Positions 1 through 64,000 of a stretch of 64,000 nt of DNA are shown one piece after another (positions within the stretch are counted from its first letter, which is position 1; the number at the start of each line of letters is the position of its first letter). The translations under genes were made by a program, and so were the position numbers. Source of the DNA: Hexactinellida sp. DTS-2022 (taxonomy: Eukaryota; Porifera; Hexactinellida). The stretch covers positions 13,754,501-13,818,500 of the forward strand of contig JAPNXP010000001.1 in the NCBI GenBank assembly GCA_028753945.1, given 5' to 3'. The notes below the pieces were generated by a model, which saw only the letters and a program-made list of their open reading frames with translations, searched no databases and was not told the origin of the DNA.

Positions 1-188
1 TTTGGAGCAAAATATAGTGCCATAAAGGACATGCTGTCGGCACAGTTGTAATTTTGGATTTTTTCATATTCTAAATTTATAAATGCGAAATTCGTGTTCC
101 GCATACTTGTTTACCTATCATACCCGTTGAAAGTTAGCTTTAGGTTGATTTTGAATTTTCATTAATTTGTTTACCTAATTGTGTAAAC

Positions 189-1117
189 CAGTGCTTCTCA
201 AACTTTTTTTATGTCGCGGACCAATAATTTCGTTATCACAATTTTATTTCGCGCATTCTCGTCCTTAATAAAATTTGATTTTTTGTAATGTTTCAACATT
301 TATGATGCAAATACGTGGATATTATCAATTGTTAATCGAAGGATTCGAAGGTAAATTATAAAAAGCGTTTCTAATTATTGTCAACCTAACATACACACCC
401 ATACCAAAAGTATTCAACAACCCAAAATTTCCATTGGAAATAGTATTATATAGTCTAATATTATGCGCTAATGCATTCAAATTATATGAGATGTGGTCAT
501 TTTGATTGCAGAATCGTGTTCAACGCATCCAATTAACATATGTGGAAGCTTTCAACTAAATATCCTATTGATTAGTTTGTATATTATCATCCGTTGGCAC
601 CATGTACATTTAATCCAATTGCCAACATGGTACAAGATGGGAACAAGTGGCACATAGTGGCAATGGATGGTAATTTTCAACCTAATCAGTAGCTAACAGA
701 GGTGAAGGCTTCTGAAATGGATATTTCGAATGCGTAGAATAAGAATCTGGCATCAAATTTCAATGTCCCATATATTACGAATACAATATACATTTTCATA
801 TTGCTATTTTCTATGGAAATTTTTACTTTTGGTAGGGAGTGTATTGTGGAAGATAAAATTATGTTCGAATTTCACGTTACTGTTTAATGTTTGCAGGATT
901 GATGAAATATAGCAGCATTCTAGGAAGTAGATTAAGTGATCATCATCTGATAATTTTTGAATGAAAGTGAGGGAGATTTCGATATTATACCCAAAATTGT
1001 ACAATGACAACAAATAATTGGGGATTGAAACCCATTAAATATAATATTTAACAACTTTCATGATTTTTCCGCGGCCCAGTAACAATTTCCTCGAGGACTA
1101 CAGTTTGAGTACCACTG
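189..1117. mobile_element. hAT-like non-autonomous transposon, 929 bp
   Basis: The ends are inverted repeats: CAGTGCTTCTCAAAC on the left and GTTTGAGTACCACTG on the right. An 8-bp target duplication flanks them (GTGTAAAC left, ATGTAAAC right, one mismatch). End sequence and duplication length are those of hAT elements. No transposase reading frame is present. A closely similar copy lies at 26,033-26,969 with perfect duplications, and a 5'-truncated one ends at 30,872. All three sit in the same satellite-like context, so they were copied together with the neighbouring NHL gene. Confidence 0.85.
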
Positions 1118-1257
1118 ATGTAAACAACAACAATAAATATTTATACAGTGCAATCCGCTTAATCTTCAAGCCTTATACATTTTTATTGTTTATGAATTTA
1201 TGTTAACACATCGAGTGAATGACACTTACCTATAAACATACATACTGCAGTGCTCGA

Positions 1258-1545
1258 CAAAATGAAATTTTGATGGTGGTTAATTAAGCCACCACCTCAC
1301 TTTTCTGGTGGCTAAAGAATAAACAACGGCCGATTTAACAAACCACTGATGACTTAACAAAGATCTAATGCCTAAAACAACACTCATATTTATAGCAAAT
1401 AATGCAGCGATAAATATAATCTACACCACGTCAAATAATCCACAATTCATGGTAGATTAGTTAAGCCACCAAAGGAAATATTTGGTGGCTTAAATAAGAT
1501 TTTTGGTGGCTAACGCCACCAAACCACCTAATTTGTCGAGCACTG
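1258..1545. mobile_element. MITE with CAGTGCTCGACAAA ends
   Basis: Terminal inverted repeats CAGTGCTCGACAAA / TTTGTCGAGCACTG bound 288 bp rich in GGTGGCTTAA-type inverted motifs. The paralogous sequence near 30,985 lacks the element. A clean target duplication is not visible: AAACATA occurs on both sides but is offset on the left. Confidence 0.75.
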
Positions 1546-1652
1546 AAACATAGTAAAGCAATACTATTGTCTGTCAATATCTGGAGTATGTTGTTATCTT
1601 GATCCGCTCCATAGAGTTGTTAGTGGAGAGATATAAAGAGTTGTCTCGGATA

Positions 1653-2014
1653 CAGGGCCGAATTAAGGTCTTCGTAGGCCCTAGGCACTGTGAGGATACC
1701 AGGAAGCAATTAGGCCCCAAATTTTCGTAGGCCCCAAATTTTTCGTTCGTATTGATTTTCTTTTTAGTTTGTTAATCCAGTTAGTAGAACTCGGATAAGA
1801 CGTACACTCGGTTAATATGTACTATTTCTTTCAAAGCAAAAAATTTATTCTCATAAGTAAGACGTACATAGGATAGTACATAGGATAGTACATACGAATT
1901 TTTGTTTCCCGAAGTGGTACGTCTTATCCGAGTTCCACTTTATATATTTTAGGCTCCCAACTTTCGTAGGCCTGGGGCACAGTGCCCTAGTGCCCTATGG
2001 ATATTCCGGCCCTG
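1653..2014. mobile_element. hAT-like MITE, CAGGGCCG family, copy 1
   Basis: Ends are CAGGGCCGAATTAAGG and its imperfect complement (GGATATTCCGGCCCTG). It is the diverged sister of the 31,091-31,436 element, which has an exact 8-bp duplication. It carries no coding capacity. Confidence 0.8.
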
Positions 2015-2043
2015 AGCAGGATCATATGTTAGTCCCATTCGTA

Positions 2044-2225
2044 CAGTAGAACCTCGTTAATACGCACAACAACGGACGGTACGAATTTGTTCGTTTTGCC
2101 GGAGTTCGTATTAACCGGAGTAATACCCATTGAATAGCCATTGTAGGGACCTGATTTTGTGGAACTGTTTGTTCGTCTTTCCGGAAATTCGTGATAACCG
2201 TGTTTGTACTAACGAGATTCTATTG
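2044..2225. mobile_element. TA-TSD MITE, CAGTAGAACCTCG family
   Basis: TA|CAGTAGAACCTCGTTAATACG on the left mirrors the right end (ACGAGATTCTATTG|TA). A TA duplication and these ends suit a Tc1/mariner- or Kolobok-type MITE. Related copies lie at 27,210-27,394 and 60,554-60,651. Confidence 0.75.
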
Positions 2226-2407
2226 TATATTGAATAAGCAGATTGCAAGAATTGAGATTAATTGAATTCTCTTGAATTACTCAGTTTAAAAAAAAATTAG
2301 AAAAGAAATGAGAGAGCGCGGATCAATCAGTTGTAACTCAGTTTATCTTATTCAGTTTACACCATTTTATTAATACCAATAAATAAACAAATAAATAAAT
2401 ATACAAA

Positions 2408-3643
2408 TTAGAAAAATTGAAGAGGATAGTTAGGATTATAAGACGCGACACAAATGGTTCCTAATTTGGAGATACAAACTCCATAGGGCTCGATAAACTC
2501 CCCTAAGGCATTTCCTTTCCTTCCCAAGGTGAGAATATGCTGTCCAGATTCCGTATACACCTTGATGGCATTATTCCCCCTGTCGCTAATGATGATATTA
2601 CCAGCTGAGTCCAAACAGAAGAAGTAAGGGCTAGCGACCAAACTGTCCTCTGTCCCTATAGAGACACAGGAACTGAGGGGGTGTCCTTCTCGAGAGAAGA
2701 AATGGACACATTTGGGACTCATGTCTAGCACCACGATTCGATCAGCTGACAGCTTAACGTCTCTGGGGCGATACAAATGTCCTATTCCGATGCAGGACTT
2801 GAATTTAAGGAGTTTCGAGTATACGCACACTCTGTGGTTGTAGTAATCTGCAACTAACACATCTCCGTTAGTGTCGATACAGAGTCCTTCGGGATAGCTA
2901 AACTCTCCTTCCTTGTTTCCTTTAGTTCCAGTTCTGTTGATGAGTTTGTGATCTTTCTTTCGGAACTGTAACAATGCATGGTGCCATGTGTCGGTTACGA
3001 ATATGGACTCTTTGTTAACAGATATTCCCCATGGATCCCCTAGCTTATCATTCCTGAATTGTGCCACAAACTCTCCCTTTAACGACACTATTTGCACACG
3101 TTCGTTCCAATAATCTGCTATGTACATTAGCTCAGTGGATTCATCGAATGCTATTCCTGCGGCTTCCAACTCATTAGCACCTGCACCAAACTTCCCAGCT
3201 GTTAATACAGGTTCTCGCTTGAGAGAATAGTCCGGTATCTCACACGGGACTATCTCTCCTAGCTCGGATATCAGCTGTCGGATTGTGTCCGTATTTTGAC
3301 ACCTGAAGACGGGACATAGGAATGTGGCAGATGGTCCCAGTTTCTTAATGCCCTGTTGGTAGAATTGTTTGGCCTGTTCATGGAACTCTAGGTTTGGGTT
3401 AACCTTTATGCTCATTTCCATCATTTGTTGCTGTACCCTTTCGAGTTCTTCTATGGCAGCGATACGAGTGGCCTCTTTGTTCCTGTGGTCCTCTCGCAGC
3501 TCACGGACCCTCTGGAGGAGAGCGTCCCTCCTCGCGATCAGCTGATCGATTAGGGGATCGAATGTTTGGAGGATGATAGTGGCGACATTGTCGAATTGTG
3601 CCATTTTATCAAAAGTTACATTTGTAGGCATATTAGTGGCCAT
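2408..3643 (-). CDS. Coiled-coil NHL beta-propeller protein, copy 1
   Basis: Single-exon, 411 residues. Residues ~34-80 are a charged, heptad-like coiled coil. Residues 105-135 hold conserved cysteines (FLCP, RC, VPC). Residues ~150-411 form six NHL blades with repeated P-x-G-(I/L/V) and D-x-x-N-x-R-V signatures. This is the C-terminal half of a TRIM-NHL or RNF-NHL protein without RING or B-box, so no ubiquitin-ligase activity can be assumed. NHL propellers bind RNA or protein on one face. No signal peptide or membrane segment is seen, so it is probably cytosolic. The start follows AAA and has A at -3 and G at +4. Variable face sites (160/162; 178-179; 202-203-205; 219-220; 249-250-252; 267-268-270; 289-291-292; 308; 329; 338-340; 355-357; 387) read E,A; Y,W; G,D,W; T,W; S,Y,E; Y,Y,H; H,Y,R; M; I; S,P,Y; R,G,N; Y. 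It ends QFF where sister copies end QCF. Confidence 0.85.
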   Translation of the reverse strand: MATNMPTNVTFDKMAQFDNVATIILQTFDPLIDQLIARRDALLQRVRELREDHRNKEATRIAAIEELERVQQQMMEMSIKVNPNLEFHEQAKQFYQQGIKKLGPSATFLCPVFRCQNTDTIRQLISELGEIVPCEIPDYSLKREPVLTAGKFGAGANELEAAGIAFDESTELMYIADYWNERVQIVSLKGEFVAQFRNDKLGDPWGISVNKESIFVTDTWHHALLQFRKKDHKLINRTGTKGNKEGEFSYPEGLCIDTNGDVLVADYYNHRVCVYSKLLKFKSCIGIGHLYRPRDVKLSADRIVVLDMSPKCVHFFSREGHPLSSCVSIGTEDSLVASPYFFCLDSAGNIIISDRGNNAIKVYTESGQHILTLGRKGNALGEFIEPYGVCISKLGTICVASYNPNYPLQFF

Positions 3644-4020
3644 TTTAGTTTTTGTTGCGAATTGAGTTTATTCAAATAATATAATTAATCTATTACAGAT
3701 CTATCTTATACTTGTGTAACTTGAGAATACCAAAGTACGTCAATGGTTGCTATGGTAATTATTGGAAAGGAGGGAATTTTTTTGGATTATTGTGTCTACT
3801 GTGACTCAATTAACCAATAAAATTCCCTAACTTTCCCGTAACCATAACATAGCCAAACCATAGTTCGAATAATATTATTATTATACGCGCCGAAATATTT
3901 GGCGCCTAAATTTATTCATTTATATAAGTTAGTTTAGTAGTTTCTAATCTTTCCCCGCCTAAACACAATTAGATCCAAATTATGGCGCCTAAATCTACTA
4001 TTCAATTGGTTTGTTCGGAT
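3644..4020 (-). promoter_or_regulatory. Conserved 5' flank of NHL copy 1
   Basis: Same architecture as the flank detailed at 15,280-15,660: CRE-like TACGTCA at 3736-3742, X-box-like GTTGCTATGGTAAT at 3746-3759, CCAAT boxes around a central TGAGTCA (reverse strand), then GGCGCC motifs near 3900 and 3985. The proximal CCAAT arm has decayed here (ATTTTTTTGG instead of ATTTTATTGG). Confidence 0.5.
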
Positions 4021-4136
4021 TTTGTTTTAAACTGACGGGAATAGAAACAGCATTTATATTTGTGATACAAAATAATCCCTATTGTATAAATAGGTAATCT
4101 GTATGCTGATCACGAATTTCTTATTTATAATAAGAA

Positions 4137-4290
4137 TACTAGTATCCCTTTGGTCTTGGTCGTTTTGCGCCTGATTTACATGGTATTGCTTCCTTAAATA
4201 CCTTGCCCTAAAATTCTGGATTTGTATTACAAATGTGGGAACAATTGTTCCCTGTCAATTTATCCTTTTGCAGTGTATTTATTTTCTATG
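4137..4290 (-). repeat. Fragment of the element family found upstream of NHL copies
   Basis: Contains a decayed hairpin-end motif (CTTTGGTCTTGGTCG) followed by sequence shared with 14,040-14,180, 25,535-25,680, the reverse of 45,960-46,100, and 52,370-52,500. It marks the outer edge of the duplicated unit carrying the NHL gene. Confidence 0.5.
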
Positions 4291-4370
4291 CAATATATTT
4301 AAAACACATCAGACATTCTTATATAATAAATAATATTTGTAATTATTCTTGTTTTTATATACATCTATAA

Positions 4371-4743
4371 CAGGGGTGCTCAACATACGGCCCGCGTAAA
4401 AATTTAATCCGGCCCGTCCATACTTGCACTAACTTTTGCACTCTGTAATATAGACTATTTCTTCATATTCCTAAACCACAATTCAATTACTTTCATACTG
4501 AGTGTCAAATATCAATTGATTTGACATATCGAGGATTCTTGTTGATTTTGAATACCAAACAGGTGCATGTGATAATAAACCTTAGCTCATGATTTAGATG
4601 TGTTTCTTAACCTTTTCTGTTCAATTTCCGCTTGGATATTATACCCCAATCTATCTGTCCCTTTATGAATTAGCCTATATGGCCCAGCTAAATATTTGAG
4701 GAACCCAATGTGGCCCGAAATTAAATCGAGGTGTGCACCCCTG
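4371..4743. mobile_element. hAT-like MITE, CAGGGGTGCTCAAC ends
   Basis: Ends CAGGGGTGCTCAAC / GTGTGCACCCCTG are flanked by a perfect 8-bp duplication ATCTATAA (4363-4370 and 4744-4751). GGCCCG motifs occur just inside both ends. 373 bp, no coding capacity. Confidence 0.9.
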
Positions 4744-4915
4744 ATCTATAATGTTCGTTTTGTATGTGTATGTTTGTGTGTCTTGTACTTTCCATCTGTG
4801 AACGCTTTGAGTCCTTTGTGTGAAGCGTACTAAATGCTGCTGTATTATTAAGATTATTATTTTTGTCACAAAGAAGAATCCTATGTTAATTCGGCCTTCT
4901 CCCGAGTCTCTAGCT

Positions 4916-5444
4916 CAGTGGTTTTCAACCTTTTTTGTATTACGGAACCCCTAAATTGTTTGTGGCAGCACGCCGAACCCTACACTTCTAATTCCTCTAC
5001 GAATATATTCATAACAAATTTAATTACATTTATTTATTAACTACATAGTACCAGGCTTTCATCCAGACTAAATTTCGCGCGCGCCTAGATATAGTTTGAG
5101 ATCGCTCACACGCGCCTAAGTTAATCATTTTGTATTAAGTCTATGGGAGCATCTCTCGATTTTCGCGCGCCTAGAAATTTTTTCATCCAAATTTACGCGC
5201 CTACAGGCGCGTTGCATACGCCTGGATGAAACCCTGCATAGTACGTATTGTCAGGTACAATTTCAATGTGAGATCTGTGATTGTTTACTTTTGCATTTTT
5301 CTTTTATTCGTGGTCTGATAGTCAATAAGCTGCTAAAGATTGTATTTCCGATTGACTATTATGAGTCTCTGCTGTATTAACATCGATTTGCTAATAATCC
5401 CACGGAACCCTTGGGTTCCGCGGAACCCCGGTTGAAAACCACTG
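4916..5444. mobile_element. hAT-like element, CAGTGGTTTTCAACC ends
   Basis: Inverted ends CAGTGGTTTTCAACC / GGTTGAAAACCACTG sit in a perfect 8-bp duplication CTCTAGCT (4908-4915, 5445-5452). GGAACCCC motifs are mirrored inside the ends. It is interrupted by a second element at 5052-5236. Confidence 0.92.
5052..5236. mobile_element. Nested MITE, CAGGCTTTCATCC ends
   Basis: CAGGCTTTCATCC / GGATGAAACCCTG with a perfect 8-bp duplication CATAGTAC (5044-5051, 5237-5244), inserted in the 4916-5444 hAT element. The interior repeats GCGCGCCTAG and ACGCGCCTA on both strands. A second, diverged copy is at 53,350-53,515. Confidence 0.88.
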
Positions 5445-7054
5445 CTCTAGCTCTTATAGTCCACCAGTGGGCATAAGGCACAAGCTGGATTATTAGAGAC
5501 TATATTAGAAATAGTTGTTTTGGGACGTAGAGTAGACTACAGTCGAAATCTTTATTTTTTTAACCAATTCTTTGCATAGAAATAAAGTAAGAAAAATCCG
5601 ATAGTTAGAATAATCCAATTGTAAATATATCAAAATAGAAATTTCCTACACATTTAAATAATTAGTTAGTTACTAAAAACCGATTACGTTAGTTAGAAAC
5701 CCGGTGTTCGAAATTCCGGGTTCGACAGTGTATTTGAGTGACAGACTACAAATCTATAATTCAATCCTCTGAGCATTGTCCTTAAATTTCTCGATGAATT
5801 TCTCGATTTCGATGAAAGTCATCTAAGGTCCCCAAGCATCTCATCCTCTATAGTGGAACGGAGGTAGGTTTTGATAAGCTTTTCACCATTGAAGTCTTAT
5901 ATAGACTTAGTAGGTTTGCAAAGAGGGAAAGACACACTACGAAGTCCGTGTCCACAAAGTTTAAGATTGCCTCTGCTCCTTTCCTTATTCACCGCTCGTG
6001 TCCTCGAAAAGAACTCCACGGTCTCTAAACTACTTCAGCTGGCACCCCTGACAAGACCATCTTGTCATACTTAGGCTCTTGAGTTCCTTCTTCTGTAAAC
6101 TGTGTCCATGTTCGTTAGCTCATTACGTTACAGCTCTTTTGCATTGAGGAACTTGTCATGTGGAACAGTAGATGTGAAAACTTGTGAAGTCAGAAACAGA
6201 AATAACAACTAGATTCAACCTGTGTCCCAACAATGGATAAAACACCCTTTGGGCAAATGCTCTCTCTCATCCCCTGTTGCACGCCATGAAGTCGATAAAT
6301 CTTGATTGTCGCGAGACCTCCGTAAGCTTGTTTGTGATGGCGGCCATTGTCCCGTAAAAGTTATAGAATTCCTCCCTGATGGCTCCCTACACACACGTAA
6401 CAAATACACAAATATATCTGCTCGCGTTTGCCACTGTCCCGAGGCTCGTCGCACATCAAGGAGAATAAGTGCACTTGGTTAATCTCAGCCTCTATAAATT
6501 GCGTATCATAATCTGGGCGAGTAATGGAGAGGATCTCGCCTTGCTGTTATGGTGGGTCGTGACCTACTTAATATACGGCTAAACATGTCTAGAAAAATCC
6601 ATAAATCCATAAATCGAGTTATGGTGGGTGTACTTTGCATTTTTCGGACCGTGAAGTAGGCGCTGTTCTATACGGGATCGTGAGCGGCAACGACGTGCAT
6701 AATCTCGAGAAATTCCTATGGTTCTGAGGCCTGCAATTGTATCCAATGCTTGCAGGTTAACTCTCCTCGTCTATAAATCTCCCTCACGATGAGCACGAAT
6801 AGCACTGTTCTGTACTGCACACACCTAGATCGATTCAGATAATGGCGGTTGATGGCTATTATATCCTGATTACCGATGAGATTCATTTGCTGCGCTTTTC
6901 AGTTTTCCCATTTCACCATGGCTGTGATGTGAGGGTTGATGTTATCGTGACCCTTAATCCCCTATCCTTTCCATAGCTGCAGTTCTTGTATCCAGTTTTC
7001 ACCCACTCTTCCGGGAAAGAGGATGATTTGAATGCCCTTCAGTAGACATGAGGT

Positions 7055-7330
7055 CAAGCCCTTTTTTAAAAAGGGCTTAAGTCCAACCTCATGCCCTTAA
7101 TAATGGGCTTAAGTCCGGACTTAAGTCTTTTACTCTAATATTTAGAAATCCATACCGTATTTTATTGAGTAAGTGCCTTGAAAAGGGCTTCAAAAGGGCT
7201 TCAAAAGGGGCTTGAAAAGGGATAGAAGCTCATCTATAAAGGGCTTAAGTCCAAGTCCGGAGTAAGCCCTTTTATTAAAGGAGGACTTAAGTCCGAATTT
7301 AAGCCTCTGAAAAATGGTCTTAAGTCCAAA
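7055..7330. repeat. Palindromic AAGGGCTTAAGTCC cluster
   Basis: Dense direct and inverted copies of AAGGGCTTAAG, CTTAAGTCCGGACTTAAG and AAAAGGGCTT. The same cluster is split in the second repeat copy between 37,340-37,433 and 40,591-40,735 by an insertion. It can form cruciforms; no coding role is seen. Confidence 0.7.
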
Positions 7331-7497
7331 GGGTTTGGTCCCATGCCTGCCTTGCAGCAATAACATAAAGCACGGTTGGTAATTTTGGAGTGCTCAAGCC
7401 AATCTTCTTACCAATTATTATTGAAATTTCGCAACTTTCCACCAAACACGGTTGTATGGTATGATTCTAGAAAAGGCGGAATGCTTTAGGTTAGCCC

Positions 7498-7668
7498 TGT
7501 TGTATGACAGTTTAACTACGTTGTATTATTATAACCATGGATATTCCAGGCTCCAGCCATGACAGTTTCATACAAAGAAGTTGTAGAATTGTCATTGGTA
7601 GTTAAACTGTCATGGCTAGAATATCCATGGTTATAATAATACAAGGTAGTTCAAACTGTCATACAACA
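7498..7668. mobile_element. MITE with TGTTGTATGACAG ends (copy A)
   Basis: Nearly 50-bp arms (TGTTGTATGACAGTTTAA... mirrored at the right end) surround a short centre. Both sides carry GCCC (7494-7497, 7669-7672), a candidate 4-bp target duplication. The 171-bp element is also at 40,903-41,073 in the same flank, so it predates that duplication. Confidence 0.85.
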
Positions 7669-8540
7669 GCCCAACCCCTTCCACAGCCATTGAATTATCC
7701 TATCTGTGACGTTTGGATAGGATACTACAGAGTTGTACAAACATCAGGAAGCTAATAACAGTAGTACTGTACACATTCAAAATACACAAACTAAAAGGGA
7801 GTGTGCTGTAAACATTGTGTGAGAATCCTCAGATCTAACTAAATGTGTTAAGATTGGGGAGGGGGGGGGACACACGACTAAAGTTAACTCGTGGTTGGTA
7901 CACTAACAATATATTTAAACTTGTGTCCCACCCAGGGGTTTATCTAGGATTTTCGTGGCTGGCACTTTATTATGGAGGTATAAATTTTCCGGCACCCTAA
8001 AGTACAAGCCATAATACATAATCAGTATAATTCAATGATGCGGCATTATTTTAAAGAGGTAAATTGCAACGGTGCACAAACAGTTGTTTATCCAAGCATT
8101 TCTGGACCAGAAAATCTGGCCATACACCCGGCACCTAATTAAGTGCCAACCCGGCACCTAAATCGAATCGCAATTCACGCACTTTTTCACCACAACTGAT
8201 GCCTGGCCTGCACCTAGATAAACCCCTGGTTCCACCTCAGGTTGGGCACAAGGAGGGCACACTCAAATTCAGATGCTCGTTACCGTGGTTATTGTTAATC
8301 TTAAATTTCCTTATTATTATAGTATTGTAAAGACTTGTTCAATTTGTTGTCTCCATTTTATAATTTGTTCGAGCATATTACATATATAAATGCAAAATTT
8401 ATGAATTGCTTTGAATAAAAACTTTGTTAACAACGTCCCATGATGTCTAGTATCTACTATGATTAATACATTAAATCCTACAAATTAAAAAAGATATACT
8501 TACTATTTAATTGATTATAGTTGTTTATTTTATAAATCAA

Positions 8541-8570
8541 TCTATCTATCTATCTATCTATCTATCTCTA
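8541..8570. repeat. (TCTA)n microsatellite
   Basis: About seven TCTA units directly before the TATATTAAAAG start of a hairpin-ended element. The complementary (GATA)n at 11,098-11,131 and the TCTA run at 48,961 occupy equivalent element boundaries. Confidence 0.85.
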
Positions 8571-11430
8571 TATTAAAAGAGGTTGTTTGTTTGTGTGTGT
8601 GTGTGTTTGTCCAGAATTAATTGGAAAGACTACGAGTCCCAGAAAGCTGAAAATTTGCATACAGGGGTAATTTTGTACTGCGACAACGATCTATTGGTTT
8701 TTGAAGAGAAATATTCACATTTTAAGGTGACAAAATTTGTTAGCCAATAATTTCGAGGGTTTGTTAGTATGGATTAGCAGATTTCATCAATTAGTATAAA
8801 TAGATTGTGCATAATAGAAATATTTTCTGAGGCTCCAATTTGATTGATTGAAAATAAATAAATTTAACCAATCAATGAAATTTATTGAGCTATTAAAACT
8901 CACGAGCCCTTCGGTCTCGGTCGCTTCGCGACGGATCACTCTCTCACAAAAGTCACTTCGCGACTTTTGTTCGTTCGTGTTAGGCACTACGCGATACAAT
9001 TAACGGCCGCTTCGCGGCCTTTCCCTCCCCAAAAAGCAATCACATTAATAATGAGTTTTAATAGCTCAATAAATTTCAGTTGCACGATAAGAAAGCTCGA
9101 ATCAAAATAATACTAAAAGAAAAACTGGCAATAAAATAGACAAATGATTGATTGGTTAAATGAATTAATTTTCAATCAATCAAATTTGAGCCTCAGAAAA
9201 TATTTCTATTATGCACAATCTATTTATACTAATTGATGAAATCTGCTAATCCATACTTAACAAACCCTCGAATTTAATTGGCCAACATATTTTGTCACCT
9301 TCAAATGTGAATATTTCTCTTCGAAAACCAATAGATCGTTGTCGCAGTACAAAATTACCCCTGTATGCAAATTTTCAGCTTTCTGGGACTCGTAGTCTTT
9401 CCAATTAATTCTGGACAAACACACAAACAAACACACAAACAAACAACAATTCCTCTTTTTATATACGAGCCCTTCGGTCTCGGTCGCTTCGCGACGGATC
9501 ACTCTCTCTCAAAAGTCGCTTCGCGACTTTTGTTCGTTCGTGTTAGGCACTACGCGATACAATTAACGGCCGCTTCGCGGCCTTTCCCTCCCCAAAAAGC
9601 AATCCGATCACATTAATAATGAGTTTTAATAGCTCAATAAATTTCAGTTGCACGATAAGAAAGCTCGAATCAAAATAATACTAAAAGAAAAACAGGCAAT
9701 AGAATAGACAAATGATTGATTGGTTAAATGAATTTATTTTCAATCAATCAAATTGGAGCCTCAAAAAATATTTCTATTATGCACAATCTATTTATACTAA
9801 TTGATGAAATCTGCTAATCCATACTAACAAACCCTCGAATTTAATTGGCTAACATATTTTGTCACCTTCAAATGTGAATATTTCTCTTCAAAAACCAATA
9901 GATCGTTGTCGCAGTACAAAATTACCCCTGTATACAAATTTTCAGCTTTCTGGGACTCGTAGTCTTTCCAATTAATTCTGGACAAACACACAAACAAACA
10001 AACAACAATTCCTCTTTTTATATACGAGCCCTTCGGTCTCGGTCGCTTCGCGACGGATCACTCTCTCAGTGTTAGGCACTACGCGATACAATTAACGGCC
10101 GCTTTGCGGCCTTTCCCTCCCCAAAAGCAATCACATTAATAATGAGTTTTAATAGCTCAATAAATTTCAGTTGCACAATAAGAAAGCTCGAATCAAAATA
10201 ATACTAAAAGAAAAACAGGCAATAGAATAGACAAATGATTGATTGGTTAAATTAATATATTTTCAATCAATCAGATTTCAGCCTCAGAAAATATTTCTAT
10301 TATGCACAATCAATTTATACTAATTGATGAAATCTGCTAATTCATACTAACAAACCCTCGAATTTAATTGGCTAACATATTTTGTCACCTTCAAATGTGA
10401 ATATTTCTCTTCGAAAACCAATAGATCGTTGTCGCAGTACTAAATTACCCCTGTATGCAAATTTTCAGCTTTCTGGGACTCGTAGTCTTTCCAATCAATT
10501 CTGGACAAACACACACACACACAACAATTCCTCTTTTTATATATAGACGAGCCCTTCGGTCTCGGTCGCTTCGCGACGGATCACTCTCTCACAAAAGTCG
10601 CGAAGCGACTTTTGTTCGTTCGTATTAAGCACTACGCGATACAATTAACGGCCACTTCGCGGCCTTTCCCTCCCCAAAAGCAATCACATTAATAATGAGC
10701 TTTAATAGCTCAATAAATTTCAGTTGCACGATAAGAAAGCTCGAATCAAAATAATACTAAAAGAAAAACAGGCAATAGAATAGACTAATGATTGATTGGT
10801 TAAATGAATTTATTTTCAATCAATCAAATTGCAGCCTCAGAAAATATTTCTATTATGCACAATCTATTTATACTAATTGATGAAATCTGCTAATCCATAC
10901 TAATAAACCCTCGAATTTAATTGGCTAACAAATTTTGACACCTTCAAATGTGAATATTTCTCTTCAAAAACCAATAGATCGTTGTCGCAGTACAAAATTA
11001 CCCCTGTATACTAATTTTCAGCTTTCTGGGACTCGTAGTCTTTCGAATTAATTCTGGACAAACAAACAAACAGACAACAATTCCTATTTTTATATATAGA
11101 TAGATATATAGATAGATAGATAGATAGATTATTAATGTGATTGCTTTTGGGGATGGAAAGGCCGCGAAGCGGCCGTTAATTGTATCGCGTAGTGCCTAAC
11201 ACGAACGAACAAAAGTCGCGAAGCGATTTTTGTGAGAGAGTGATCCGTCGCGAAGCGACCGAGACCGAAGGGCTCGTCTTTATATTAAAAGCGCAATTGT
11301 TGTGTGTTTGTGTGTTTGTTTGTGCGTGTGTTTGTCCAGAATTAATTGGAAAGACTACGAGTCCCAGAAAGCTGAAAATTTGTATACAGGGGTAATTTTG
11401 TACTGCGACAACGATCTATTGGTTTTTGAA
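8571..11430 (-). mobile_element. Array of ~550-bp hairpin-ended (Helitron/Helentron-like) units, array 1
   Basis: A plus-strand 5' half unit (8571-8900) is followed by four minus-strand units starting near 8903, 9466, 10,025 and 10,548 (lengths 563, 559, 523, ~550), then a plus-strand 3' end (11,129-11,277) and a new plus 5' end (11,280-11,430). In the element's own direction each unit starts TATATAAAAAGAGG, runs through a (GT)n/GTTT tract and GTTTGTCCAGAATTAATTGG, and ends in three GC-rich hairpins containing GCGAAGC and a final GACCGAAGGGCTCGT. Head-to-tail tandem insertion, an internal microsatellite, 3' hairpins and no target duplication suit non-autonomous rolling-circle elements. No Rep/helicase is encoded and no CTRR end is obvious, so the class is inferred. 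Confidence 0.65.
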
Positions 11431-12000
11431 ACAAAATGACGGGTTTATGACGTCACAGTTGCGAAAAACAGATATTTTGTACTATCTTCCCAATTTTTCT
11501 CCGATCTGTAGAAAATTCAAAGCATTAAACGTACACTAAATTTATACACCTGATAGCAGTTCACGAATTCCTATTTTTCTTCTGATTGTGACACAGTTAA
11601 TTAATTAGTCCCTACACTAATCAACCATAAATGTGTATCGTACCAACACAGGTATAGCAGACTGCAAGTGTTAATTCCGAAATTGCAGATTTGAATAATC
11701 CAGTTTTGCTTCTATCAGTTTATTGGTGATTGATGTATTATTTGGTTACGTCAATCACATAAGCATGCATAATATTACTATCAAAGTAATTCAACTATTT
11801 ACTATACATACCTATATCTTCTGCATAATAAATTACATATTGATGATGCAGCGAATTAAATTATAATCAAACAATTTACTATATTAATTAATTAATTAGT
11901 TGACATACTTGGTTCCCATATAGCAGCATACTGAATTGAATACGTGTAATTTTATAAGTCACAGGTTTAACTTATTTAAGAGTGATATTTGAGGAGAATA
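11431..12000. other. AT-rich spacer, nothing recognised
   Basis: Follows the breakpoint of the truncated plus-strand unit. I see no gene, no inverted-repeat ends and no similarity to the rest of the window. Confidence 0.5.
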
Positions 12001-12215
12001 AGGCCGCGAAGCGGCCGTTAATTAATTGTGTTGCGTAGTGTCTAATACGAACAAACAAAAGTCGCGAAGCGATTTTTGTGAGAGGGTGATCCGTCGCGAA
12101 GCGACCGAAACCGAAGGGCTCGTATTATTACAACTCGATTGTTGTGTTTGTGTTTGTTTGTGTGTGTGTGTGACACACACAAACAAACACACACAAATAC
12201 ACAACATTGCGCTTT
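12001..12215. mobile_element. Hairpin element 3' end joined to two facing 5' ends
   Basis: 12,001-12,123 is a plus-strand 3' end (GGCCGCGAAGCGGCC, a GTCGCGAAGCGA hairpin, ACCGAAGGGCTCGT). It is followed by a plus 5' start (GATTGTTGTGTTTG) that meets an inverted one (ACACACAAATACACAACATTG, CGCTTTTAA). The inverted 5' end abuts the 3' flank of NHL copy 2. The same facing arrangement occurs at 43,262-43,355 beside copy 9. Confidence 0.6.
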
Positions 12216-12331
12216 TAAGAGATTGATTATCAGGATAACATTCTGTACAATAAAACAGTTTGATTTGCCTCTTATTCAGTTTGCACCATTTTAATAATAC
12301 CAATAAATACACAAATAAATAAATATACAAA

Positions 12332-13546
12332 TTAGAAACATTGAAGAGGATAGTTAGGATTATAAGACGCGACACAAATGGTTCCTAATTTGGAGATACA
12401 AACTCCATTTGGCTCGATAAACTCCCCTAAGGCATTTCCTTCCCTTCCCAAGGTGAGAATATGCTGTCCCGATTCAGTATACACCTTGATGGCATTATTC
12501 CCCCTGTCGCTAATGATGATATTACCAGCTGAGTCCAAACAGAAGAAGTAAGGGTAAGCGACCAAACTGTCCTCTGTCCCTCTAGAGACACAGGAACTGA
12601 GGGGGTGTCCTTCTCGAGAGAAGAAATGGACACATTTGGGACTGTGGTCTAGCACTACGATTCGATCAGCTGACAGCTTAACGTCTCTTGGTTCACACAG
12701 CTGTCCTATTCCGATGCAGGATTTGAATTTGAGGAGTTTCGAGTTTACGCACACTCTGTGGTTGTTGTGATCTGCAACTAACACATCTCCGTTAGTGTCG
12801 ATACAGAGTCCTTCGGGATAGCTAAACTCTCCTTCCTTGTTGCCTCTTGTTCCAGTTCTGTTGATGAGTTTGGAATCTTTCTTTCGGAACTGTAACAATG
12901 CATGGTGCCATGTGTCGGTTACGAATATGGACTCTTTATTAACAGCTATTCCATGTGGCAACCTGAGCTTATCATTCTTGAATTGTGCCACAAACTCTCC
13001 CTTTAACGACACTATTTGCACACGACTGTTCCAATAATCTGCTACGTACATTAGCTCAGTGGATTCATCGAATGCTATTCCTCTGGCATAGAACTCATTA
13101 GCACCTGCACCAAACTTCCCAGCTGTTAATACCGGTTCTCGCTTGAGAGAATAGTCCGGTATCTCACACGGGACTATCTCTCCTAGCTCGGATATCAGCT
13201 GTCGGATTTTGTCCGTATTTTGACACCTTAAGACGGGACATAGGAATGTGGCAGATGGTCCCAGTTTCTTTTTGGCCTGTTCATGGAACTCTAGGTTTGG
13301 GTTAACCTTTATGCTCATTTCCATCATTTGTTGCTGTACCCTTTCCAGTTCTTCTATGGCAGCGATACGAGTGGCCTCTTTGTTCCTGTGGTCCTCTCGC
13401 AGCTCACGGACCCTCTGGAGGAGAGCGTCCCTCCTCGCGATCAGCTGATCGATTAGGGGATCGAATGTTTGGTGGATAATAGTGGTGACATTGTCGAAAT
13501 GTGCCATTTTATCGAAAGTTACATTTGTAGGCATATTAGTGGCCAT
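12332..13546 (-). CDS. Coiled-coil NHL beta-propeller protein, copy 2 (404 aa)
   Basis: Intact single-exon family member, seven residues short. An in-frame 21-bp deletion removes QAYQQGI after residue 92, at the C-terminal end of the coiled coil, leaving the NHL domain whole. In full-length numbering the variable face sites read Y,R; Y,W; R,L,H; T,W; S,Y,E; H,N,H; Q,C,E; H; R; Y,P,Y; R,G,N; N. R-L-H at 202-205 matches only copy 10, while R-G-N at 355-357 matches copies 1 and 6, a mosaic suggesting gene conversion. The 3' flank (ATTAAA-type poly(A) signal region, then the hairpin-element junction near 12,215) is the same as in copies 3, 9 and 10. Confidence 0.85.
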   Translation of the reverse strand: MATNMPTNVTFDKMAHFDNVTTIIHQTFDPLIDQLIARRDALLQRVRELREDHRNKEATRIAAIEELERVQQQMMEMSIKVNPNLEFHEQAKKKLGPSATFLCPVLRCQNTDKIRQLISELGEIVPCEIPDYSLKREPVLTAGKFGAGANEFYARGIAFDESTELMYVADYWNSRVQIVSLKGEFVAQFKNDKLRLPHGIAVNKESIFVTDTWHHALLQFRKKDSKLINRTGTRGNKEGEFSYPEGLCIDTNGDVLVADHNNHRVCVNSKLLKFKSCIGIGQLCEPRDVKLSADRIVVLDHSPKCVHFFSREGHPLSSCVSRGTEDSLVAYPYFFCLDSAGNIIISDRGNNAIKVYTESGQHILTLGREGNALGEFIEPNGVCISKLGTICVASYNPNYPLQCF

Positions 13547-13900
13547 TTTAGTTTCAGTACGAATTGAGTTTATTCAAATAATATAATTAATCTATTACAG
13601 ATCTATCTTATACTTGTGTAACCTGAGAATACCAAAGTACGTCAATGGTTGCTATGGTGATTACTGGAAAGAAAGGAATTTTATTGGATAATTGTGTCTA
13701 CTGTGACTCAATAAACCAATAAAATTCCCTAACTTTCCAGTAACCATAGCATAGCCAAACCATTGTTTGAATAATATTTGAATTCTAAGCGCCAAAATAG
13801 TTGGCGCCTGAATTTGTTCATTTATAAGTTAGTTTAATAGTTTCTAATCTTTCCCCGCCTAAACACAATAGATCCAAATTATGGCGCCTAAATCTACTAT
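13547..13900 (-). promoter_or_regulatory. Conserved 5' flank of NHL copy 2
   Basis: All parts described for 15,280-15,660 are intact on the minus strand: CRE-like and X-box pair, two inverted ATTTTATTGG/CCAATAAAAT arms, central TGAGTCA, second X-box half, and a GGCGCC/TTTTGGCGC pair near 13,800. Beyond 14,036 the hairpin-end motif GCCCTTCGGTCTCGGTCG appears. Confidence 0.5.
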
Positions 13901-14035
13901 TCAATTCGTTTTGTTCGGATTTTGTTTTAAAGTGACAGGGGAATAGAAACAGCATTTATATTTGAGATAGAAAATATCTTCCTAATTGTATAAATAGGTA
14001 AACAATTTTGCTGATCACGAATTTCGTATTTATGA

Positions 14036-14960
14036 AGCCCTTCGGTCTCGGTCGTTTTGCGTCTGATTGACAATGTATTGCTTCCTTAAATACTTTGCCC
14101 TAAAACGCTGGGTTTGTATTACAAATGTGGGAAAATTTCTTCTCTTCAATTTATGCTTCTTTAGCCGGAAAATATACAGTACAGTGGAAGCACACGTATC
14201 GGGGCACCTCCGTCCAAGCGCTCAGCGCCCCGATACGAGGGAGTGCCCCGATACGCGAAGAGAACTCCAATATGTTTGGCTAAAACATTTAAGTTAGCAC
14301 CTACACAACAAATCATACACATATAGTCAAAACCTAGAGTTAAGGCTGATATTTATGCAGTATTACACATTACAATTTCACATTATACTTTACCTACACT
14401 AGGAGTCACAAATCTATGATATTCACGGAATTCCTTTTTTGAAAAACTCCCCCATATACCTCAGCACGAGTCTCTATCGTGAGTGGGGACGCTTAGCGGC
14501 CATTACAAAGAATACTAAGCTGCTCAAAGTAAAAAGCATGTTACTCAAGAGAAAATAATCTTCGGTGGAGTGCCCCGATCTGTGAATGGCGCCCCGATAC
14601 GCGGGGTTATTTTATAGGGAAAAAGCAAATTCCCAACTTACTGCCCCGATACGAGGCATGCTCCGACACGCGCATGTTCCGATATGCGGGGTTCTACTGT
14701 ATATATTTCTATTGGATATATTTTTAACAAAATTATTTGAAAGTAGAACAAATTTTTTATCTATACCGGTATGGCTGAGTACAGATATTATGGGTCTCCT
14801 CGACATTTGTATCAATTAACCGGTATACTGTAATTCCAATTATAATGGCTCTACATATTTAATATTGAAGATACTTATCAGCTCTACTAGGGCTTTTAAC
14901 TTGTTACTGTGCCGACTATACTATAGTATATTGCCTAGTATTGAAATGACTTCTAGGTTG
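14036..14960. repeat. Shared upstream repeat block with hairpin-end motif
   Basis: Starts at GCCCTTCGGTCTCGGTCG and continues as a block also seen at 25,540-25,870, reversed at 45,660-46,100, and at 52,330-53,130. It contains ATACCGGTATGGCTGA and ends near ACTATAGTATA palindromes. A TA-inserted element splits it (14,182-14,699). I see no gene in it. Confidence 0.6.
14182..14699. mobile_element. TA-inserted element with GTATCGGGGC-type repeats
   Basis: TA|CAGTGGAAGCACACGTATCGG ... CGGGGTTCTACTG|TA. The paralogous site at 25,671-25,682 shows the uninterrupted ATATACAGTATA, supporting a TA duplication. Both ends are enriched in GCCCCGATACG. 518 bp, no coding capacity. Confidence 0.78.
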
Positions 14961-15240
14961 ATTTTGAATTTTCATTAATTTGTTTACCTATTTTGTGTAA
15001 ACAACAACAACAAATATTAATATGAGAAATTTTAAACGCGAAATCTGTGTTCAGCACACTTGTTTACCTATAATACTCGTTGAAAGCTAACTTCTAGGTT
15101 GATTTCGAATTTCATTAATTTGTTTACCAATTTTGTGTAAACAACAATATTAATACTATACATTTATAATTGCGAATTCGTGTTCACTTGACCTATTATG
15201 ACATTTGTTGCCAATTATAACATTTGACAGTTAGTTTATA
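14940..15240 (+). repeat. 141-bp satellite, about two degenerate units
   Basis: Units contain CTTCTAGGTTGATTTTGAA, ATTTGTTTACCTATTTTGTG and AACAACAACAAATATT. The better array is at 37,530-38,260. Confidence 0.7.
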
Positions 15241-15279
15241 TCTCATATATAAATGCTGTTTCTATTCCCCTGTCACTTT

Positions 15280-15660
15280 AATAAATGCGGACAATAAACG
15301 AATTGAATAGTAGATGTAGGCGCCATAATTTGGATCTGATTGTCTTTAGGCGGGGAAAGATTAGAAACTATTAAACTAACTTATAAATGAATAATTCAGG
15401 CGCCAACTATTTTGGCGCGTATAATTCTAATATTATTCAAACAATGGTTTGGCTATGCTATGGTTACTGGAAAGTTAGGGAATTTTATTGGTTTATTGAG
15501 TCACAGTAGAAACAATTATCCAATAAAATTCCATTCTTTCCAGTAGTTACCATAGCAACCATTGACGTACTTTGGTATTCTCAGGTTACACAAGTATAAG
15601 ATAGATCTGTAATAGATTAATTATATTATTTGAATAAACTCAATTCGTACTGAAACTAAA
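15280..15660 (+). promoter_or_regulatory. Palindromic promoter-like flank of NHL copy 3 (type description)
   Basis: Reading toward the gene: GGCGCC at 15,319; GGCGCC and an E2F-like TTTTGGCGCG at 15,399-15,419; then an imperfect palindrome of ~40-bp arms. The left arm runs from GGCTATGCTATGGTTACTGG to AATTTTATTGG (~15,450-15,491). The right arm runs from CCAATAAAATTCC to CCATAGCAACC (15,520-15,560). The loop carries TGAGTCA, an AP-1 consensus. Each arm has a CCAAT box (15,487-15,491 inverted; 15,520-15,524) and an X-box-like site (right: GTTACCATAGCAAC, 15,546-15,559). A CRE-like TGACGTAC (15,563-15,570) follows, then a TATA-like TTATATTATTTG before the ATG. Motifs are read by eye; function is inferred from retention in most copies. 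Confidence 0.55.
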
Positions 15661-16896
15661 ATGGCCACTAATATGCCTACAAATGTAACTTTTGATAAAA
15701 TGGCACATTTCGACAATGTCGCCACTATCATCCACCAAACATTCGATCCCCTAATCGATCAGCTGATCGCGAGGAGGGACGCTCTCCTCCAGAGGATCCG
15801 TGAGCTGCGAGAGGACCACATGAACAAAGAGGCCACTCGTTTCGCTGCCATAGAAGAACTGGAAAGGGTACAACAACAAATGATGGAAATGAGCATAAAG
15901 GTAAACCCAAACCTAGAGTTCCATGAACAGGCCAAACAAGCCTACCAACAGGGCATTAAGGAACTGGGACCATCTGCTACATTCCTATGTCCCGTCTTAA
16001 GGTGTCAAAATACGGACACAATCCGACAGCTGATATCTGAGCTAGGAGAGATAGTCCCGTGTGAGATACCGGACTATTCTCTCAAGCGAGAACCGGTATT
16101 AACAGCTGGGAAGTTTGATGCAGGTGCTAATGAGTTGAATGCCAGAGGAATAGCATTCGATGAATCCACTGATCTAATGTACATAGCAGATTATGGGAAC
16201 AGTCGTGTGCAAATAGTGACATTAAAGGGAGAGTTAGTTGCAAAATTAAGGAATGATAAGCTCATGTGGCCATGTGGAATAGCTGTTGACAAAGAGTCCA
16301 TATTCGTAACCGACATATTGCACCATGCATTGTTAAAGTTCCGAAAGAAAGATCACAAACTCAACTACAGAACTGGAAATTTAGGCTGCAAGGAAGGAAA
16401 GTTTAGCTATCCAAATGGACTCTGTATCGACACTAACGGAGATGTGTTAGTTGCAGATACCTACAACAACAGAGTGTGCGTACACTCGAAACTCCTCAAA
16501 TTCAAGTCCTGCATCGGAATAGGACAGCTGAATCACCCCAGAGACGTTAAGCTGTCAGCTGATCGAATCGTGGTGCTAGACATGAGTCCCAAATGTGTCC
16601 ATTTCTTCTCTCGAGAAGGACACCCCCTCAGTTCCTGTGTCTCTAGAGGGACAGAGGACAGTTTGGTCGCTAACCCTACTTTCTTCTGTTTGGACTCAGC
16701 TGGCAATATTATCATTAGCGACTATGGGAGTAATGCCATCAAGGTGTATACGGAATCTGGACAGCATATTCTCACCTTGGGAAGGAAAGGAAATGCCTTA
16801 GGGGAGTTTATCGAGCCCTTTGGAGTTTGTATCTCCAAATTAGGAACCATTTGTGTCATGTCTTATAATGCTAATTATCCTCTTCAATGTTTTTAG
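15661..16896 (+). CDS. Coiled-coil NHL beta-propeller protein, copy 3
   Basis: Intact 411-residue single-exon copy and the only intact plus-strand one. Besides the face sites it has the most scaffold changes of the family (for example I46, M54, F61, E101, K195, K226, N235-Y236, K247), so it is a diverged lineage or under relaxed constraint. Face sites: N,R; Y,G; M,W,C; I,L; S,Y,N; T,Y,N; Q,N,H; M; R; N,P,T; Y,G,S; F. Q-N-H at 289-292 is shared with copy 5. The stop is followed by a T/A-rich 3' flank with ATTAAA, and the 5' end of a hairpin element begins about 110 bp downstream, followed by the old NHL remnant at 17,663. Confidence 0.85.
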   Translation: MATNMPTNVTFDKMAHFDNVATIIHQTFDPLIDQLIARRDALLQRIRELREDHMNKEATRFAAIEELERVQQQMMEMSIKVNPNLEFHEQAKQAYQQGIKELGPSATFLCPVLRCQNTDTIRQLISELGEIVPCEIPDYSLKREPVLTAGKFDAGANELNARGIAFDESTDLMYIADYGNSRVQIVTLKGELVAKLRNDKLMWPCGIAVDKESIFVTDILHHALLKFRKKDHKLNYRTGNLGCKEGKFSYPNGLCIDTNGDVLVADTYNNRVCVHSKLLKFKSCIGIGQLNHPRDVKLSADRIVVLDMSPKCVHFFSREGHPLSSCVSRGTEDSLVANPTFFCLDSAGNIIISDYGSNAIKVYTESGQHILTLGRKGNALGEFIEPFGVCISKLGTICVMSYNANYPLQCF

Positions 16897-17004
16897 TTTG
16901 TATATTTATTTATTTGTTTATTTATTGCTATTATTAAAATGGTGTAAACTGAATAAGAGTCAAACGAAACTGTTTTATTGTACACAATTCTATCCTGGAA
17001 AAAT

Positions 17005-17655
17005 CTTTCTCTATATTAAAAGCTCAATTGTTGTCTGTTTGTTTGTGTGTTTGTCCAGAATTGATTGAAAAGACTACGAGTCCCAGAAAGCTGAAAATTT
17101 GGCTGAAAAATTGAAAATTATAAGAAAACATGCAATAATACAGACAAATTAATGAATGTTTAGATTAATTAATTTTCAATCAATCAGATTGCAGCCTCAG
17201 AAAATATTTCTATTATGCACAGGCGTGACCTACGGCACAGGCTATTTATACAAATTTTATAAGTCTGCTAATCCATACTAACAAACCCTCGAATTTATTT
17301 GGCTAACATATTTTGTCACCTTTAAATGTGAATATTTCTCTTCACAAACCAATAGCAGTGGTGTATCCAGGATTATTGTGAGGGGAGTGTTTTGGAGCGA
17401 GTTTAGCGAGCGATTGTACGGGTGGATCTGGGGGCAAGCCTCATAGAAATCTTAATGAACCTTAGACGCTCAAACATCGATGTACAGCTATTCTTGTCAC
17501 AAAGTAGGAGGAGTGTAATATTGTGCAGTTGTACCAATTATAAATAACAACATATCCCTTTTGGAAACCAGGTATGAGGGAGGTGTTTGAACACCCAAAT
17601 CCCCCCCCTGGATACGCCACTGAATAGATCGTTGTCGCAGTATAATATTACCCCT
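17005..17655. mobile_element. Hairpin element remnants, foldback arrangement
   Basis: A plus-strand 5' end (TCTATATTAAAAGCTCAATTG, then GTTTGTCCAGAATTGATTG) runs to ~17,100. Internal and 5' parts of a second unit follow in inverse orientation to 17,655, interrupted by the MITE at 17,356. It separates NHL copy 3 from the remnant copy 4 and probably removed the latter's 5' half. Confidence 0.6.
17356..17622. mobile_element. MITE with CAGTGGTGTATCCAGG ends
   Basis: CAGTGGTGTATCCAGG left and CCTGGATACGCCACTG right, inserted in the ACCAATAGATCG segment of a hairpin element. AATAG is repeated at both junctions, a partial or decayed target duplication. The end sequence is hAT-like. Confidence 0.75.
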
Positions 17656-17662
17656 AATATTT

Positions 17663-18353
17663 TCAGAGACAGGAGACTATCTCAACGAATTCGGACAACA
17701 CCTGAAATGGCCATGGGGCATATTAATCCTCAGGATAGCATTTATGTCACGGACTTAAACCAAGATGCTATCTTCCTATTCAAACTTCCAGATCTCAGAA
17801 TGGTAAAGCGAGTAGGGAAGAAAGGATCTGGAAAAGAACAGTTCAATTATCCGAGACAACTCGCCATCTCTCCCAATCAACGCCTCTACGTGCCAGACAC
17901 AAACAACAACAGAATCCAAATCCTGTCTACAGATCTAGCTTTCAAAGGCTCGCTACGACAATGACAGAACCTGTTGATGTTAAATTCACAAAAAATGAAA
18001 TGTTTGTGTTAAGCCGTGAAGACAATCCCTATATGCACGTGTTTACACTATCAGGAGAGAAGTCCCGCTCCCTAATTACCTATGGTAATGTAATTCCCGG
18101 AGGAGGTATGGGAACGCAAGTTTCAGGAGCAAGGTTCTTCTGTTTAGACGGACGCAATAATATTGTTATCAGCGACTACTATGCTCACGTTATAAATGTA
18201 TTCTCTCCAGCAGGAGACCTCCTACACACGGTAGGGCAGATAGGACATCAAGCTGGAATGTTTTTCTTCCCTCATGGCATTGGTATCCTCAACAACACTA
18301 AATTAGTTTGTGTGTCTCAAAATAGTTCACATGCATTGCAAATATTTTCATAA
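17663..18353 (+). pseudogene. 5'-truncated, frameshifted older NHL-repeat gene
   Basis: About 230 codons of NHL blades that share the motifs but not the sequence of the nine young copies (YVTDLNQDAIFLF, YVPDTNNNRIQIL, VISDYYAHVINVF). There is no coiled coil. The reading frame shifts at about 17,961, where the first frame ends at CAATGA and the second continues from the overlapping ATG (MTEPVDVKF). The two halves join naturally as adjacent blades, so one small indel explains the break. The apparent upstream start near 17,587 lies in a MITE and is not real. A split gene with an unseen upstream exon is possible, but the frameshift and adjoining element favour a relic. Confidence 0.7.
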
Positions 18354-18880
18354 ATTTTTCGTATTTTAGTTTGTAAATTTTGTGTGAAATAATAATGTTT
18401 ACAAATATTTAAGGTTCAATATCACAAAGTTTAGATCCGTATACTTCAACGGACCACCAATATAATGGAGATTCTTATTGAATCCCAGTTATCTCAGTAG
18501 CTACAATATACCTTATTATAGGAATTAACGCGAAGGAAATTAACGCTCCGTGAAATTAACGCGGATTGGAGCTTAACATTTTCAAATACTTGAAATTAAG
18601 GCCGATAAAAGAAATAACTTGTTTATCCAACCCGCCCGCCCCTATTTTTACTATCCGTCCGGATCTATTTTATTATTATCTTATGAGTATAATCGTACAA
18701 AATATAAGAAATAAACTTGTGTAAAGTACCTACTGTGCATAAATTTTTAATAAGTCCTATATTTTAGAGCATTACTTTAATTATTTGGGCATTGTCATGT
18801 TATTTGCATATTAATGGGAATAATCAAATAGACACAATGGAATATTAGAAATGTATGGGTAGACAGACGGAACACTATAA
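18354..18880. other. Intergenic, one dispersed repeat fragment
   Basis: 18,525-18,700 has GAAATTAACGC motifs and a TTATCTTATGAG end that recurs at the extreme right of the window (63,930-64,000). No gene is seen. Confidence 0.5.
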
Positions 18881-19215
18881 CTAATTGGATGAATGAACTT
18901 CCTCTCGACCAATTAAATCACAGTCTCAGATAGGCATTCTATAACGCACACTTAACAATTGATAGAGGCACTAAAATCCTTTTATACTAATTAAATGCTT
19001 GCTGCTAATCCATACTGAAAAACCCTCGAATTTAATAGGCTAAAAGTTTTGTCACCTTTTAGGGAGGGAAGATGTGAATAATTTTCTTAGATATTAGAAC
19101 TTGTTTCTAGTTACACTATTCCCTACCCCCCTGCCAAATTTCAAGTCTGTCGCTCTTACCAGTTCCTCAATCAATTCCGAACAAACAAACAAACAAACAA
19201 AAAACAAACACTCGC
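18881..19215 (-). mobile_element. Diverged hairpin element, 5' part, beside NHL copy 5
   Basis: An older subfamily: TCCGAACAAACAAAC tract, CTCAATCAATT, AATCCATACT and CCCTCGAATTTAAT blocks match array units at lower identity. Its 5' end faces the NHL 3' flank, as in copies 6 and 7 (23,640-23,790; 28,495-28,640). A related piece is at 45,355-45,520. Confidence 0.55.
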
Positions 19216-19351
19216 GATTTAATATATAAGATACTAGATTGATTACCAGGATAGCATTCTGTACAATAAAACAGTTTGATTTCGTTTTCCTCTTATTCAG
19301 TTTCACCATTTTAATAATAGCAATAAACAAACAAATAAATAAATATACAAA

Positions 19352-20587
19352 TTAGAAACATTGAAGAGGATAATTAGGATTACTAGAGACGACACAAATG
19401 GTTCCTAATTTGGAGATACAAACTCCTCGGGGCTCAATAAACTCCCCTAAGGCATTTCCTTTCCTTCCCAAGGTGTGAATATGCTGTCCCGATTCCGTAT
19501 ACACCTTGATGGCATTACTCCCACAGTCGCTAATGATGATATTGCCAGCTGAGTCCAAACAGAAGAAGAAAGGGTTAGCGACCAAACTGTCCTCTGTCCC
19601 TCTAGAGACACAGGAACTGAGGGGGTGTCCTTCTCGAGAGAAGAAATGGACACATTTGGGACTCATGTCTAGCACCACGATTCGATCAGCTGACAGCTTA
19701 ACTTCTCTAGGGTGATTCAGTTGTCCTATTCCGATGCAGGACTTGAATTTGAGGAGTTTCGAGTATACGCACACTCTGTTGTTGTAGCAATCTGCAACTA
19801 ACACATCTCCGTTAGTGTCGATACAGAGTCCATAGGGATAGTAAAACTCTCCTTCCTTGTTGCCTCCAGTTCCAGTTCTGTTGATGAGTTTGGAATCTTT
19901 CTTTCGGAACTGTAACAATGCATGATGCCCTGCGTCGGTTACGAATATGGACTCTTTATTAACAGCTATTCCATGTGGCCACTCCAGCTTATCATTACCG
20001 AATTGTGCCACAAACTCTCCCTTTAACGACACTATTTGCACACGACTGTTCCCAATATCTGCTACGTACATTCGTTCAGTGGATTCATCTAATGCTATTC
20101 CTGCGGCTTTCAACTCATTAGCACCTGCACCTAACTTCCCAGCTGTTAATACCGGTTCTCGCTTGAGAGAATAGTCCGGTATCTCACACGGGACTATCTC
20201 TCCTAGCTCGGATATTAGCTGTCGGATTGTGTCCGTATTTTGACACCTGAAGACGGGACATAGGAATGTGGCAGATGGTCCCAGTTTCTTAAAGCCCTGT
20301 TGGTAGGCTTGTATGGCCTGTTCATGGAACTCTAGGTTTGGGTTTACCTTTATGCTCATTTCCATCATTTGTTGCTGTACCCTTTCGAGTTCTTCTATGG
20401 CAGCGATACGAGTGGCCTCTTTGTTCCTGTGGTCCTCTCGCAGCTCACGGAACCTCTGGAGGAGAGCGTCCCTCCTCGCGATCAGCTGATCGATTAGGGG
20501 ATCGAATGTTTGGTGGATGATAGTGGCGACATTGTCGAATTGTTCCATTTTATCAAAAGTTACATTTGTAGGCATATTAGTGGCCAT
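19352..20587 (-). CDS. Coiled-coil NHL beta-propeller protein, copy 5
   Basis: Intact 411-residue single-exon copy. Private scaffold changes include E15 (MEQFDN), F46, I93, L166 and R173. Face sites: K,A; I,G; E,W,H; A,G; Y,Y,Y; C,Y,N; Q,N,H; M; R; N,P,F; C,G,S; R. Acidic E202 and small A219-G220 make its predicted face chemically unlike neighbouring copies. Position 371 is H in HIHTLG against L elsewhere. Confidence 0.85.
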   Translation of the reverse strand: MATNMPTNVTFDKMEQFDNVATIIHQTFDPLIDQLIARRDALLQRFRELREDHRNKEATRIAAIEELERVQQQMMEMSIKVNPNLEFHEQAIQAYQQGFKKLGPSATFLCPVFRCQNTDTIRQLISELGEIVPCEIPDYSLKREPVLTAGKLGAGANELKAAGIALDESTERMYVADIGNSRVQIVSLKGEFVAQFGNDKLEWPHGIAVNKESIFVTDAGHHALLQFRKKDSKLINRTGTGGNKEGEFYYPYGLCIDTNGDVLVADCYNNRVCVYSKLLKFKSCIGIGQLNHPREVKLSADRIVVLDMSPKCVHFFSREGHPLSSCVSRGTEDSLVANPFFFCLDSAGNIIISDCGSNAIKVYTESGQHIHTLGRKGNALGEFIEPRGVCISKLGTICVVSSNPNYPLQCF

Positions 20588-20960
20588 TTTAGTTTCTGTC
20601 CCGAATTGAGTTTATTCAAATAATATAGTTAATCTATTACAGATCTATCTTATACTTGTGTTACTTGAGAATACCAAAGTACGTCAATGGTTGCTATGGT
20701 GATTACTGGTAAGAAGGGAATTTTTTTGGATAATTGTGTCTACTGTGACTCAATAAACCAATAAAATTCCCTAACTTTCCAGTAACCATAGTATAGCCAA
20801 ACCATAGTTTGAATAATATTAGAATTATACGCGCCATAATAGTTGGCGCCTGAATTTATTCATTTATAAGTTAGTTTCTTAGTTTCTAATCTTTTCCCGC
20901 CTAAACACAATCAGATCCAAATTATGGTGCCTAAATTTACTATTTAATTCGTTTATTGTT
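20588..20960 (-). promoter_or_regulatory. Conserved 5' flank of NHL copy 5
   Basis: Complete set of motifs as at 15,280-15,660. The proximal CCAAT arm has a T-run (ATTTTTTTGG) as in copy 1, and the outer GGCGCC has decayed to GGTGCC. Confidence 0.5.
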
Positions 20961-20989
20961 CGGATTTTGTTAAAGTGACAGGGGGATAA

Positions 20990-21800
20990 ATCTCCCTCAC
21001 GATGCCAATCATCCAAGGTCCCCAAGCATCTCATCCTCTATAGTGGAACTCATTAGAGGAACGGAAGTAGGTTTGATAAGCTTTTCACCATGGAATTCTT
21101 ATATAGACTATAGTAGGTTTGCGAAGAGGGAAAGACACACTACGAAGTCCGTGTCCACAAAGTTTAAGATTGCCTCTGCTCCTTTCCTTATTCACCGCTC
21201 GTGTCCTCGAAAAGAACTCCACGGTCTCTAAAACTACTTCAGCTGCCACCACTGACAAACCATCTTGTCATACTTAGGCTCTTGAGTTCCTTCTTCTGTA
21301 CACTGTGTCCACGTTCGTTAGCTCATTACGATACAGCTCTTTTGCATTTCGAGGAACTTGTCATATGGAACAGTAGATGAGAAAACTTGTGAAGTCAGAA
21401 ACAGAAATAACAACTAGATTCAACCTGTGGCCCAACAATGGATAAAACACCCTTTGGGCAAATGCTCTCTCTCATCCACTGTTGCACGCCGTGGAGGCGA
21501 TAAATCTTGATTGTCGCGAGTACCTCCGTAAGCTTGTTTGTGATGGCGGCCATTGTCCCGTAAAAGTTATAGAATTCCTCCCTAATGGCTCCCTACACAC
21601 ACGTAACGAATACACAAATATATCTGCTCGCGTTTGCCACTGTCCCGAGGCTCGTCGCACATCAAGGAGAATAAGTGCACTTGGTTAATCTCAGCCTCTA
21701 TAAATTGCGTATCATCATCTGGGCGAGTAATGGAGAGGATCTCGCCTTGGATGTTATGGTGGGTCGTGACCTACTTAATATACGGCTAGATAAGTCTTGC
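20990..21800. repeat. Partial third copy of the large repeat
   Basis: Matches 5800-6590 and the arms of the palindrome at 34.3-36.6 kb. It joins the NHL 5' flank at AGGGGGATAAATCTCCCTC, and it ends in ACCTACTTAATATACGGC, the terminal motif of the long-TIR element at 42,201. Its short frames (21,482-21,688 and antisense) are disrupted differently in each copy. Confidence 0.65.
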
Positions 21801-21869
21801 ATACGGCTAGTATTTGTCTAGATTTGTCTCGCAGTTCTTTAGACTCGAATTTTATATTTTGTATATTTG

Positions 21870-21945
21870 TGGTGTCATCATTAAATGGCGCCTAAACTAA
21901 ATTTCTTAACCACAAATCTGAGATTCTCAAAAGTAGTTCTAATCA
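21870..21945. mobile_element. Fragment of the long-TIR element (solo inner TIR)
   Basis: GTCATCATTAAATGGCGCCT through GAGATTCTCAAAAGTAGTTC matches the inner part of the right terminal repeat at 42,780-42,840. It breaks into the ATCGAT-rich block that follows. Confidence 0.6.
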
Positions 21946-22100
21946 GGTTGCCAATCCAATCCAATCGAGAAGATTATCGATTGCCTTCTGCTGCATTTTT
22001 CATCGATTGGATTATCGGTTGGATTGGTTCGATTTTCATCGATTGGATTGCAATCGATGAATTTTCATCGATTTTTTTCGATTGTTTGTTTTTTCAGTTC
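21946..22100. repeat. ATCGATTGGATT-rich fragment
   Basis: GTTGCCAATCCAATCCAATCG and repeated ATCGATTGGATT match the left end of the element at 27,519-28,112. The 120-codon frame from 21,885 is only this repeat read through. Confidence 0.65.
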
Positions 22101-22722
22101 CTAATCAATACATTGAGAACATACTCTATAGCTTGCATTTCTATATCTCTTCTGGTTGCCATGGATCATAAAGTACCATGTAATCTTCTACCCTCATACA
22201 TATGTATTGTTTATGGATTCAATGTTAATTTATTGTTGTTCGAGTGAAAGACACATTCCTATAAACATTGGAAAGCTATATTGGCTGTCAATATCTGGAG
22301 TCTGTTGTTATCTTGATCCGCCCCATAGAGTTGTTAATGGAGAGATAAAGAGTTGTGTCTTATCCGGAAATTAGTATTAACCATGTTCGTATACTGACTT
22401 GAGTTATACTGTATTAGTCTCTTAGGTTGATCTGACTTGGTTGATTGATTTGTTCCAAGTATTCTCCTACCCAAATGCTCTCGTATAATCTATCTCTTCG
22501 CCTAAATATTCCCTTTCTACTCACCTATCTTAACTGAGATAATTTCGCCACGAATTCCCTCCTTATTAGCTGAGTTCTTATCTGCTCTCTCTGTGAACAG
22601 AAACTATTTGATTAAGCAGATTGCAAGTACTCTCCAACCTCCCTTACCCGGGCACTGGGGTCCGGAGGGTGCCCGTAACTGGGAATTTGCCGGATCTGAG
22701 AAATACAAATGCTGGTACGTTA

Positions 22723-23333
22723 CAGTGACGGCGCTACGGGAGGCAAGGGGGGGCTCGAGCCCCCCTCTTTTTTTTCCCTGTACCTTTCAATTAGAATGAA
22801 TATTTGAAAAATGAAAGCATATACGTGTACATAGTAATTGGAATTCATTTGTTTTCATTTCGTAATCACTATTTCACTATCTAAGTTATATAATTCATTA
22901 AAAAATGGTAAATAATTTTTATTTATTCTAATTATGAAATTTTCAAGTACAGTTGAAACCGGATATTTTTAACACCGGATATTTTTAACAATCGGATATT
23001 TTTAACACATTTTCTTGTAAATAATTAATTATTGTTGTTGTTATAAAATCGGGTATTTTTAACAATCGGATATTTTTAACAAATTTTCGTGTAAAGAATG
23101 TGTTAAAAATATCCGGTTTCAACTGTATTCCTAAATGCCTTCACCGCTGTACTAATCGACAATACCCTTTTCTGCTGTAGCTCCTTTATAACTATAAATT
23201 TGATGGATTTCTTAAACTTTATACTATAGTCTTGTAATGGAGCATTAAAAAATATTTATTAATTGTGCCCCCCCTGAAATCCCCCTGCCCCCCCCAGAGC
23301 CCCCCCTGATTAAAAATCCTGTCGCCGCCACTG
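22723..23333. mobile_element. hAT-like element with CAGTGACGGCGC ends
   Basis: CAGTGACGGCGCTACGGGAGG on the left pairs imperfectly with TCGCCGCCACTG on the right, and runs of G and C lie just inside. Flanking GGTAC is shared but the duplication is not clean. Host of the nested MITE at 22,950. Confidence 0.65.
22950..23125. mobile_element. Nested TA-TSD MITE, CAGTTGAAACCGG ends
   Basis: TA|CAGTTGAAACCGGATATTT ... AAATATCCGGTTTCAACTG|TA, with GGATATTTTTAACA repeated internally. A tidy 176-bp mariner-type MITE. Confidence 0.85.
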
Positions 23334-23941
23334 GGTACATGGAATTCCCAAGTGTCTAATCCATATTTTCTAAATTCATTCAAAATTTCAAACTGATGTT
23401 TTAACGGGTTGTGGATAATTTAAGATATGTATCTGTTATAACATTTTGTCATTAGATTTCAATATAGTCTAAATGAATACATATTTAGTTTGTCTTTACA
23501 CCAAAAGGGTGCCAGGTTTAGGGAGGTTTGAGTGTATTTAGATTAATTGAATTCTCTGGAAATATAAAACCACCAGGATCCTAATAAGCGATTCATTTAC
23601 TGGTAACTGAAGTAACAAATTATATTACTGAACATGGATATGCTATATACACACTACTCGTTTTTACTTAGAAATGAGAACTTGATTGATTGTTTCTAGA
23701 AACAATATTCCCCACCCCCCTGCCAAATTAAAGTCTGTAGCTCTTACCAGTTCCTCAATCAATTCTGAACAACAAACAAACAAAAGCAAAATTTGAGATC
23801 ACTTTCAAACAGAGCAATAAGCTTTCAATGTGTATTTTTACAGGATAGCATTCGTTACAATATAACAGTTTGATTTGTCTCTTATTCAGTTTGCACCATT
23901 TTAATAATACCAATAAATACACAAATAAATAAATATACAAA
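23334..23941. other. 3' flank of NHL copy 6, duplicated segment
   Basis: Nearly the same sequence lies at 28,220-28,786 beside copy 7, so these two copies arose by duplication of a segment longer than the gene. It includes a diverged hairpin-element 5' end (23,640-23,790). No gene. Confidence 0.6.
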
Positions 23942-25177
23942 TTAGAAACATTGAAGAGGATAGTTAGGATTATAAGACGCGACACAAATGGTTCCTAATT
24001 TGGAGATACAAACTCCATAGGGCTCGATAAACTCCCCTAAGGCATTTCCTTCCCTTCCCAAGGTGAGAATATGCTGTCCAGATTCAGTATACACCTTGAT
24101 GGCATTATTCCCCCTGTCGCTAATGATGATATTACCAGCTGAGTCCAAACAGAAGAAAGTAGGGTTAGCGACCAAACTGTCCTCTGTCCCTCTAGAGACA
24201 CAGGAACTGAGGGGGTGTCCTTCTCGAGAGAAGAAATGGACACATTTGGGACTCATGTCTAGCACCACGATTCGATCAGCTGACAGCTTAACGTCTCTGG
24301 GGCGATACAAATGTCCTATTCCGATGCAGGACTTGAATTTAAGGAGTTTCGAGTATACGCACACTCTGTGGTTGTTGTGATCTGCAACTAACACATCTCC
24401 GTTAGTGTCGATACAGAGTCCTTCGGGCCAGTAAAACTCTCCTTCCTTGTTGCCTTTAGTTCCATTTCTGTTGATTAGTTTGTGATCTTTCTTTCGAAAC
24501 TGTAACAATGCATGGTGCCATGTGTCGGTTACGAATATGGACTCTTTGTTAGCAGCTATTCCCCATGGACACTTGAGCTTATCATTCCTGAATTGTGCCA
24601 CAAACTCTCCCTTTAATGACACTATTTGCACACGACTGTTCCCATAATCTGCTATGTACATTAGCTCAGTGGATTCATCGAATGCTATTCCTGCGGCTTC
24701 CAACTCATTAGCACCTGCACCTAACTTCCCAGCTGTTAATACCGGTTCTCGCTTGAGAGAATAGTCCGGTATCTCACACGGGACTATCTCTCCTAGCTCG
24801 GATATCAGCTGTCGGATTGTGTCCATGTTTTGACACCTTAAGACGGGACATAGGAATGTGGCAGATGGTCCCAGTTTCTTAATGCCCTGTTGGTAGGCTT
24901 GTTTGGCTTGTTCATGGAACTCTAGGTTTGGGTTAACCTTTATGCTCATTTCCATCATTTGTTGCTGTACCCTTTCGAGTTCTTCTATGGCAGCGATACG
25001 AGTGGCCTCTTTGTTCCTGTGGTCCTCTCGCAGCTCACGGACCCTCTGGAGGAGAGCGTCCCTCCTCGCGATCAGCTGATCGATTAGGGGATCGAATGTT
25101 TGGTGGATAATAGTGGTGACATTGTCGAAATGTGCCTTTTTATCGAAAGTTACATTTGTAGGCATATTAGTGGCCAT
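23942..25177 (-). CDS. Coiled-coil NHL beta-propeller protein, copy 6
   Basis: Intact 411-residue copy. Face sites: E,A; Y,G; K,C,W; T,W; Y,W,E; H,N,H; H,Y,R; M; R; N,P,T; R,G,N; Y. H-Y-R at 289-292 and E160/A162 match copy 1 while the 202-205 set does not, again a mosaic. K14 replaces methionine (FDKKAHF), and N237 replaces the threonine of RTGT. The initiator context has lost one A relative to its sisters (GGCCATTTAG in place of GGCCATTTTAG on the plus strand), which should not affect the start. Confidence 0.85.
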   Translation of the reverse strand: MATNMPTNVTFDKKAHFDNVTTIIHQTFDPLIDQLIARRDALLQRVRELREDHRNKEATRIAAIEELERVQQQMMEMSIKVNPNLEFHEQAKQAYQQGIKKLGPSATFLCPVLRCQNMDTIRQLISELGEIVPCEIPDYSLKREPVLTAGKLGAGANELEAAGIAFDESTELMYIADYGNSRVQIVSLKGEFVAQFRNDKLKCPWGIAANKESIFVTDTWHHALLQFRKKDHKLINRNGTKGNKEGEFYWPEGLCIDTNGDVLVADHNNHRVCVYSKLLKFKSCIGIGHLYRPRDVKLSADRIVVLDMSPKCVHFFSREGHPLSSCVSRGTEDSLVANPTFFCLDSAGNIIISDRGNNAIKVYTESGQHILTLGREGNALGEFIEPYGVCISKLGTICVASYNPNYPLQCF

Positions 25178-25440
25178 TTAGTTTGTTACGAATTGAGTTT
25201 ATTCAAATAATATAATTAATCTATTACAGATCTATCTTATACTTGTGTAACCAGAGAATACCAAAGTACGTCAATGGTTGCTATGGTGATTATTGGAAAG
25301 AAGGGAATTTTATTGGATAATTGTGTCTACTGTGACTCAATAAACTAATAAAACTCCCTAACTTTCTAGTAACCATAGTCAGTCAGATCCTAAATCTACT
25401 ATTCAATTATTGTTCGGATTTTGTTTTAAAGTGACAGGGG
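25178..25440 (-). promoter_or_regulatory. Truncated 5' flank of NHL copy 6
   Basis: Keeps the CRE-like, X-box, AP-1 and first CCAAT elements. The second CCAAT is mutated (AACTAATAAAACTCCC), and the GGCGCC part is deleted between AACCATAG and CAGATCC. Confidence 0.45.
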
Positions 25441-25534
25441 AATAGAAACAGCATTTATATTTGAGATAGAAAATATCTTCCCTATTGTATAAATAGGTAA
25501 ACAAGTATGCTGAACACGAATTTCGTATTTATGA

Positions 25535-25880
25535 AGCCCTTCGGTCTCGGTCGTTTTGCGTCTGATTGACAATGTATTGCGCTTAAATACTTTTCCCTAA
25601 AACGCTGGGTTTGTATTACAAATGTGGTTAAATTTCTTCTCTTCAATTTTTGCTCCTTTAGCCGGAAAATATACAGTATATTCTTTCTATAGGATATATT
25701 TTTAACAACTTAGTTGAAAGTAGAACAATTTTTTATCTATACCGGTATGGCTGAATACAGACCTCAAGATAACGGTCACTGTGCGGCCTTACTCCTCACC
25801 CTTTCTACCATTTTCCATGGTAGAAAAAGGGATGTATATAACCATTCCATGGTTATATACATCCCTTTAGAAGATTTCCA
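25535..25880. repeat. Shared upstream repeat block, uninterrupted
   Basis: GCCCTTCGGTCTCGGTCG hairpin-end motif, then the block seen at 14,036 without its MITE (empty site ACAGTATA at 25,675). At 25,800-25,870 the segments CCATTTTCCATGGTAGAAA and ACCATTCCATGGTTATA form two perfect small palindromes. Confidence 0.55.
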
Positions 25881-26032
25881 TAGTTTTAATTTGTTTTTCA
25901 TATTCTAAATTTATAAATGCGAAATTCGTGTTCAGCATACTTTTTTACCTATAATACCAGTTGAAAGCTAACTTTAGGTTGATTTTGGATTTTCATTAAT
26001 TTGTTTGCCTAATTGTGTAAACCAGTGCTTCT

Positions 26033-26969
26033 CAAAACTTTTTCATGTCGCGGACCAATAATTTGTTATCACAATTATACGGACCTCGCGCATTTTCGCG
26101 CAGTCTGGTCCTCAGTAAAAATTTGATTATTGTAATGTTTCAACATTTATGATGCAAATACGTGGAAATTATCAATTGTTTTTAATCGAAGGTAAATTAT
26201 AAAAAGCGTTTCTAATTAATGTCAACCTAACATACACACCCCTACCAAAAGTATTCAACAACCCAAAATTTCCATTGATAATTGTATTAGATAAGATAAT
26301 ATTATGCGATAATGCATTCAAATTATATGAGATGTGGTCATTTTGATTGCAGAATCGTGTTCAACGCATCCAATTAACCTATGTAGAAGCTTTCAACTAA
26401 ATAACATATTGATTTGTTTGAAAATTATCATGCGGTGGCACCATGTACATTTATTCCAATTGCCAACATGGTATAAGGTGGGAACAAGTGGCACATAGTG
26501 GCAATGGATGGTAATTTTCAACCTAATCAGTAGCTAACAGAGGTGAAGGCTCCTGTAATGGAAATTTCAAATGCGTAGAAAAATAATCTGGCATCAAATT
26601 TCAATGTCCCATATATTACGAATACAATATACATTTTCTAGACACACTATTTTGCTATTTTCTATGGAAATTTTACTTTTGGTAGGGGAGTGTATTGTGG
26701 AAGATAAAATTATGTTTGAATTTCACGTTACTGTTTTATGTTTGCAGGATTGATGAAATTATAGCAGCATTCTAGGAAGTAGATTAAGTGATCATCATCT
26801 GATAATTATTGAATGAAAGTGAGGGAGATTTCGATATTATACCCAAAATTGTACAATGACAACAAATAATTGGGGATTGAAATCCATTAAATAAAATATT
26901 TAACAACTTTCATGATCTTTCCGCGGCCCAGTAACAATTTCCTCGCGGACCACAGTTTGTGTACCACTG
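26033..26969. mobile_element. hAT-like non-autonomous transposon, copy 2
   Basis: Best-preserved copy of the 189-1117 element, with perfect GTGTAAAC duplications at 26,025-26,032 and 26,970-26,977. It is inserted in the GTGTAAACAACAAC part of the 141-bp satellite. Confidence 0.9.
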
Positions 26970-27209
26970 GTGTAAACAACAACAATAAATATTTATACAG
27001 TGGAATCCGCTTGATCTTCAAGCTTTATACATATTTATACTTTATGAATTTATGTTAACACATCGAGGGAAAGATACTTATCTATAAGCATTGGAGAGCA
27101 ATATTGGCTGTCAATATCTGGAGTCTGTTGTTATCTTGATCCGCCCCATAGAGTTGTTAGTGGAGATATATAAAGAGTTGTCTCGGATCATATGTTAGCC
27201 ACATTCGTA

Positions 27210-27394
27210 CAGTAGAACCTCGTTAATACGAACAACAACGGACGGTAAGAATTTGTTCTCTTTATCCGGAGTTCGTATTAACCGGAGTGACAACATTGAA
27301 TAGCCATTGTAGGGACCTGATTTTGTGGAACTGTTTGTTCGTCTTATCCGGAAATTAGTATTAACTTTGTTAGTATACTGACTAAGTTATACTG
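27210..27394. mobile_element. TA-TSD MITE, CAGTAGAACCTCG family
   Basis: Second copy of the 2044 element with a worn right end (GTTATACTG|TA). Just left of it, CTCGGATCATATG (27,183) is the empty target site for the CAGGGCCG MITEs at 1653 and 31,091. Confidence 0.65.
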
Positions 27395-27518
27395 TATTTG
27401 TCTCATAGGTTGATTTGACTTGGTCGATTGATTTGTTCCAAGTATTCTCCTACCCAAATGCTCTCATATAATCTATCTCTTCGCCTAAATATTCCCTTTC
27501 TAGTCACTCTATCTTAAC

Positions 27519-28112
27519 CAGGGTTACCAATCCAATCCAATCGAGAGAACTTAACGATTATCGATTGCTAAATTTTGTATCGATTGGATTATCGATTGGA
27601 TTGCCCAAAGTTTTCATCGATTGGATAATTATCGACGGATTTATATCGATTATCGATTTTTTTCGATTCGAGGCGAATAGAATTAAATTTTTTGTTTGTT
27701 TGGACGATTAACTTTGAAAAAAGATGACAAAATTATAGCAAATGAGGTAAACACCTCCATAAAACACAATAGATGGATAATCGATAAATAATCGATAAAT
27801 AAGCGATATAAAATCGACAAATTATCGACAAATTATCGACAAATAATCGACAAATAATCGACAAATAATCGATAGAAAATCGATAGATAATCGATTATTA
27901 AAAGATAAACAGTCTATAAATTTAATCGATAGAGATCGATAATTAAGCGATAGAAAATCGACAAATAATCGATAAATAATCGATAAATAATCGACAATTT
28001 TTAGCGATTATCGATTGGATTGGATTGTCAGATCATATCATCGATTGGATTGGTTATCGATATCGATTGCCAAAATTTACATCAATTAGATTGGATTGGA
28101 TTGGCAACCCTG
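27519..28112. mobile_element. ATCGAT-rich foldback element
   Basis: CAGGGTTACCAATCCAATCC / GGATTGGCAACCCTG ends inside a perfect 8-bp duplication ATCTTAAC (27,511-27,518; 28,113-28,120). The paralogous segment at 22,525 has the site without insertion. The interior is almost wholly tandem ATCGATAAATA-type repeats. The duplication and CAGGG ends suggest hAT. Confidence 0.88.
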
Positions 28113-28786
28113 ATCTTAACTAATCTAATGTCGCCACGTATTCCCTCCTATGAGCTGAATTCTTATCTGCTCTCTCTGTGATCAGAAACTATTTGATTAA
28201 GCAGATTGAAAGTGCACTCCGACCTTTCTAAATTCATTCAAAATTTCAAACTGTTGTTTTTAACGGGTTGTGGATATGTATCTGTTATAACATTTTGTCA
28301 TTAGACTCCAATATTGTCTAAATGAATACATATTTAGTTTGTCTACACAAAAAGGGTGCCAGGTTGAGGGAGATTTGAGTGTATTGAGATTGATTGAATT
28401 CTCTTAAATATCAAACCACCAGGATCCTAATAAGGAACTCATTTTCTGGTAACTGAAGTAACAAATTATATTACTGAACATGGATATATATATATACACT
28501 ACTCGTTTTTACTTAGAAATTAGAACTTGTTTGATTGTTTCTAGAAACAGTATTCCCTACCCCCCTTCCAAATTCAAGTCTGTCGCTCTTACCAGTTCCT
28601 CAATCAAAATTCTGAACAACAAACAAACAAAAACAAAATTGAGATCACTCCAAACAGAGCATTAAGCTTTCAATGTGTATTTTTCCAGGATAGCATTCTG
28701 TACAATAAAACAGTTTGATTTGCCTCTTATTCAGTTTGCACCATTTTAATAATACCAATAAATACACAAATAAATAAATATACAAA

Positions 28787-30022
28787 TTAGAAACATTGAA
28801 GAGGATAGTTAGGATTATAAGACGCGACACAAATGGTTCCTAATTTGGAGATACAAACTCCATTTGGCTCGATAAACTCCCCTAAGGCATTTCCTTCCCT
28901 TCCCAAGGTGAGAATATGCTGTCCAGATTCAGTATACACCTTGATGGCATTACTCCCCCTGTCGCTAATGATGATATTGCCAGCTGAGTCCAAACATAAG
29001 AAAGTACTGTTAGCGACCAAACTGTCCTCTGTCCCTCTAGAGACACAGGAACTGAGGGGGTGTCCTTCTCGAGAGAAGAATTGGACACATTTGGGACTCC
29101 AGTCTAGCACCACGATTCGATCAGCTGACAGCTTAACGTCTCTTGGTTCATTCAGTTGTCCTATTCCGATGCAGGATTTGAATTTGAGGAGTTTCGAGTA
29201 TACGCACACTCTGTGGTTGTAGTGATCTGCAACTAACACATCTCCGTTAGTGTCGATACAGAGTCCATAGGGCCAGTTAAACTCTCCTTCCTTGTTGCCT
29301 CCAGTTCCAGTTCTGTTGATGAGTTTGCAATCTTTCTTTCTGAACTGTAACAATGCATGGTGCCTTGTGTCGGTTACGAATATGGACTCTTTGTTAACAG
29401 CTATTCCATGTGGCCACTTGAGCTTATCATTACCGAATTGTGCCACAAACTCTCCCTTTAATGACACTATTTGCACACGACTGTTCCAATAATCTGCTAT
29501 GTACATTAGCTCAGTGGATTCATCGAATGCTATTCCTTTGGCTCTCAACTCATTAGCACCTGCACCTAACTTCCCAGCTGTTAATACCGGTTCTCGCTTG
29601 AGAGAATAGTCCGGTATCTCACACGGGACTATCTCTCCTAGCTCGGATATCAGCTGTCGGATTGTGTCCATGTTTTGACACCTGAAGACGGGACATAGGA
29701 ATGTGGCAGATGGTACCAGTTTCTCAATGCCCTGTTGGTAGGCTTGTTTGGCCTGTTCATGGAACTCTAGGTTTGGGTTTACCTTTATGCTCATTTCCAT
29801 CATTTGTTGCTGTACCTTTTCCAGTTCTTCTATGGCAGCGATACGAGTGGCCTCTTTGTTCCTGTGGTCCTCTCGCAGCTCACGGACCCTCTGGAGGAGA
29901 GCGTCCCACCTCGCGATCAGCTGACCGATTAGGGGATCGAATGTTTGGTGGATGATAGTGGCGACATTGTCGAAATGTGCCATTTTATCAAAAGTTACAT
30001 TTGTAGGCATATTAGTGGCCAT
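28787..30022 (-). CDS. Coiled-coil NHL beta-propeller protein, copy 7
   Basis: Intact 411-residue copy. It shares G33 and W39 (PLIGQLIARW) with the distant, plus-strand copy 10 and no other, which points to sequence exchange across 17 kb. Face sites: R,K; Y,W; K,W,H; T,R; N,W,Y; H,Y,H; Q,N,E; W; R; N,S,T; R,G,S; N. Other private changes are V103 (LVPSAT) and Q314 (CVQFF). N-S-T with F341-L342 is common to copies 7, 8 and 9. Confidence 0.85.
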   Translation of the reverse strand: MATNMPTNVTFDKMAHFDNVATIIHQTFDPLIGQLIARWDALLQRVRELREDHRNKEATRIAAIEELEKVQQQMMEMSIKVNPNLEFHEQAKQAYQQGIEKLVPSATFLCPVFRCQNMDTIRQLISELGEIVPCEIPDYSLKREPVLTAGKLGAGANELRAKGIAFDESTELMYIADYWNSRVQIVSLKGEFVAQFGNDKLKWPHGIAVNKESIFVTDTRHHALLQFRKKDCKLINRTGTGGNKEGEFNWPYGLCIDTNGDVLVADHYNHRVCVYSKLLKFKSCIGIGQLNEPRDVKLSADRIVVLDWSPKCVQFFSREGHPLSSCVSRGTEDSLVANSTFLCLDSAGNIIISDRGSNAIKVYTESGQHILTLGREGNALGEFIEPNGVCISKLGTICVASYNPNYPLQCF

Positions 30023-30255
30023 TTTAGTTTCTGTTCCGAATTGAGTTTATTCAAATAATATAATTAATATATTACAGATCTATCTTATACTTGTGTAACT
30101 TGAGAATACCAAAGTACGTCAATGGTTGCTATGGTGATTACTGGTAATAATTGGAAATTTTTTGGATAATTTTGTCTACTGTGACTCAATTAACCAATAA
30201 AATTCCCTAACTTTCTAGTAACCATCATAGCCAAACCATTGTTTGAATAATATTA
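30023..30255 (-). promoter_or_regulatory. Truncated 5' flank of NHL copy 7
   Basis: CRE-like, X-box and AP-1 elements and one CCAAT arm remain. The proximal arm is eroded (TAATAATTGGAAATTTTTTGG). It stops at ATATTAGTATTCAAATAG and runs into a truncated hAT element, so the E2F-like part is missing. Confidence 0.45.
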
Positions 30256-30267
30256 GTATTCAAATAG

Positions 30268-30872
30268 TCATTTTGTTTGCAGAAGCTTTCAACTAAATAA
30301 CATATTGATTTGTTTGAAAATTATCATCCGTTGGCACCATGTACATTTATTGCAATTGCCAACATGGTATAAGGTGGGAACAAGTGGCACATAGTGGCAA
30401 TGGATGGTAATTTTCAACCTAATCAGTAGCTAACAGAGGTGAAAGCTCCTGCAATGGATATTTCAAATGCGTAGAATAAGAATCTGACATCAAATTTCAA
30501 TGTCCCATATATATTACGAATACAATATACATTTTCTAGACACATTACGTATATTGCTATTTTCTATGGAAATTTGTACTTTTGGTAGGGGACTGTATTG
30601 TGGAAGATAAAATTATGTTTGAATTTCACGTTACTGTTTTATGTTTGCAGGATTGATGAAATTATAGTCAGCATTCTAGGAAGTAGATTAAGTGATCATC
30701 ATCTGATAATTTTTGAATGAAAGTGAGGGAGATTTCGATTTATACCCAAAATTGTACAATGACAACAAATAATTGGGGATTGAAATCCATTAAATAAAAT
30801 ATTTAGCAACTTTCATGATCTTTCCCCGGGCCAGTAACAATTTCCTCGCGGACCACAGTTTGTGTACCACTG
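30268..30872. mobile_element. 5'-truncated copy of the 937-bp hAT-like element
   Basis: Matches 26,350-26,969 to the right end (TGTGTACCACTG) followed by GTGTAAAC. The left end is replaced by the NHL copy 7 flank. Confidence 0.75.
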
Positions 30873-31090
30873 GTGTAAACAACAACAATAAATATTCATA
30901 CAGTGGAATCCGCTTGATCTTCAAGCCTTATACATATTTATTGTTTATGAGTTTATGTTAACACATCAAGTGAAATACACTTACCTATAAACATAGTAAA
31001 GCAATATTGGCTGTCAATATCTGGAGTCTGTTGTTATCTTGATCCGCCCCATAGAGTTGTTAGTGGAGATATAAAGAGTTGTCTCGGATC

Positions 31091-31436
31091 CAGGGCCGAA
31101 TTAAGGTCTTCGTAGGCCCTAGGCACTTTGAGGATACCAGGAAGCAATTAGGCCCCAAATTTTTCGTTCGTATTGATTTTCTTTTTAGTTTGTTAATCCA
31201 GTTAGTAGAACTCGGATAAGACGTACACTCGGTTAATACGTACTATTTCTTTCAAAGCAAAAAATTTATTCTCATAAGTAAGACGTACATAGGATAGTAC
31301 ATAGGATAGTACATATGAATTTTTGTTTCCCGAAGTGGTACGTCTTATCCGAGTTCCGCTTTATATATTTTAGGCTCCCAACTTTCGTAGGCCTGGGGCA
31401 CAGTGCCTCTAGTGCCCTATGGATATTCCGGCCCTG
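31091..31436. mobile_element. hAT-like MITE, CAGGGCCG family, copy 2
   Basis: CAGGGCCGAATTAAGG / GGATATTCCGGCCCTG with a perfect 8-bp duplication CTCGGATC (31,083-31,090; 31,437-31,444). The empty paralogous site is at 27,183-27,190. Confidence 0.92.
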
Positions 31437-31615
31437 CTCGGATCATATGTTAGTCCCATTCGTACTACTGTATATTGAATAAGCAGATTGCAAGAATTGA
31501 GATTAATTGAATTCTCTTGAATTATCAAACCACCAGGATCCTAATAAGGAACTCAATTTATCTTATTCAGTTTACACAATTTTAATAATACCAATAAATA
31601 AATATACAAATTTAA

Positions 31616-32851
31616 TTAGAAACATTGAAGAGGATAATTAGCATTATAAGACACGACACAAATGGTTCCTAATTTGGAGATACAAACTCCTCGTGGCTCG
31701 ATGAACTCCCCTAAGGCATTTCCTTTCCTTCCCAAGGTGAGAATATGCTGTCCAGATTCAGTATACACTTTGATGGCATTACTCCCCCTGTCGCTAATGA
31801 TGATATTGCCAGCTGAGTCCAAACATAAGAAAGTACTGTTAGCGACCAAACTGTCCTCTGTCCCTGTAGAGACACAGGAACTGAGGGGGTGTCCTTCTCG
31901 AGAGAAGAAATGGACACATTTGGGACTCCTGTCTAGCACCACGATTCCATCAGCTGACAGCTTAACGTCTCTAGGGCGATACAACTGTCCTATTCCGATG
32001 CAGGACTTGAATTTGAGGAGTTTCGAGTATACGCACACTCTGTTGTTGTAGTGATCTGCAACTAACACATCTCCGTTAGTGTCGATACAGAGTCCTTCGG
32101 GCCAGTTAAACTCTCCTTCCTTGTTGCCTCCAGTTCCAGTTCTGTTGATGAGTTTGTGATCTTTCTTTCTGAACTGTAACAATGCATGGTGCGCTATGTC
32201 GGTTACGAATATGGACTCTTTGTTAATAGCTATTCCCCATGGCCACGTGAGCTTATCATTCCTGAATTGTGCAACAAACTCTCCCTTTAAAGACACTATT
32301 TGCACACGACTGTTCCCAATATCTGCTACGTACATTAGCTCAGTGGATTCATCGAATGCTATTCCTCTGGCAATCAACTCATTAGCACCTTCACCATACT
32401 TCCCAGCTGTTAATACCGGTTCTCGCTTGAGAGAATAATCCGGTATCTCACACGGGACTATCTCTCCTAGCTCGGATATCAGCTGTCGGATTGTGTCCGT
32501 ATTTTGACACCTTAAGACGGGACATAGGAATGTGGCAGATGGTCCCAGTTTCTCAATGCCCTGTTGGTAGGCTTGTGTGGCCTGTTCATGGAACTCTAGG
32601 TTTGGGTTAACCTTTATGCTCATTTCCATCATTTGTTGTTGTACCCTTTCGAGTTCTTCTATGGCAGCGATACGAGTGGCCTCTTTGTTCCTGTGGTCCT
32701 CTCGCAGCTCACGGACCCTCTGGAGGAGAGCGTCCCTCCTCGCGATCAGCTGATCGATTAGCGGATCGAATGTTTGGTGGATGATAGTGGCGACATTGTC
32801 GAAATGTGCCATTTTATCGAAAGTTACATTTGTAGGCATATTAGTGGCCAT
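31616..32851 (-). CDS. Coiled-coil NHL beta-propeller protein, copy 8
   Basis: Intact 411-residue copy. Face sites: I,R; I,G; T,W,W; I,A; N,W,E; H,Y,N; Q,Y,R; R; T; N,S,T; R,G,S; R. Y152 and E154 (GKYGEG) are private, as are T92 (QATQAY) and G302 (ADGIVV, others ADRIVV). Its 3' side lacks the hairpin-element junction seen at most copies, and a shorter A/T stretch leads to the CAGGGCCG MITE. The next upstream neighbour, copy 7, is under 2 kb away. Confidence 0.85.
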   Translation of the reverse strand: MATNMPTNVTFDKMAHFDNVATIIHQTFDPLIDQLIARRDALLQRVRELREDHRNKEATRIAAIEELERVQQQMMEMSIKVNPNLEFHEQATQAYQQGIEKLGPSATFLCPVLRCQNTDTIRQLISELGEIVPCEIPDYSLKREPVLTAGKYGEGANELIARGIAFDESTELMYVADIGNSRVQIVSLKGEFVAQFRNDKLTWPWGIAINKESIFVTDIAHHALLQFRKKDHKLINRTGTGGNKEGEFNWPEGLCIDTNGDVLVADHYNNRVCVYSKLLKFKSCIGIGQLYRPRDVKLSADGIVVLDRSPKCVHFFSREGHPLSSCVSTGTEDSLVANSTFLCLDSAGNIIISDRGSNAIKVYTESGQHILTLGRKGNALGEFIEPRGVCISKLGTICVVSYNANYPLQCF

Positions 32852-33180
32852 TTTAGTTTCTGTTATGAATTGAGTTTATTCAAATAATATAATTAATCTA
32901 ATACAAATCTATCTTATACTTGTGTAACCAGAGAAAACCAAATTACGTCAATGGTTGCTATGGTAATTATTGGAAAGAAGGGAATTTTATTGGATAATTG
33001 TGTCTACATGTGACTCAATTAACCAATAAAATTCCCTAACTTTCCAGTAACCATAGCATAGCCAAACCATTGTTTGAATAATATTAGAATTATACGCGCT
33101 AAAATAGTTGGCGCCTGAATTTGTTCATTTATAAGTTAGTTAGTAGTTTCTAATCTTCCCCGCCTAAACACAATCAGATC
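32852..33180 (-). promoter_or_regulatory. Conserved 5' flank of NHL copy 8
   Basis: Complete motif set, with slight damage to the CRE-like site (AATTACGTCAATGG retains ACGTCA). It is joined at CAATCAGATC to unrelated sequence from 33,181. Confidence 0.5.
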
Positions 33181-33440
33181 GAAATACTCTAGCCATTTAT
33201 GTTCAGTGACCATCTACCTTGAAATGAACGATTATATAACCCAAACATAGTGGTAGGGAATTGAAAGTTTGGTTGTATTGTTGGCCCATCTTTATTCTTC
33301 GCTATATCATCGACATTATTATCTAAAGTAGCTAGTGTTCCAGAATGGTCATCTTTTCTAAGTACTACAAGGTAGCTAGATATTTCGTACTCTGAGACAG
33401 TGGAACTACCAGTTGTTGTTGAAACAATATCTATATTTCT
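33181..33440. other. Unique spacer
   Basis: No open frame, inverted repeat or relation to other parts of the window is seen before the large repeat begins near 33,440. Confidence 0.45.
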
Positions 33441-33501
33441 AATAGTCCACCAGTGGGCACAAGCTGGATTAGATAGAGATGATTAGAGACTATATTAGAA
33501 A

Positions 33502-34028
33502 GGGTCCTAATTATCGGTCTACAAATTTAGTTAAAAGTCTACCAAAGTCGTTATACCTCTAACAAATTTTCTAATATGTCTAACAGATTTTCCATTACCA
33601 AAATTACTAGAAATTTTATCAAAATCAATGAGAAGTGTAACAAAATACCTGAAAAGTCTGACAAAATTATTGAAAAGCCTAACAAAATTACTAAAAAGTC
33701 TAACAAAATTTTTTGTAATTTCTTACAAATCATTGAATAGTCGTCTAACAAAATTAATGATAAGCCTAACAAAATTAGTGAAAAGTATAACAAAATTAAT
33801 GAAATATACAAAGTTACTGAAACTGCAAACTGCACTAATTAACCTAATCCTACAATTAATGAAAAGTCTGACTTTTCAGTAAATTTGTTAGACTTTTTAG
33901 TAATTTTGTTAGACTTTTTGGTAATTTTGGTAATGGAAAATCTGTTAGACATTTCACAAATTTTGTTAGAGGTATAACGAATTTTGGTAGACTTTTAACT
34001 AAATTTGTTAGACCGTTAATTATAATCC
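33502..34028. mobile_element. Long-TIR element with 9-bp duplication
   Basis: Arms of about 110 bp (starting GGGTCCTAATTATCGGTCTA left, complement of GGATTATAATTAACGGTCTA right) are bounded by TATTAGAAA at 33,493-33,501 and 34,029-34,037. The uninserted site is at 5503-5511. A 9-bp duplication with long arms is Mutator-like. The centre is a tandem of about 20-bp units built on TCTAACAAAATTACTGAAAAG-like sequence. The frames at 33,551(-) and 33,628(+) are only this repeat. Confidence 0.88.
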
Positions 34029-34593
34029 TATTAGAAATAGTTGTTTTGGGACGTAGAGTAGACTACAGTTTTTTAAAACCAATTCTTTGCATGGAAATAA
34101 GGTAGAAAATCCGATAGTTAGAATAAACCGATTGTAAATATATCGAAATAGAAATTTCTTACACATTTAAATTATTAGTTAGTTACTAAAACCCGATTAC
34201 GTTAGTTAGAAACCCGGTGTTAGAAATTCCGGGTTCGACTTATTAGAGTGACAGACTACAAATCTATAATTCAATCCTCTGAGCTTTGTCCTTAAATTTC
34301 TCGATGAATTTCTCGATTTCGATGAAAGTCATCCAAGGTCGCCAAGCATCTCATCCTCTATAGTGGAACGGAGATAGGTTTTGATAAGCTTTTCACCATG
34401 GAAGTCTTATATAGACTATAGTAGGTTTGCAAAGAGGGAAAGACACTCTACGAAGTCCGTGTCCACAAAGTTTAAGATTGCCTCTGCTCCTTTCCTTATT
34501 CACCGCTCGTGTCCTCGAAAGAACTCCACGGTCTCTAAAACTACTTCAGCTTTCGCCACTGACAAACCATCTTGTCATACTTAGGCTCTTGAG

Positions 34594-34988
34594 CAGTGAT
34601 GTTTTTTTTGGGGTGGCTCGGGGGGGGCGGTTATACCCCAGGGGGTTACATTCTATAGAATGTAACATGAAGTTAAAAATTTTGTCGCCATTTTAACTTA
34701 CCCTCATTTAATATCATTATAGTTCTAAGTTCTCTATGGATCTATTATAACAGATTTACGATGATTTTTTTCAAAATTTCTCAATTTCCTATCATCCTAT
34801 AATAGTTTATTTGTGAAATTTGAGCAGTGTAGACAGATCATGAACAAGGTTTCTAAACCTATGGCATGTACCTATAGCATGTACCACTTCATTATTGGGG
34901 GCCGTTTTCACCTATGTTTTCTAAGAAAATGCTAAATTTGAAAAAGGAGCGGCCCCCCCACTTCTTTTTTGGCAAAACACCACTGCTG
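34594..34988. mobile_element. hAT-like element in the palindrome's left arm
   Basis: CAGTGATGTTTTTTTTGGGG ... TTGGCAAAACACCACTG, with CTCTTGAG duplicated at 34,586-34,593 and 34,989-34,996. Three extra bases (CTG) lie inside the right duplication. The empty homologous site is at 6070-6085 (GGCTCTTGAGTTCC). Confidence 0.82.
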
Positions 34989-35169
34989 CTCTTGAGTTCC
35001 TTCTTCTGTACACTGTGTCCTTGTTCGTTAGCATCATTACGTTACAGCTCTTTTGCATTTCGAGGAACTTGTCATGTGGAACAGTAGATGAGAAAACTTG
35101 TGAAGTCAGAAACAGAAATAACAACTGGATTCAACCTGTGGCCCAACAATGTATAAAACACTCTTGGGC

Positions 35170-35621
35170 CATGACTTTTCAACCTGGGGGGCGGGACCCC
35201 CAAGGGGGTCGCGAAGGCTTTATAGGGGTCGCTTAAACTTCCGAAAAATTTATATCAATCGTTAAAATCGACCGAGATAGAAGTCAAAACTTATTCTAAT
35301 TATCTACATTGAAATGCGTTAATTGTGTGGACATTGTGCATGTACTTAAAGTGCAGTGCGCTTGTGTAATGTGCACGCAATATTTACGCAATGAGCTTTG
35401 AGGGCATTCACGATGATTTTGAATTATATAGCATTGTTGTTATTTCATAATTCTCAGAATATGCTTGAAACTTGAGGTGCATCGATTTAATTATACGTAC
35501 AATATGAATACTTATTACACATGAATAAAAACTTTGACATTAACATAATCATTGTGGGGGGTCGCGAGCATTTCCACATCTGTAAAAGGGGTCGCATGGT
35601 ACAAAAGGTTGAAACTCCCTG
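35170..35621. mobile_element. hAT-like element with TTTCAACC-type ends
   Basis: CATGACTTTTCAACCTGGGG left and GGTTGAAACTCCCTG right. CTTTGGGC follows the right end and TCTTGGGC precedes the left. The empty site is at 6245-6260 (CACCCTTTGGGCAAATG). GGGGTCGC is repeated inside. Confidence 0.75.
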
Positions 35622-37433
35622 CTTTGGGCAAATGCTCTCTCTCTCATCCGCTGTTGCACGCCATGGAGGCGACCTGACATATTTTTGGCATTGTGTCACA
35701 TCGTAGCATTGTGTCACAGCTTCCCCCGCTACGTAAATCTTTATTGTCGCGAGTACCTCCGTAAGCTTGTTTGTGATGGCGGCCATTGTCCCGTAAAAGT
35801 TATAGAATTCCTCCCTGATGGCTTCCTACACACACGTAACGAATACACAAATATATCTGCTCGCGTTTGCCACTGTCCCGAGTCTCGTCGCACATCAAGG
35901 AGAATAAGTGCACTTGGTTAATCTCAGCCTCTATACATACTCGGGACAGTGGCAAACGCGAGCAGATATATTTGTGTATTCGTTACGTGTATCGGAGGGA
36001 GCAATCAGGGAGGAATTCTATAACTTTACGGGACAATGGTCGCCATCACAAACAAGCTTACGGAGGTACTCGCGACAATAAAGATTTATCGCCTCCACGG
36101 CGTGCAACAGTGGATGAGAGAGAGCATTTGCCCAAAGGGTGTTTTATCCATTGTTGGGCCACAGGTTGAATCTAGTTGTTATTTCTGTTTCTGACTTCAC
36201 AAGTTTTTCTCATCTAATGTTCCACATGACAAGTTCCTCGAAATGCAAAAGAGCTGTAACGTAATGAGCTAACGAACGTGGACACAGTGTACAGAAGAAG
36301 GAACTCAAGAGCCTAAGTATGACAAGATAGTCTTGTCAGTGGTGTCAGCTGAAGTAGTTTTAGAGACCGTGGAGTTCTTTTCGAGGACACGAGCGGTGAA
36401 TAAGGAAAGGAGCAGAGGAATGTTAAACTTTGTGGACACGGACTTCGTAGTGTGTCTTTCCCTCTTTGCAAACCTACTAAGTCTATATAAGACTTCCATG
36501 GTGAAAAGCTTATCAAAACCTATCTCCGTTCCACTATAGAGGATGAGATGCTTGGAGACCTTGGATGACTTTCATCGAGAAATTTAAGGACAAAGCTCAG
36601 AGGATTGAATTAAAGATTTGTAGTCTGTCACTCTAATACAGTCGAACCCGGAATTTCTAATACCGGTTTTTTAACTAAAGTAATCGGGTTTTAGTAACTA
36701 ACTAATAATTCTAAATGTGTAAGAAAATTCTATTTTGATATATTTACAATCGGTTTATTCTAACTATCGGATTTTTCTTACTTCATTTCCATGCAAAGAA
36801 TTGGTTAAAAAAGAAGATTTCGACAGTAGTCTACTCTAAGTCCCAAAACAACTATTTCTAATATCCTCTCTAATAATGAACAGGCCTTATTATAACGTAG
36901 GTCACGGGTGGGTGTATTTTTCATTCTTCGGCCTGTGACGTAGGCGCTGTTCTATATGGGATCGTGCGCGGCAATGATGCGCATAATCTCGATAAATTCC
37001 TATGGTTCTGAGGCCTGTAATTGTATCCAATGCTTGCAGGTTAACTCTCCTCGTCTATACATCTCCCTCATGATGAGCACGAATAGCACTGTTCTGTACT
37101 GCACACACCTAGATCGATTCAAGTAATGGCGGTTGTTGGCTATTATATCCTGATTACCGATGAGATTCATTTGCTGCGCTTTTTCAGTTTACCCATTTCA
37201 CCATGGCTGTGTTGTGAGGGTTGATGTTCTCGTGACCCTTAATCCCCTATCCTTTCCATAGCTGCAGTTCTTGTATCCAGTTTTCACCCACTCTTCCGGG
37301 GAAGAGTGGATGATTTTAATGTCCTGCACTTCAGCAGACATGGGGTCAAGCCCTTTAAAAAGGGCTTAAGTCCAAGCTCAAGCCCTTAATATTGGGCTTA
37401 TGTCCGGACTGAAGTCTTTTAATCTAATACGAG

Positions 37434-38350
37434 CCCTTCGGTCTCGGTCGCTTTGCGACAGATCGGTGCTACGCACTTCAAGTTAACGGCCGCAGTGCGG
37501 CCTTACTACTCACAAAATGGTAAAGGGACGTTATGATTTTGAATTTTCATTAATTTGTTGACCTATTTGTGTAAACAACAACAACAACAACAACAACAAA
37601 TACTCATATTAGAATTTATAAATGCGAAATTCGTGTTCAGCATACTTGTTTACCTATAATATCCGTTGAAAGCTAACTTCTAGGTTGATTTTGAATTTTA
37701 ATTAATTTTTTTATTTATTTGTGTCAACAACAACAACAAATATTCATATTATAAATTTATAAATGCGAAATTCGTGTTCAGCATACTTGTTTACCTATAA
37801 TACCCGTTGAAAGCTAACTTCTAGGTTGATTTTGAATTTTCATTAATTTGTTTACATATTTTGTGTAAACAACAACAACAAATATTCATATTATAATTTT
37901 TAAACGCGAAATACGTGTTCAGCACACTTGTTTACCTATAATACCCGTTGGAAGCTAACTTCTAGGTTGATTTTGAATTTTAATTAATTTGTTTACCTAT
38001 TTTGTGTAAACAACAACAATAAATATTCATATTAGAAGTTTATAAATGCGAAATTCGAAATCAGCATACTTGTTTACCTATAATACCCGTTGAAAGCTAA
38101 CTTCTAGGTTGATTTTGAATTTTCATTAATTTGTTTACCTTTTTGTGTAAACAACAACAAATATTCATATTAGAAATTTATAAATGCGAAATTCGTGTTC
38201 AGCATATTTGTTTACCTATTATATCATTTGTTACCAATTTTACATTTGACAGTTAGTTTATATCTCATATATTAATGCGGTTTCTATTCCCCCATCACTT
38301 TAATACAATCCGGACAAACACACACACACACACAACAATCGAGATTTAAT
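37434..38350 (-). mobile_element. Satellite-carrying hairpin element (subfamily B)
   Basis: On the minus strand it starts near 38,350 (ATTAAATCTCGATTG, then (GT)n and GTTTGTCCGGATTGT), carries the 141-bp satellite, and ends at 37,434 with hairpins GGCCGCACTGCGGCC and GACCGAAGGGCTCG. A plus-strand sister is at 50,113-51,069. It inserted together with the adjacent array (to ~40,590) at one point relative to the empty site at 7140. Confidence 0.65.
37530..38260 (-). repeat. 141-bp satellite, about five units
   Basis: The TAGGTTGATT mark recurs at 37,681, 37,822, 37,963 and 38,105 (periods 141, 141, 142). Each unit has (AAC)n, AAATGCGAAATTCGTGTTCAG, CATACTTGTTTACC and GTTGAAAGCTAACTTC. The same satellite on the other strand is at 50,250-50,960. 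Confidence 0.9.
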
Positions 38351-38354
38351 AATA

Positions 38355-40590
38355 CGAGCCCTTCGGTCTCGGTCGCTTCGCGACGGATCACTCTCTCACA
38401 AAAGTCGCTTCGCGACTTTTGTTCGTTCGTATTAGGCACTACGCGATACAATTAACGGCCGCTTCGCGGCCTTTCCCTCTCCAAAAGCAATCACATTAAT
38501 AATGAGTTTTAATAGCTCAATAAATTTCAGTTGCACGATAAGAAAGCTCGAATCAAAATAATACTAAAAGAAAAACAGGCAATAGAATAGACAATGATTG
38601 ATTGGTTAAATTAATTTATTTTCAATCAATCAAATTGGAGCCTCAGAAAATATTTCTATTATGCACAATTTATTTATACTAATTGATGAAATCTGCTAAT
38701 CCATACTAATAAACCCTCGAATTTAATTGGCCAACATATTTTGTCACCTTCAAATGTGAATATTTCTCTTCAAAAACCAATAGATCGTTGTCGCTGTACA
38801 AAATTACCCCTGTATAAAAATTTTCAGCTTTCTGGGACTCGTAGTCTTTTCAATTAATTCTGGACAAACACACACACACACAAACAAACACACAAACACA
38901 CAAACAACAATTTCGCTTTTAATATACGAGCCCTTCGGTCTCGGTCGCTTCGCGACGGATCACTCTCTCACAAAAGTCGCGAAGCGACTTTTGTTCGTTC
39001 GTATTAGGCACTACGCGATACAATTAACGGCCGCTTCGCGGCCTTTCCCTCCCGAAAAGCAATCATATTAATAATGAGCTTTAATAGCTCAATAAATTTC
39101 AGTTGCACGTTAAGGATAGCTCGAATCAAAATAATACTAAAAGAAAAACAGGCAATAGAATAGACAAATGATTGATTGGTTAGATGAATTTATTTTCAAT
39201 CAATCAGATTGCAGCCTCAAAAAATATTTCTATTATGCACAATCTATTTATACTAATTGATGAAATCTGCTAATTCATACTAACAAACCCTCGAATTTAA
39301 TTGGCTAACATATTTTGTCACCTTCAAATGTAAATATTTCTCTTCAAAAACCAATAGATCGTTGTCGCAGTATAGAATTACCCCTGTATACAAATTTTCA
39401 GCTTTCTGGGACTCGTAGTCTTTCCAATTAATTCTGGACAAACAAACAAACAAACAGACAACAATTCCTCTTTTTATATACGAGCCCTTCGGTCTCGGTC
39501 GCTTCGCGACGGATCACTCTCTCACAAAAGTCGCGAAGCGACTTTTGTTCGTTCGTATTAAGCACTACGCGATACAATTAACGGCCACTTCGCGGCCTTT
39601 CCCTCCCCAAAAGCAATCACATTAATAATGAGCTTTAATAGCTCAATAAATTTCAGTTGCACGATAAGAAAGCTCGAATCAAAATAATACTAAAAGAAAA
39701 ACAGGCAATAGAATAGACTAATGATTGATTGGTTAAATGAATTTATTTTCAATCAATCAAATTGCAGCCTCAGAAAATATTTCTATTATGCACAATCTAT
39801 TTATACTAATTGATGAAATCTGCTAATCCATACTAATAAACCCTCGAATTTAATTGGCTAACAAATTTTGACACCTTCAAATGTGAATATTTCTCTTCAA
39901 AAACCAATAGATCGTTGTCGCAGTACAAAATTACCCCTGTATACTAATTTTCAGCTTTCTGGGACTCGTAGTCTTTCGAATTAATTCTGGACAAACAAAC
40001 AAACAGACAACAATTCCTCTTTTTAGATAGACGAGCCCTTCGGTCTCGGTCGCTTTGCGACAGATCACTCTCTCACAAAAGTCGCTTCGCGACTTTTGTT
40101 CGTTCGTGTTAGGCACTACGCAATACAATTAACGGCCGCTTCGCGGCCTTTCCCTCCCCAAAAGCAATCACATTAATAATGAGTTTTAATAGCTCAATAA
40201 ATTTCAGTTGCACGATAAGAAAGCTCGAATCAAAATAATACTAAAAGAAAAACAGGCAATAGAATAGACAAATGATTGATTGGTTAAACGAATTTATTTT
40301 CAATCAATCAGATTGCAGCCTCATAAAATATTTCTATTATGCATAATCTATTTATACTAATTGATGAAATCTGCTAATCCATACTAACAAACCCTCGAAT
40401 TTAATTGGCTAACATATTTTGTCGCCTTCAAATGTGAATATTTCTCTTCAAAAACCAATAGATCGTTGTCGCAGTACAAAATTACCCCTGTATACATATT
40501 TTCAGCTTTCTGGGACTCGTAGTCTTTCCAATTAATTCTGGACAAACAAACAAACAGACAACAATTCCTCTTTTTATATATAGATAGATA
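38355..40590 (-). mobile_element. Hairpin-element array 2
   Basis: Four head-to-tail minus-strand units starting near 38,355, 38,937, 39,481 and 40,032 (582, 544, 551 and ~555 bp). The third unit shares private variants with unit 10,548-11,097 of array 1 (CACTTCGCGG hairpin change, AATAGACTAATG, TTTTGACACC, CTTTCGAATTAATTC), so one was copied from the other recently. The right junction runs from TATAGATAGATAG into TTTAGAAATCC. Confidence 0.7.
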
Positions 40591-40902
40591 GATTTAGAAA
40601 TCCATACCGTATTTTATTGAATAAGAGCCTTGAAAAGGCCTTGAAGCTCATCTATAAACTTAAGCCCTTTTTTTAAAGGAGGACTTAAGTCCGGATTTAA
40701 GCCCTCTCAAAAATGGGCTTAAGTCCAAAGGGTTTGGTCCCATGCCTGCCCTGCAGCAATGACAGAAAGCATGGTTGTTAATTTTGGAGTGCTCAAGCCA
40801 ATATCTATCTCCATACATATTATTATTGAAATTTCTCAACTTTCCACCAAACACGGTTGTAGGGTATGATTCTAGAAAAGGCGGAATGCTTTAGGTTAGC
40901 CC

Positions 40903-41073
40903 TGTTGTATGACAGTTTAACTACGTTGTATTATTATAACCATGGATATTCCAGGCTCCAGCCATGACAGTTTCATACAAAGAAGTTGTAGAATTGTCAT
41001 TGGTAGTTAAACTGTCATGGCTAGAATATCCATGGTTATAATAATACAAGGTAGTTCAAACTGTCATACAACA
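40903..41073. mobile_element. MITE with TGTTGTATGACAG ends (copy B)
   Basis: Near-identical to 7498-7668, including the GCCC flanks (40,899-40,902 and 41,074-41,077). Confidence 0.85.
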
Positions 41074-41665
41074 GCCCAACCCCTTCCACAACCATTGAAT
41101 TATCCTATCTGTGACGTTTGGATAGGAGCTACAGAGTTGTACAAACATCAGGAAGCTAATAACAGTAGTACAGACACATTCAAAATATACGAACTAAAAG
41201 GGAGTGTCGGGTGTGTAAACATTGTCTGAGAATCCTCAAATCTAACTAAATGTGTTAAGATGGTGGGGGGGGGGATACGACTAAAATTAACTCGTTGTTG
41301 GCACACTAACAATAATATATTTAATCTTGTGTCCCACCCAGGGGTTTATCTAGGATTTTCGTGGCTGGCACTTTATTATGGAGGTGTAAATTTGTACGGC
41401 ACCTAAAGGTATTAGCCATAATACAAAATCAGTATATTTCAATGAATCGTCATTATTTTAAGGAGGTAAATTGCAACGGTGCACAAACTGTTGTTTATCC
41501 AAGCATTTCTGGACCAGAAAATCTGGCCATACACCCTGCACCTAATTAGTGCCAACCCTGCACCTAAATCGAATCGCAATTCATGCACTTTTTCACCACA
41601 ACTGATGCCTGGCCGGCACCTAAAAGTGCCGGCCAGGCACCTAGATAAACCCCTGGTCCCACCAG

Positions 41666-41755
41666 GGGTTCATTAGGTTCATTAGGTTCATTAGGTTTAT
41701 TAGGTTTATTAGGTTTATTAGGATTTATTAGGGGTTTATTAAACCCCTGGTGATA
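41666..41755. repeat. 9-bp tandem repeat between inverted ends
   Basis: Seven units of ATTAGGTTC/ATTAGGTTT bounded by ACCAGGGGTT and AACCCCTGGT. Copy A lacks it, so it is part of an insertion or local expansion. Confidence 0.75.
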
Positions 41756-42109
41756 AACGCATGTTCTCAACTGGTGATAGTCTAACTGAGTGAGACACTG
41801 ACTATTATTTTATTTTACTGTGATTTCTTCTTTATTCCTTTTGTTTTTCCCAATTGTATTCTTTACAAAATTTTGAACCATGGATTTAAATTAGATATAA
41901 TATATAAATTTTCATTGATTTAATGATTTTGGTCCGAGTATAGTTTGACCCAATTAATCCCCTCAATATTCGCTTAATTAATTCAATATTTTGATTAATC
42001 CGGTTAATATTCGGTTAATTGCCTCAAAGTACGTTGTTAATTAATGTATTTATATCACTCGTGTAATAGAGTAGTATTGTAAGTATCAAAGTATAGTACT
42101 GTATTTCTC

Positions 42110-42139
42110 AGAGTGGTCAGGCCATGGCCTGACCACTCT
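42110..42139. repeat. Perfect 30-bp palindrome
   Basis: AGAGTGGTCAGGCCA and its complement abut with no spacer. It can form a cruciform; significance is unknown. Confidence 0.8.
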
Positions 42140-42200
42140 CCAACCCCTGGTCCAAACCTCTGGTGGGGCACAAGGAGGGCACACTCAAATTCAGATGCTC

Positions 42201-42990
42201 CATGGCCTATTTAATATTCGGCCGTGTATGTCACAGAGAAGGCCAAAAAAATAGAAGGCCAGTTTCTAATTTTCATTTTAGGATAAACTATGCCTCTTTA
42301 TTGTTATTATTTGGGTTGTATATGAGGTAATCAACCATTGCGAGTCCAATGGAACCACTTTTGAGAATCTGAGATTTGTGGTTAAGCTGTTTAGGCGCCA
42401 TTTAATGATGACACAACAAATATACAAAATATACAATTCGAGTCCAAAGAACAACGAGAAAATGAAGATAATTTGCTAATATACTTAGTATACATTTTCC
42501 GAATATATAATGAGAATGAATATGTATAAACCAGCAATTATATACGTTTTATGGACGAAAATAGTAAGTTGTAACTCGGATACTACTTGTAATTTAGCAT
42601 GTGGTTGCTTTATAATTTTTAAAATTTTTTAGAATGTCGCCATTTTGTGATTTAGTAGCCTTTGGGGTATGAAATATATCCCTATTTTAGTATTTCTGTT
42701 ATAAAATTATTAGAAAGTAGGAAGAAACTGAAATTAATGATATTTGAAATTTTTTTTCATTTTTCCATAAATTGTTACCGTCATCATTAAATGGCGCCTA
42801 AATAGCTTAACCACAAATCTCAGATTCTCAAAAGTGGTTCCATTGGACTCGCAATGGTTGATTACCCCATATACAACTCAAATGATAACAATAGGAGGCA
42901 TAGTTTATCCTATAATGAAATTTATAAACTGGCCTTCTATTTTTATGGCCTTCTCGGTGACATACACGGCCGTATATTAAGTAGGCCATG
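42201..42990. mobile_element. Long-TIR DNA element, 790 bp
   Basis: Terminal inverted repeats of about 215 bp (CATGGCCTAYTTAATATWCGG ... TTTAGGCGCCATTTAATG) surround an AT-rich core of ~360 bp. The flanks are GATGCTC at 42,194-42,200 and 42,991-42,997, and the empty site is at 8272-8278. If the ends are taken as CCATGG the duplication is 5 bp (ATGCT). No transposase. Solo fragments of its TIR occur at 21,870 and possibly at 6570 and 21,770. Confidence 0.9.
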
Positions 42991-43261
42991 GATGCTCGTT
43001 AGCGTGGTTATTGTTAATCTTAAATTTCCTTATTATTATAGTATTGTAAAGACTTGTTCAATTTGTTGTCTCCATTTTATAATTTGTTCTTGCATATTTA
43101 CATTTATAAATGCAAAATTTTATGAATTACTTTTAATAAAAACTTTCTTAACATCGTCCCATGATGTCTATTATCTACTATGATTAATACATTAAATCCT
43201 ACAAATTTAACAAAGAAGATACTTACTATTTAATTGATTATAGTTGTTTATTTTATAAATC

Positions 43262-43355
43262 AATCTATATTATTAAAACTTGATTGTTGTGTGTATGTTT
43301 GTGACACACACAAACTAACACAGACAAACACAAAACATTGTGCTTTTAATATAGA
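43262..43355. mobile_element. Two facing hairpin-element 5' ends beside NHL copy 9
   Basis: A plus-strand start (TATTATTAAAACTTGATTG, GTGTG) meets a minus-strand start (ACACAAACTAACACAGACAAA, TTGTGCTTTTAATATAGAG). Together they form an interrupted palindrome, as at 12,124-12,215. Confidence 0.6.
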
Positions 43356-43466
43356 GATTGATTACCAGGATAGCATTCTGTACAATAAAACAGTTTAATT
43401 TTCCTCTTATTCAGTTTACACCATTTTAATAATACCAATAAATAAACAAATAAATAAATATACAAA

Positions 43467-44702
43467 TTAGAAACATTGAAGAGGATAATTAGCATTATAA
43501 GACACGACACAAATGGTTCCTAATTTGGAGATACTAACTCCATAGGGCTCGCTAAACTCCCCTAAGGCATTTCCTTTCCTTCCCAAGGTGAGAATATACT
43601 GTCCCGATTCCGTATATACCTTGATGGCAATACTCGCATAGTCGCTAATGATGATATTGCCAGCTAAGTCCAAACATAAGAAAGTACTGTTAGCGACCAA
43701 ACTGTCCTCTGTCCCTCTAGAGACACAGGAACTGAGGGGGTGTCCTTCTCGAGAGAAGAAATGGACACATTTGGGACTCCCGTCTAGCACCACGATTCGA
43801 TCAGCTGACAGCTTAACGTCTCTTGGGTAATGCAGATGTCCTATTCCGATGCAGGACTTGAATTTTAGGAGTTTCGAGTATACGCACACTCTGTTGTTGC
43901 CGCTATCTGCAACTAACACATCTCCGTTAGTGTCGATACAGAGTCCACAGGGCCAGTTAAACTCTCCTTCCTTGTTGCCTCTAGTACCAGTTCTGTTGAT
44001 AAGTTTGTGATCTTTCTTTCGGAACTGTAACAATGCATGGTACCATCTGTCGGTTACGAATATGGACTCTTTGTTAACAGCTATTCCCCATGGACTTCCT
44101 AGCTTATCATTCCTGAATTGTGCCACAAACTCTCCCTTTAAAGACACTATTTGCATACGACTGTTCCCATAATCTGCTACGTACATTAGTTCAGTCGATT
44201 CATCGAATGCTATTCCTGCGGCTTTCAACTCATTAGCACCTGCACCTAACTTCCCAGCTGTTAATACCGGTTCTCGCTTGAGAGAATAGTCCGGTATCTC
44301 ACACGGGACTATCTCTCCTAGCTCGGATATCAGCTGTCGGATTGTGTCCGTATTTTGACACCTGAAGACGGGACATAGGAATGTGGCAGATGGTCCCAGT
44401 TTCTTAATGCCCTGTTTGTAGACTTGTTTGGCTTGTTCATGGTACTCTAGGTTTGGGTTAACCTTTATGCTCATTTCCATCATTTGTTGCTGTACCCTTT
44501 CCAGTTCTTCTATGGCAGCGATGCGAGTGGCCTCTTTGTTCCTGTGGTCCTCTCGCAGCTCACGGACCCTCTGGAGGAGAGCGTCCCTCCTCGCGATCAG
44601 CTGATCGATTAGGGAATCGAATGTTTGGTGGATGATAGTGGCAACATTGTCGAATTGTGCCATTTTATCAAAAGTTACATTTGTAGGCATATTAGTGGCC
44701 AT
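43467..44702 (-). CDS. Coiled-coil NHL beta-propeller protein, copy 9
   Basis: Intact 411-residue copy. Face sites: K,A; Y,G; G,S,W; R,W; N,W,C; S,G,N; H,H,Y; G; R; N,S,T; Y,A,S; Y. It has the most changes at otherwise fixed scaffold positions of blades 5-6: L346 for serine (DLAGN), I358 for asparagine (SIAIKV), Y369, S384 (FSEP) and S390 (GVSIS). These suggest relaxed constraint or an altered face. S30 replaces proline (TFDSLI). The downstream junction with the hairpin element is the standard one. Confidence 0.83.
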   Translation of the reverse strand: MATNMPTNVTFDKMAQFDNVATIIHQTFDSLIDQLIARRDALLQRVRELREDHRNKEATRIAAIEELERVQQQMMEMSIKVNPNLEYHEQAKQVYKQGIKKLGPSATFLCPVFRCQNTDTIRQLISELGEIVPCEIPDYSLKREPVLTAGKLGAGANELKAAGIAFDESTELMYVADYGNSRMQIVSLKGEFVAQFRNDKLGSPWGIAVNKESIFVTDRWYHALLQFRKKDHKLINRTGTRGNKEGEFNWPCGLCIDTNGDVLVADSGNNRVCVYSKLLKFKSCIGIGHLHYPRDVKLSADRIVVLDGSPKCVHFFSREGHPLSSCVSRGTEDSLVANSTFLCLDLAGNIIISDYASIAIKVYTESGQYILTLGRKGNALGEFSEPYGVSISKLGTICVVSYNANYPLQCF

Positions 44703-45050
44703 TTTAGTTTCTGTTGCTAGTTGAGTTTATTCAAATAATATAATTAATCTATTACAGATCTATCTTATACTTGTGTAACTTGAGAATACCAAAGTACGTC
44801 AATGGTTGCTATGGTAATTATTGGAAAGAAGATAATTTTATTGGATAATTGTGTCTACTGTGACTCAATAAACCAATAAAATCCCTAACTTTCCAGTAAC
44901 CATAGCATAGCCGAACCATTTTTTGAATAATATTAGAATTCTACGCGCCAAAATAGTTGGCGCCTGAATTTGTTCTTTGAAAGGATCGTTAATAGTTTCT
45001 AATCTTTCCCCGCCTAAACACAATCAGATCCAATTTATGGCGCCTTTTGT
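44703..45050 (-). promoter_or_regulatory. Conserved 5' flank of NHL copy 9
   Basis: Full motif set. The outer palindrome arm reads AGTAACCATAGCATAGCC and TTTTGGCGCG/GGCGCC lie at 44,943-44,962. It ends in TTTATGGCGCC, after which the sequence is unrelated to other copies. Confidence 0.5.
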
Positions 45051-46100
45051 TTAGCTTAGAGATATCGTAAATATAAATTCCCACTTAAACTAGCTGATTA
45101 TTAGTTAACTTGTGTATAATACACTTTGTAACTATTATTATACCATTGTAACATTATCAAAAACCTATTTCCAATGTATCTTGTCTCTAGAAATTGATTT
45201 AATGCTTAGTCATCCAAACGAACGAATATTCGAATATTCGTTCGTTTACAAAAAGGTTCGTTCCTTACATTTCGAATATTCGTTTCAGCCTACGTTAAAG
45301 GCACTATATTTTGCTCCAAAAATGCCTCCAAAAGAAAATGCTGTAGAATAACTGATTGAAATAACTGATTGGATGCATGAATATACTCTCGACCAATTAA
45401 ATTACAGCCTCTGTTAGGCATTCTATAATGCACACTTAACAATTCATAGAAAATCCTTTTATACTCGATAATCCATACTGGGACAACCCTCAAATTTCAC
45501 TGTTAAAAGTTGTTACCTTGGAAATGTGAATTATCTAAAATCGTGACTCTAGGTGCACATCTGTAATCCATGAGACATCTATCCTGAAATTTCAGTTCTT
45601 AGTTAATACAACTCTGTTCTTTGGAGAGGAATGGTTACGGATAAATAATATACCAAGGCAGTCATTTCAATACTAGGCACTATACTATAGTATAGTCGGC
45701 ACAGTAACAAGTTAAAACTATGGAAATGGTATAAAGGGATGTAAATATAAACTGAGCCCTAGTAGAGCTGATAAGTATCTTCAATATTAAATATGTAGAG
45801 CCATTATAATTGGAATTACAGTATACCGGTTAATTGAGACAAATGTCCAGGAGACCAATAATATCTGTATTCATCCATACCGGTATAGATAAAAAATTTG
45901 TTCTACTTTCAACTAATTTTGTTAAAAATATATCCCATAGATAATATATACAGTATATTTGCCGGCTAAAGGAGCATAAATTGAAGAGAAGAAATTTTCC
46001 CACATTTGTAATACAAACCGAGCGTTTTAGGGCAAAGTATTTAAGCGCAATACATTGTCAATCAGACGCAAAACGACCGAGACCGAAAGGCTTCATAAAT
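45051..46100. other. Intergenic repeats upstream of NHL copy 10
   Basis: A perfect 26-bp palindrome at 45,219-45,244 (CGAACGAATATTC and complement), a diverged hairpin-element piece at 45,355-45,520, and the shared upstream block in reverse (45,660-46,100) ending in the GACCGAGACCGAAAGGCTT hairpin-end motif. No gene. Confidence 0.55.
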
Positions 46101-46189
46101 ACGAAATTCGTGTTCAGCATACTTGTTTACCTATTTATACAATTGGTAAGTTATTTTATATCTCAAATATAAATGCTGTTTCTATTCCC

Positions 46190-46513
46190 CTGTCACTTTA
46201 ACAAAATCCGAACAATAAACGAATTGAATAGTAGATTTAGGCGCCATAATTTGGATCTGATTGTGTTTAGGCGGGGAAAGATTAGAAAATACTAAACTAA
46301 CTTATAAATGAATAAATTCAGGCGCCAACTATTTGGCGATTAGAATTCCAATATTATTCAAACAATGGTTTGGCTATGCTATGGTTACTGGAAAGTAATT
46401 ACCATAGCAACCATTGACGTACTTTGGTATTCTCAGGTTACACAAGTATAAGATAGATCTGTAATAGATTAATTATATTATTTCAATAAACTCAATTCTC
46501 AACTAAAACTAAA
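46190..46513 (+). promoter_or_regulatory. Damaged 5' flank of NHL copy 10
   Basis: GGCGCC motifs, both X-box-like arms and the CRE-like site remain. About 80 bp between the palindrome arms (both CCAAT boxes and the AP-1 loop) are gone: ACTGGAAAG joins straight to TAATTACCATAGC. Deletion of a palindrome centre is a common replication-slippage outcome. Confidence 0.55.
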
Positions 46514-47748
46514 ATGGCCACTAATATGCCTACAAATGTAACTTTCGATAAAATGGCACATTTCGACAATGTCGCCACTATCATCCACCAAACATTCGAT
46601 CCCCTAATCGGTCAGCTGATCGCGAGGTGGGACGCTCTCCTCCAGAGGGTCCGTGAGCTGCGAGAGGACCACAGGAACAAAGAGGCCACTCGCATCGCTG
46701 CCATAGAAGAACTCGAAAGGGTACAGCAACAAATGATGGAAATGAGCATAAAGGTTAACCCAAACCTAGAGTTCCATGAACAGGCCAAACAAGCCTACCA
46801 ACAGGGCATTAAGAAACTGGGACCATCTGCCACATTCCTATGTCCCATCTTAAGGTGTCAAAACAAGGACACAATCCGACAGCTGATATCCGAGCTAGGA
46901 GAGATAGTCCCGTGTGAGATACCGGACTATTCTCTCAAGCGAGAACCGGTTTTAAGAGCTGGGAAGTTAGGTGTAGGTGCTAATGAGTTGAAAGCCGCAG
47001 GAATTGCATTCGATGAATCCACTGAGCTAATATACGTTCAGATTATGAGAACAGTCGTGTGCAAATAGTCTCATTAAAGGGAGAGTTTGTGGCACAATTC
47101 AGGAATGATAAGCTCAGGTTGCCACATGGAATAGCTGTTAACAAAGAGTCCATATTCGTAGCCGACACATTGAACCATGCATTGTTACAGTTCAGAAAGA
47201 AAGATCACAAACTTATTAACAGAACTGGAACTGGAGGCAACAAGGAAGGAGAGTTTAAATGGCCCTATGGACTCTGTATCGACACTAACGGAGATGTGTT
47301 AGTTACAGATAGCGACAACAACAGAGTGTGCTTATACTCGAAACTCCTCAAATTCAAGTCCTGCATCGGAATAGGACAGCTGTATCACCCTAGTGACGTT
47401 AAGCTGTCAGCTGATCGAATCGTGGTGCTAGACTGGAGTCCCAAATGTGTCCATTTCTTCTCTCGAGAAGGACACCCCCTCAGTTCCTGTGTCTCTACAG
47501 GGACAGAGGACAGTTTGGTCGCTAACCCTACCTTCTTCTGTTTGGACTCAGCTGGCAATATCATCATTAGCGACTTTGATACTAATGCCATCAAGGTGTA
47601 TACGGAATCGGGACAGCATATTCTCACCTTGGGAAGGAAAGGAAATGCCTTAGGGGAGTTTATCGAGCCCTATGGAGTTTGTATCTCCAAATTAGGAACC
47701 ATTTGTGTCGTGTCTTATAATGCTAATTATCCTCTTCAATGTTTTTAG
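46514..47748 (+). pseudogene. Coiled-coil NHL gene copy 10, 1-bp frameshift
   Basis: The first frame runs 184 codons to 47,068. The family frame resumes at 47,059 (MQIVSLKGEF) and is open to the normal stop. Against sister copies, TACGTAGCAGATTATG has become TACGTTCAGATTATG near 47,037, a net 1-bp loss in blade 1, so the protein would lose five blades. The promoter centre is also deleted, so I call it a pseudogene; an assembly error is the alternative for the indel alone. Face sites that can be read: K,A; (lost); R,L,H; T,L; K,W,Y; S,D,N; Q,Y,H; W; T; N,P,T; F,D,T; Y. It shares G33/W39 with copy 7. Confidence 0.82.
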
Positions 47749-47859
47749 TTTGTTTATTTATTTATTTGTTTATTTATTGCTATTATTAAAATGGTGTAAA
47801 CTGAATAAGAGTCAAACTAAACTGTTTTATTGTACAGAATGCTATCCTGGAAAATTATA

Positions 47860-48470
47860 TCTCTATATTAAAAGCGCAATTGTTGTCTGTTTGTTTGTGT
47901 GTTTGTCCAGAATTGATTGAGAAGACTACGAGTCCCAGAAAGCTGAAAATTTGTATACAGGGGTTATTTTGTACTGCGTTAACGATCTATTGGATTTTGA
48001 AGAGAAATATTCACATTTTTTTAGCCAATTAAATTCGAGGGTTTTAGTATTGATTATCTAAATTATTCAATTAGTATAAATAGCCTGTGCATAATGGAAA
48101 TATTTTCTGAGGCTGCAATCTGATTGATTGAAAATAAGTTAATTTAACCAATCAATCGTTTGTCTATTCTATTGCATGTTTTTATTTTAGTATTAGTATT
48201 TGCAACTGGAATTTATTGAGCTACTAATGGGAGTATTTGAATTACCCAAACAAATTACATGTAATATGTTGTAATTACAATGTGTAGCATTTATTAATTG
48301 AATGCTAAACAATTTAATATGTTTAGGAAATTCAAATACTCCCATTAATAGCTCAATAAATTTCAGTTGCACGATAAGGAAGTTCGAATCCAAATAATAC
48401 TGAAAGAAAACATGCAATAATACAGACAAATTATTGATTGTTTAGATGAATTAATTTTAGGCACAGCTTT
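47860..48470. mobile_element. Hairpin element in foldback form with inner MITE-like repeat
   Basis: A plus-strand 5' two thirds (TCTATATTAAAAGCGCAATTG to TTATTGAGCTAC, 48,225) is followed by ~120 bp with inverted ends TAATGGGAGTATTTGAATT / AATTCAAATACTCCCATTA, then element sequence in reverse to 48,460. It abuts the copy 10 3' flank. Confidence 0.6.
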
Positions 48471-48960
48471 AATTTTAGATTTTTTTTCATTTAGCAGTAT
48501 TATAATTTGTTATTTCAATTGCCTGTAACTGAGTATATTAGTATTCTCTTAATTCAACTTTATATTATGACATGTGCTGCCCAATTGAGAATTATCCTAA
48601 ATTAAATATGTGGGCTTTCCCTAACAACACAGTGGGTCATTGGAATGCAGCGTAGTCAGGCATTACTGGCATAGGAGGGATGGGAGGAATCTCGAGTCGT
48701 ACAATATCTTCTAAATGCCGATATGTCCCTATTGGTCCCGTGTGTCACACAGGAACCTCACTTCTTGAGGTGAGCTATATTGACCAGGTGGACCATGGGT
48801 CATGTCTCATGGGTCATGGGTCACGGCTCTGTGATCCATGACCCGTTTGGAATTTCGATGTTTGTCCAGTTATAGTACGAATCAAATTCACCCAGAAACA
48901 TTAGAGTATTTCTTTGGTATTAGAAGTCTACCTAAATTAATTGATTGACAAGCATCATAC
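48471..48960. other. Intergenic, no gene seen
   Basis: AT-rich. 48,780-48,850 repeats CATGGGTCA/TGACCCATG on both strands, an interrupted palindrome with a weaker relative at 51,125-51,165. Confidence 0.5.
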
Positions 48961-48964
48961 ATCT

Positions 48965-48994
48965 ATCTATCTATATATAAAAAGAGGAATTGTT

Positions 48995-49028
<34 letters not shown>

Positions 49029-50112
49029 TTGTCCAGAATTGATTGGAAAGACTACGAGTCCCAGAAAGCTGAAAATTTGTATACAGGGGTAATTTTATAC
49101 TGCGACAACGATCTATTGGTTTTTGAAGAGAAATATTCACATTTGAAGGTGACAAAATATGTTAGCCAATTAAATTCGAGGGTTTGTTAGTATGAATTAG
49201 CAGATTTCATCAATTAGTATAAATAGATTGTGCATAATAGAAATATTTTTTGAGGCTGCAATCTGATTGATTGAAAATAAATTCATCTAACCAATCAATC
49301 ATTAGTCTATTCTATTGCCTGTTTTTCTTTTAGTATTATTTTGATTCGAGCTTTCTTATCGTGCAACTGAAATTTATTGAGCTATTAAAGCTCATTATTA
49401 ATATGATTGCTTTTGGGGAAGGAAAGGCCGCGAAGCGGCCGTTAATTGTATCGCGTAGTGCCTAACACGAACGAACAAAAGTCGCTTCGCGACTTTTGTG
49501 AGAGAGTGATCCGTCGCGAAGCGACCGAGACCGAAGGGCTCGTATATAAAAAGAGGAATTGTTGTGTGTTTGTGTGTTTGTGTGTTTGTTTGTTTGTTTG
49601 TCCAGAATTAATTGGAAAGATTAAGAGTCCCAGAAAGCTGAAAATTTGTATACAGGGGTAATTTTGTATTGCGACAACGATCTATTGGTTTTTGAAGAGA
49701 AATATTCACATTTGAAGGTGACAAAATATGTTGGCTAATTAAATTCGAGGGTTTGTTAGTATGGATTAGCAGATTTCATCAATTAGTATAAATAGATTGT
49801 GCATAATAGAAATATTTTTTGAGGCTGCAATCTGATTGATTGAAAATAAATTCATCTAACCAATCAATAATTAGTCTATTCTATTGCCTGTTTTTCTTTT
49901 AGTATTATTTTGATTCGAGCTTTCTTATCGTGCAACTGAAATTTATTGAGCTATTAAAACTCATTATTAATGTGATTGCTTTTGGGGAGGGAAAGGCCGC
50001 GAAGCGGCCGTTAATTGTATCGCGTAGTGTCTAACACGAACGAACAAAAGTCGCGAAGCGACTTTTGTGAGAGAGTGATCCGTCGCGAAGCGACCGAGAC
50101 CGAAGGGCTCGT
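48965..50112 (+). mobile_element. Hairpin-element array 3 (two plus-strand units)
   Basis: Unit 1 runs 48,975-49,543 and unit 2 runs 49,544-50,112, each from TATATAAAAAGAGGAATTG to GACCGAAGGGCTCGT. Before each terminus are GGCCGCGAAGCGGCC and a GTCGC-GAC hairpin. A TCTA run and a (GT)n tract mark the start. Confidence 0.7.
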
Positions 50113-51069
50113 ATTATTAAATCTCGATTGTAATGTGTTTGTTTGTGTGTGTGTGTGTTTGTTTGTCCGGATTGTATTAAAGTGATGGGGGAATAGAAAC
50201 CGCAATTAATATTGGGATATAAACTAACTTTCAAATGTTATAATAGGTAAACAAATGTTATAATAGGTAAACAAGTATGCTGAACACGATTTTCGCGGTT
50301 ATAATTTTCTAATATGAATATTTGTTGTTGTTGTTTACACAAAATAGGTAAACAAATTAATGAAAATTCAAAATCAACCTAGAAGTTAGCTTTCAACGGG
50401 TATTATGGGTAAACAAGTATGCTGAACACGAATTTCGCGTTTATAAATTTCTCATGTTAATATTTGTTGTTGTTGTTGACACAAAATAGGTAAACAAATT
50501 AATGAAAATTCAAAATCAACCTAGAAGTTAGCTTTCAACGGGTATTATAGGTAAACAAGTATGCCGAACACGAATTTCGCGTTTAAAATTTTATAATATG
50601 AATATTTGTTGTTGTTGTTGACACAAATAGGTAAACAAATTAATGAAAATTAAAATCAAGCAAGAAGTTTGCTCTCAACGGGTATTATAGGTAAACAAGT
50701 ATGCTGAACACGAATTTCGCATTTATAAATTTATAATATGAATATTTGTTGTTGTTGTTGACACAAAATAGGTAAACAAATTAATTAAATTCAAAATCAA
50801 GCAAGAAGTTCGCTCTCAACGGGTATTATAATTTATATGTAAACAAGTGTGCTGAACACGAATTTCGCATTTATAAAATTATAATATGAGTATTTGTTGT
50901 TGTTGTTGTTTACACAAATAGGTAAACAAATTAATGAAAATTCAAAATCATAACGTCCCTTTCTACCATTTCCATGGTAAAAGTGTGAAGAGTAAGGCCG
51001 CACAGCGGCCGTTAACTTGAGGTGCGTAGCACCGATCTGTCGCAAAGCGACCGAGACCGAAGGGCTCGT
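50113..51069 (+). mobile_element. Satellite-carrying hairpin element (subfamily B), plus strand
   Basis: Starts ATTATTAAATCTCGATTG, then (GT)n and GTTTGTCCGGATTGTATT. It carries about five 141-bp satellite units (50,250-50,960) and ends in GGCCGCACAGCGGCC, GGTGCGTAGCACC and GACCGAAGGGCTCGTA. This is the mirror arrangement of 37,434-38,350, directly following array 3. Confidence 0.65.
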
Positions 51070-51351
51070 ATATTTTAAGTTGGATTGTGTTACATAATGT
51101 TTAGATTTTTTTAAGTCAATGGGTATCACGATGGGTCAATGGGTCATGGGTCACCAATGTTGACCCATTGTCCACTCTGATATTGAACTGTAGTTATGCC
51201 TGTTTGTCTTGCAATTATGTCACTATTCTCTCCCGCATGGAATAGCTTTCTTTAATTCTACCGCATTCGAATACTGCTCCTCCATCTGTTGGAGAGCCAC
51301 CTGATTGTGTCTCATTTCTTTCTGAGTAATCCTTAAGGAGATAGTGTATCA

Positions 51352-51505
51352 CAGGGTTTTTTTTAAGGCCGATCTTGGTGTAAAATTTGCACCAAGATTT
51401 TATGGAGTTACACCACGATTCGGGTCGGCAGCGGCCGATGAAGTGTTGAGTTACACCAAGGCCGCGCTGAGTGGCACCAAGGTCTCAACCTTAAAAAAAA
51501 CCCTG
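51352..51505. mobile_element. hAT-like MITE, CAGGGTTTTTTTTAAGG ends
   Basis: Inverted ends CAGGGTTTTTTTTAAGG / CCTTAAAAAAAACCCTG inside a perfect 8-bp duplication GTGTATCA (51,344-51,351; 51,506-51,513). 154 bp. Confidence 0.9.
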
Positions 51506-51720
51506 GTGTATCAAACTAATTCAATATGTTAAATAATGCAAAATTCTTATTTAAGCATTCCCAACTATACATTGATATACTATCTATCCAATTCCGAAAG
51601 AAAATTTTGATTCGGACATTTTTTTACCTTTTTGACGTCACCAAAGGTCAAAATCATCGTCTTATAGAATTCTTCTCGTATCTACTTGTTAGTTGATTGG
51701 TTGATTGCTGTCGCTATGGT

Positions 51721-51878
51721 CAGGACCGGATTAACCCATGGACAACCGGGGCCTCCACCACCAAAGTTGTACTTCATTTTTCACAATTGTACAATTGTAG
51801 TGGAAGGAGTTAGGGCCTCTAGTGGCCCTCCACAATACTGGTTGCCCCAGGGCCTCCACCTCTGTTATTCCGGCCCTG
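51721..51878. mobile_element. hAT-like MITE, CAGGACCGG ends
   Basis: CAGGACCGGATTAA / TTATTCCGGCCCTG with a perfect 8-bp duplication GCTATGGT (51,713-51,720; 51,879-51,886). 158 bp. GGGGCCTCCACC is mirrored inside. Confidence 0.9.
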
Positions 51879-51917
51879 GCTATGGTGTCGATAAATGGCC
51901 CTGCAAGATTTCTCTTT

Positions 51918-52262
51918 TATAGGAACTTTCTAAGTTGTTTAATACACTTTCCACCAGTACGTATTATAAGTTAAATCTATGAGTAACCAGGGATGTTTTC
52001 GAAGTAAATTCAATAGAATATTTATAATCCTTGTTGTAAATACAACATCTAGCAAATAATCAAATTTGTACTATACAAACTAATAACTATATTACGAGTC
52101 GATTAACAATAATAGATTAACCATTAAACCAAAAGTTGTTCAAAGCAAATTTCATGAGCTCGATACTATAAGTAAGGTATACGTATAATACGTATTACAT
52201 TATACGTATTATACGTTATACGAAAACAATAAAAGACGTATTAAACAACTTAGGGACTTTAT
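51918..52262. repeat. Possible MITE with AAGTTGTTTAATAC arms
   Basis: CTAAGTTGTTTAATAC near the left and GTATTAAACAACTTAG near the right form opposite arms. 52,186-52,222 is a run of TACGTAT/ATACGTA palindromes. A target duplication was not found. Confidence 0.45.
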
Positions 52263-52329
52263 GAGCTAAAATTATGGACAGTTAGTCTAGTAGCAAGTTC
52301 TATTAGCAGTTATGATGGTTGCCCTCAAA

Positions 52330-53130
52330 AAAGAAAGGGAATTAAAGTGCTACAGTAGTATACCTGTCTGATTGACAAGATATTGCTTGCTTAAATACTT
52401 TGCCCAAAATGCTGGGTTTGTATTACAAATGTGGGATAAATTATTCCCGTCAAAATATGCTCCTTTAGCCAGCTTATATACTATATTTATTTTCTATGGG
52501 GTATATTTTATGAGCATCCTTATATGTAGACGGCCTGTTCTAGACGGTCTATAAAAGCCCATATAAATAAGCTAAACATTTGTAGACCGTCTATAAATTC
52601 TGTAGACCACTTGCCCTGCTTTTTATGGATAATACTAATGTATATGTAAGAAAACTCTACATATAAGATATCTCTATTTGTTTCTAAATTAGTTAAAGTC
52701 GAACAATTTCTTGTTATACAGTCGAAACTGAGTTTTTTTGCCCCCCTAAATGCATGGAAAAAGAGGCAAAAAAAACCGGTACGCAAAAAATCCGTATTTA
52801 ACAATATACAGTTCAATGAGGTTATGAAGAAACAAGGAGAAGCAAGGAGACAAAAAAACCCGTGGCAAAAAACCCGTGGAAAAAAACCCCGATTTCGACT
52901 GTATACCGTATGGCTGATTAGTAAAGTTATTTATGGGTCTCTGTTGTATGATTATTTGCCCCATAATATCTGATATTTCCTTGGAACATATATTGATTGC
53001 TGGATATTTGTATCAATTAACCGGTATACTGTAATTCCGAATATATTGGCTCTACATATTTAATATTGAAGATACTTATCAGCTCTAATAGGGCTCAGTT
53101 TTTACTGTGCCGACTATACTATAGTATAGT
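52330..53130 (+). repeat. Shared upstream repeat block without an NHL gene
   Basis: CTGATTGACAAGATATTGC to ACTATACTATAGTATAG matches the block upstream of NHL copies 2 and 10. It is interrupted at 52,719-52,901. A gene may once have stood beside it, or the block moves independently. Confidence 0.5.
52719..52901. mobile_element. TA-TSD MITE, CAGTCGAAACTG ends
   Basis: TA|CAGTCGAAACTGAGTTTTTT ... CCCCGATTTCGACTG|TA; 183 bp. Related in its first bases to the ends at 36,638 and 22,950. Confidence 0.82.
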
Positions 53131-53349
53131 GGCCCAGTATTGTTTCTAATTGTAAAGAGCTTATTTAGAAAGGTTAATTTTCGCAACTGTGCAAAACTGA
53201 CCTTTATAAGTGCCTGAGCTCTCTATATATTATCTACATTCTGTTTACTCAAATACGTAGTCCACATGTTGGAAAATGGGCCAAAGTGTACTATTATAGA
53301 GAACAGACTGTATATATTATCAGTGTATATAATCTGTACGTATAATATC

Positions 53350-53515
53350 CAGGCTTTCATCCAGGCAAAATTTTCTGCGCGCCTAGATTAAGTTTGAGTT
53401 CGCTCACACGCGCCTAAAATACTCAATTTGTATTACGTTTATAGGAGCATCTCTCGATTTTCGCGCGCCTAGAAAAGTTTCCTCTCATAATTACGCGCCT
53501 GGATGAAACTCTTAC
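53350..53515. mobile_element. Second copy of the CAGGCTTTCATCC MITE
   Basis: CAGGCTTTCATCCAGG and GCGCGCCTAG/ACGCGCC motifs in the order of 5052-5236. The right end is worn (GGATGAAACTC). Confidence 0.65.
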
Positions 53516-53676
53516 TGTATTTGCTAAGTATACTATTATATAGACAGTGTACTACCGTGTCTATAATCTAATTGTAAAAGAGCTTATTTAGAAACAGCTT
53601 ACTACCCGTTTTTACCGTTTTTAGCTTTGTACTATTATAGATAGTTTACTCCCGTGTCTATAATGTGTGTCCCTAG

Positions 53677-53921
53677 GCCTATCCGGACAAGATGGCACTA
53701 CTCCCAGTACCCCTACATCTGCCTACTACATTAACTCTCCACCTGAACAGAACATAAGCATACGGATAGAGGATAACGACTCTCCTTACGGTCTGTTCCA
53801 GTTCGATACCAGCGGAGTACCTGTACAGGACACACAGTTTGTAGCGGCTGCTAATCAACAGGCTGCTATTAGTGTTAATGAGGAGACTGTTAATGTGTCC
53901 ATACAAGTCGTTAGAGCCCAG
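53677..53921 (+). CDS. Calx-beta gene exon 1 of 9 seen (ADGRV1-like)
   Basis: Acceptor GTCCCTAG| and donor CCAG|GTTGGT; enters in phase 1 and leaves in phase 0. It encodes the end of one Calx-beta domain (ISIRIEDND) and the first strands of the next (SPYGLFQFDTSG ... VNVSIQVVRAQ). The ND-x-P-Y-G-x-F boundary is typical of the tandem Calx-beta repeats of the adhesion receptor ADGRV1/VLGR1. Calx-beta modules are Ca2+-binding beta-sandwiches in adhesion ectodomains. The transcript must begin upstream, but I recognise no further exon between 51 and 53.6 kb. Sponge aggregation factors also carry Calx-beta domains and are the main alternative. Confidence 0.8.
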
Positions 53922-54005
53922 GTTGGTACTTACTACATAAGAATGCTAGTTAGTAGGGCATTCCAATGTTAAATCTTCTCAAGTACAAAAACAAACAATT
54001 AAATA

Positions 54006-54106
54006 CAGTATACTCCGCTTAATAGAGCCATCGGTTTATAGATTTCTCTGCTTAATCGGGTCAAGTAACCTGGTCCTGAGATGACTCTATTAAGCTGAGT
54101 CCACTG
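54006..54106. mobile_element. Intronic TA-TSD MITE, 101 bp
   Basis: TA|CAGTATACTCCGCTTAATAG ... CTCTATTAAGCTGAGTCCACTG|TA. An opposite-orientation family member is at 58,374-58,475. The (AAAC)n-rich stretch to 54,230 is low-complexity intron. Confidence 0.8.
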
Positions 54107-54285
54107 TATAAAAAACAGACTACATAATAAACAAACAAACCAACAAATTAACCAACCAGCCAATAAACAAACAAACCAACACCCAACCAACCAATAAGCA
54201 AATAAACAAACAAACCAACAAAATACATACGGTACATACATATACCAGTTATATAATACAGTTATTACTATATCTCTATCTATAG

Positions 54286-54894
54286 GGTACAGTTGGTGAT
54301 GTTACAGTTGAGTATTTCACAAGCAGTCTCGATGCCGCTGGCATAGGTTCAGACCGAGACTACATTAATACAGCAGGTCAGCTCTCCTTTAGCTCTGGAG
54401 AGAGAAGTCAGTTCCTAGCCATACAACTTGTTGATGATACACTACCCGAGTTATCTGAATCATTTCAAGTCATACTCTCTAATCCTAATGGGGTCCCAGG
54501 CAAGCCTTCTCTTGGTGTCGGCTCTACCCTCAATGTCACCATACTCCCAAGTGACGATGCGTACGGTGTAATGGCCTTCCGACCCGATTCCCTGAGTACA
54601 GTTGTTAGCGAGGATACGGCTGCTGTTTCTCTTTATATAGTAAGGGGCGGTGGCCTATTGGGGGCTGTTACTCTACACTGGGATCTGATTGGGTCAAGCG
54701 GGCCCACTGATATATCTCCTGATAGTGGCACTGTTGAGTTCGGGGAGGGAGTTGGTACTGGAACTATAGAGTTTGCTATAGTTCCAGATCAGATATCTGA
54801 GTTCCTAGAGATGTTCATGGTGCGGCTAGTTAGCGTTACAGGCGGGGCCAGGCTATCCTCTATGGGAGACACTATTGCTGTCATTAGCATACAG
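54286..54894 (+). CDS. Calx-beta gene exon 2
   Basis: 203 codons, phase 0 at both ends (ATCTATAG|GGTACA; ATACAG|GTAATG). It finishes the Calx-beta domain opened in exon 1 (GDVTVEYFT ... FSSGERSQFLAIQLVDD, LPELSESFQV) and holds a complete second one from DDAYGVMAF through RGGGLLGAVTLHWDL, EFLEMFMVRL and VTGGARLSS to VISIQ. Acidic positions expected to bind Ca2+ (DDT, PEL-E, E-F-L-E) are present. The R-x-x-G-x-x-G-x-V strand is the ADGRV1-type signature. Confidence 0.88.
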
Positions 54895-54920
54895 GTAATG
54901 TGTATACCGATATACTTATA

Positions 54921-55169
54921 CAGTACACTGTACACCCTCGCTAATCCGAACAGTGGTGTTCCGATTCGAAAAAAAATCTGTTCCGATTAGTGAATTCGTT
55001 CGGATTAGTGAAGTAATACATTTTCCATGGGCATCTATAAATGAGACACCGATGATCCGAACAAAACTTGCCCAAACCTTTTGAATCCAAACTAACATAT
55101 TGTATACTACCTGAATACTTGTCTGATACTTGTTTATTTATAATTGTTCGGATTAGCGAGGGTGTACTG
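54921..55169. mobile_element. Intronic TA-TSD MITE with CTCGCTAATCCGAAC arms
   Basis: CAGTACACTGTACACCCTCG left and GCGAGGGTGTACTG right, TA on both sides; 249 bp. GTTCGGATTAG recurs within. Confidence 0.8.
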
Positions 55170-55289
55170 TACCAAACTTTGTTATAATGCCTACATATAC
55201 AAGTCATGTTTTACTTTAAAATAAACTCATTAACTATTTAAAGCGCTGAACCTTACATACTAGCGCAGATACTATTTGTTTCTCCTCTA

Positions 55290-55755
55290 TTTATAGGCTA
55301 GTGACTATCCCTACTGGCTATTATCTCCCTATTTGTAGGCTAGTGACTATCCCTACGGCCTAAAATCTCCTCTATCTGTAGGCTATTGACTATCCCTACG
55401 GCCTATAATCTCCCTATCTATAGGCTAGTGACTATCCCTACTGGCTATTATCTCCCTATTTATAGGCTAGTGACTATCCCTACGGGCTGTTTAGCCTATT
55501 ATCTCCCTATTTATAGGCTAGTGACTATCCCTACGGGTCTATTATCTCCCTATTTGTAGGCTAGTGACTATCCCTACGGGCTGTTTAGCCTATTATCTCC
55601 CTATTTATAGGCTAGTGACTATCCCTACGGGTCTATTATCTCCCTATTTGTAGGCTAGTGACTATCCCTACGGGCTGTTTAGCCTATTATCTCCCTATTT
55701 GTAGGCTAGTGACTATCCCTACGGGCTGTTTAGCCTATTATCTCCCTATTTGTAG
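55290..55755 (+). repeat. Minisatellite built from the exon 3 splice acceptor
   Basis: Ten tandem copies (units ~40-51 bp) of CTCCCTATTTRTAG|GCTAGTGACTATCCCTACGG, with or without GCTGTTTAGCCTATTA. The eleventh copy is the working acceptor and first codons of exon 3. In exon frame an upstream copy reads ASDYPYGLFSLLSPYL then the TAG of the next acceptor, so use of any upstream site would truncate the protein. Confidence 0.9.
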
Positions 55756-56103
55756 GCTAGTGACTATCCCTACGGGCTGTTTAGCCTACCCTTGGGCCAG
55801 CGGGCTGTCACGGTGCAAGAGGGAGACACATTCTCTCTCACTATCAACAGACAGTTTGGCACTACGGGGGACATACGCGTTAACTACTCCACCTCCCTAT
55901 CCCCTATTTCTCCCGCTACTCCTAACAGTGACTACATAGATATAGTCGGCGGGTATGTGGACTTCCCGAGTGGACTCACTACGCGCATGATACATGTAGA
56001 AGTGATACAGGACGATACTCCCGAGGCTAACGAGATGTTCTATGTACAGCTGATAGCTGCTCAGCTGCTGTCTGATGCACAGCCAGGGAATGCCATCCCT
56101 ACG
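55756..56103 (+). CDS. Calx-beta gene exon 3
   Basis: 116 codons, phase 0-0 (TTTGTAG|GCTAGT; CCTACG|GTACTG). One Calx-beta domain from SDYPYGLFSL through VQEGDTFSL, GTTGDIRVNYST, YVDFPSG and IQDDTPEANEMFYVQL to the junction, its last strand coming from exon 4. The acceptor was chosen because it gives the canonical (N/S)D-x-P-Y-G-x-F start and keeps frame with exons 2 and 4. The ten preceding copies of this acceptor are the notable feature. Confidence 0.87.
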
Positions 56104-56149
56104 GTACTGATATAGTGTTATGATATTATATGCTAATGTTATGCTAATA

Positions 56150-56306
56150 CAGTGGATGCCGGTTATAAGCACATCGTCGGGAACTGCACTTAATGTTCTT
56201 ATAACCGACATAAATTATACAGGGTATATGGCAACCGTTTTTCAACATAGTGTGCTTATATCCGATATGTTATTTTAACCGGTGTGTTTATATCCGACAT
56301 CTACTG
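56150..56306. mobile_element. Intronic TA-TSD MITE, CAGTGGATGCCGG ends
   Basis: TA|CAGTGGATGCCGGTTATAAG ... TATATCCGACATCTACTG|TA; GTTCTTATAACCG is repeated inside. A sister copy is at 63,374-63,509. Confidence 0.8.
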
Positions 56307-56564
56307 TACTACAATAATATTACAGTTATTTTATTAATTATGTAGCACACTGAATTATTGTCAACGCAAATATTAGATAAATTTAAAATTACAGCTGTGC
56401 CTACACATATTTTGTGGTTAGTTGATGTTGATTAATAGTTCCTCGAATAGAAAATGTTGTCGGCACAGCTTTAATTTTAGATTTTTATTCATTTAGCAGT
56501 ATTATAATTTGTGCCGCCGCATGGAATGGATATTGGAAATCCTGTGAGAGTCCTATATACTGTA

Positions 56565-56751
56565 CAGTAAAACCTCCAAAAGTGATCACCTCCAAGAAAT
56601 GAATAACTCCAAAATATGAACACTTTTTCTTGGTCCCAAATTTCCCCATTGCTTAAAACACACGTTATGATAAATCATGAAAAGTGGACACCTCTCAAAA
56701 GTGAACGTTTTGGTTGGTCCCCAGGGTGTTCACTTTCTAAAAGTTTTACTG
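56565..56751. mobile_element. Intronic TA-TSD MITE, CAGTAAAACCT ends
   Basis: TA|CAGTAAAACCTCCAAAAGTG ... GTTCACTTTCTAAAAGTTTTACTG|TA; 187 bp. A reverse-orientation sister is at 63,149-63,327. Confidence 0.82.
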
Positions 56752-57261
56752 TACTAATGTTACAGGGTTGTCGTGGGTATGGAGATTCCTATGGGAGTTC
56801 TATGTGGATTGAGAATGGGAAATAATTTCAGCCTGTGGGAAATCCTGTTATAATCCTATTGGAAATCCTGTGGGAGTAATATATAGAGTACTTGTCCCTG
56901 GTTGAGTTGAGTGCCTATATAGTTGCATACCTGCCAACCGTACAGGAATTCCCTGTACAGTACAGGGAATTTAACCATTTTGCTGTTTTGTACAGGGAAT
57001 TATTTACATTTGTACAGGGATTTTAAGTCGGACAAAATTAATGATTGTAAGTCAAATACACCTAAAAATGTCTTCACTCTCAAAATGAAGCATTTTGTTA
57101 AAAGTAACTATTCCTTATTAAGCGTATAGTGTTTCCCTACATGAGCGAGACAAAAGTTTTTCGGGTGTACAGGGATTTGATTAATGTACAGGGGAAATTG
57201 GAGCTCGGTACAGGGATATAACTCAAATAGGTTAGCTGCTATATAATTGCTGTTATTACAG

Positions 57262-57483
57262 ATTGCCAGTGGAGACGCCGCGAGAAGCGTTATAACTATA
57301 GCAGAGAACGACGACGCGAGAGGAGTATTCTCATTCGTGTCCACTCATCTTACGGTGCCAGAGCCCTCCAGTCGGTTCCTGTACGTGCGTAGAGACGCTG
57401 GTCTGTTCGGTGTGGTAGCAGTTAGATACACAGTGACACTAGTGACAGCCGGACTCAGTGATCTATCCTCTCTCAACGGACAG
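57262..57483 (+). CDS. Calx-beta gene exon 4
   Basis: 74 codons, phase 0-0 (TTATTACAG|ATTGCC; GGACAG|GTGACC). Last strand of the exon 3 domain (SVITIAENDD), then the first half of the next Calx-beta repeat (ARGVFSFVSTHLTVPEPSS, RRDAGLFGVVAVRYTVTL). The polypyrimidine stretch before the acceptor is weak, but frame and domain continuity with exon 5 (LNGQ|VTFPEG) are exact. 56,925-57,210 upstream repeats GTACAGGGA motifs; no gene there. Confidence 0.83.
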
Positions 57484-58508
57484 GTGACCAGGGATATAAA
57501 CTGTATTATCTATTTGTGTTTTCAAAAATCAACAAAAATAAAAATTATTTATAAAAATATAAAAAATATATAAAATATATAAAAGTCACAAAAATCAATG
57601 TTAATGTCTATATGGTCTAGTGAACTAATGGACAGGTGAAAATCTATGATATATTTGAAGATTATGGAGCAATTTAATTAATAAATTGTACTAAAATTCG
57701 ATATTTACAATTTATTTATTAAATTGCTGACCAGGTATTGCAAAATATATGATTTTATTTGATGTTTTCAAAAATCAACAAAATTAAAAAATCAACAAAA
57801 AATTAAAAATTTACAAAAACTCAAAAAATCAGTAATGATGTCTATGGTGTGAATTTTCGGGACAGCAAATCTGGTCAGGCACCCGACACATAAATAGAAT
57901 CCCTGCAAGCTCCTTGGCTGCTCAACCGATGCCTGGCTGGACCTTAAGGTACCGGCAGGCATCTAGATAACCAAGGAATTATCCAGGAGCGCGAGACACT
58001 CCTTTTGGATTTTGGGAAATTTAAATTTAGGAGCACAGAAATTTGGAATCCTCTCCTATACCGTAACATTAATTTGTGATTTAGGCGTATGAAAATAGGA
58101 TCAGACCAGGATTAGGAGCGTATTTATAATTGGCTGTATAATAAACTGGACAGCTATTTAAAATTTATTATTTATTGATGTTTTCGGGGAATTAAATCGT
58201 TGATTTGAATGAACATAACTCGAATTGAATAAAAAAGCTATTCAATTGCGAATACGCAGTGAACTTACTTTGCAATATTGCATCGAAATAACTACGATTG
58301 AAATAACTAACATTTCGCCCTTTACAAATAGTAAAAATCAACTTTACATCATTTGATTTTGATTTTGATAATACAGTCGACTCCCCTTGATAGAGTCACC
58401 TCGGGACCAGGTTGCTTTGACCCGATTAAGCGGAGAAATCTATTAACCGGTGGCTCTATTAAGCGGGGTCGCCTGTATTCATAATATCATTGCTTTCCCA
58501 TTCCTTAG
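57484..58508. other. Intron 4, AT-rich, mostly unrecognised
   Basis: 57,530-57,830 is rich in ATAAAAATATAAAAA and CAACAAAAATT. 57,890-58,060 resembles 61,770-61,925 in reverse (CAATTATCCAGGAGCG / CGCTCCTGGATAATTCC), a dispersed repeat. A MITE sits at 58,374. Confidence 0.5.
58374..58475. mobile_element. Intronic TA-TSD MITE, 102 bp
   Basis: TA|CAGTCGACTCCCCTTGATAG ... CTCTATTAAGCGGGGTCGCCTG|TA. Same family as 54,006-54,106, opposite orientation. Confidence 0.8.
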
Positions 58509-58617
58509 GTCACATTCCCAGAGGGTACCAGTTCAGTGGCTCTGCCTCTCAGTGTGAGAGATGATCTTAATCCGGAGTTCGACGAGACATTCACAGTTTC
58601 CCTTACCTCTCCCTCAG
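58509..58617 (+). CDS. Calx-beta gene exon 5 (short)
   Basis: 36 codons plus one base (TTCCTTAG|GTCACA; CCTCAG|GTAGAT; phase 0 in, phase 1 out). Carries the second-half core of a Calx-beta repeat: VTFPEGTSSVALPLSVRDDLNPEFDETFTVSLTSPS, split here as VTFPEGTSSVAL / PLSVRDDLNPEFDE / TFTVSLTSPS. The RDD and PEFDE acids are the usual Ca2+-site region. The split glycine codon restores PSGGARLS with exon 6. Confidence 0.87.
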
Positions 58618-58796
58618 GTAGATATACTACAGGGAACTCTAGCTAGTACGAAGTCCTTGGGACCTGTAAATCCCTTGTTATATCCGGATATTCGTTATAT
58701 AAGGATAATAATTTTAGCATTTAGTGCTCTGGGGGAAATCTCCATTTCGTTATAAGCGGTTATTTCGTTAGATCTGACTTCGTTATAACGGGGGAA

Positions 58797-59030
58797 AACA
58801 AACAAACAAACAACCAAACAAACAGACAAACAACAAATAAACAACAACAAATAAACAACAACAAACAACAACCAACAACAACAACAAACAACAACAAACA
58901 AACAAAAAACAAAATGTCCAAACAAACAAAAATGTCCAAACAAACAAACAAACAAACAAACAAAAAAACAAACAACAACCAAACAAACAAACAAACAAAA
59001 TGTCCAAAGACTCCAAACCAACAACAAAGA
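58797..59030. repeat. (AAAC)n/(AAC)n low-complexity tract
   Basis: Accounts for three overlapping minus-strand frames of Cys/Phe/Leu/Val-only composition; none is a gene. It sits just upstream of the exon 6 acceptor. Confidence 0.9.
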
Positions 59031-59072
59031 ACATACAACTAACGCCTAGCCTATTCACCCCTACTTATATAG

Positions 59073-59371
59073 GAGGAGCTAGACTATCCGCTACCAACAC
59101 CTCTACGGTAGTGACTATATCTGAGAATGACGATATCCACGGTGTGTTTGAGTTCGCATCCGGCAGCAGACACCTTGCGGTAGAGGAGCCTCCCTCTATT
59201 CCCCTTAGTGTGGAACTGGTGCTAGAGAGGTTCGAGGGATTAGAAGGGACCGTTAGAATAACCTGGGAAGCAAAGCTGTCGGATGGCCTATCAGCTGCTG
59301 ATGACGTCACTCCTACCAGTGGAGAGCTGCTGTTTCAGTCGCAGGAAAGAAGCAAGACATTATCCATACAG
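59073..59371 (+). CDS. Calx-beta gene exon 6
   Basis: Phase 1 in, phase 0 out (CTTATATAG|GAGGAG; ATACAG|GTTAGT). Ends the exon 5 domain (GGARLSATN, VVTISENDD) and begins another repeat: IHGVFEFASGSRHLAVEE, ERFEGLEGTVRITWEA, then DVTPTSGELLFQSQERSKTLSIQ. The E-x-x-x-G-x-V strand and TPTSGELLF are as in ADGRV1 repeats. Confidence 0.88.
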
Positions 59372-59768
59372 GTTAGTGTCCATAGTCCAACGTATACATT
59401 ATCCATACAGGTACTGTAGAACCTGCATACTCCGGAATCCCTATATTGGATACCTAGTATATAGCCATATTTTTGCATACGTATACGTTATCCATTCAGG
59501 TAAAATATAACCTGCATAGTCCCACCCTCTATTATCCCTATATCCCTATCCCTATATAATCACCTTATTACAGTACGCATTACAGTAGAACCTTGCATAG
59601 TCCTACTCTATAACCGGAATTCAGCAGAACCGACAACGTGCCTTACTTGGTTACTTCGTTGGGAATTACTATATCTGTATCTATTACATACTGTGTACAT
59701 TACTTATACATACATACATATACATATACATATCCCTGCATAACTACTACATATCCTTGCATGTCTAG

Positions 59769-60005
59769 ATACTTCCTGACGATATCCCAGAGGGTCTGGA
59801 GTCTGTTGTTGTTATGATAGCTAGCGTCACCGGCGGGGCCCGGGCCGGGGCTGCCAGCTCTGCCACGGTGGCCATACAGCCTAATGACGCGCCTCACGGA
59901 GTGGTGTCTCTAAACCTGTCTCTGTTCCTTGTGTATGAAGAGGAGACCGACCATAAGGCTGGGATAGCTGTCAGACGGGAGTTCGGGAGTCTCGGGGATC
60001 TACAG
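59769..60005 (+). CDS. Calx-beta gene exon 7
   Basis: 79 codons, phase 0-0 (ATGTCTAG|ATACTT; CTACAG|GTAACC). Continues the exon 6 domain exactly (LSIQ|ILPDDIPEGLESVVV), then VTGGARAGAASSATVAIQPND and the opening of the next repeat (APHGVVSLNLSLFLVYEEE, RREFGSLGDLQ). GC-rich across GGCGGGGCCCGGGCCGG, unlike its surroundings. Confidence 0.87.
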
Positions 60006-60013
60006 GTAACCAC

Positions 60014-60165
60014 TGTCTATAGTTATACGTAGTGTAGATATAGTAAATGTATAGTGTAGATATAGTTAATGTATAGTGTAAATATAGTAAACGTATAGTG
60101 TATGTATAGTAAATGTATACTATAGATATAGTAAATGTATAGTGTATGTACTATGTATGTGAGAT
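60014..60165 (+). repeat. Tandem repeat just inside intron 7
   Basis: Degenerate ~22-24-bp units around GTATAGTGTAGATATAGTAAAT, starting nine bases after the exon 7 donor. Confidence 0.75.
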
Positions 60166-60553
60166 CTACACTGCCTATAACTAATATACTGCTTATAGCC
60201 TTATACTAATAGTACACAATTGACTCATTTAAATAAACCAATCAAATTCGAGTCATGAGTATTGCCAAAACTCTGCAATCTGATTGGTCATGGTCAATAC
60301 AATCGCAAAGTGTGAAAACAAGCCCTACGGTCCCAATTTAACAACTTACATAGGGTTTGTATGAAGTTGAGTTCGCTTATTATGAAGTCTCTCTATTATG
60401 AACGCAATTTTTGGTCCATTAAATGTTCATAATATAAGAACCTGACTGTACAGTATGTATCTATCCTAGGAATATACACTAACCGACAAAAGTATTTGAA
60501 CCAATACTTAGTACTATTACTATTTACCTGTCTTAATAATTTAGTACAGTATG

Positions 60554-60651
60554 CAGTAGAACCTCGTTAGTACGAATACGGTTAATAAGAATTTCCGGAA
60601 AGACGAACACATTTACCGTCCGTTGGTGTTCCTACAAACAAGGTTCTACTG
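60554..60651. mobile_element. Intronic MITE, CAGTAGAACCTCG family
   Basis: CAGTAGAACCTCGTTAGTACG left and AAACAAGGTTCTACTG right, about 98 bp; an internally deleted relative of 2044-2225. Confidence 0.75.
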
Positions 60652-60663
60652 TAGTATTACTAT

Positions 60664-61268
60664 TGCTATCATAGGTTACCTATCACACGACTCAACTGAC
60701 TATACTAGACCTGGCATTCACTACTCAGTATTACTATTGCTCTCATAGGTTACCTATCACACGACTCAACTGACTATACTAGACCTGGCATTCACTACTC
60801 AGTATTACTATTGCTCTCATAGGTTACCTATCACACGACTCAACTGACTATACTAGACCTGGCATTCACTACTCAGTATTACTATTGCTATCATATAGGT
60901 TACCTATCACACGACTCAACTGACTATACTAGACCTGGCATTCACTACTCAGTATTACTATTGCTCTCATAGGTTACCTACCACACGACTCAACTGACTA
61001 TACTAGACCTGGCATTCACTACTCAGTATTACTATTGCTCTCATAGGTTACCTATCACACGACTCAACTGACTATACTAGACCTGGCATTCACTACTCAG
61101 TATAACTATTGCTCTCATAGGTTACCTATCACACGACTCAACTGACTATACTAGACCTGGCATTCACTACTCAGTATTACTATTGCTCTCATAGGTTACC
61201 TATCACACGACTCAACTGACTATACTAGACCTGGCATTCCCTACTCAGTATTACTATTGCTCTCATAG
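60664..61268 (+). repeat. Minisatellite built from the exon 8 splice acceptor
   Basis: Eight tandem 74-75-bp copies of GCTCTCATAG|GTTACCTATCACACGACTC ... CTGGCATTCACTACTCAGTATTACTATT, with the junction near 60,673, 60,748, 60,822, 60,898, 60,972, 61,046, 61,120 and 61,195. A ninth copy is the real acceptor and exon start at 61,269. Copies are almost identical. A unit of 74 is not divisible by three, so reading through an upstream copy shifts frame and soon stops. Confidence 0.92.
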
Positions 61269-61676
61269 GTTACCTATCACACGACTCAACTGACTATACT
61301 AGACCTGGCTTTCACTGACGGTATAACGGAGAGCTACTACTTCACAGGTCCACAGTCTATAGAGCTCACAGGCCCACAGGATGTGATACAGCATAGCGAC
61401 ATTAGTGCTAGCACTGCACCTTTCACAGTGTGTGCCCGTCTCTGTATATCCTCCTATTACTGCCTTTCCATCTCTCACTCAGACACAATATGCACTCTCT
61501 ATAGAGTGGTTAGTGCGGATACCACATACGTCACTAGTTCTAGAAGCTTCTATGAGAAGAGAGCTGATCTAACAGAGCCGCTGAGACTGTCTATTGCTAA
61601 CGACGGGGGGGACTATACTGGCACAGCGGCATCTCATCTTGTTATACGGGACGGACAGGACACAGGGTATATCGAG
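61269..61676 (+). CDS. Calx-beta gene exon 8
   Basis: 136 codons open throughout, phase 0-0 (TCTCATAG|GTTACC; ATCGAG|GTGAGT). Starts VTYHTTQLTILDLAF, completing the SLGDLQ|VTY strand from exon 7, and ends ASHLVIRDGQDTGYIE. The middle (CARLCISSYYCLSISHSDTI and onward to LYR) is unlike Calx-beta and contains a pyrimidine-rich run. Removing 61,430-61,504 (GTGTGC ... CTATAG, 75 nt) would keep frame and drop 25 cysteine- and serine-rich codons, so a small intron may exist there. Confidence 0.75.
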
Positions 61677-62290
61677 GTGAGTTCTCTTAGATATAGCACT
61701 GTGTATACTGTGTTATTCATGAGAGCTTATAGAGACATCATTTCTTACATAGTAACAGGATATTATCAGCCATTTGTAAATACGCTCCTAATCCTGGTCT
61801 GATCCAATTTTCATACGCTTAAATCACAAATTAATGTTACGGATAGGAGGATTCCAAATTTTCGCGATCCTAAATTCAAATTTCCAAAAATCATGCTCTA
61901 AAAGGAGCGTCACGCGCTCCTGGATAATTCCTTGCATAGTTGTATATGATAATAGCGTCAGGGTAATTGGGAATTTTCCCCCCAAAGCACTAAATGCATT
62001 AATTATTATCCGCTTATAACGAATATCCGGATATAACGAAGGAATTTACAGGTCCCAAGCACTTCGTTATAACGAGAGTTCTCTGTATTTAACTATTTAA
62101 CTATTGACACTTTCGGAAGTAGCCTTAATTAACTAGTAACAAAAGCAACAAAAGGAATCATTTTTATGTTAAAATGCACTTCGTCATACGAGAGTTCACT
62201 GTACGTATATTTCTATGTAGATAATCGTGTGATTTTTATGTTAAAAAGCACTTCATTATCCTAGAGTTGACTACGTATATTCCTGTGTAG
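61677..62290. other. Intron 8 with dispersed repeats
   Basis: 61,770-61,930 is the inverted relative of the 57,890-58,060 repeat. 61,990-62,090 holds TTCGTTATAACGA-type inverted motifs also found at 58,660-58,795. No coding sequence. Confidence 0.5.
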
Positions 62291-62699
62291 ATCCCCATCT
62301 TTGCAGATACCATTCCCGAGCTCGGAGAGAGGTTTACTCTTACCCTGGACAGTCTATCTCTGCTTAACCTGACCGTTACGAACCCTATGAACATCCCAAG
62401 TTTTGGTACCCCTGTGGTATCCACTGTAGAGATAGCTCGATCTGATTATCCCAACGGACTATTCAGAGTCTCACTTGCAGGCAACATACACTCACTAGTC
62501 ATACAGGAGAACTACACTGCCCTTATAATAGGCACTATATACAGGGGCCATGGGACTATAGGCACTGTGTCAGTGCACTACAGTCTTGTGGGCACTGCTA
62601 CCTCTGTTCAGGACTTCGCGTTGGCAGAGGCGACGTTCGTATTCCTTCCTGGGGAGAGCGAGAAACCGCTGTCGTTCTATATAGAGGAAGATGATATAG
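62291..62699 (+). CDS. Calx-beta gene exon 9 (last seen)
   Basis: Phase 0 in, phase 1 out (CTGTGTAG|ATCCCC; GATATAG|GTTAGT). IPIFADTIPELGERFTLTLDS ends one repeat. TVEIARSDYPNGLFRVSL opens the next, with VIQENYTALIIGTIYRG, GTIGTVSVHYSLVG, TFVFLPGESEKPLSFYIEEDD. The phase-1 donor requires a further exon, which is not in the window, so transmembrane or cytoplasmic parts cannot be assessed. About seven Calx-beta repeats are seen in all. Confidence 0.87.
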
Positions 62700-62995
62700 G
62701 TTAGTGCATACTATAGTAAGGGTAGTAAGGGATAGGTTATGACATAGGTTAGTGCATATAGTAACGGTACTAAGGGATAGGTTATGACATAGGTTAGTGC
62801 ATATAGTAACGGTACTAAGGGATATAGTGATAATGGTGAGGACATAGGTTAGTGCATATAGTAACGGTACTAAGGGATATAGTGATAATGGTGAGGACAT
62901 AGGTTAGTGCATATAGTAACGGTACTAAGAGTATAGTGATAATGGTGAGGACATAGGTTAGTGCATATAGTAACGGTACTAAGGGTATATCATGT
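62693..62995 (+). repeat. Minisatellite built from the exon 9 splice donor
   Basis: The exon end and donor ATAG|GTTAGTGCATA are followed by five more tandem copies in units of ~44-58 bp (ACATAGGTTAGTGCATATAG, TAACGGTACTAAGGG, TATAGTGATAATGGTGAGG). Confidence 0.88.
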
Positions 62996-62997
62996 AC

Positions 62998-63147
62998 ACA
63001 CTGTTCTCTATAATAGTCCACCAGTGGGCAATTGGCCCAAAGTGGACTATTAGAGAATATGGACTATTACAGATATATTAATAGTTGATTTGAACAAGTA
63101 AATAAGTGTACTATTAGAGAAGTGGACAATTAGAGAGAACAGACTGT
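62998..63147. mobile_element. MITE with CTGTTCTCTATAATAGTCCAC ends
   Basis: CTGTTCTCTATAATAGTCCAC left and TTAGAGAGAACAGA right, with GTGGACTATTAGAGA inside. Fragments at 53,270-53,310 and 5455-5475 are related. Confidence 0.65.
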
Positions 63148-63148
63148 A

Positions 63149-63327
63149 CAGTAAAACCTTTAGAAAGTGAACACCCTGGGGACCAACCAAAATGTTCACT
63201 TTTGAGAGGTGTTCACTTTTTATGATTTATCATAACGTGTGTCTAGAGCAACGGGAAAAATTTTGGGACCGAGAAAAAGTGTTCATATTTTTTGTTCATT
63301 TCTTTAAGATCTTTGGAGGATTTACTG
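63149..63327. mobile_element. TA-TSD MITE, CAGTAAAACCT family (reverse)
   Basis: TA|CAGTAAAACCTTTAGAAAGTG ... GGAGGATTTACTG|TA, the inverse of 56,565-56,751. It immediately follows the previous MITE. Confidence 0.8.
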
Positions 63328-63373
63328 TAGTGATAATGGTGGGGACATGGGATTTTTGGCCAAATTATCACTT

Positions 63374-63509
63374 CAGTGGATCTATAAGAACATCGTCGGG
63401 AACTGCATATAATGTTCTTATATCCAACATGTTCTTATAACCGGCATAAATTATATGGGGTATATGGCAACCTTTTCCATTAGAATGTTCTTATATCCGG
63501 CATCTACTG
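63374..63509. mobile_element. MITE, CAGTGGAT family, second copy
   Basis: CAGTGGATCTATAAGAACATC left, TTATATCCGGCATCTACTG right. Sister of 56,150-56,306; the left TA is not preserved. Confidence 0.75.
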
Positions 63510-64000
63510 TACTATATCCATTATGGACTGTAGTAAGGGTACATACATACGAGATTAGGGCCATCAGGGGTTGTATTGTTTATCCACAAATTATTCACAA
63601 TCCGTTAAAAACATCAGTTTTTATTTTGGAATGAATAAAAATGACATTGGCATGATAAAATTTAAACACATTAGTTGATCACAGCATTGTAATTCCATTG
63701 ATTTAGCAACTTCGGTAGGTATACGGTTGGTGGAAACCATTAGAACCGACCTAAATATTATATTCTGGATTTTTCACAAAAATTTCAGGATAATTTTGGC
63801 TTACGAAAACAATAAGCGCCGGGGCGCTTATTCGGGGAAATACGGTATACACTTTGGGATTACACATGTAATAGTAATTATACCTCCGGACGACAGTGCC
63901 GGATAAGGGAGTTTGGGTGCACCTTAGCCCATATAAAATAAATAACTTGTTTATCATCCCCGTCCGGAATCCGGATATATTTTATTATTATCTTTTGAAC
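63510..64000. other. Window end, no exon seen
   Basis: Contains a GC-rich hairpin (AATAAGCGCCGGGGCGCTTATT, split as AATAAGCGCC / GGGGCGCTTATT) at about 63,811-63,832. A terminal stretch resembles 18,618-18,695 (AAATAACTTGTTTATC, TCCGGAT, TTTATTATTATCTT). Confidence 0.5.

Follow-up and report, generated by a model that had tools for sequence, protein, structure and literature searches.

Variation at equivalent loop positions of each blade in a large family of NHL-propeller paralogues suggests a germline recognition repertoire

Fungal HNWD proteins (het-d and het-e of Podospora anserina) form a WD40 non-self recognition family, for which the available text of the relevant reports describes positively selected codon pairs that flank a conserved residue, namely 7 and 9 around 8 in the d-a loop and 25 and 27 around the conserved 26 in the b-c turn, along with exchange between paralogues that homogenises the scaffold and reshuffles the variants (PMC1805685, PMC2873952). 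In fish, the accessible part of the source presents finTRIM, btr and trim35 as multigene families with a B30.2 domain under diversifying selection (PMC3137616). In LIN41, most of the residues contacting RNA are identical between species, as far as the accessible text on this protein goes (PMC5908797).

The window (the whole stretch of 64,000 nucleotides that was analysed) contains eight intact open reading frames of approximately 411 residues, found where the original prediction of nine near-identical copies had placed them; the ninth is frameshifted, and was excluded from all counts (table 1). At least approximately 264 intact relatives, counted by hand, are present in the whole genome, and they belong to several subfamilies with a between-subfamily identity of mostly 22-37%. 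The genome also harbours an SRCR expansion, which points to an animal and probably to a sponge; a search for Wnt gave no match, and neither did its controls. Copies were kept if they were ATG-initiated open frames of 370-470 residues within the fetched loci, those with stops or frameshifts being excluded, which left 54 sequences in subfamily A and 16 in subfamily B (from 26 full-length B matches). A copy of 388 residues (L033), whose N-terminal segment lacks its beginning, was retained, L087 was removed from the Aux group in the subfamily codon test, and L088 was assigned to no group.

Table 1. Positions of the NHL-family features within the window.
Feature	Positions	Strand	Remarks
Intact copy 1	2408..3643	-	411 aa; reference numbering
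Propeller of copy 1	2408-3205	-	residues 147-411
Conserved 5' flank of copy 1	3644..3812	-	~170 bp; putative promoter/5'UTR
Intact copy 2	12332..13546	-	404 aa; 7-aa deletion in N-terminal part
Intact copy 3	15661..16896	+	411 aa
Diverged NHL half-propeller reading frame	17739..18353	+	~30-35% identical; 3' of copy 3
Intact copy 4	19352..20587	-	411 aa
Intact copy 5	23942..25177	-	411 aa
Intact copy 6	28787..30022	-	411 aa
Intact copy 7	31616..32851	-	411 aa
Intact copy 8	43467..44702	-	411 aa
Ninth copy, broken	46514..47748	+	frameshift near 47038

Each gene consists of a single open reading frame, the product of which, of approximately 410 residues, includes an NHL beta-propeller with six P/D registers (PF01436, E=2e-20 to 1e-30 in a Pfam scan of seven proteins from six groups). 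WD40 repeats, a NACHT domain or another effector domain were not found among these seven proteins, and neither a RING finger nor a B-box was detected in the two window copies (E<=1) or the five relatives (E<=0.01) of the set; inspection of the sequences by eye revealed no signal peptide or membrane segment. The hydrophobic periodicity of the N-terminal part (p=0.011 at 3.6 residues, p=0.08 at 3.5 residues) gives this segment the look of an amphipathic helix, which is likely to be oligomerising and may be a true coiled coil.

Variability recurs with a six-fold register in every blade. The hypervariable positions are those on either side of the conserved Pro of x-P-x-G in the D-A loop (P-1 and P+1, with P-2 in some blades) and that following the conserved Asp of D-x-x-N in the B-C turn (D+1, with D+2 in some blades), the flanking P, G and D being conserved. 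At the sites named in the original prediction, the mean entropy among 46 intact, closely related copies that lie beyond the window was 2.32 bits versus 0.40 bits for the rest of the propeller (Mann-Whitney p=1.5e-14), and that of residues 1-146 was 0.28 bits. The ‘about 24’ residues then listed amount to 23 positions, which do vary, but site 289 only mildly so (0.94 bits); 160, 162, 385 and 402 in blades 1 and 6, as well as 294, are further variable sites absent from that list, as are 241 and 329, which lie outside the register. The variable sites are not scattered: 24 register sites averaged 2.23 bits and 264 cyclic shifts reached 1.31 bits at most, so that none of the shifts (0/264) was as good as the register in A and again in B, where the latter is a repeat of a pattern defined after viewing A. 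The same pattern was found in two further subfamilies and in proteins encoded on other contigs, one more subfamily being less clean. The other-contig proteins formed six clusters of their own with the same sites variable, as drawn from 120 listed of 454 homologues and with clusters of fewer than five members (16/190 proteins) not displayed. In subfamily C2, three or more residues were observed at 16/30 register sites versus 0/232 other propeller sites. As predicted, no two of the eight intact window copies have the same combination of residues; across the whole genome, 53 distinct combinations were counted among 54, the shared one being that of copy 1 and a copy approximately 75 kb away (99.5% amino acid identity). 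The site lists differ among these analyses: 23 sites (the earlier list) served for the entropy test and the NG86 estimates, 24 for the cyclic shifts, 25 for composition, combinations, the mosaic filter and the comparison of duplicates, 42 for the other-contig clusters and the tree count, and a 30-site register for subfamily dN/dS, C2, codon replacements and the LIN41 comparison.

The register residues are under positive selection. By using custom NG86 and parsimony scripts rather than PAML or HyPhy, dN/dS among the 46 outside copies was 3.68 at the sites and 0.40 at the remaining propeller positions, dS being the same in both (0.18 and 0.19, respectively), so that the sites do not evolve at the scaffold rate. 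The corresponding values for the eight window copies were 3.19 and 0.49, with dS higher at the sites (0.18 versus 0.08), and the N-terminal part gave 0.39 in the window copies and 0.47 in the outside ones. A tree-based count yielded 2.13 at the sites versus 0.39/0.46 elsewhere, the synonymous rate being slightly higher at the sites (4.4 versus 3.5 per site); counts at multiply-hit codons are uncertain. For the 30-site register, dN/dS was 2.83 in A, 3.50 in B, 2.07 in C17 (where pN/pS has a lower bound of 0.98), 2.03 in C2 and 3.25 in Aux, and the other propeller residues gave values below 1 in four of the five subfamilies. The exception is Aux (four copies), with 1.49, so that selection in this group is not confined to the register. 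The N-terminal part of C2 is not near-identical (pN 0.21). Single-site tests are weak, with 17 sites at p<0.05 uncorrected, 12 of which belong to the 42-site set. Relaxed constraint, mutational hot spots or an assembly artefact have the high copy number as the one observation in their favour, and are hardly credible in view of the dN/dS values well above 1 at the sites, the conserved residues beside them, the intact frames and the identical register in such distant subfamilies.

A mechanism that writes the variable codons directly, by targeted mutagenesis akin to diversity-generating retroelements or by hypermutation, would account for variation at codon positions 1 and 2 with a third base that is often fixed, for the multi-base replacements in 9-19 of the 30 register codons of C2, whose scaffold is merely 1.3-2.4% diverged, and for the synonymous divergence raised at the register in C2 (pS 0.156 versus 0.028 in the rest of the propeller), Aux (0.144 versus 0.063) and the window copies. 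However, no rise in dS is seen in B, in C17 or among the 46 A copies outside the window. Synonymous variation was not found to be elevated at those scaffold codons that neighbour the variable sites (p=0.73 in A, 0.17 in B and 0.23 in C2). Each of the four bases is found at both the first and the second codon position, which does not fit adenine-specific mutagenesis, and neither do states such as GAG/TCC/TTA. Recent A duplicates are unchanged (0/25 sites at 0.14% scaffold divergence), C17 duplicates differ at 0-1 of 27 sites at 1.0-1.7% divergence, and in A the site differences increase with scaffold divergence, which makes targeted mutagenesis quite improbable. Linkage between paralogue sites fits gene conversion instead: r2 drops from 0.19 for sites 1-3 bp apart to 0.03 for those separated by 100-200 bp, a decay matched by none of 300 permutations and accompanied by four-gamete violations in 10/42 cases. 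The decay persists with scaffold sites only, with synonymous sites only and with dispersed copies only, including copies spread across several contigs. Since linkage decays within approximately 100 bp, the shuffling of the sites is probably due to gene conversion over short tracts; the C2 propeller is homogenised. Swapping of whole blades was also tested, but one pair alone passed a strict mosaic filter, so that the exchanged tracts must be short.

A 5' flank of approximately 170 bp recurs in similar form in 51 of the 52 copies compared and, in many dispersed copies, upstream similarity is limited to it; it carries a motif, CCATAGCAAC-CAT-TGACGTA, which we take to resemble an RFX plus CRE pair. 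On the downstream side, 31/52 copies have a portion of the flank in common, often approximately 60 bp. No common terminal repeat indicative of a retrogene or mobile-element origin was found at the four loci checked, where the open reading frame is flanked on either side by inverted arms in L017 and L026, these arms differing in sequence and lying at unlike distances, and L021 and L036 have no inverted repeats spanning it.

The closest solved structures by sequence are those of TRIM2/3/71, Thin and Brat, and the position of the variable face was estimated by aligning the sequences with zebrafish LIN41 in its complex with RNA. All 14 RNA contacts of LIN41/TRIM71 named in the accessible text fall within the variable register (14/14, P=1.1e-15), so that the variable face would be the known ligand face. 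Thus, the prediction that the variable sites lie on one surface is supported by homology, which places them on the face with which NHL domains contact their ligands. TRIM71, Brat and Mei-P26 bind RNA, and KRAB zinc fingers track transposons. The propellers could likewise be nucleic-acid readers, each recognising a different RNA element and, for example, repressing transposon or viral transcripts. Such a repertoire would agree with the nearest structures and with the coincidence of the registers; NHL faces can also switch RNA motif (cf. Mei-P26 and Brat), and Arg is 2.6-fold enriched at 25 variable sites. However, the mean net charge over these sites is just +1.8 (range -3 to +7), and Lys is depleted to 0.56-fold, whereas 8 of the 14 named LIN41 contacts are Arg or Lys. 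Overall, we consider RNA reading a rather unlikely function.

The copies differ mainly where related proteins grip their targets, and so look like an inherited recognition repertoire. The proposed diversified recognition surface on a constant scaffold is supported by the clustering of the sites in the register and by their dN/dS above that of the scaffold. At 25 variable sites, Trp (162-fold over scaffold) and Tyr (8-fold) are strongly enriched, and Lys, Asp, Val and Leu are under-represented. The family is, in our opinion, probably a germline recognition repertoire, presumably intracellular, generated by gene conversion and diversifying selection and convergent with HNWD. The ligands bound by the propeller face would be varied and quick to change, with intracellular molecules of parasites or symbionts the likeliest candidates. 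The N-terminal helix would provide avidity or a connection to an effector, and short-tract exchange between paralogues would reshuffle the register residues. The surface may recognise non-self, in a repertoire that would be in use. Allorecognition of self and non-self, by analogy with fungal het genes, might be served instead, as HNWD allorecognition propellers, in the text available on them, have the same selected loops; the lack of a visible signal peptide or membrane segment and the presence of hundreds of dispersed loci rather than few polymorphic ones make this improbable. More tentatively, and with some doubt outweighing our confidence, the genes may represent a new animal immune repertoire of several hundred intracellular NHL receptors, in which approximately 25-30 face residues are near-freely reassorted by genome-wide short-tract conversion, and which would be widespread across related species. 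If so, it would be the germline counterpart of a library of antibody paratopes, built on a propeller. Should the face bind foreign ligands, a large innate recognition system would exist in a probably early-branching animal, on a scaffold not previously known for innate recognition. How approximately 25 sites are kept diverse in hundreds of paralogues while conversion homogenises the remainder would become testable, and the family would offer a natural library of NHL binders.

With TRIM-NHL proteins (TRIM71/LIN41, Brat, TRIM2/3, Thin, Mei-P26) the family has in common an N-terminal helical part, a six-bladed NHL propeller and, as judged from the alignment, probably the same binding face; it differs from them in lacking a detectable RING/B-box in the seven proteins scanned, and in comprising hundreds of paralogues with hypervariable contact residues. 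The finTRIM, btr and trim35 families, as portrayed in the accessible source, are likewise TRIM-type families that have expanded and in which the C-terminal recognition domain is diversified, but there TRIM proteins are defined by the RING-B-box-coiled coil motif and a B30.2 loop varies in place of the NHL face. The original statement that no such system was known needs to be qualified, since fungal HNWD propellers, which are WD40 and not NHL, are reported to evolve likewise. HNWD proteins combine WD40 repeats with NACHT, and the portions of the HNWD papers at hand describe 10 genes with repeat units exchanged within and between genes, whereas the present family comprises at least approximately 264 single-ORF genes, with no effector domain found in the seven products scanned, in an animal-like rather than a fungal genome. 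Both are beta-propellers with positive selection at equivalent loops of each blade, the face being assigned here by homology, and with sequence exchange among members, as indicated here by linkage decay and the homogenised C2 propeller; if the proposed reading is true, the use of the same two propeller loops would be a striking convergence with the fungal WD40 receptors.

The propellers of subfamily A (the close relatives of window copy 1, whose 411 residues provide the numbering) and of its more distant homologues vary in a fixed register around the conserved P of x-P-x-G (residues 161, 204, 251, 293, 339 and 386, with A instead of P in blade 1) and after the D of D-x-x-N (177, 218, 266, 307, 354 and 401, with S instead of D in blade 6). 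P−1 (2.5–3.3 bits), D+1 (2.1–2.8 bits) and P+1 (1.2–2.5 bits) are hypervariable in all six blades, P−2 and D+2 in some blades only (with D+2 invariant in blades 4 and 6), and the intervening P, G and D are nearly fixed. The mean over 24 register sites was 2.23 bits versus a maximum of 1.31 over 264 cyclic shifts, in agreement with the original prediction that variation is confined to equivalent blade sites rather than scattered. The excess recurs in subfamily B (1.81 bits versus 1.02 for the best cyclic shift), while at least three residues were found at 16/30 register versus 0/232 other propeller sites in subfamily C2, at 14/27 versus 11/228 in C17, and at 19/30 versus 31/235 in the Aux group. 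In six clusters made only of proteins from other contigs, a 42-site set around the same anchors accounts for 14–21 of the 22 most variable sites; these contigs probably belong to other species, since the best match listed has 83% identity and the query is not among the matches. Residues 118, 232, 241, 329, 371 and others also vary outside the register, 241 and 329 being in the D-A connection, each ten residues ahead of P. The variable sites are enriched over the scaffold in W (162-fold), Y (8-fold), R, H and N, a composition such as is typical of hot spots at protein interfaces and of antibody paratopes.

Nine copies had been claimed in the window; eight are intact open reading frames of 404–411 residues, and the ninth is frameshifted. 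All seven proteins scanned with Pfam (two window copies and five relatives) gave NHL-repeat and six-bladed propeller matches and none for RING or B-box, on which grounds membership of the TRIM-NHL proteins was rejected. The N-terminal segment has a periodicity suggestive of an amphipathic helix and may form a coiled coil. A six-frame search of the genome (112.4 Mb, 18 contigs) gave 102 matches, spread over C1 and twelve further contigs, with 54 distinct intact subfamily A copies (80–100% identical to copy 1) and 16 of subfamily B (54–57%); further groups, 22–37% identical to A, B and each other, keep the single-frame layout. Hand counts (A, 54; B, 22; C17/C6, 43 at ≥70% identity; C2, 21 at ≥55%; Aux, 59 at ≥62%; additional matches, 65 at 33–41%) sum to at least 264 intact full-length or nearly full-length genes, a lower bound because every search had more than 1100 candidates, of which only about 100 were scored.

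About 170 bp before the ATG are strongly conserved, with 5′ flank similarity in 51 of 52 copies, dispersed ones included. This flank contains CCATAGCAAC + CAT + TGACGTA, an arrangement that we take to resemble an RFX half-site beside a CRE, and GCAACCATTGACGTA is present in 43 of the 52. The inverted sequence of about 120 bp that recurs 5′ of several copies is perhaps a small mobile element or a hairpin. Among the neighbouring open frames, one encodes a Calx-beta domain, as found in sponge aggregation factors. SRCR domains (153 matches) form a large genome-wide expansion, of which the repeated exons on C13 are a part; such an expansion points to an animal, probably a sponge.

Features and their coordinates (window positions refer to C1:13754501–13818500)
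Feature	Coordinates	Strand	Remark
Conserved 5′ flank, copy 1	3644–3812	−	
Diverged half copy	17739–18353		
Inverted 5′-flank sequence	13645–13765; 15442–15557; 25274–25378; 32951–33072; 44802–44920		
Open frame	54286–54990	+	Calx-beta, PF03160, E=1.2e-18
Open frame	61269–61802	+	weak PAN match, below cut-off
C2 loci L076–L082 (propeller scaffold nearly identical in DNA)	C2 5.43–5.68 Mb		
SRCR exons	C13:1250394–1291140		six repeats, spacing ~7.66 kb

For zebrafish LIN41, the available text of Kumari et al. 2018 (PMC5908797) names 14 residues through which the upper face of the NHL propeller contacts RNA; all 14 letters match the structure chain, and all 14 fall at P−2, P−1, P+1, D+1 or D+2 (P=1.1e-15 for 30 register sites in 277 residues). 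By homology, the variable sites would thus be the ligand sites of the fold, and the predicted clustering of the variable loops on one surface is supported to the same extent.

The expected excess of dN/dS was found at the 23 sites originally listed (3.68; remaining propeller sites, 0.40; N-terminal part, 0.47; NG86, 46 copies outside the window). For the 30-site register the values were 2.83 (A), 3.50 (B), 2.07 (C17), 2.03 (C2) and 3.25 (Aux), the pN/pS interval excluding 1 in all but C17 (lower bound, 0.98); Aux is less clean, given a value of 1.49 in the rest of its propeller. Parsimony counts on the scaffold tree gave 2.13 at 42 sites versus 0.39 and 0.46, and of the 17 sites with an uncorrected p<0.05 in single-site tests, 12 belong to the 42-site set. 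Older coalescence or raised mutation may add somewhat at the variable sites: among the eight window copies dS is 0.18 there and 0.08 elsewhere in the propeller, and synonymous change is higher at the sites in C2 and Aux and slightly so on the scaffold tree (4.4 versus 3.5). Among the 46 outside copies dS is equal (0.18 and 0.19), in B and C17 it is not raised, and copies sharing a residue at a variable site mostly share its codon (4.6% of pairs differ versus 11% near by). It is therefore the excess of nonsynonymous change that carries the case for selection.

In subfamily A, the number of the 25 sites at which two copies differ climbs with scaffold divergence, from 0 at 0.14% (one pair) to 7–11 at 1.9–2.6% (five pairs), and on average 14 at 3–4%, 17 at 4–6% (minimum, 3) and about 19 above 6%, while three C17 copies diverged by 1.0–1.7% differ at 0–1 of 27 sites; thus, copies are not immediately scrambled. 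Linkage between nucleotide sites across paralogues falls off within about 100 bp (r2, 0.186 at 1–3 bp and 0.026 at 100–200 bp; 0/300 permutations), also with scaffold sites only (p=0.007), with nine synonymous sites only (p=0.007) and when the main cluster is left out (34 copies, p=0.006). The C2 propeller is a cassette that is strongly homogenised except at the register, where codons are diverse: its scaffold is 1.3–2.4% diverged and the N-terminal parts 4.7–30.8%, yet 9–19 of 30 register codons differ, and, among 42 pairs of multi-base codon states, 10 violate the four-gamete condition. The observed changes do not match what adenine-directed mutagenesis would produce. Local hypermutation may contribute in C2, but is not needed to account for A. 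From the decay of linkage, the gradual divergence, the C2 pattern and the four-gamete failures, the best explanation is short-tract gene conversion combined with selection for a diverse register: paralogues would exchange short tracts, and selection would maintain diversity at the register.

A search of open-licence PMC papers found no description of hypervariable NHL families; a figure legend on Halichondria panicea receptors includes NHL among the domains (PMC8242945). As far as the available text describes it, the nearest precedent is the HNWD family of Podospora: its paralogues exchange sequence, and in their WD40 propellers positive selection acts on pairs of codons placed on either side of a conserved residue, both in the d-a loop and in the b-c turn. 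The loops and the flanking pattern are the same in the two families, whereas the repeat differs (WD40 there, NHL here) and no NACHT module was found in the seven NHL proteins scanned.
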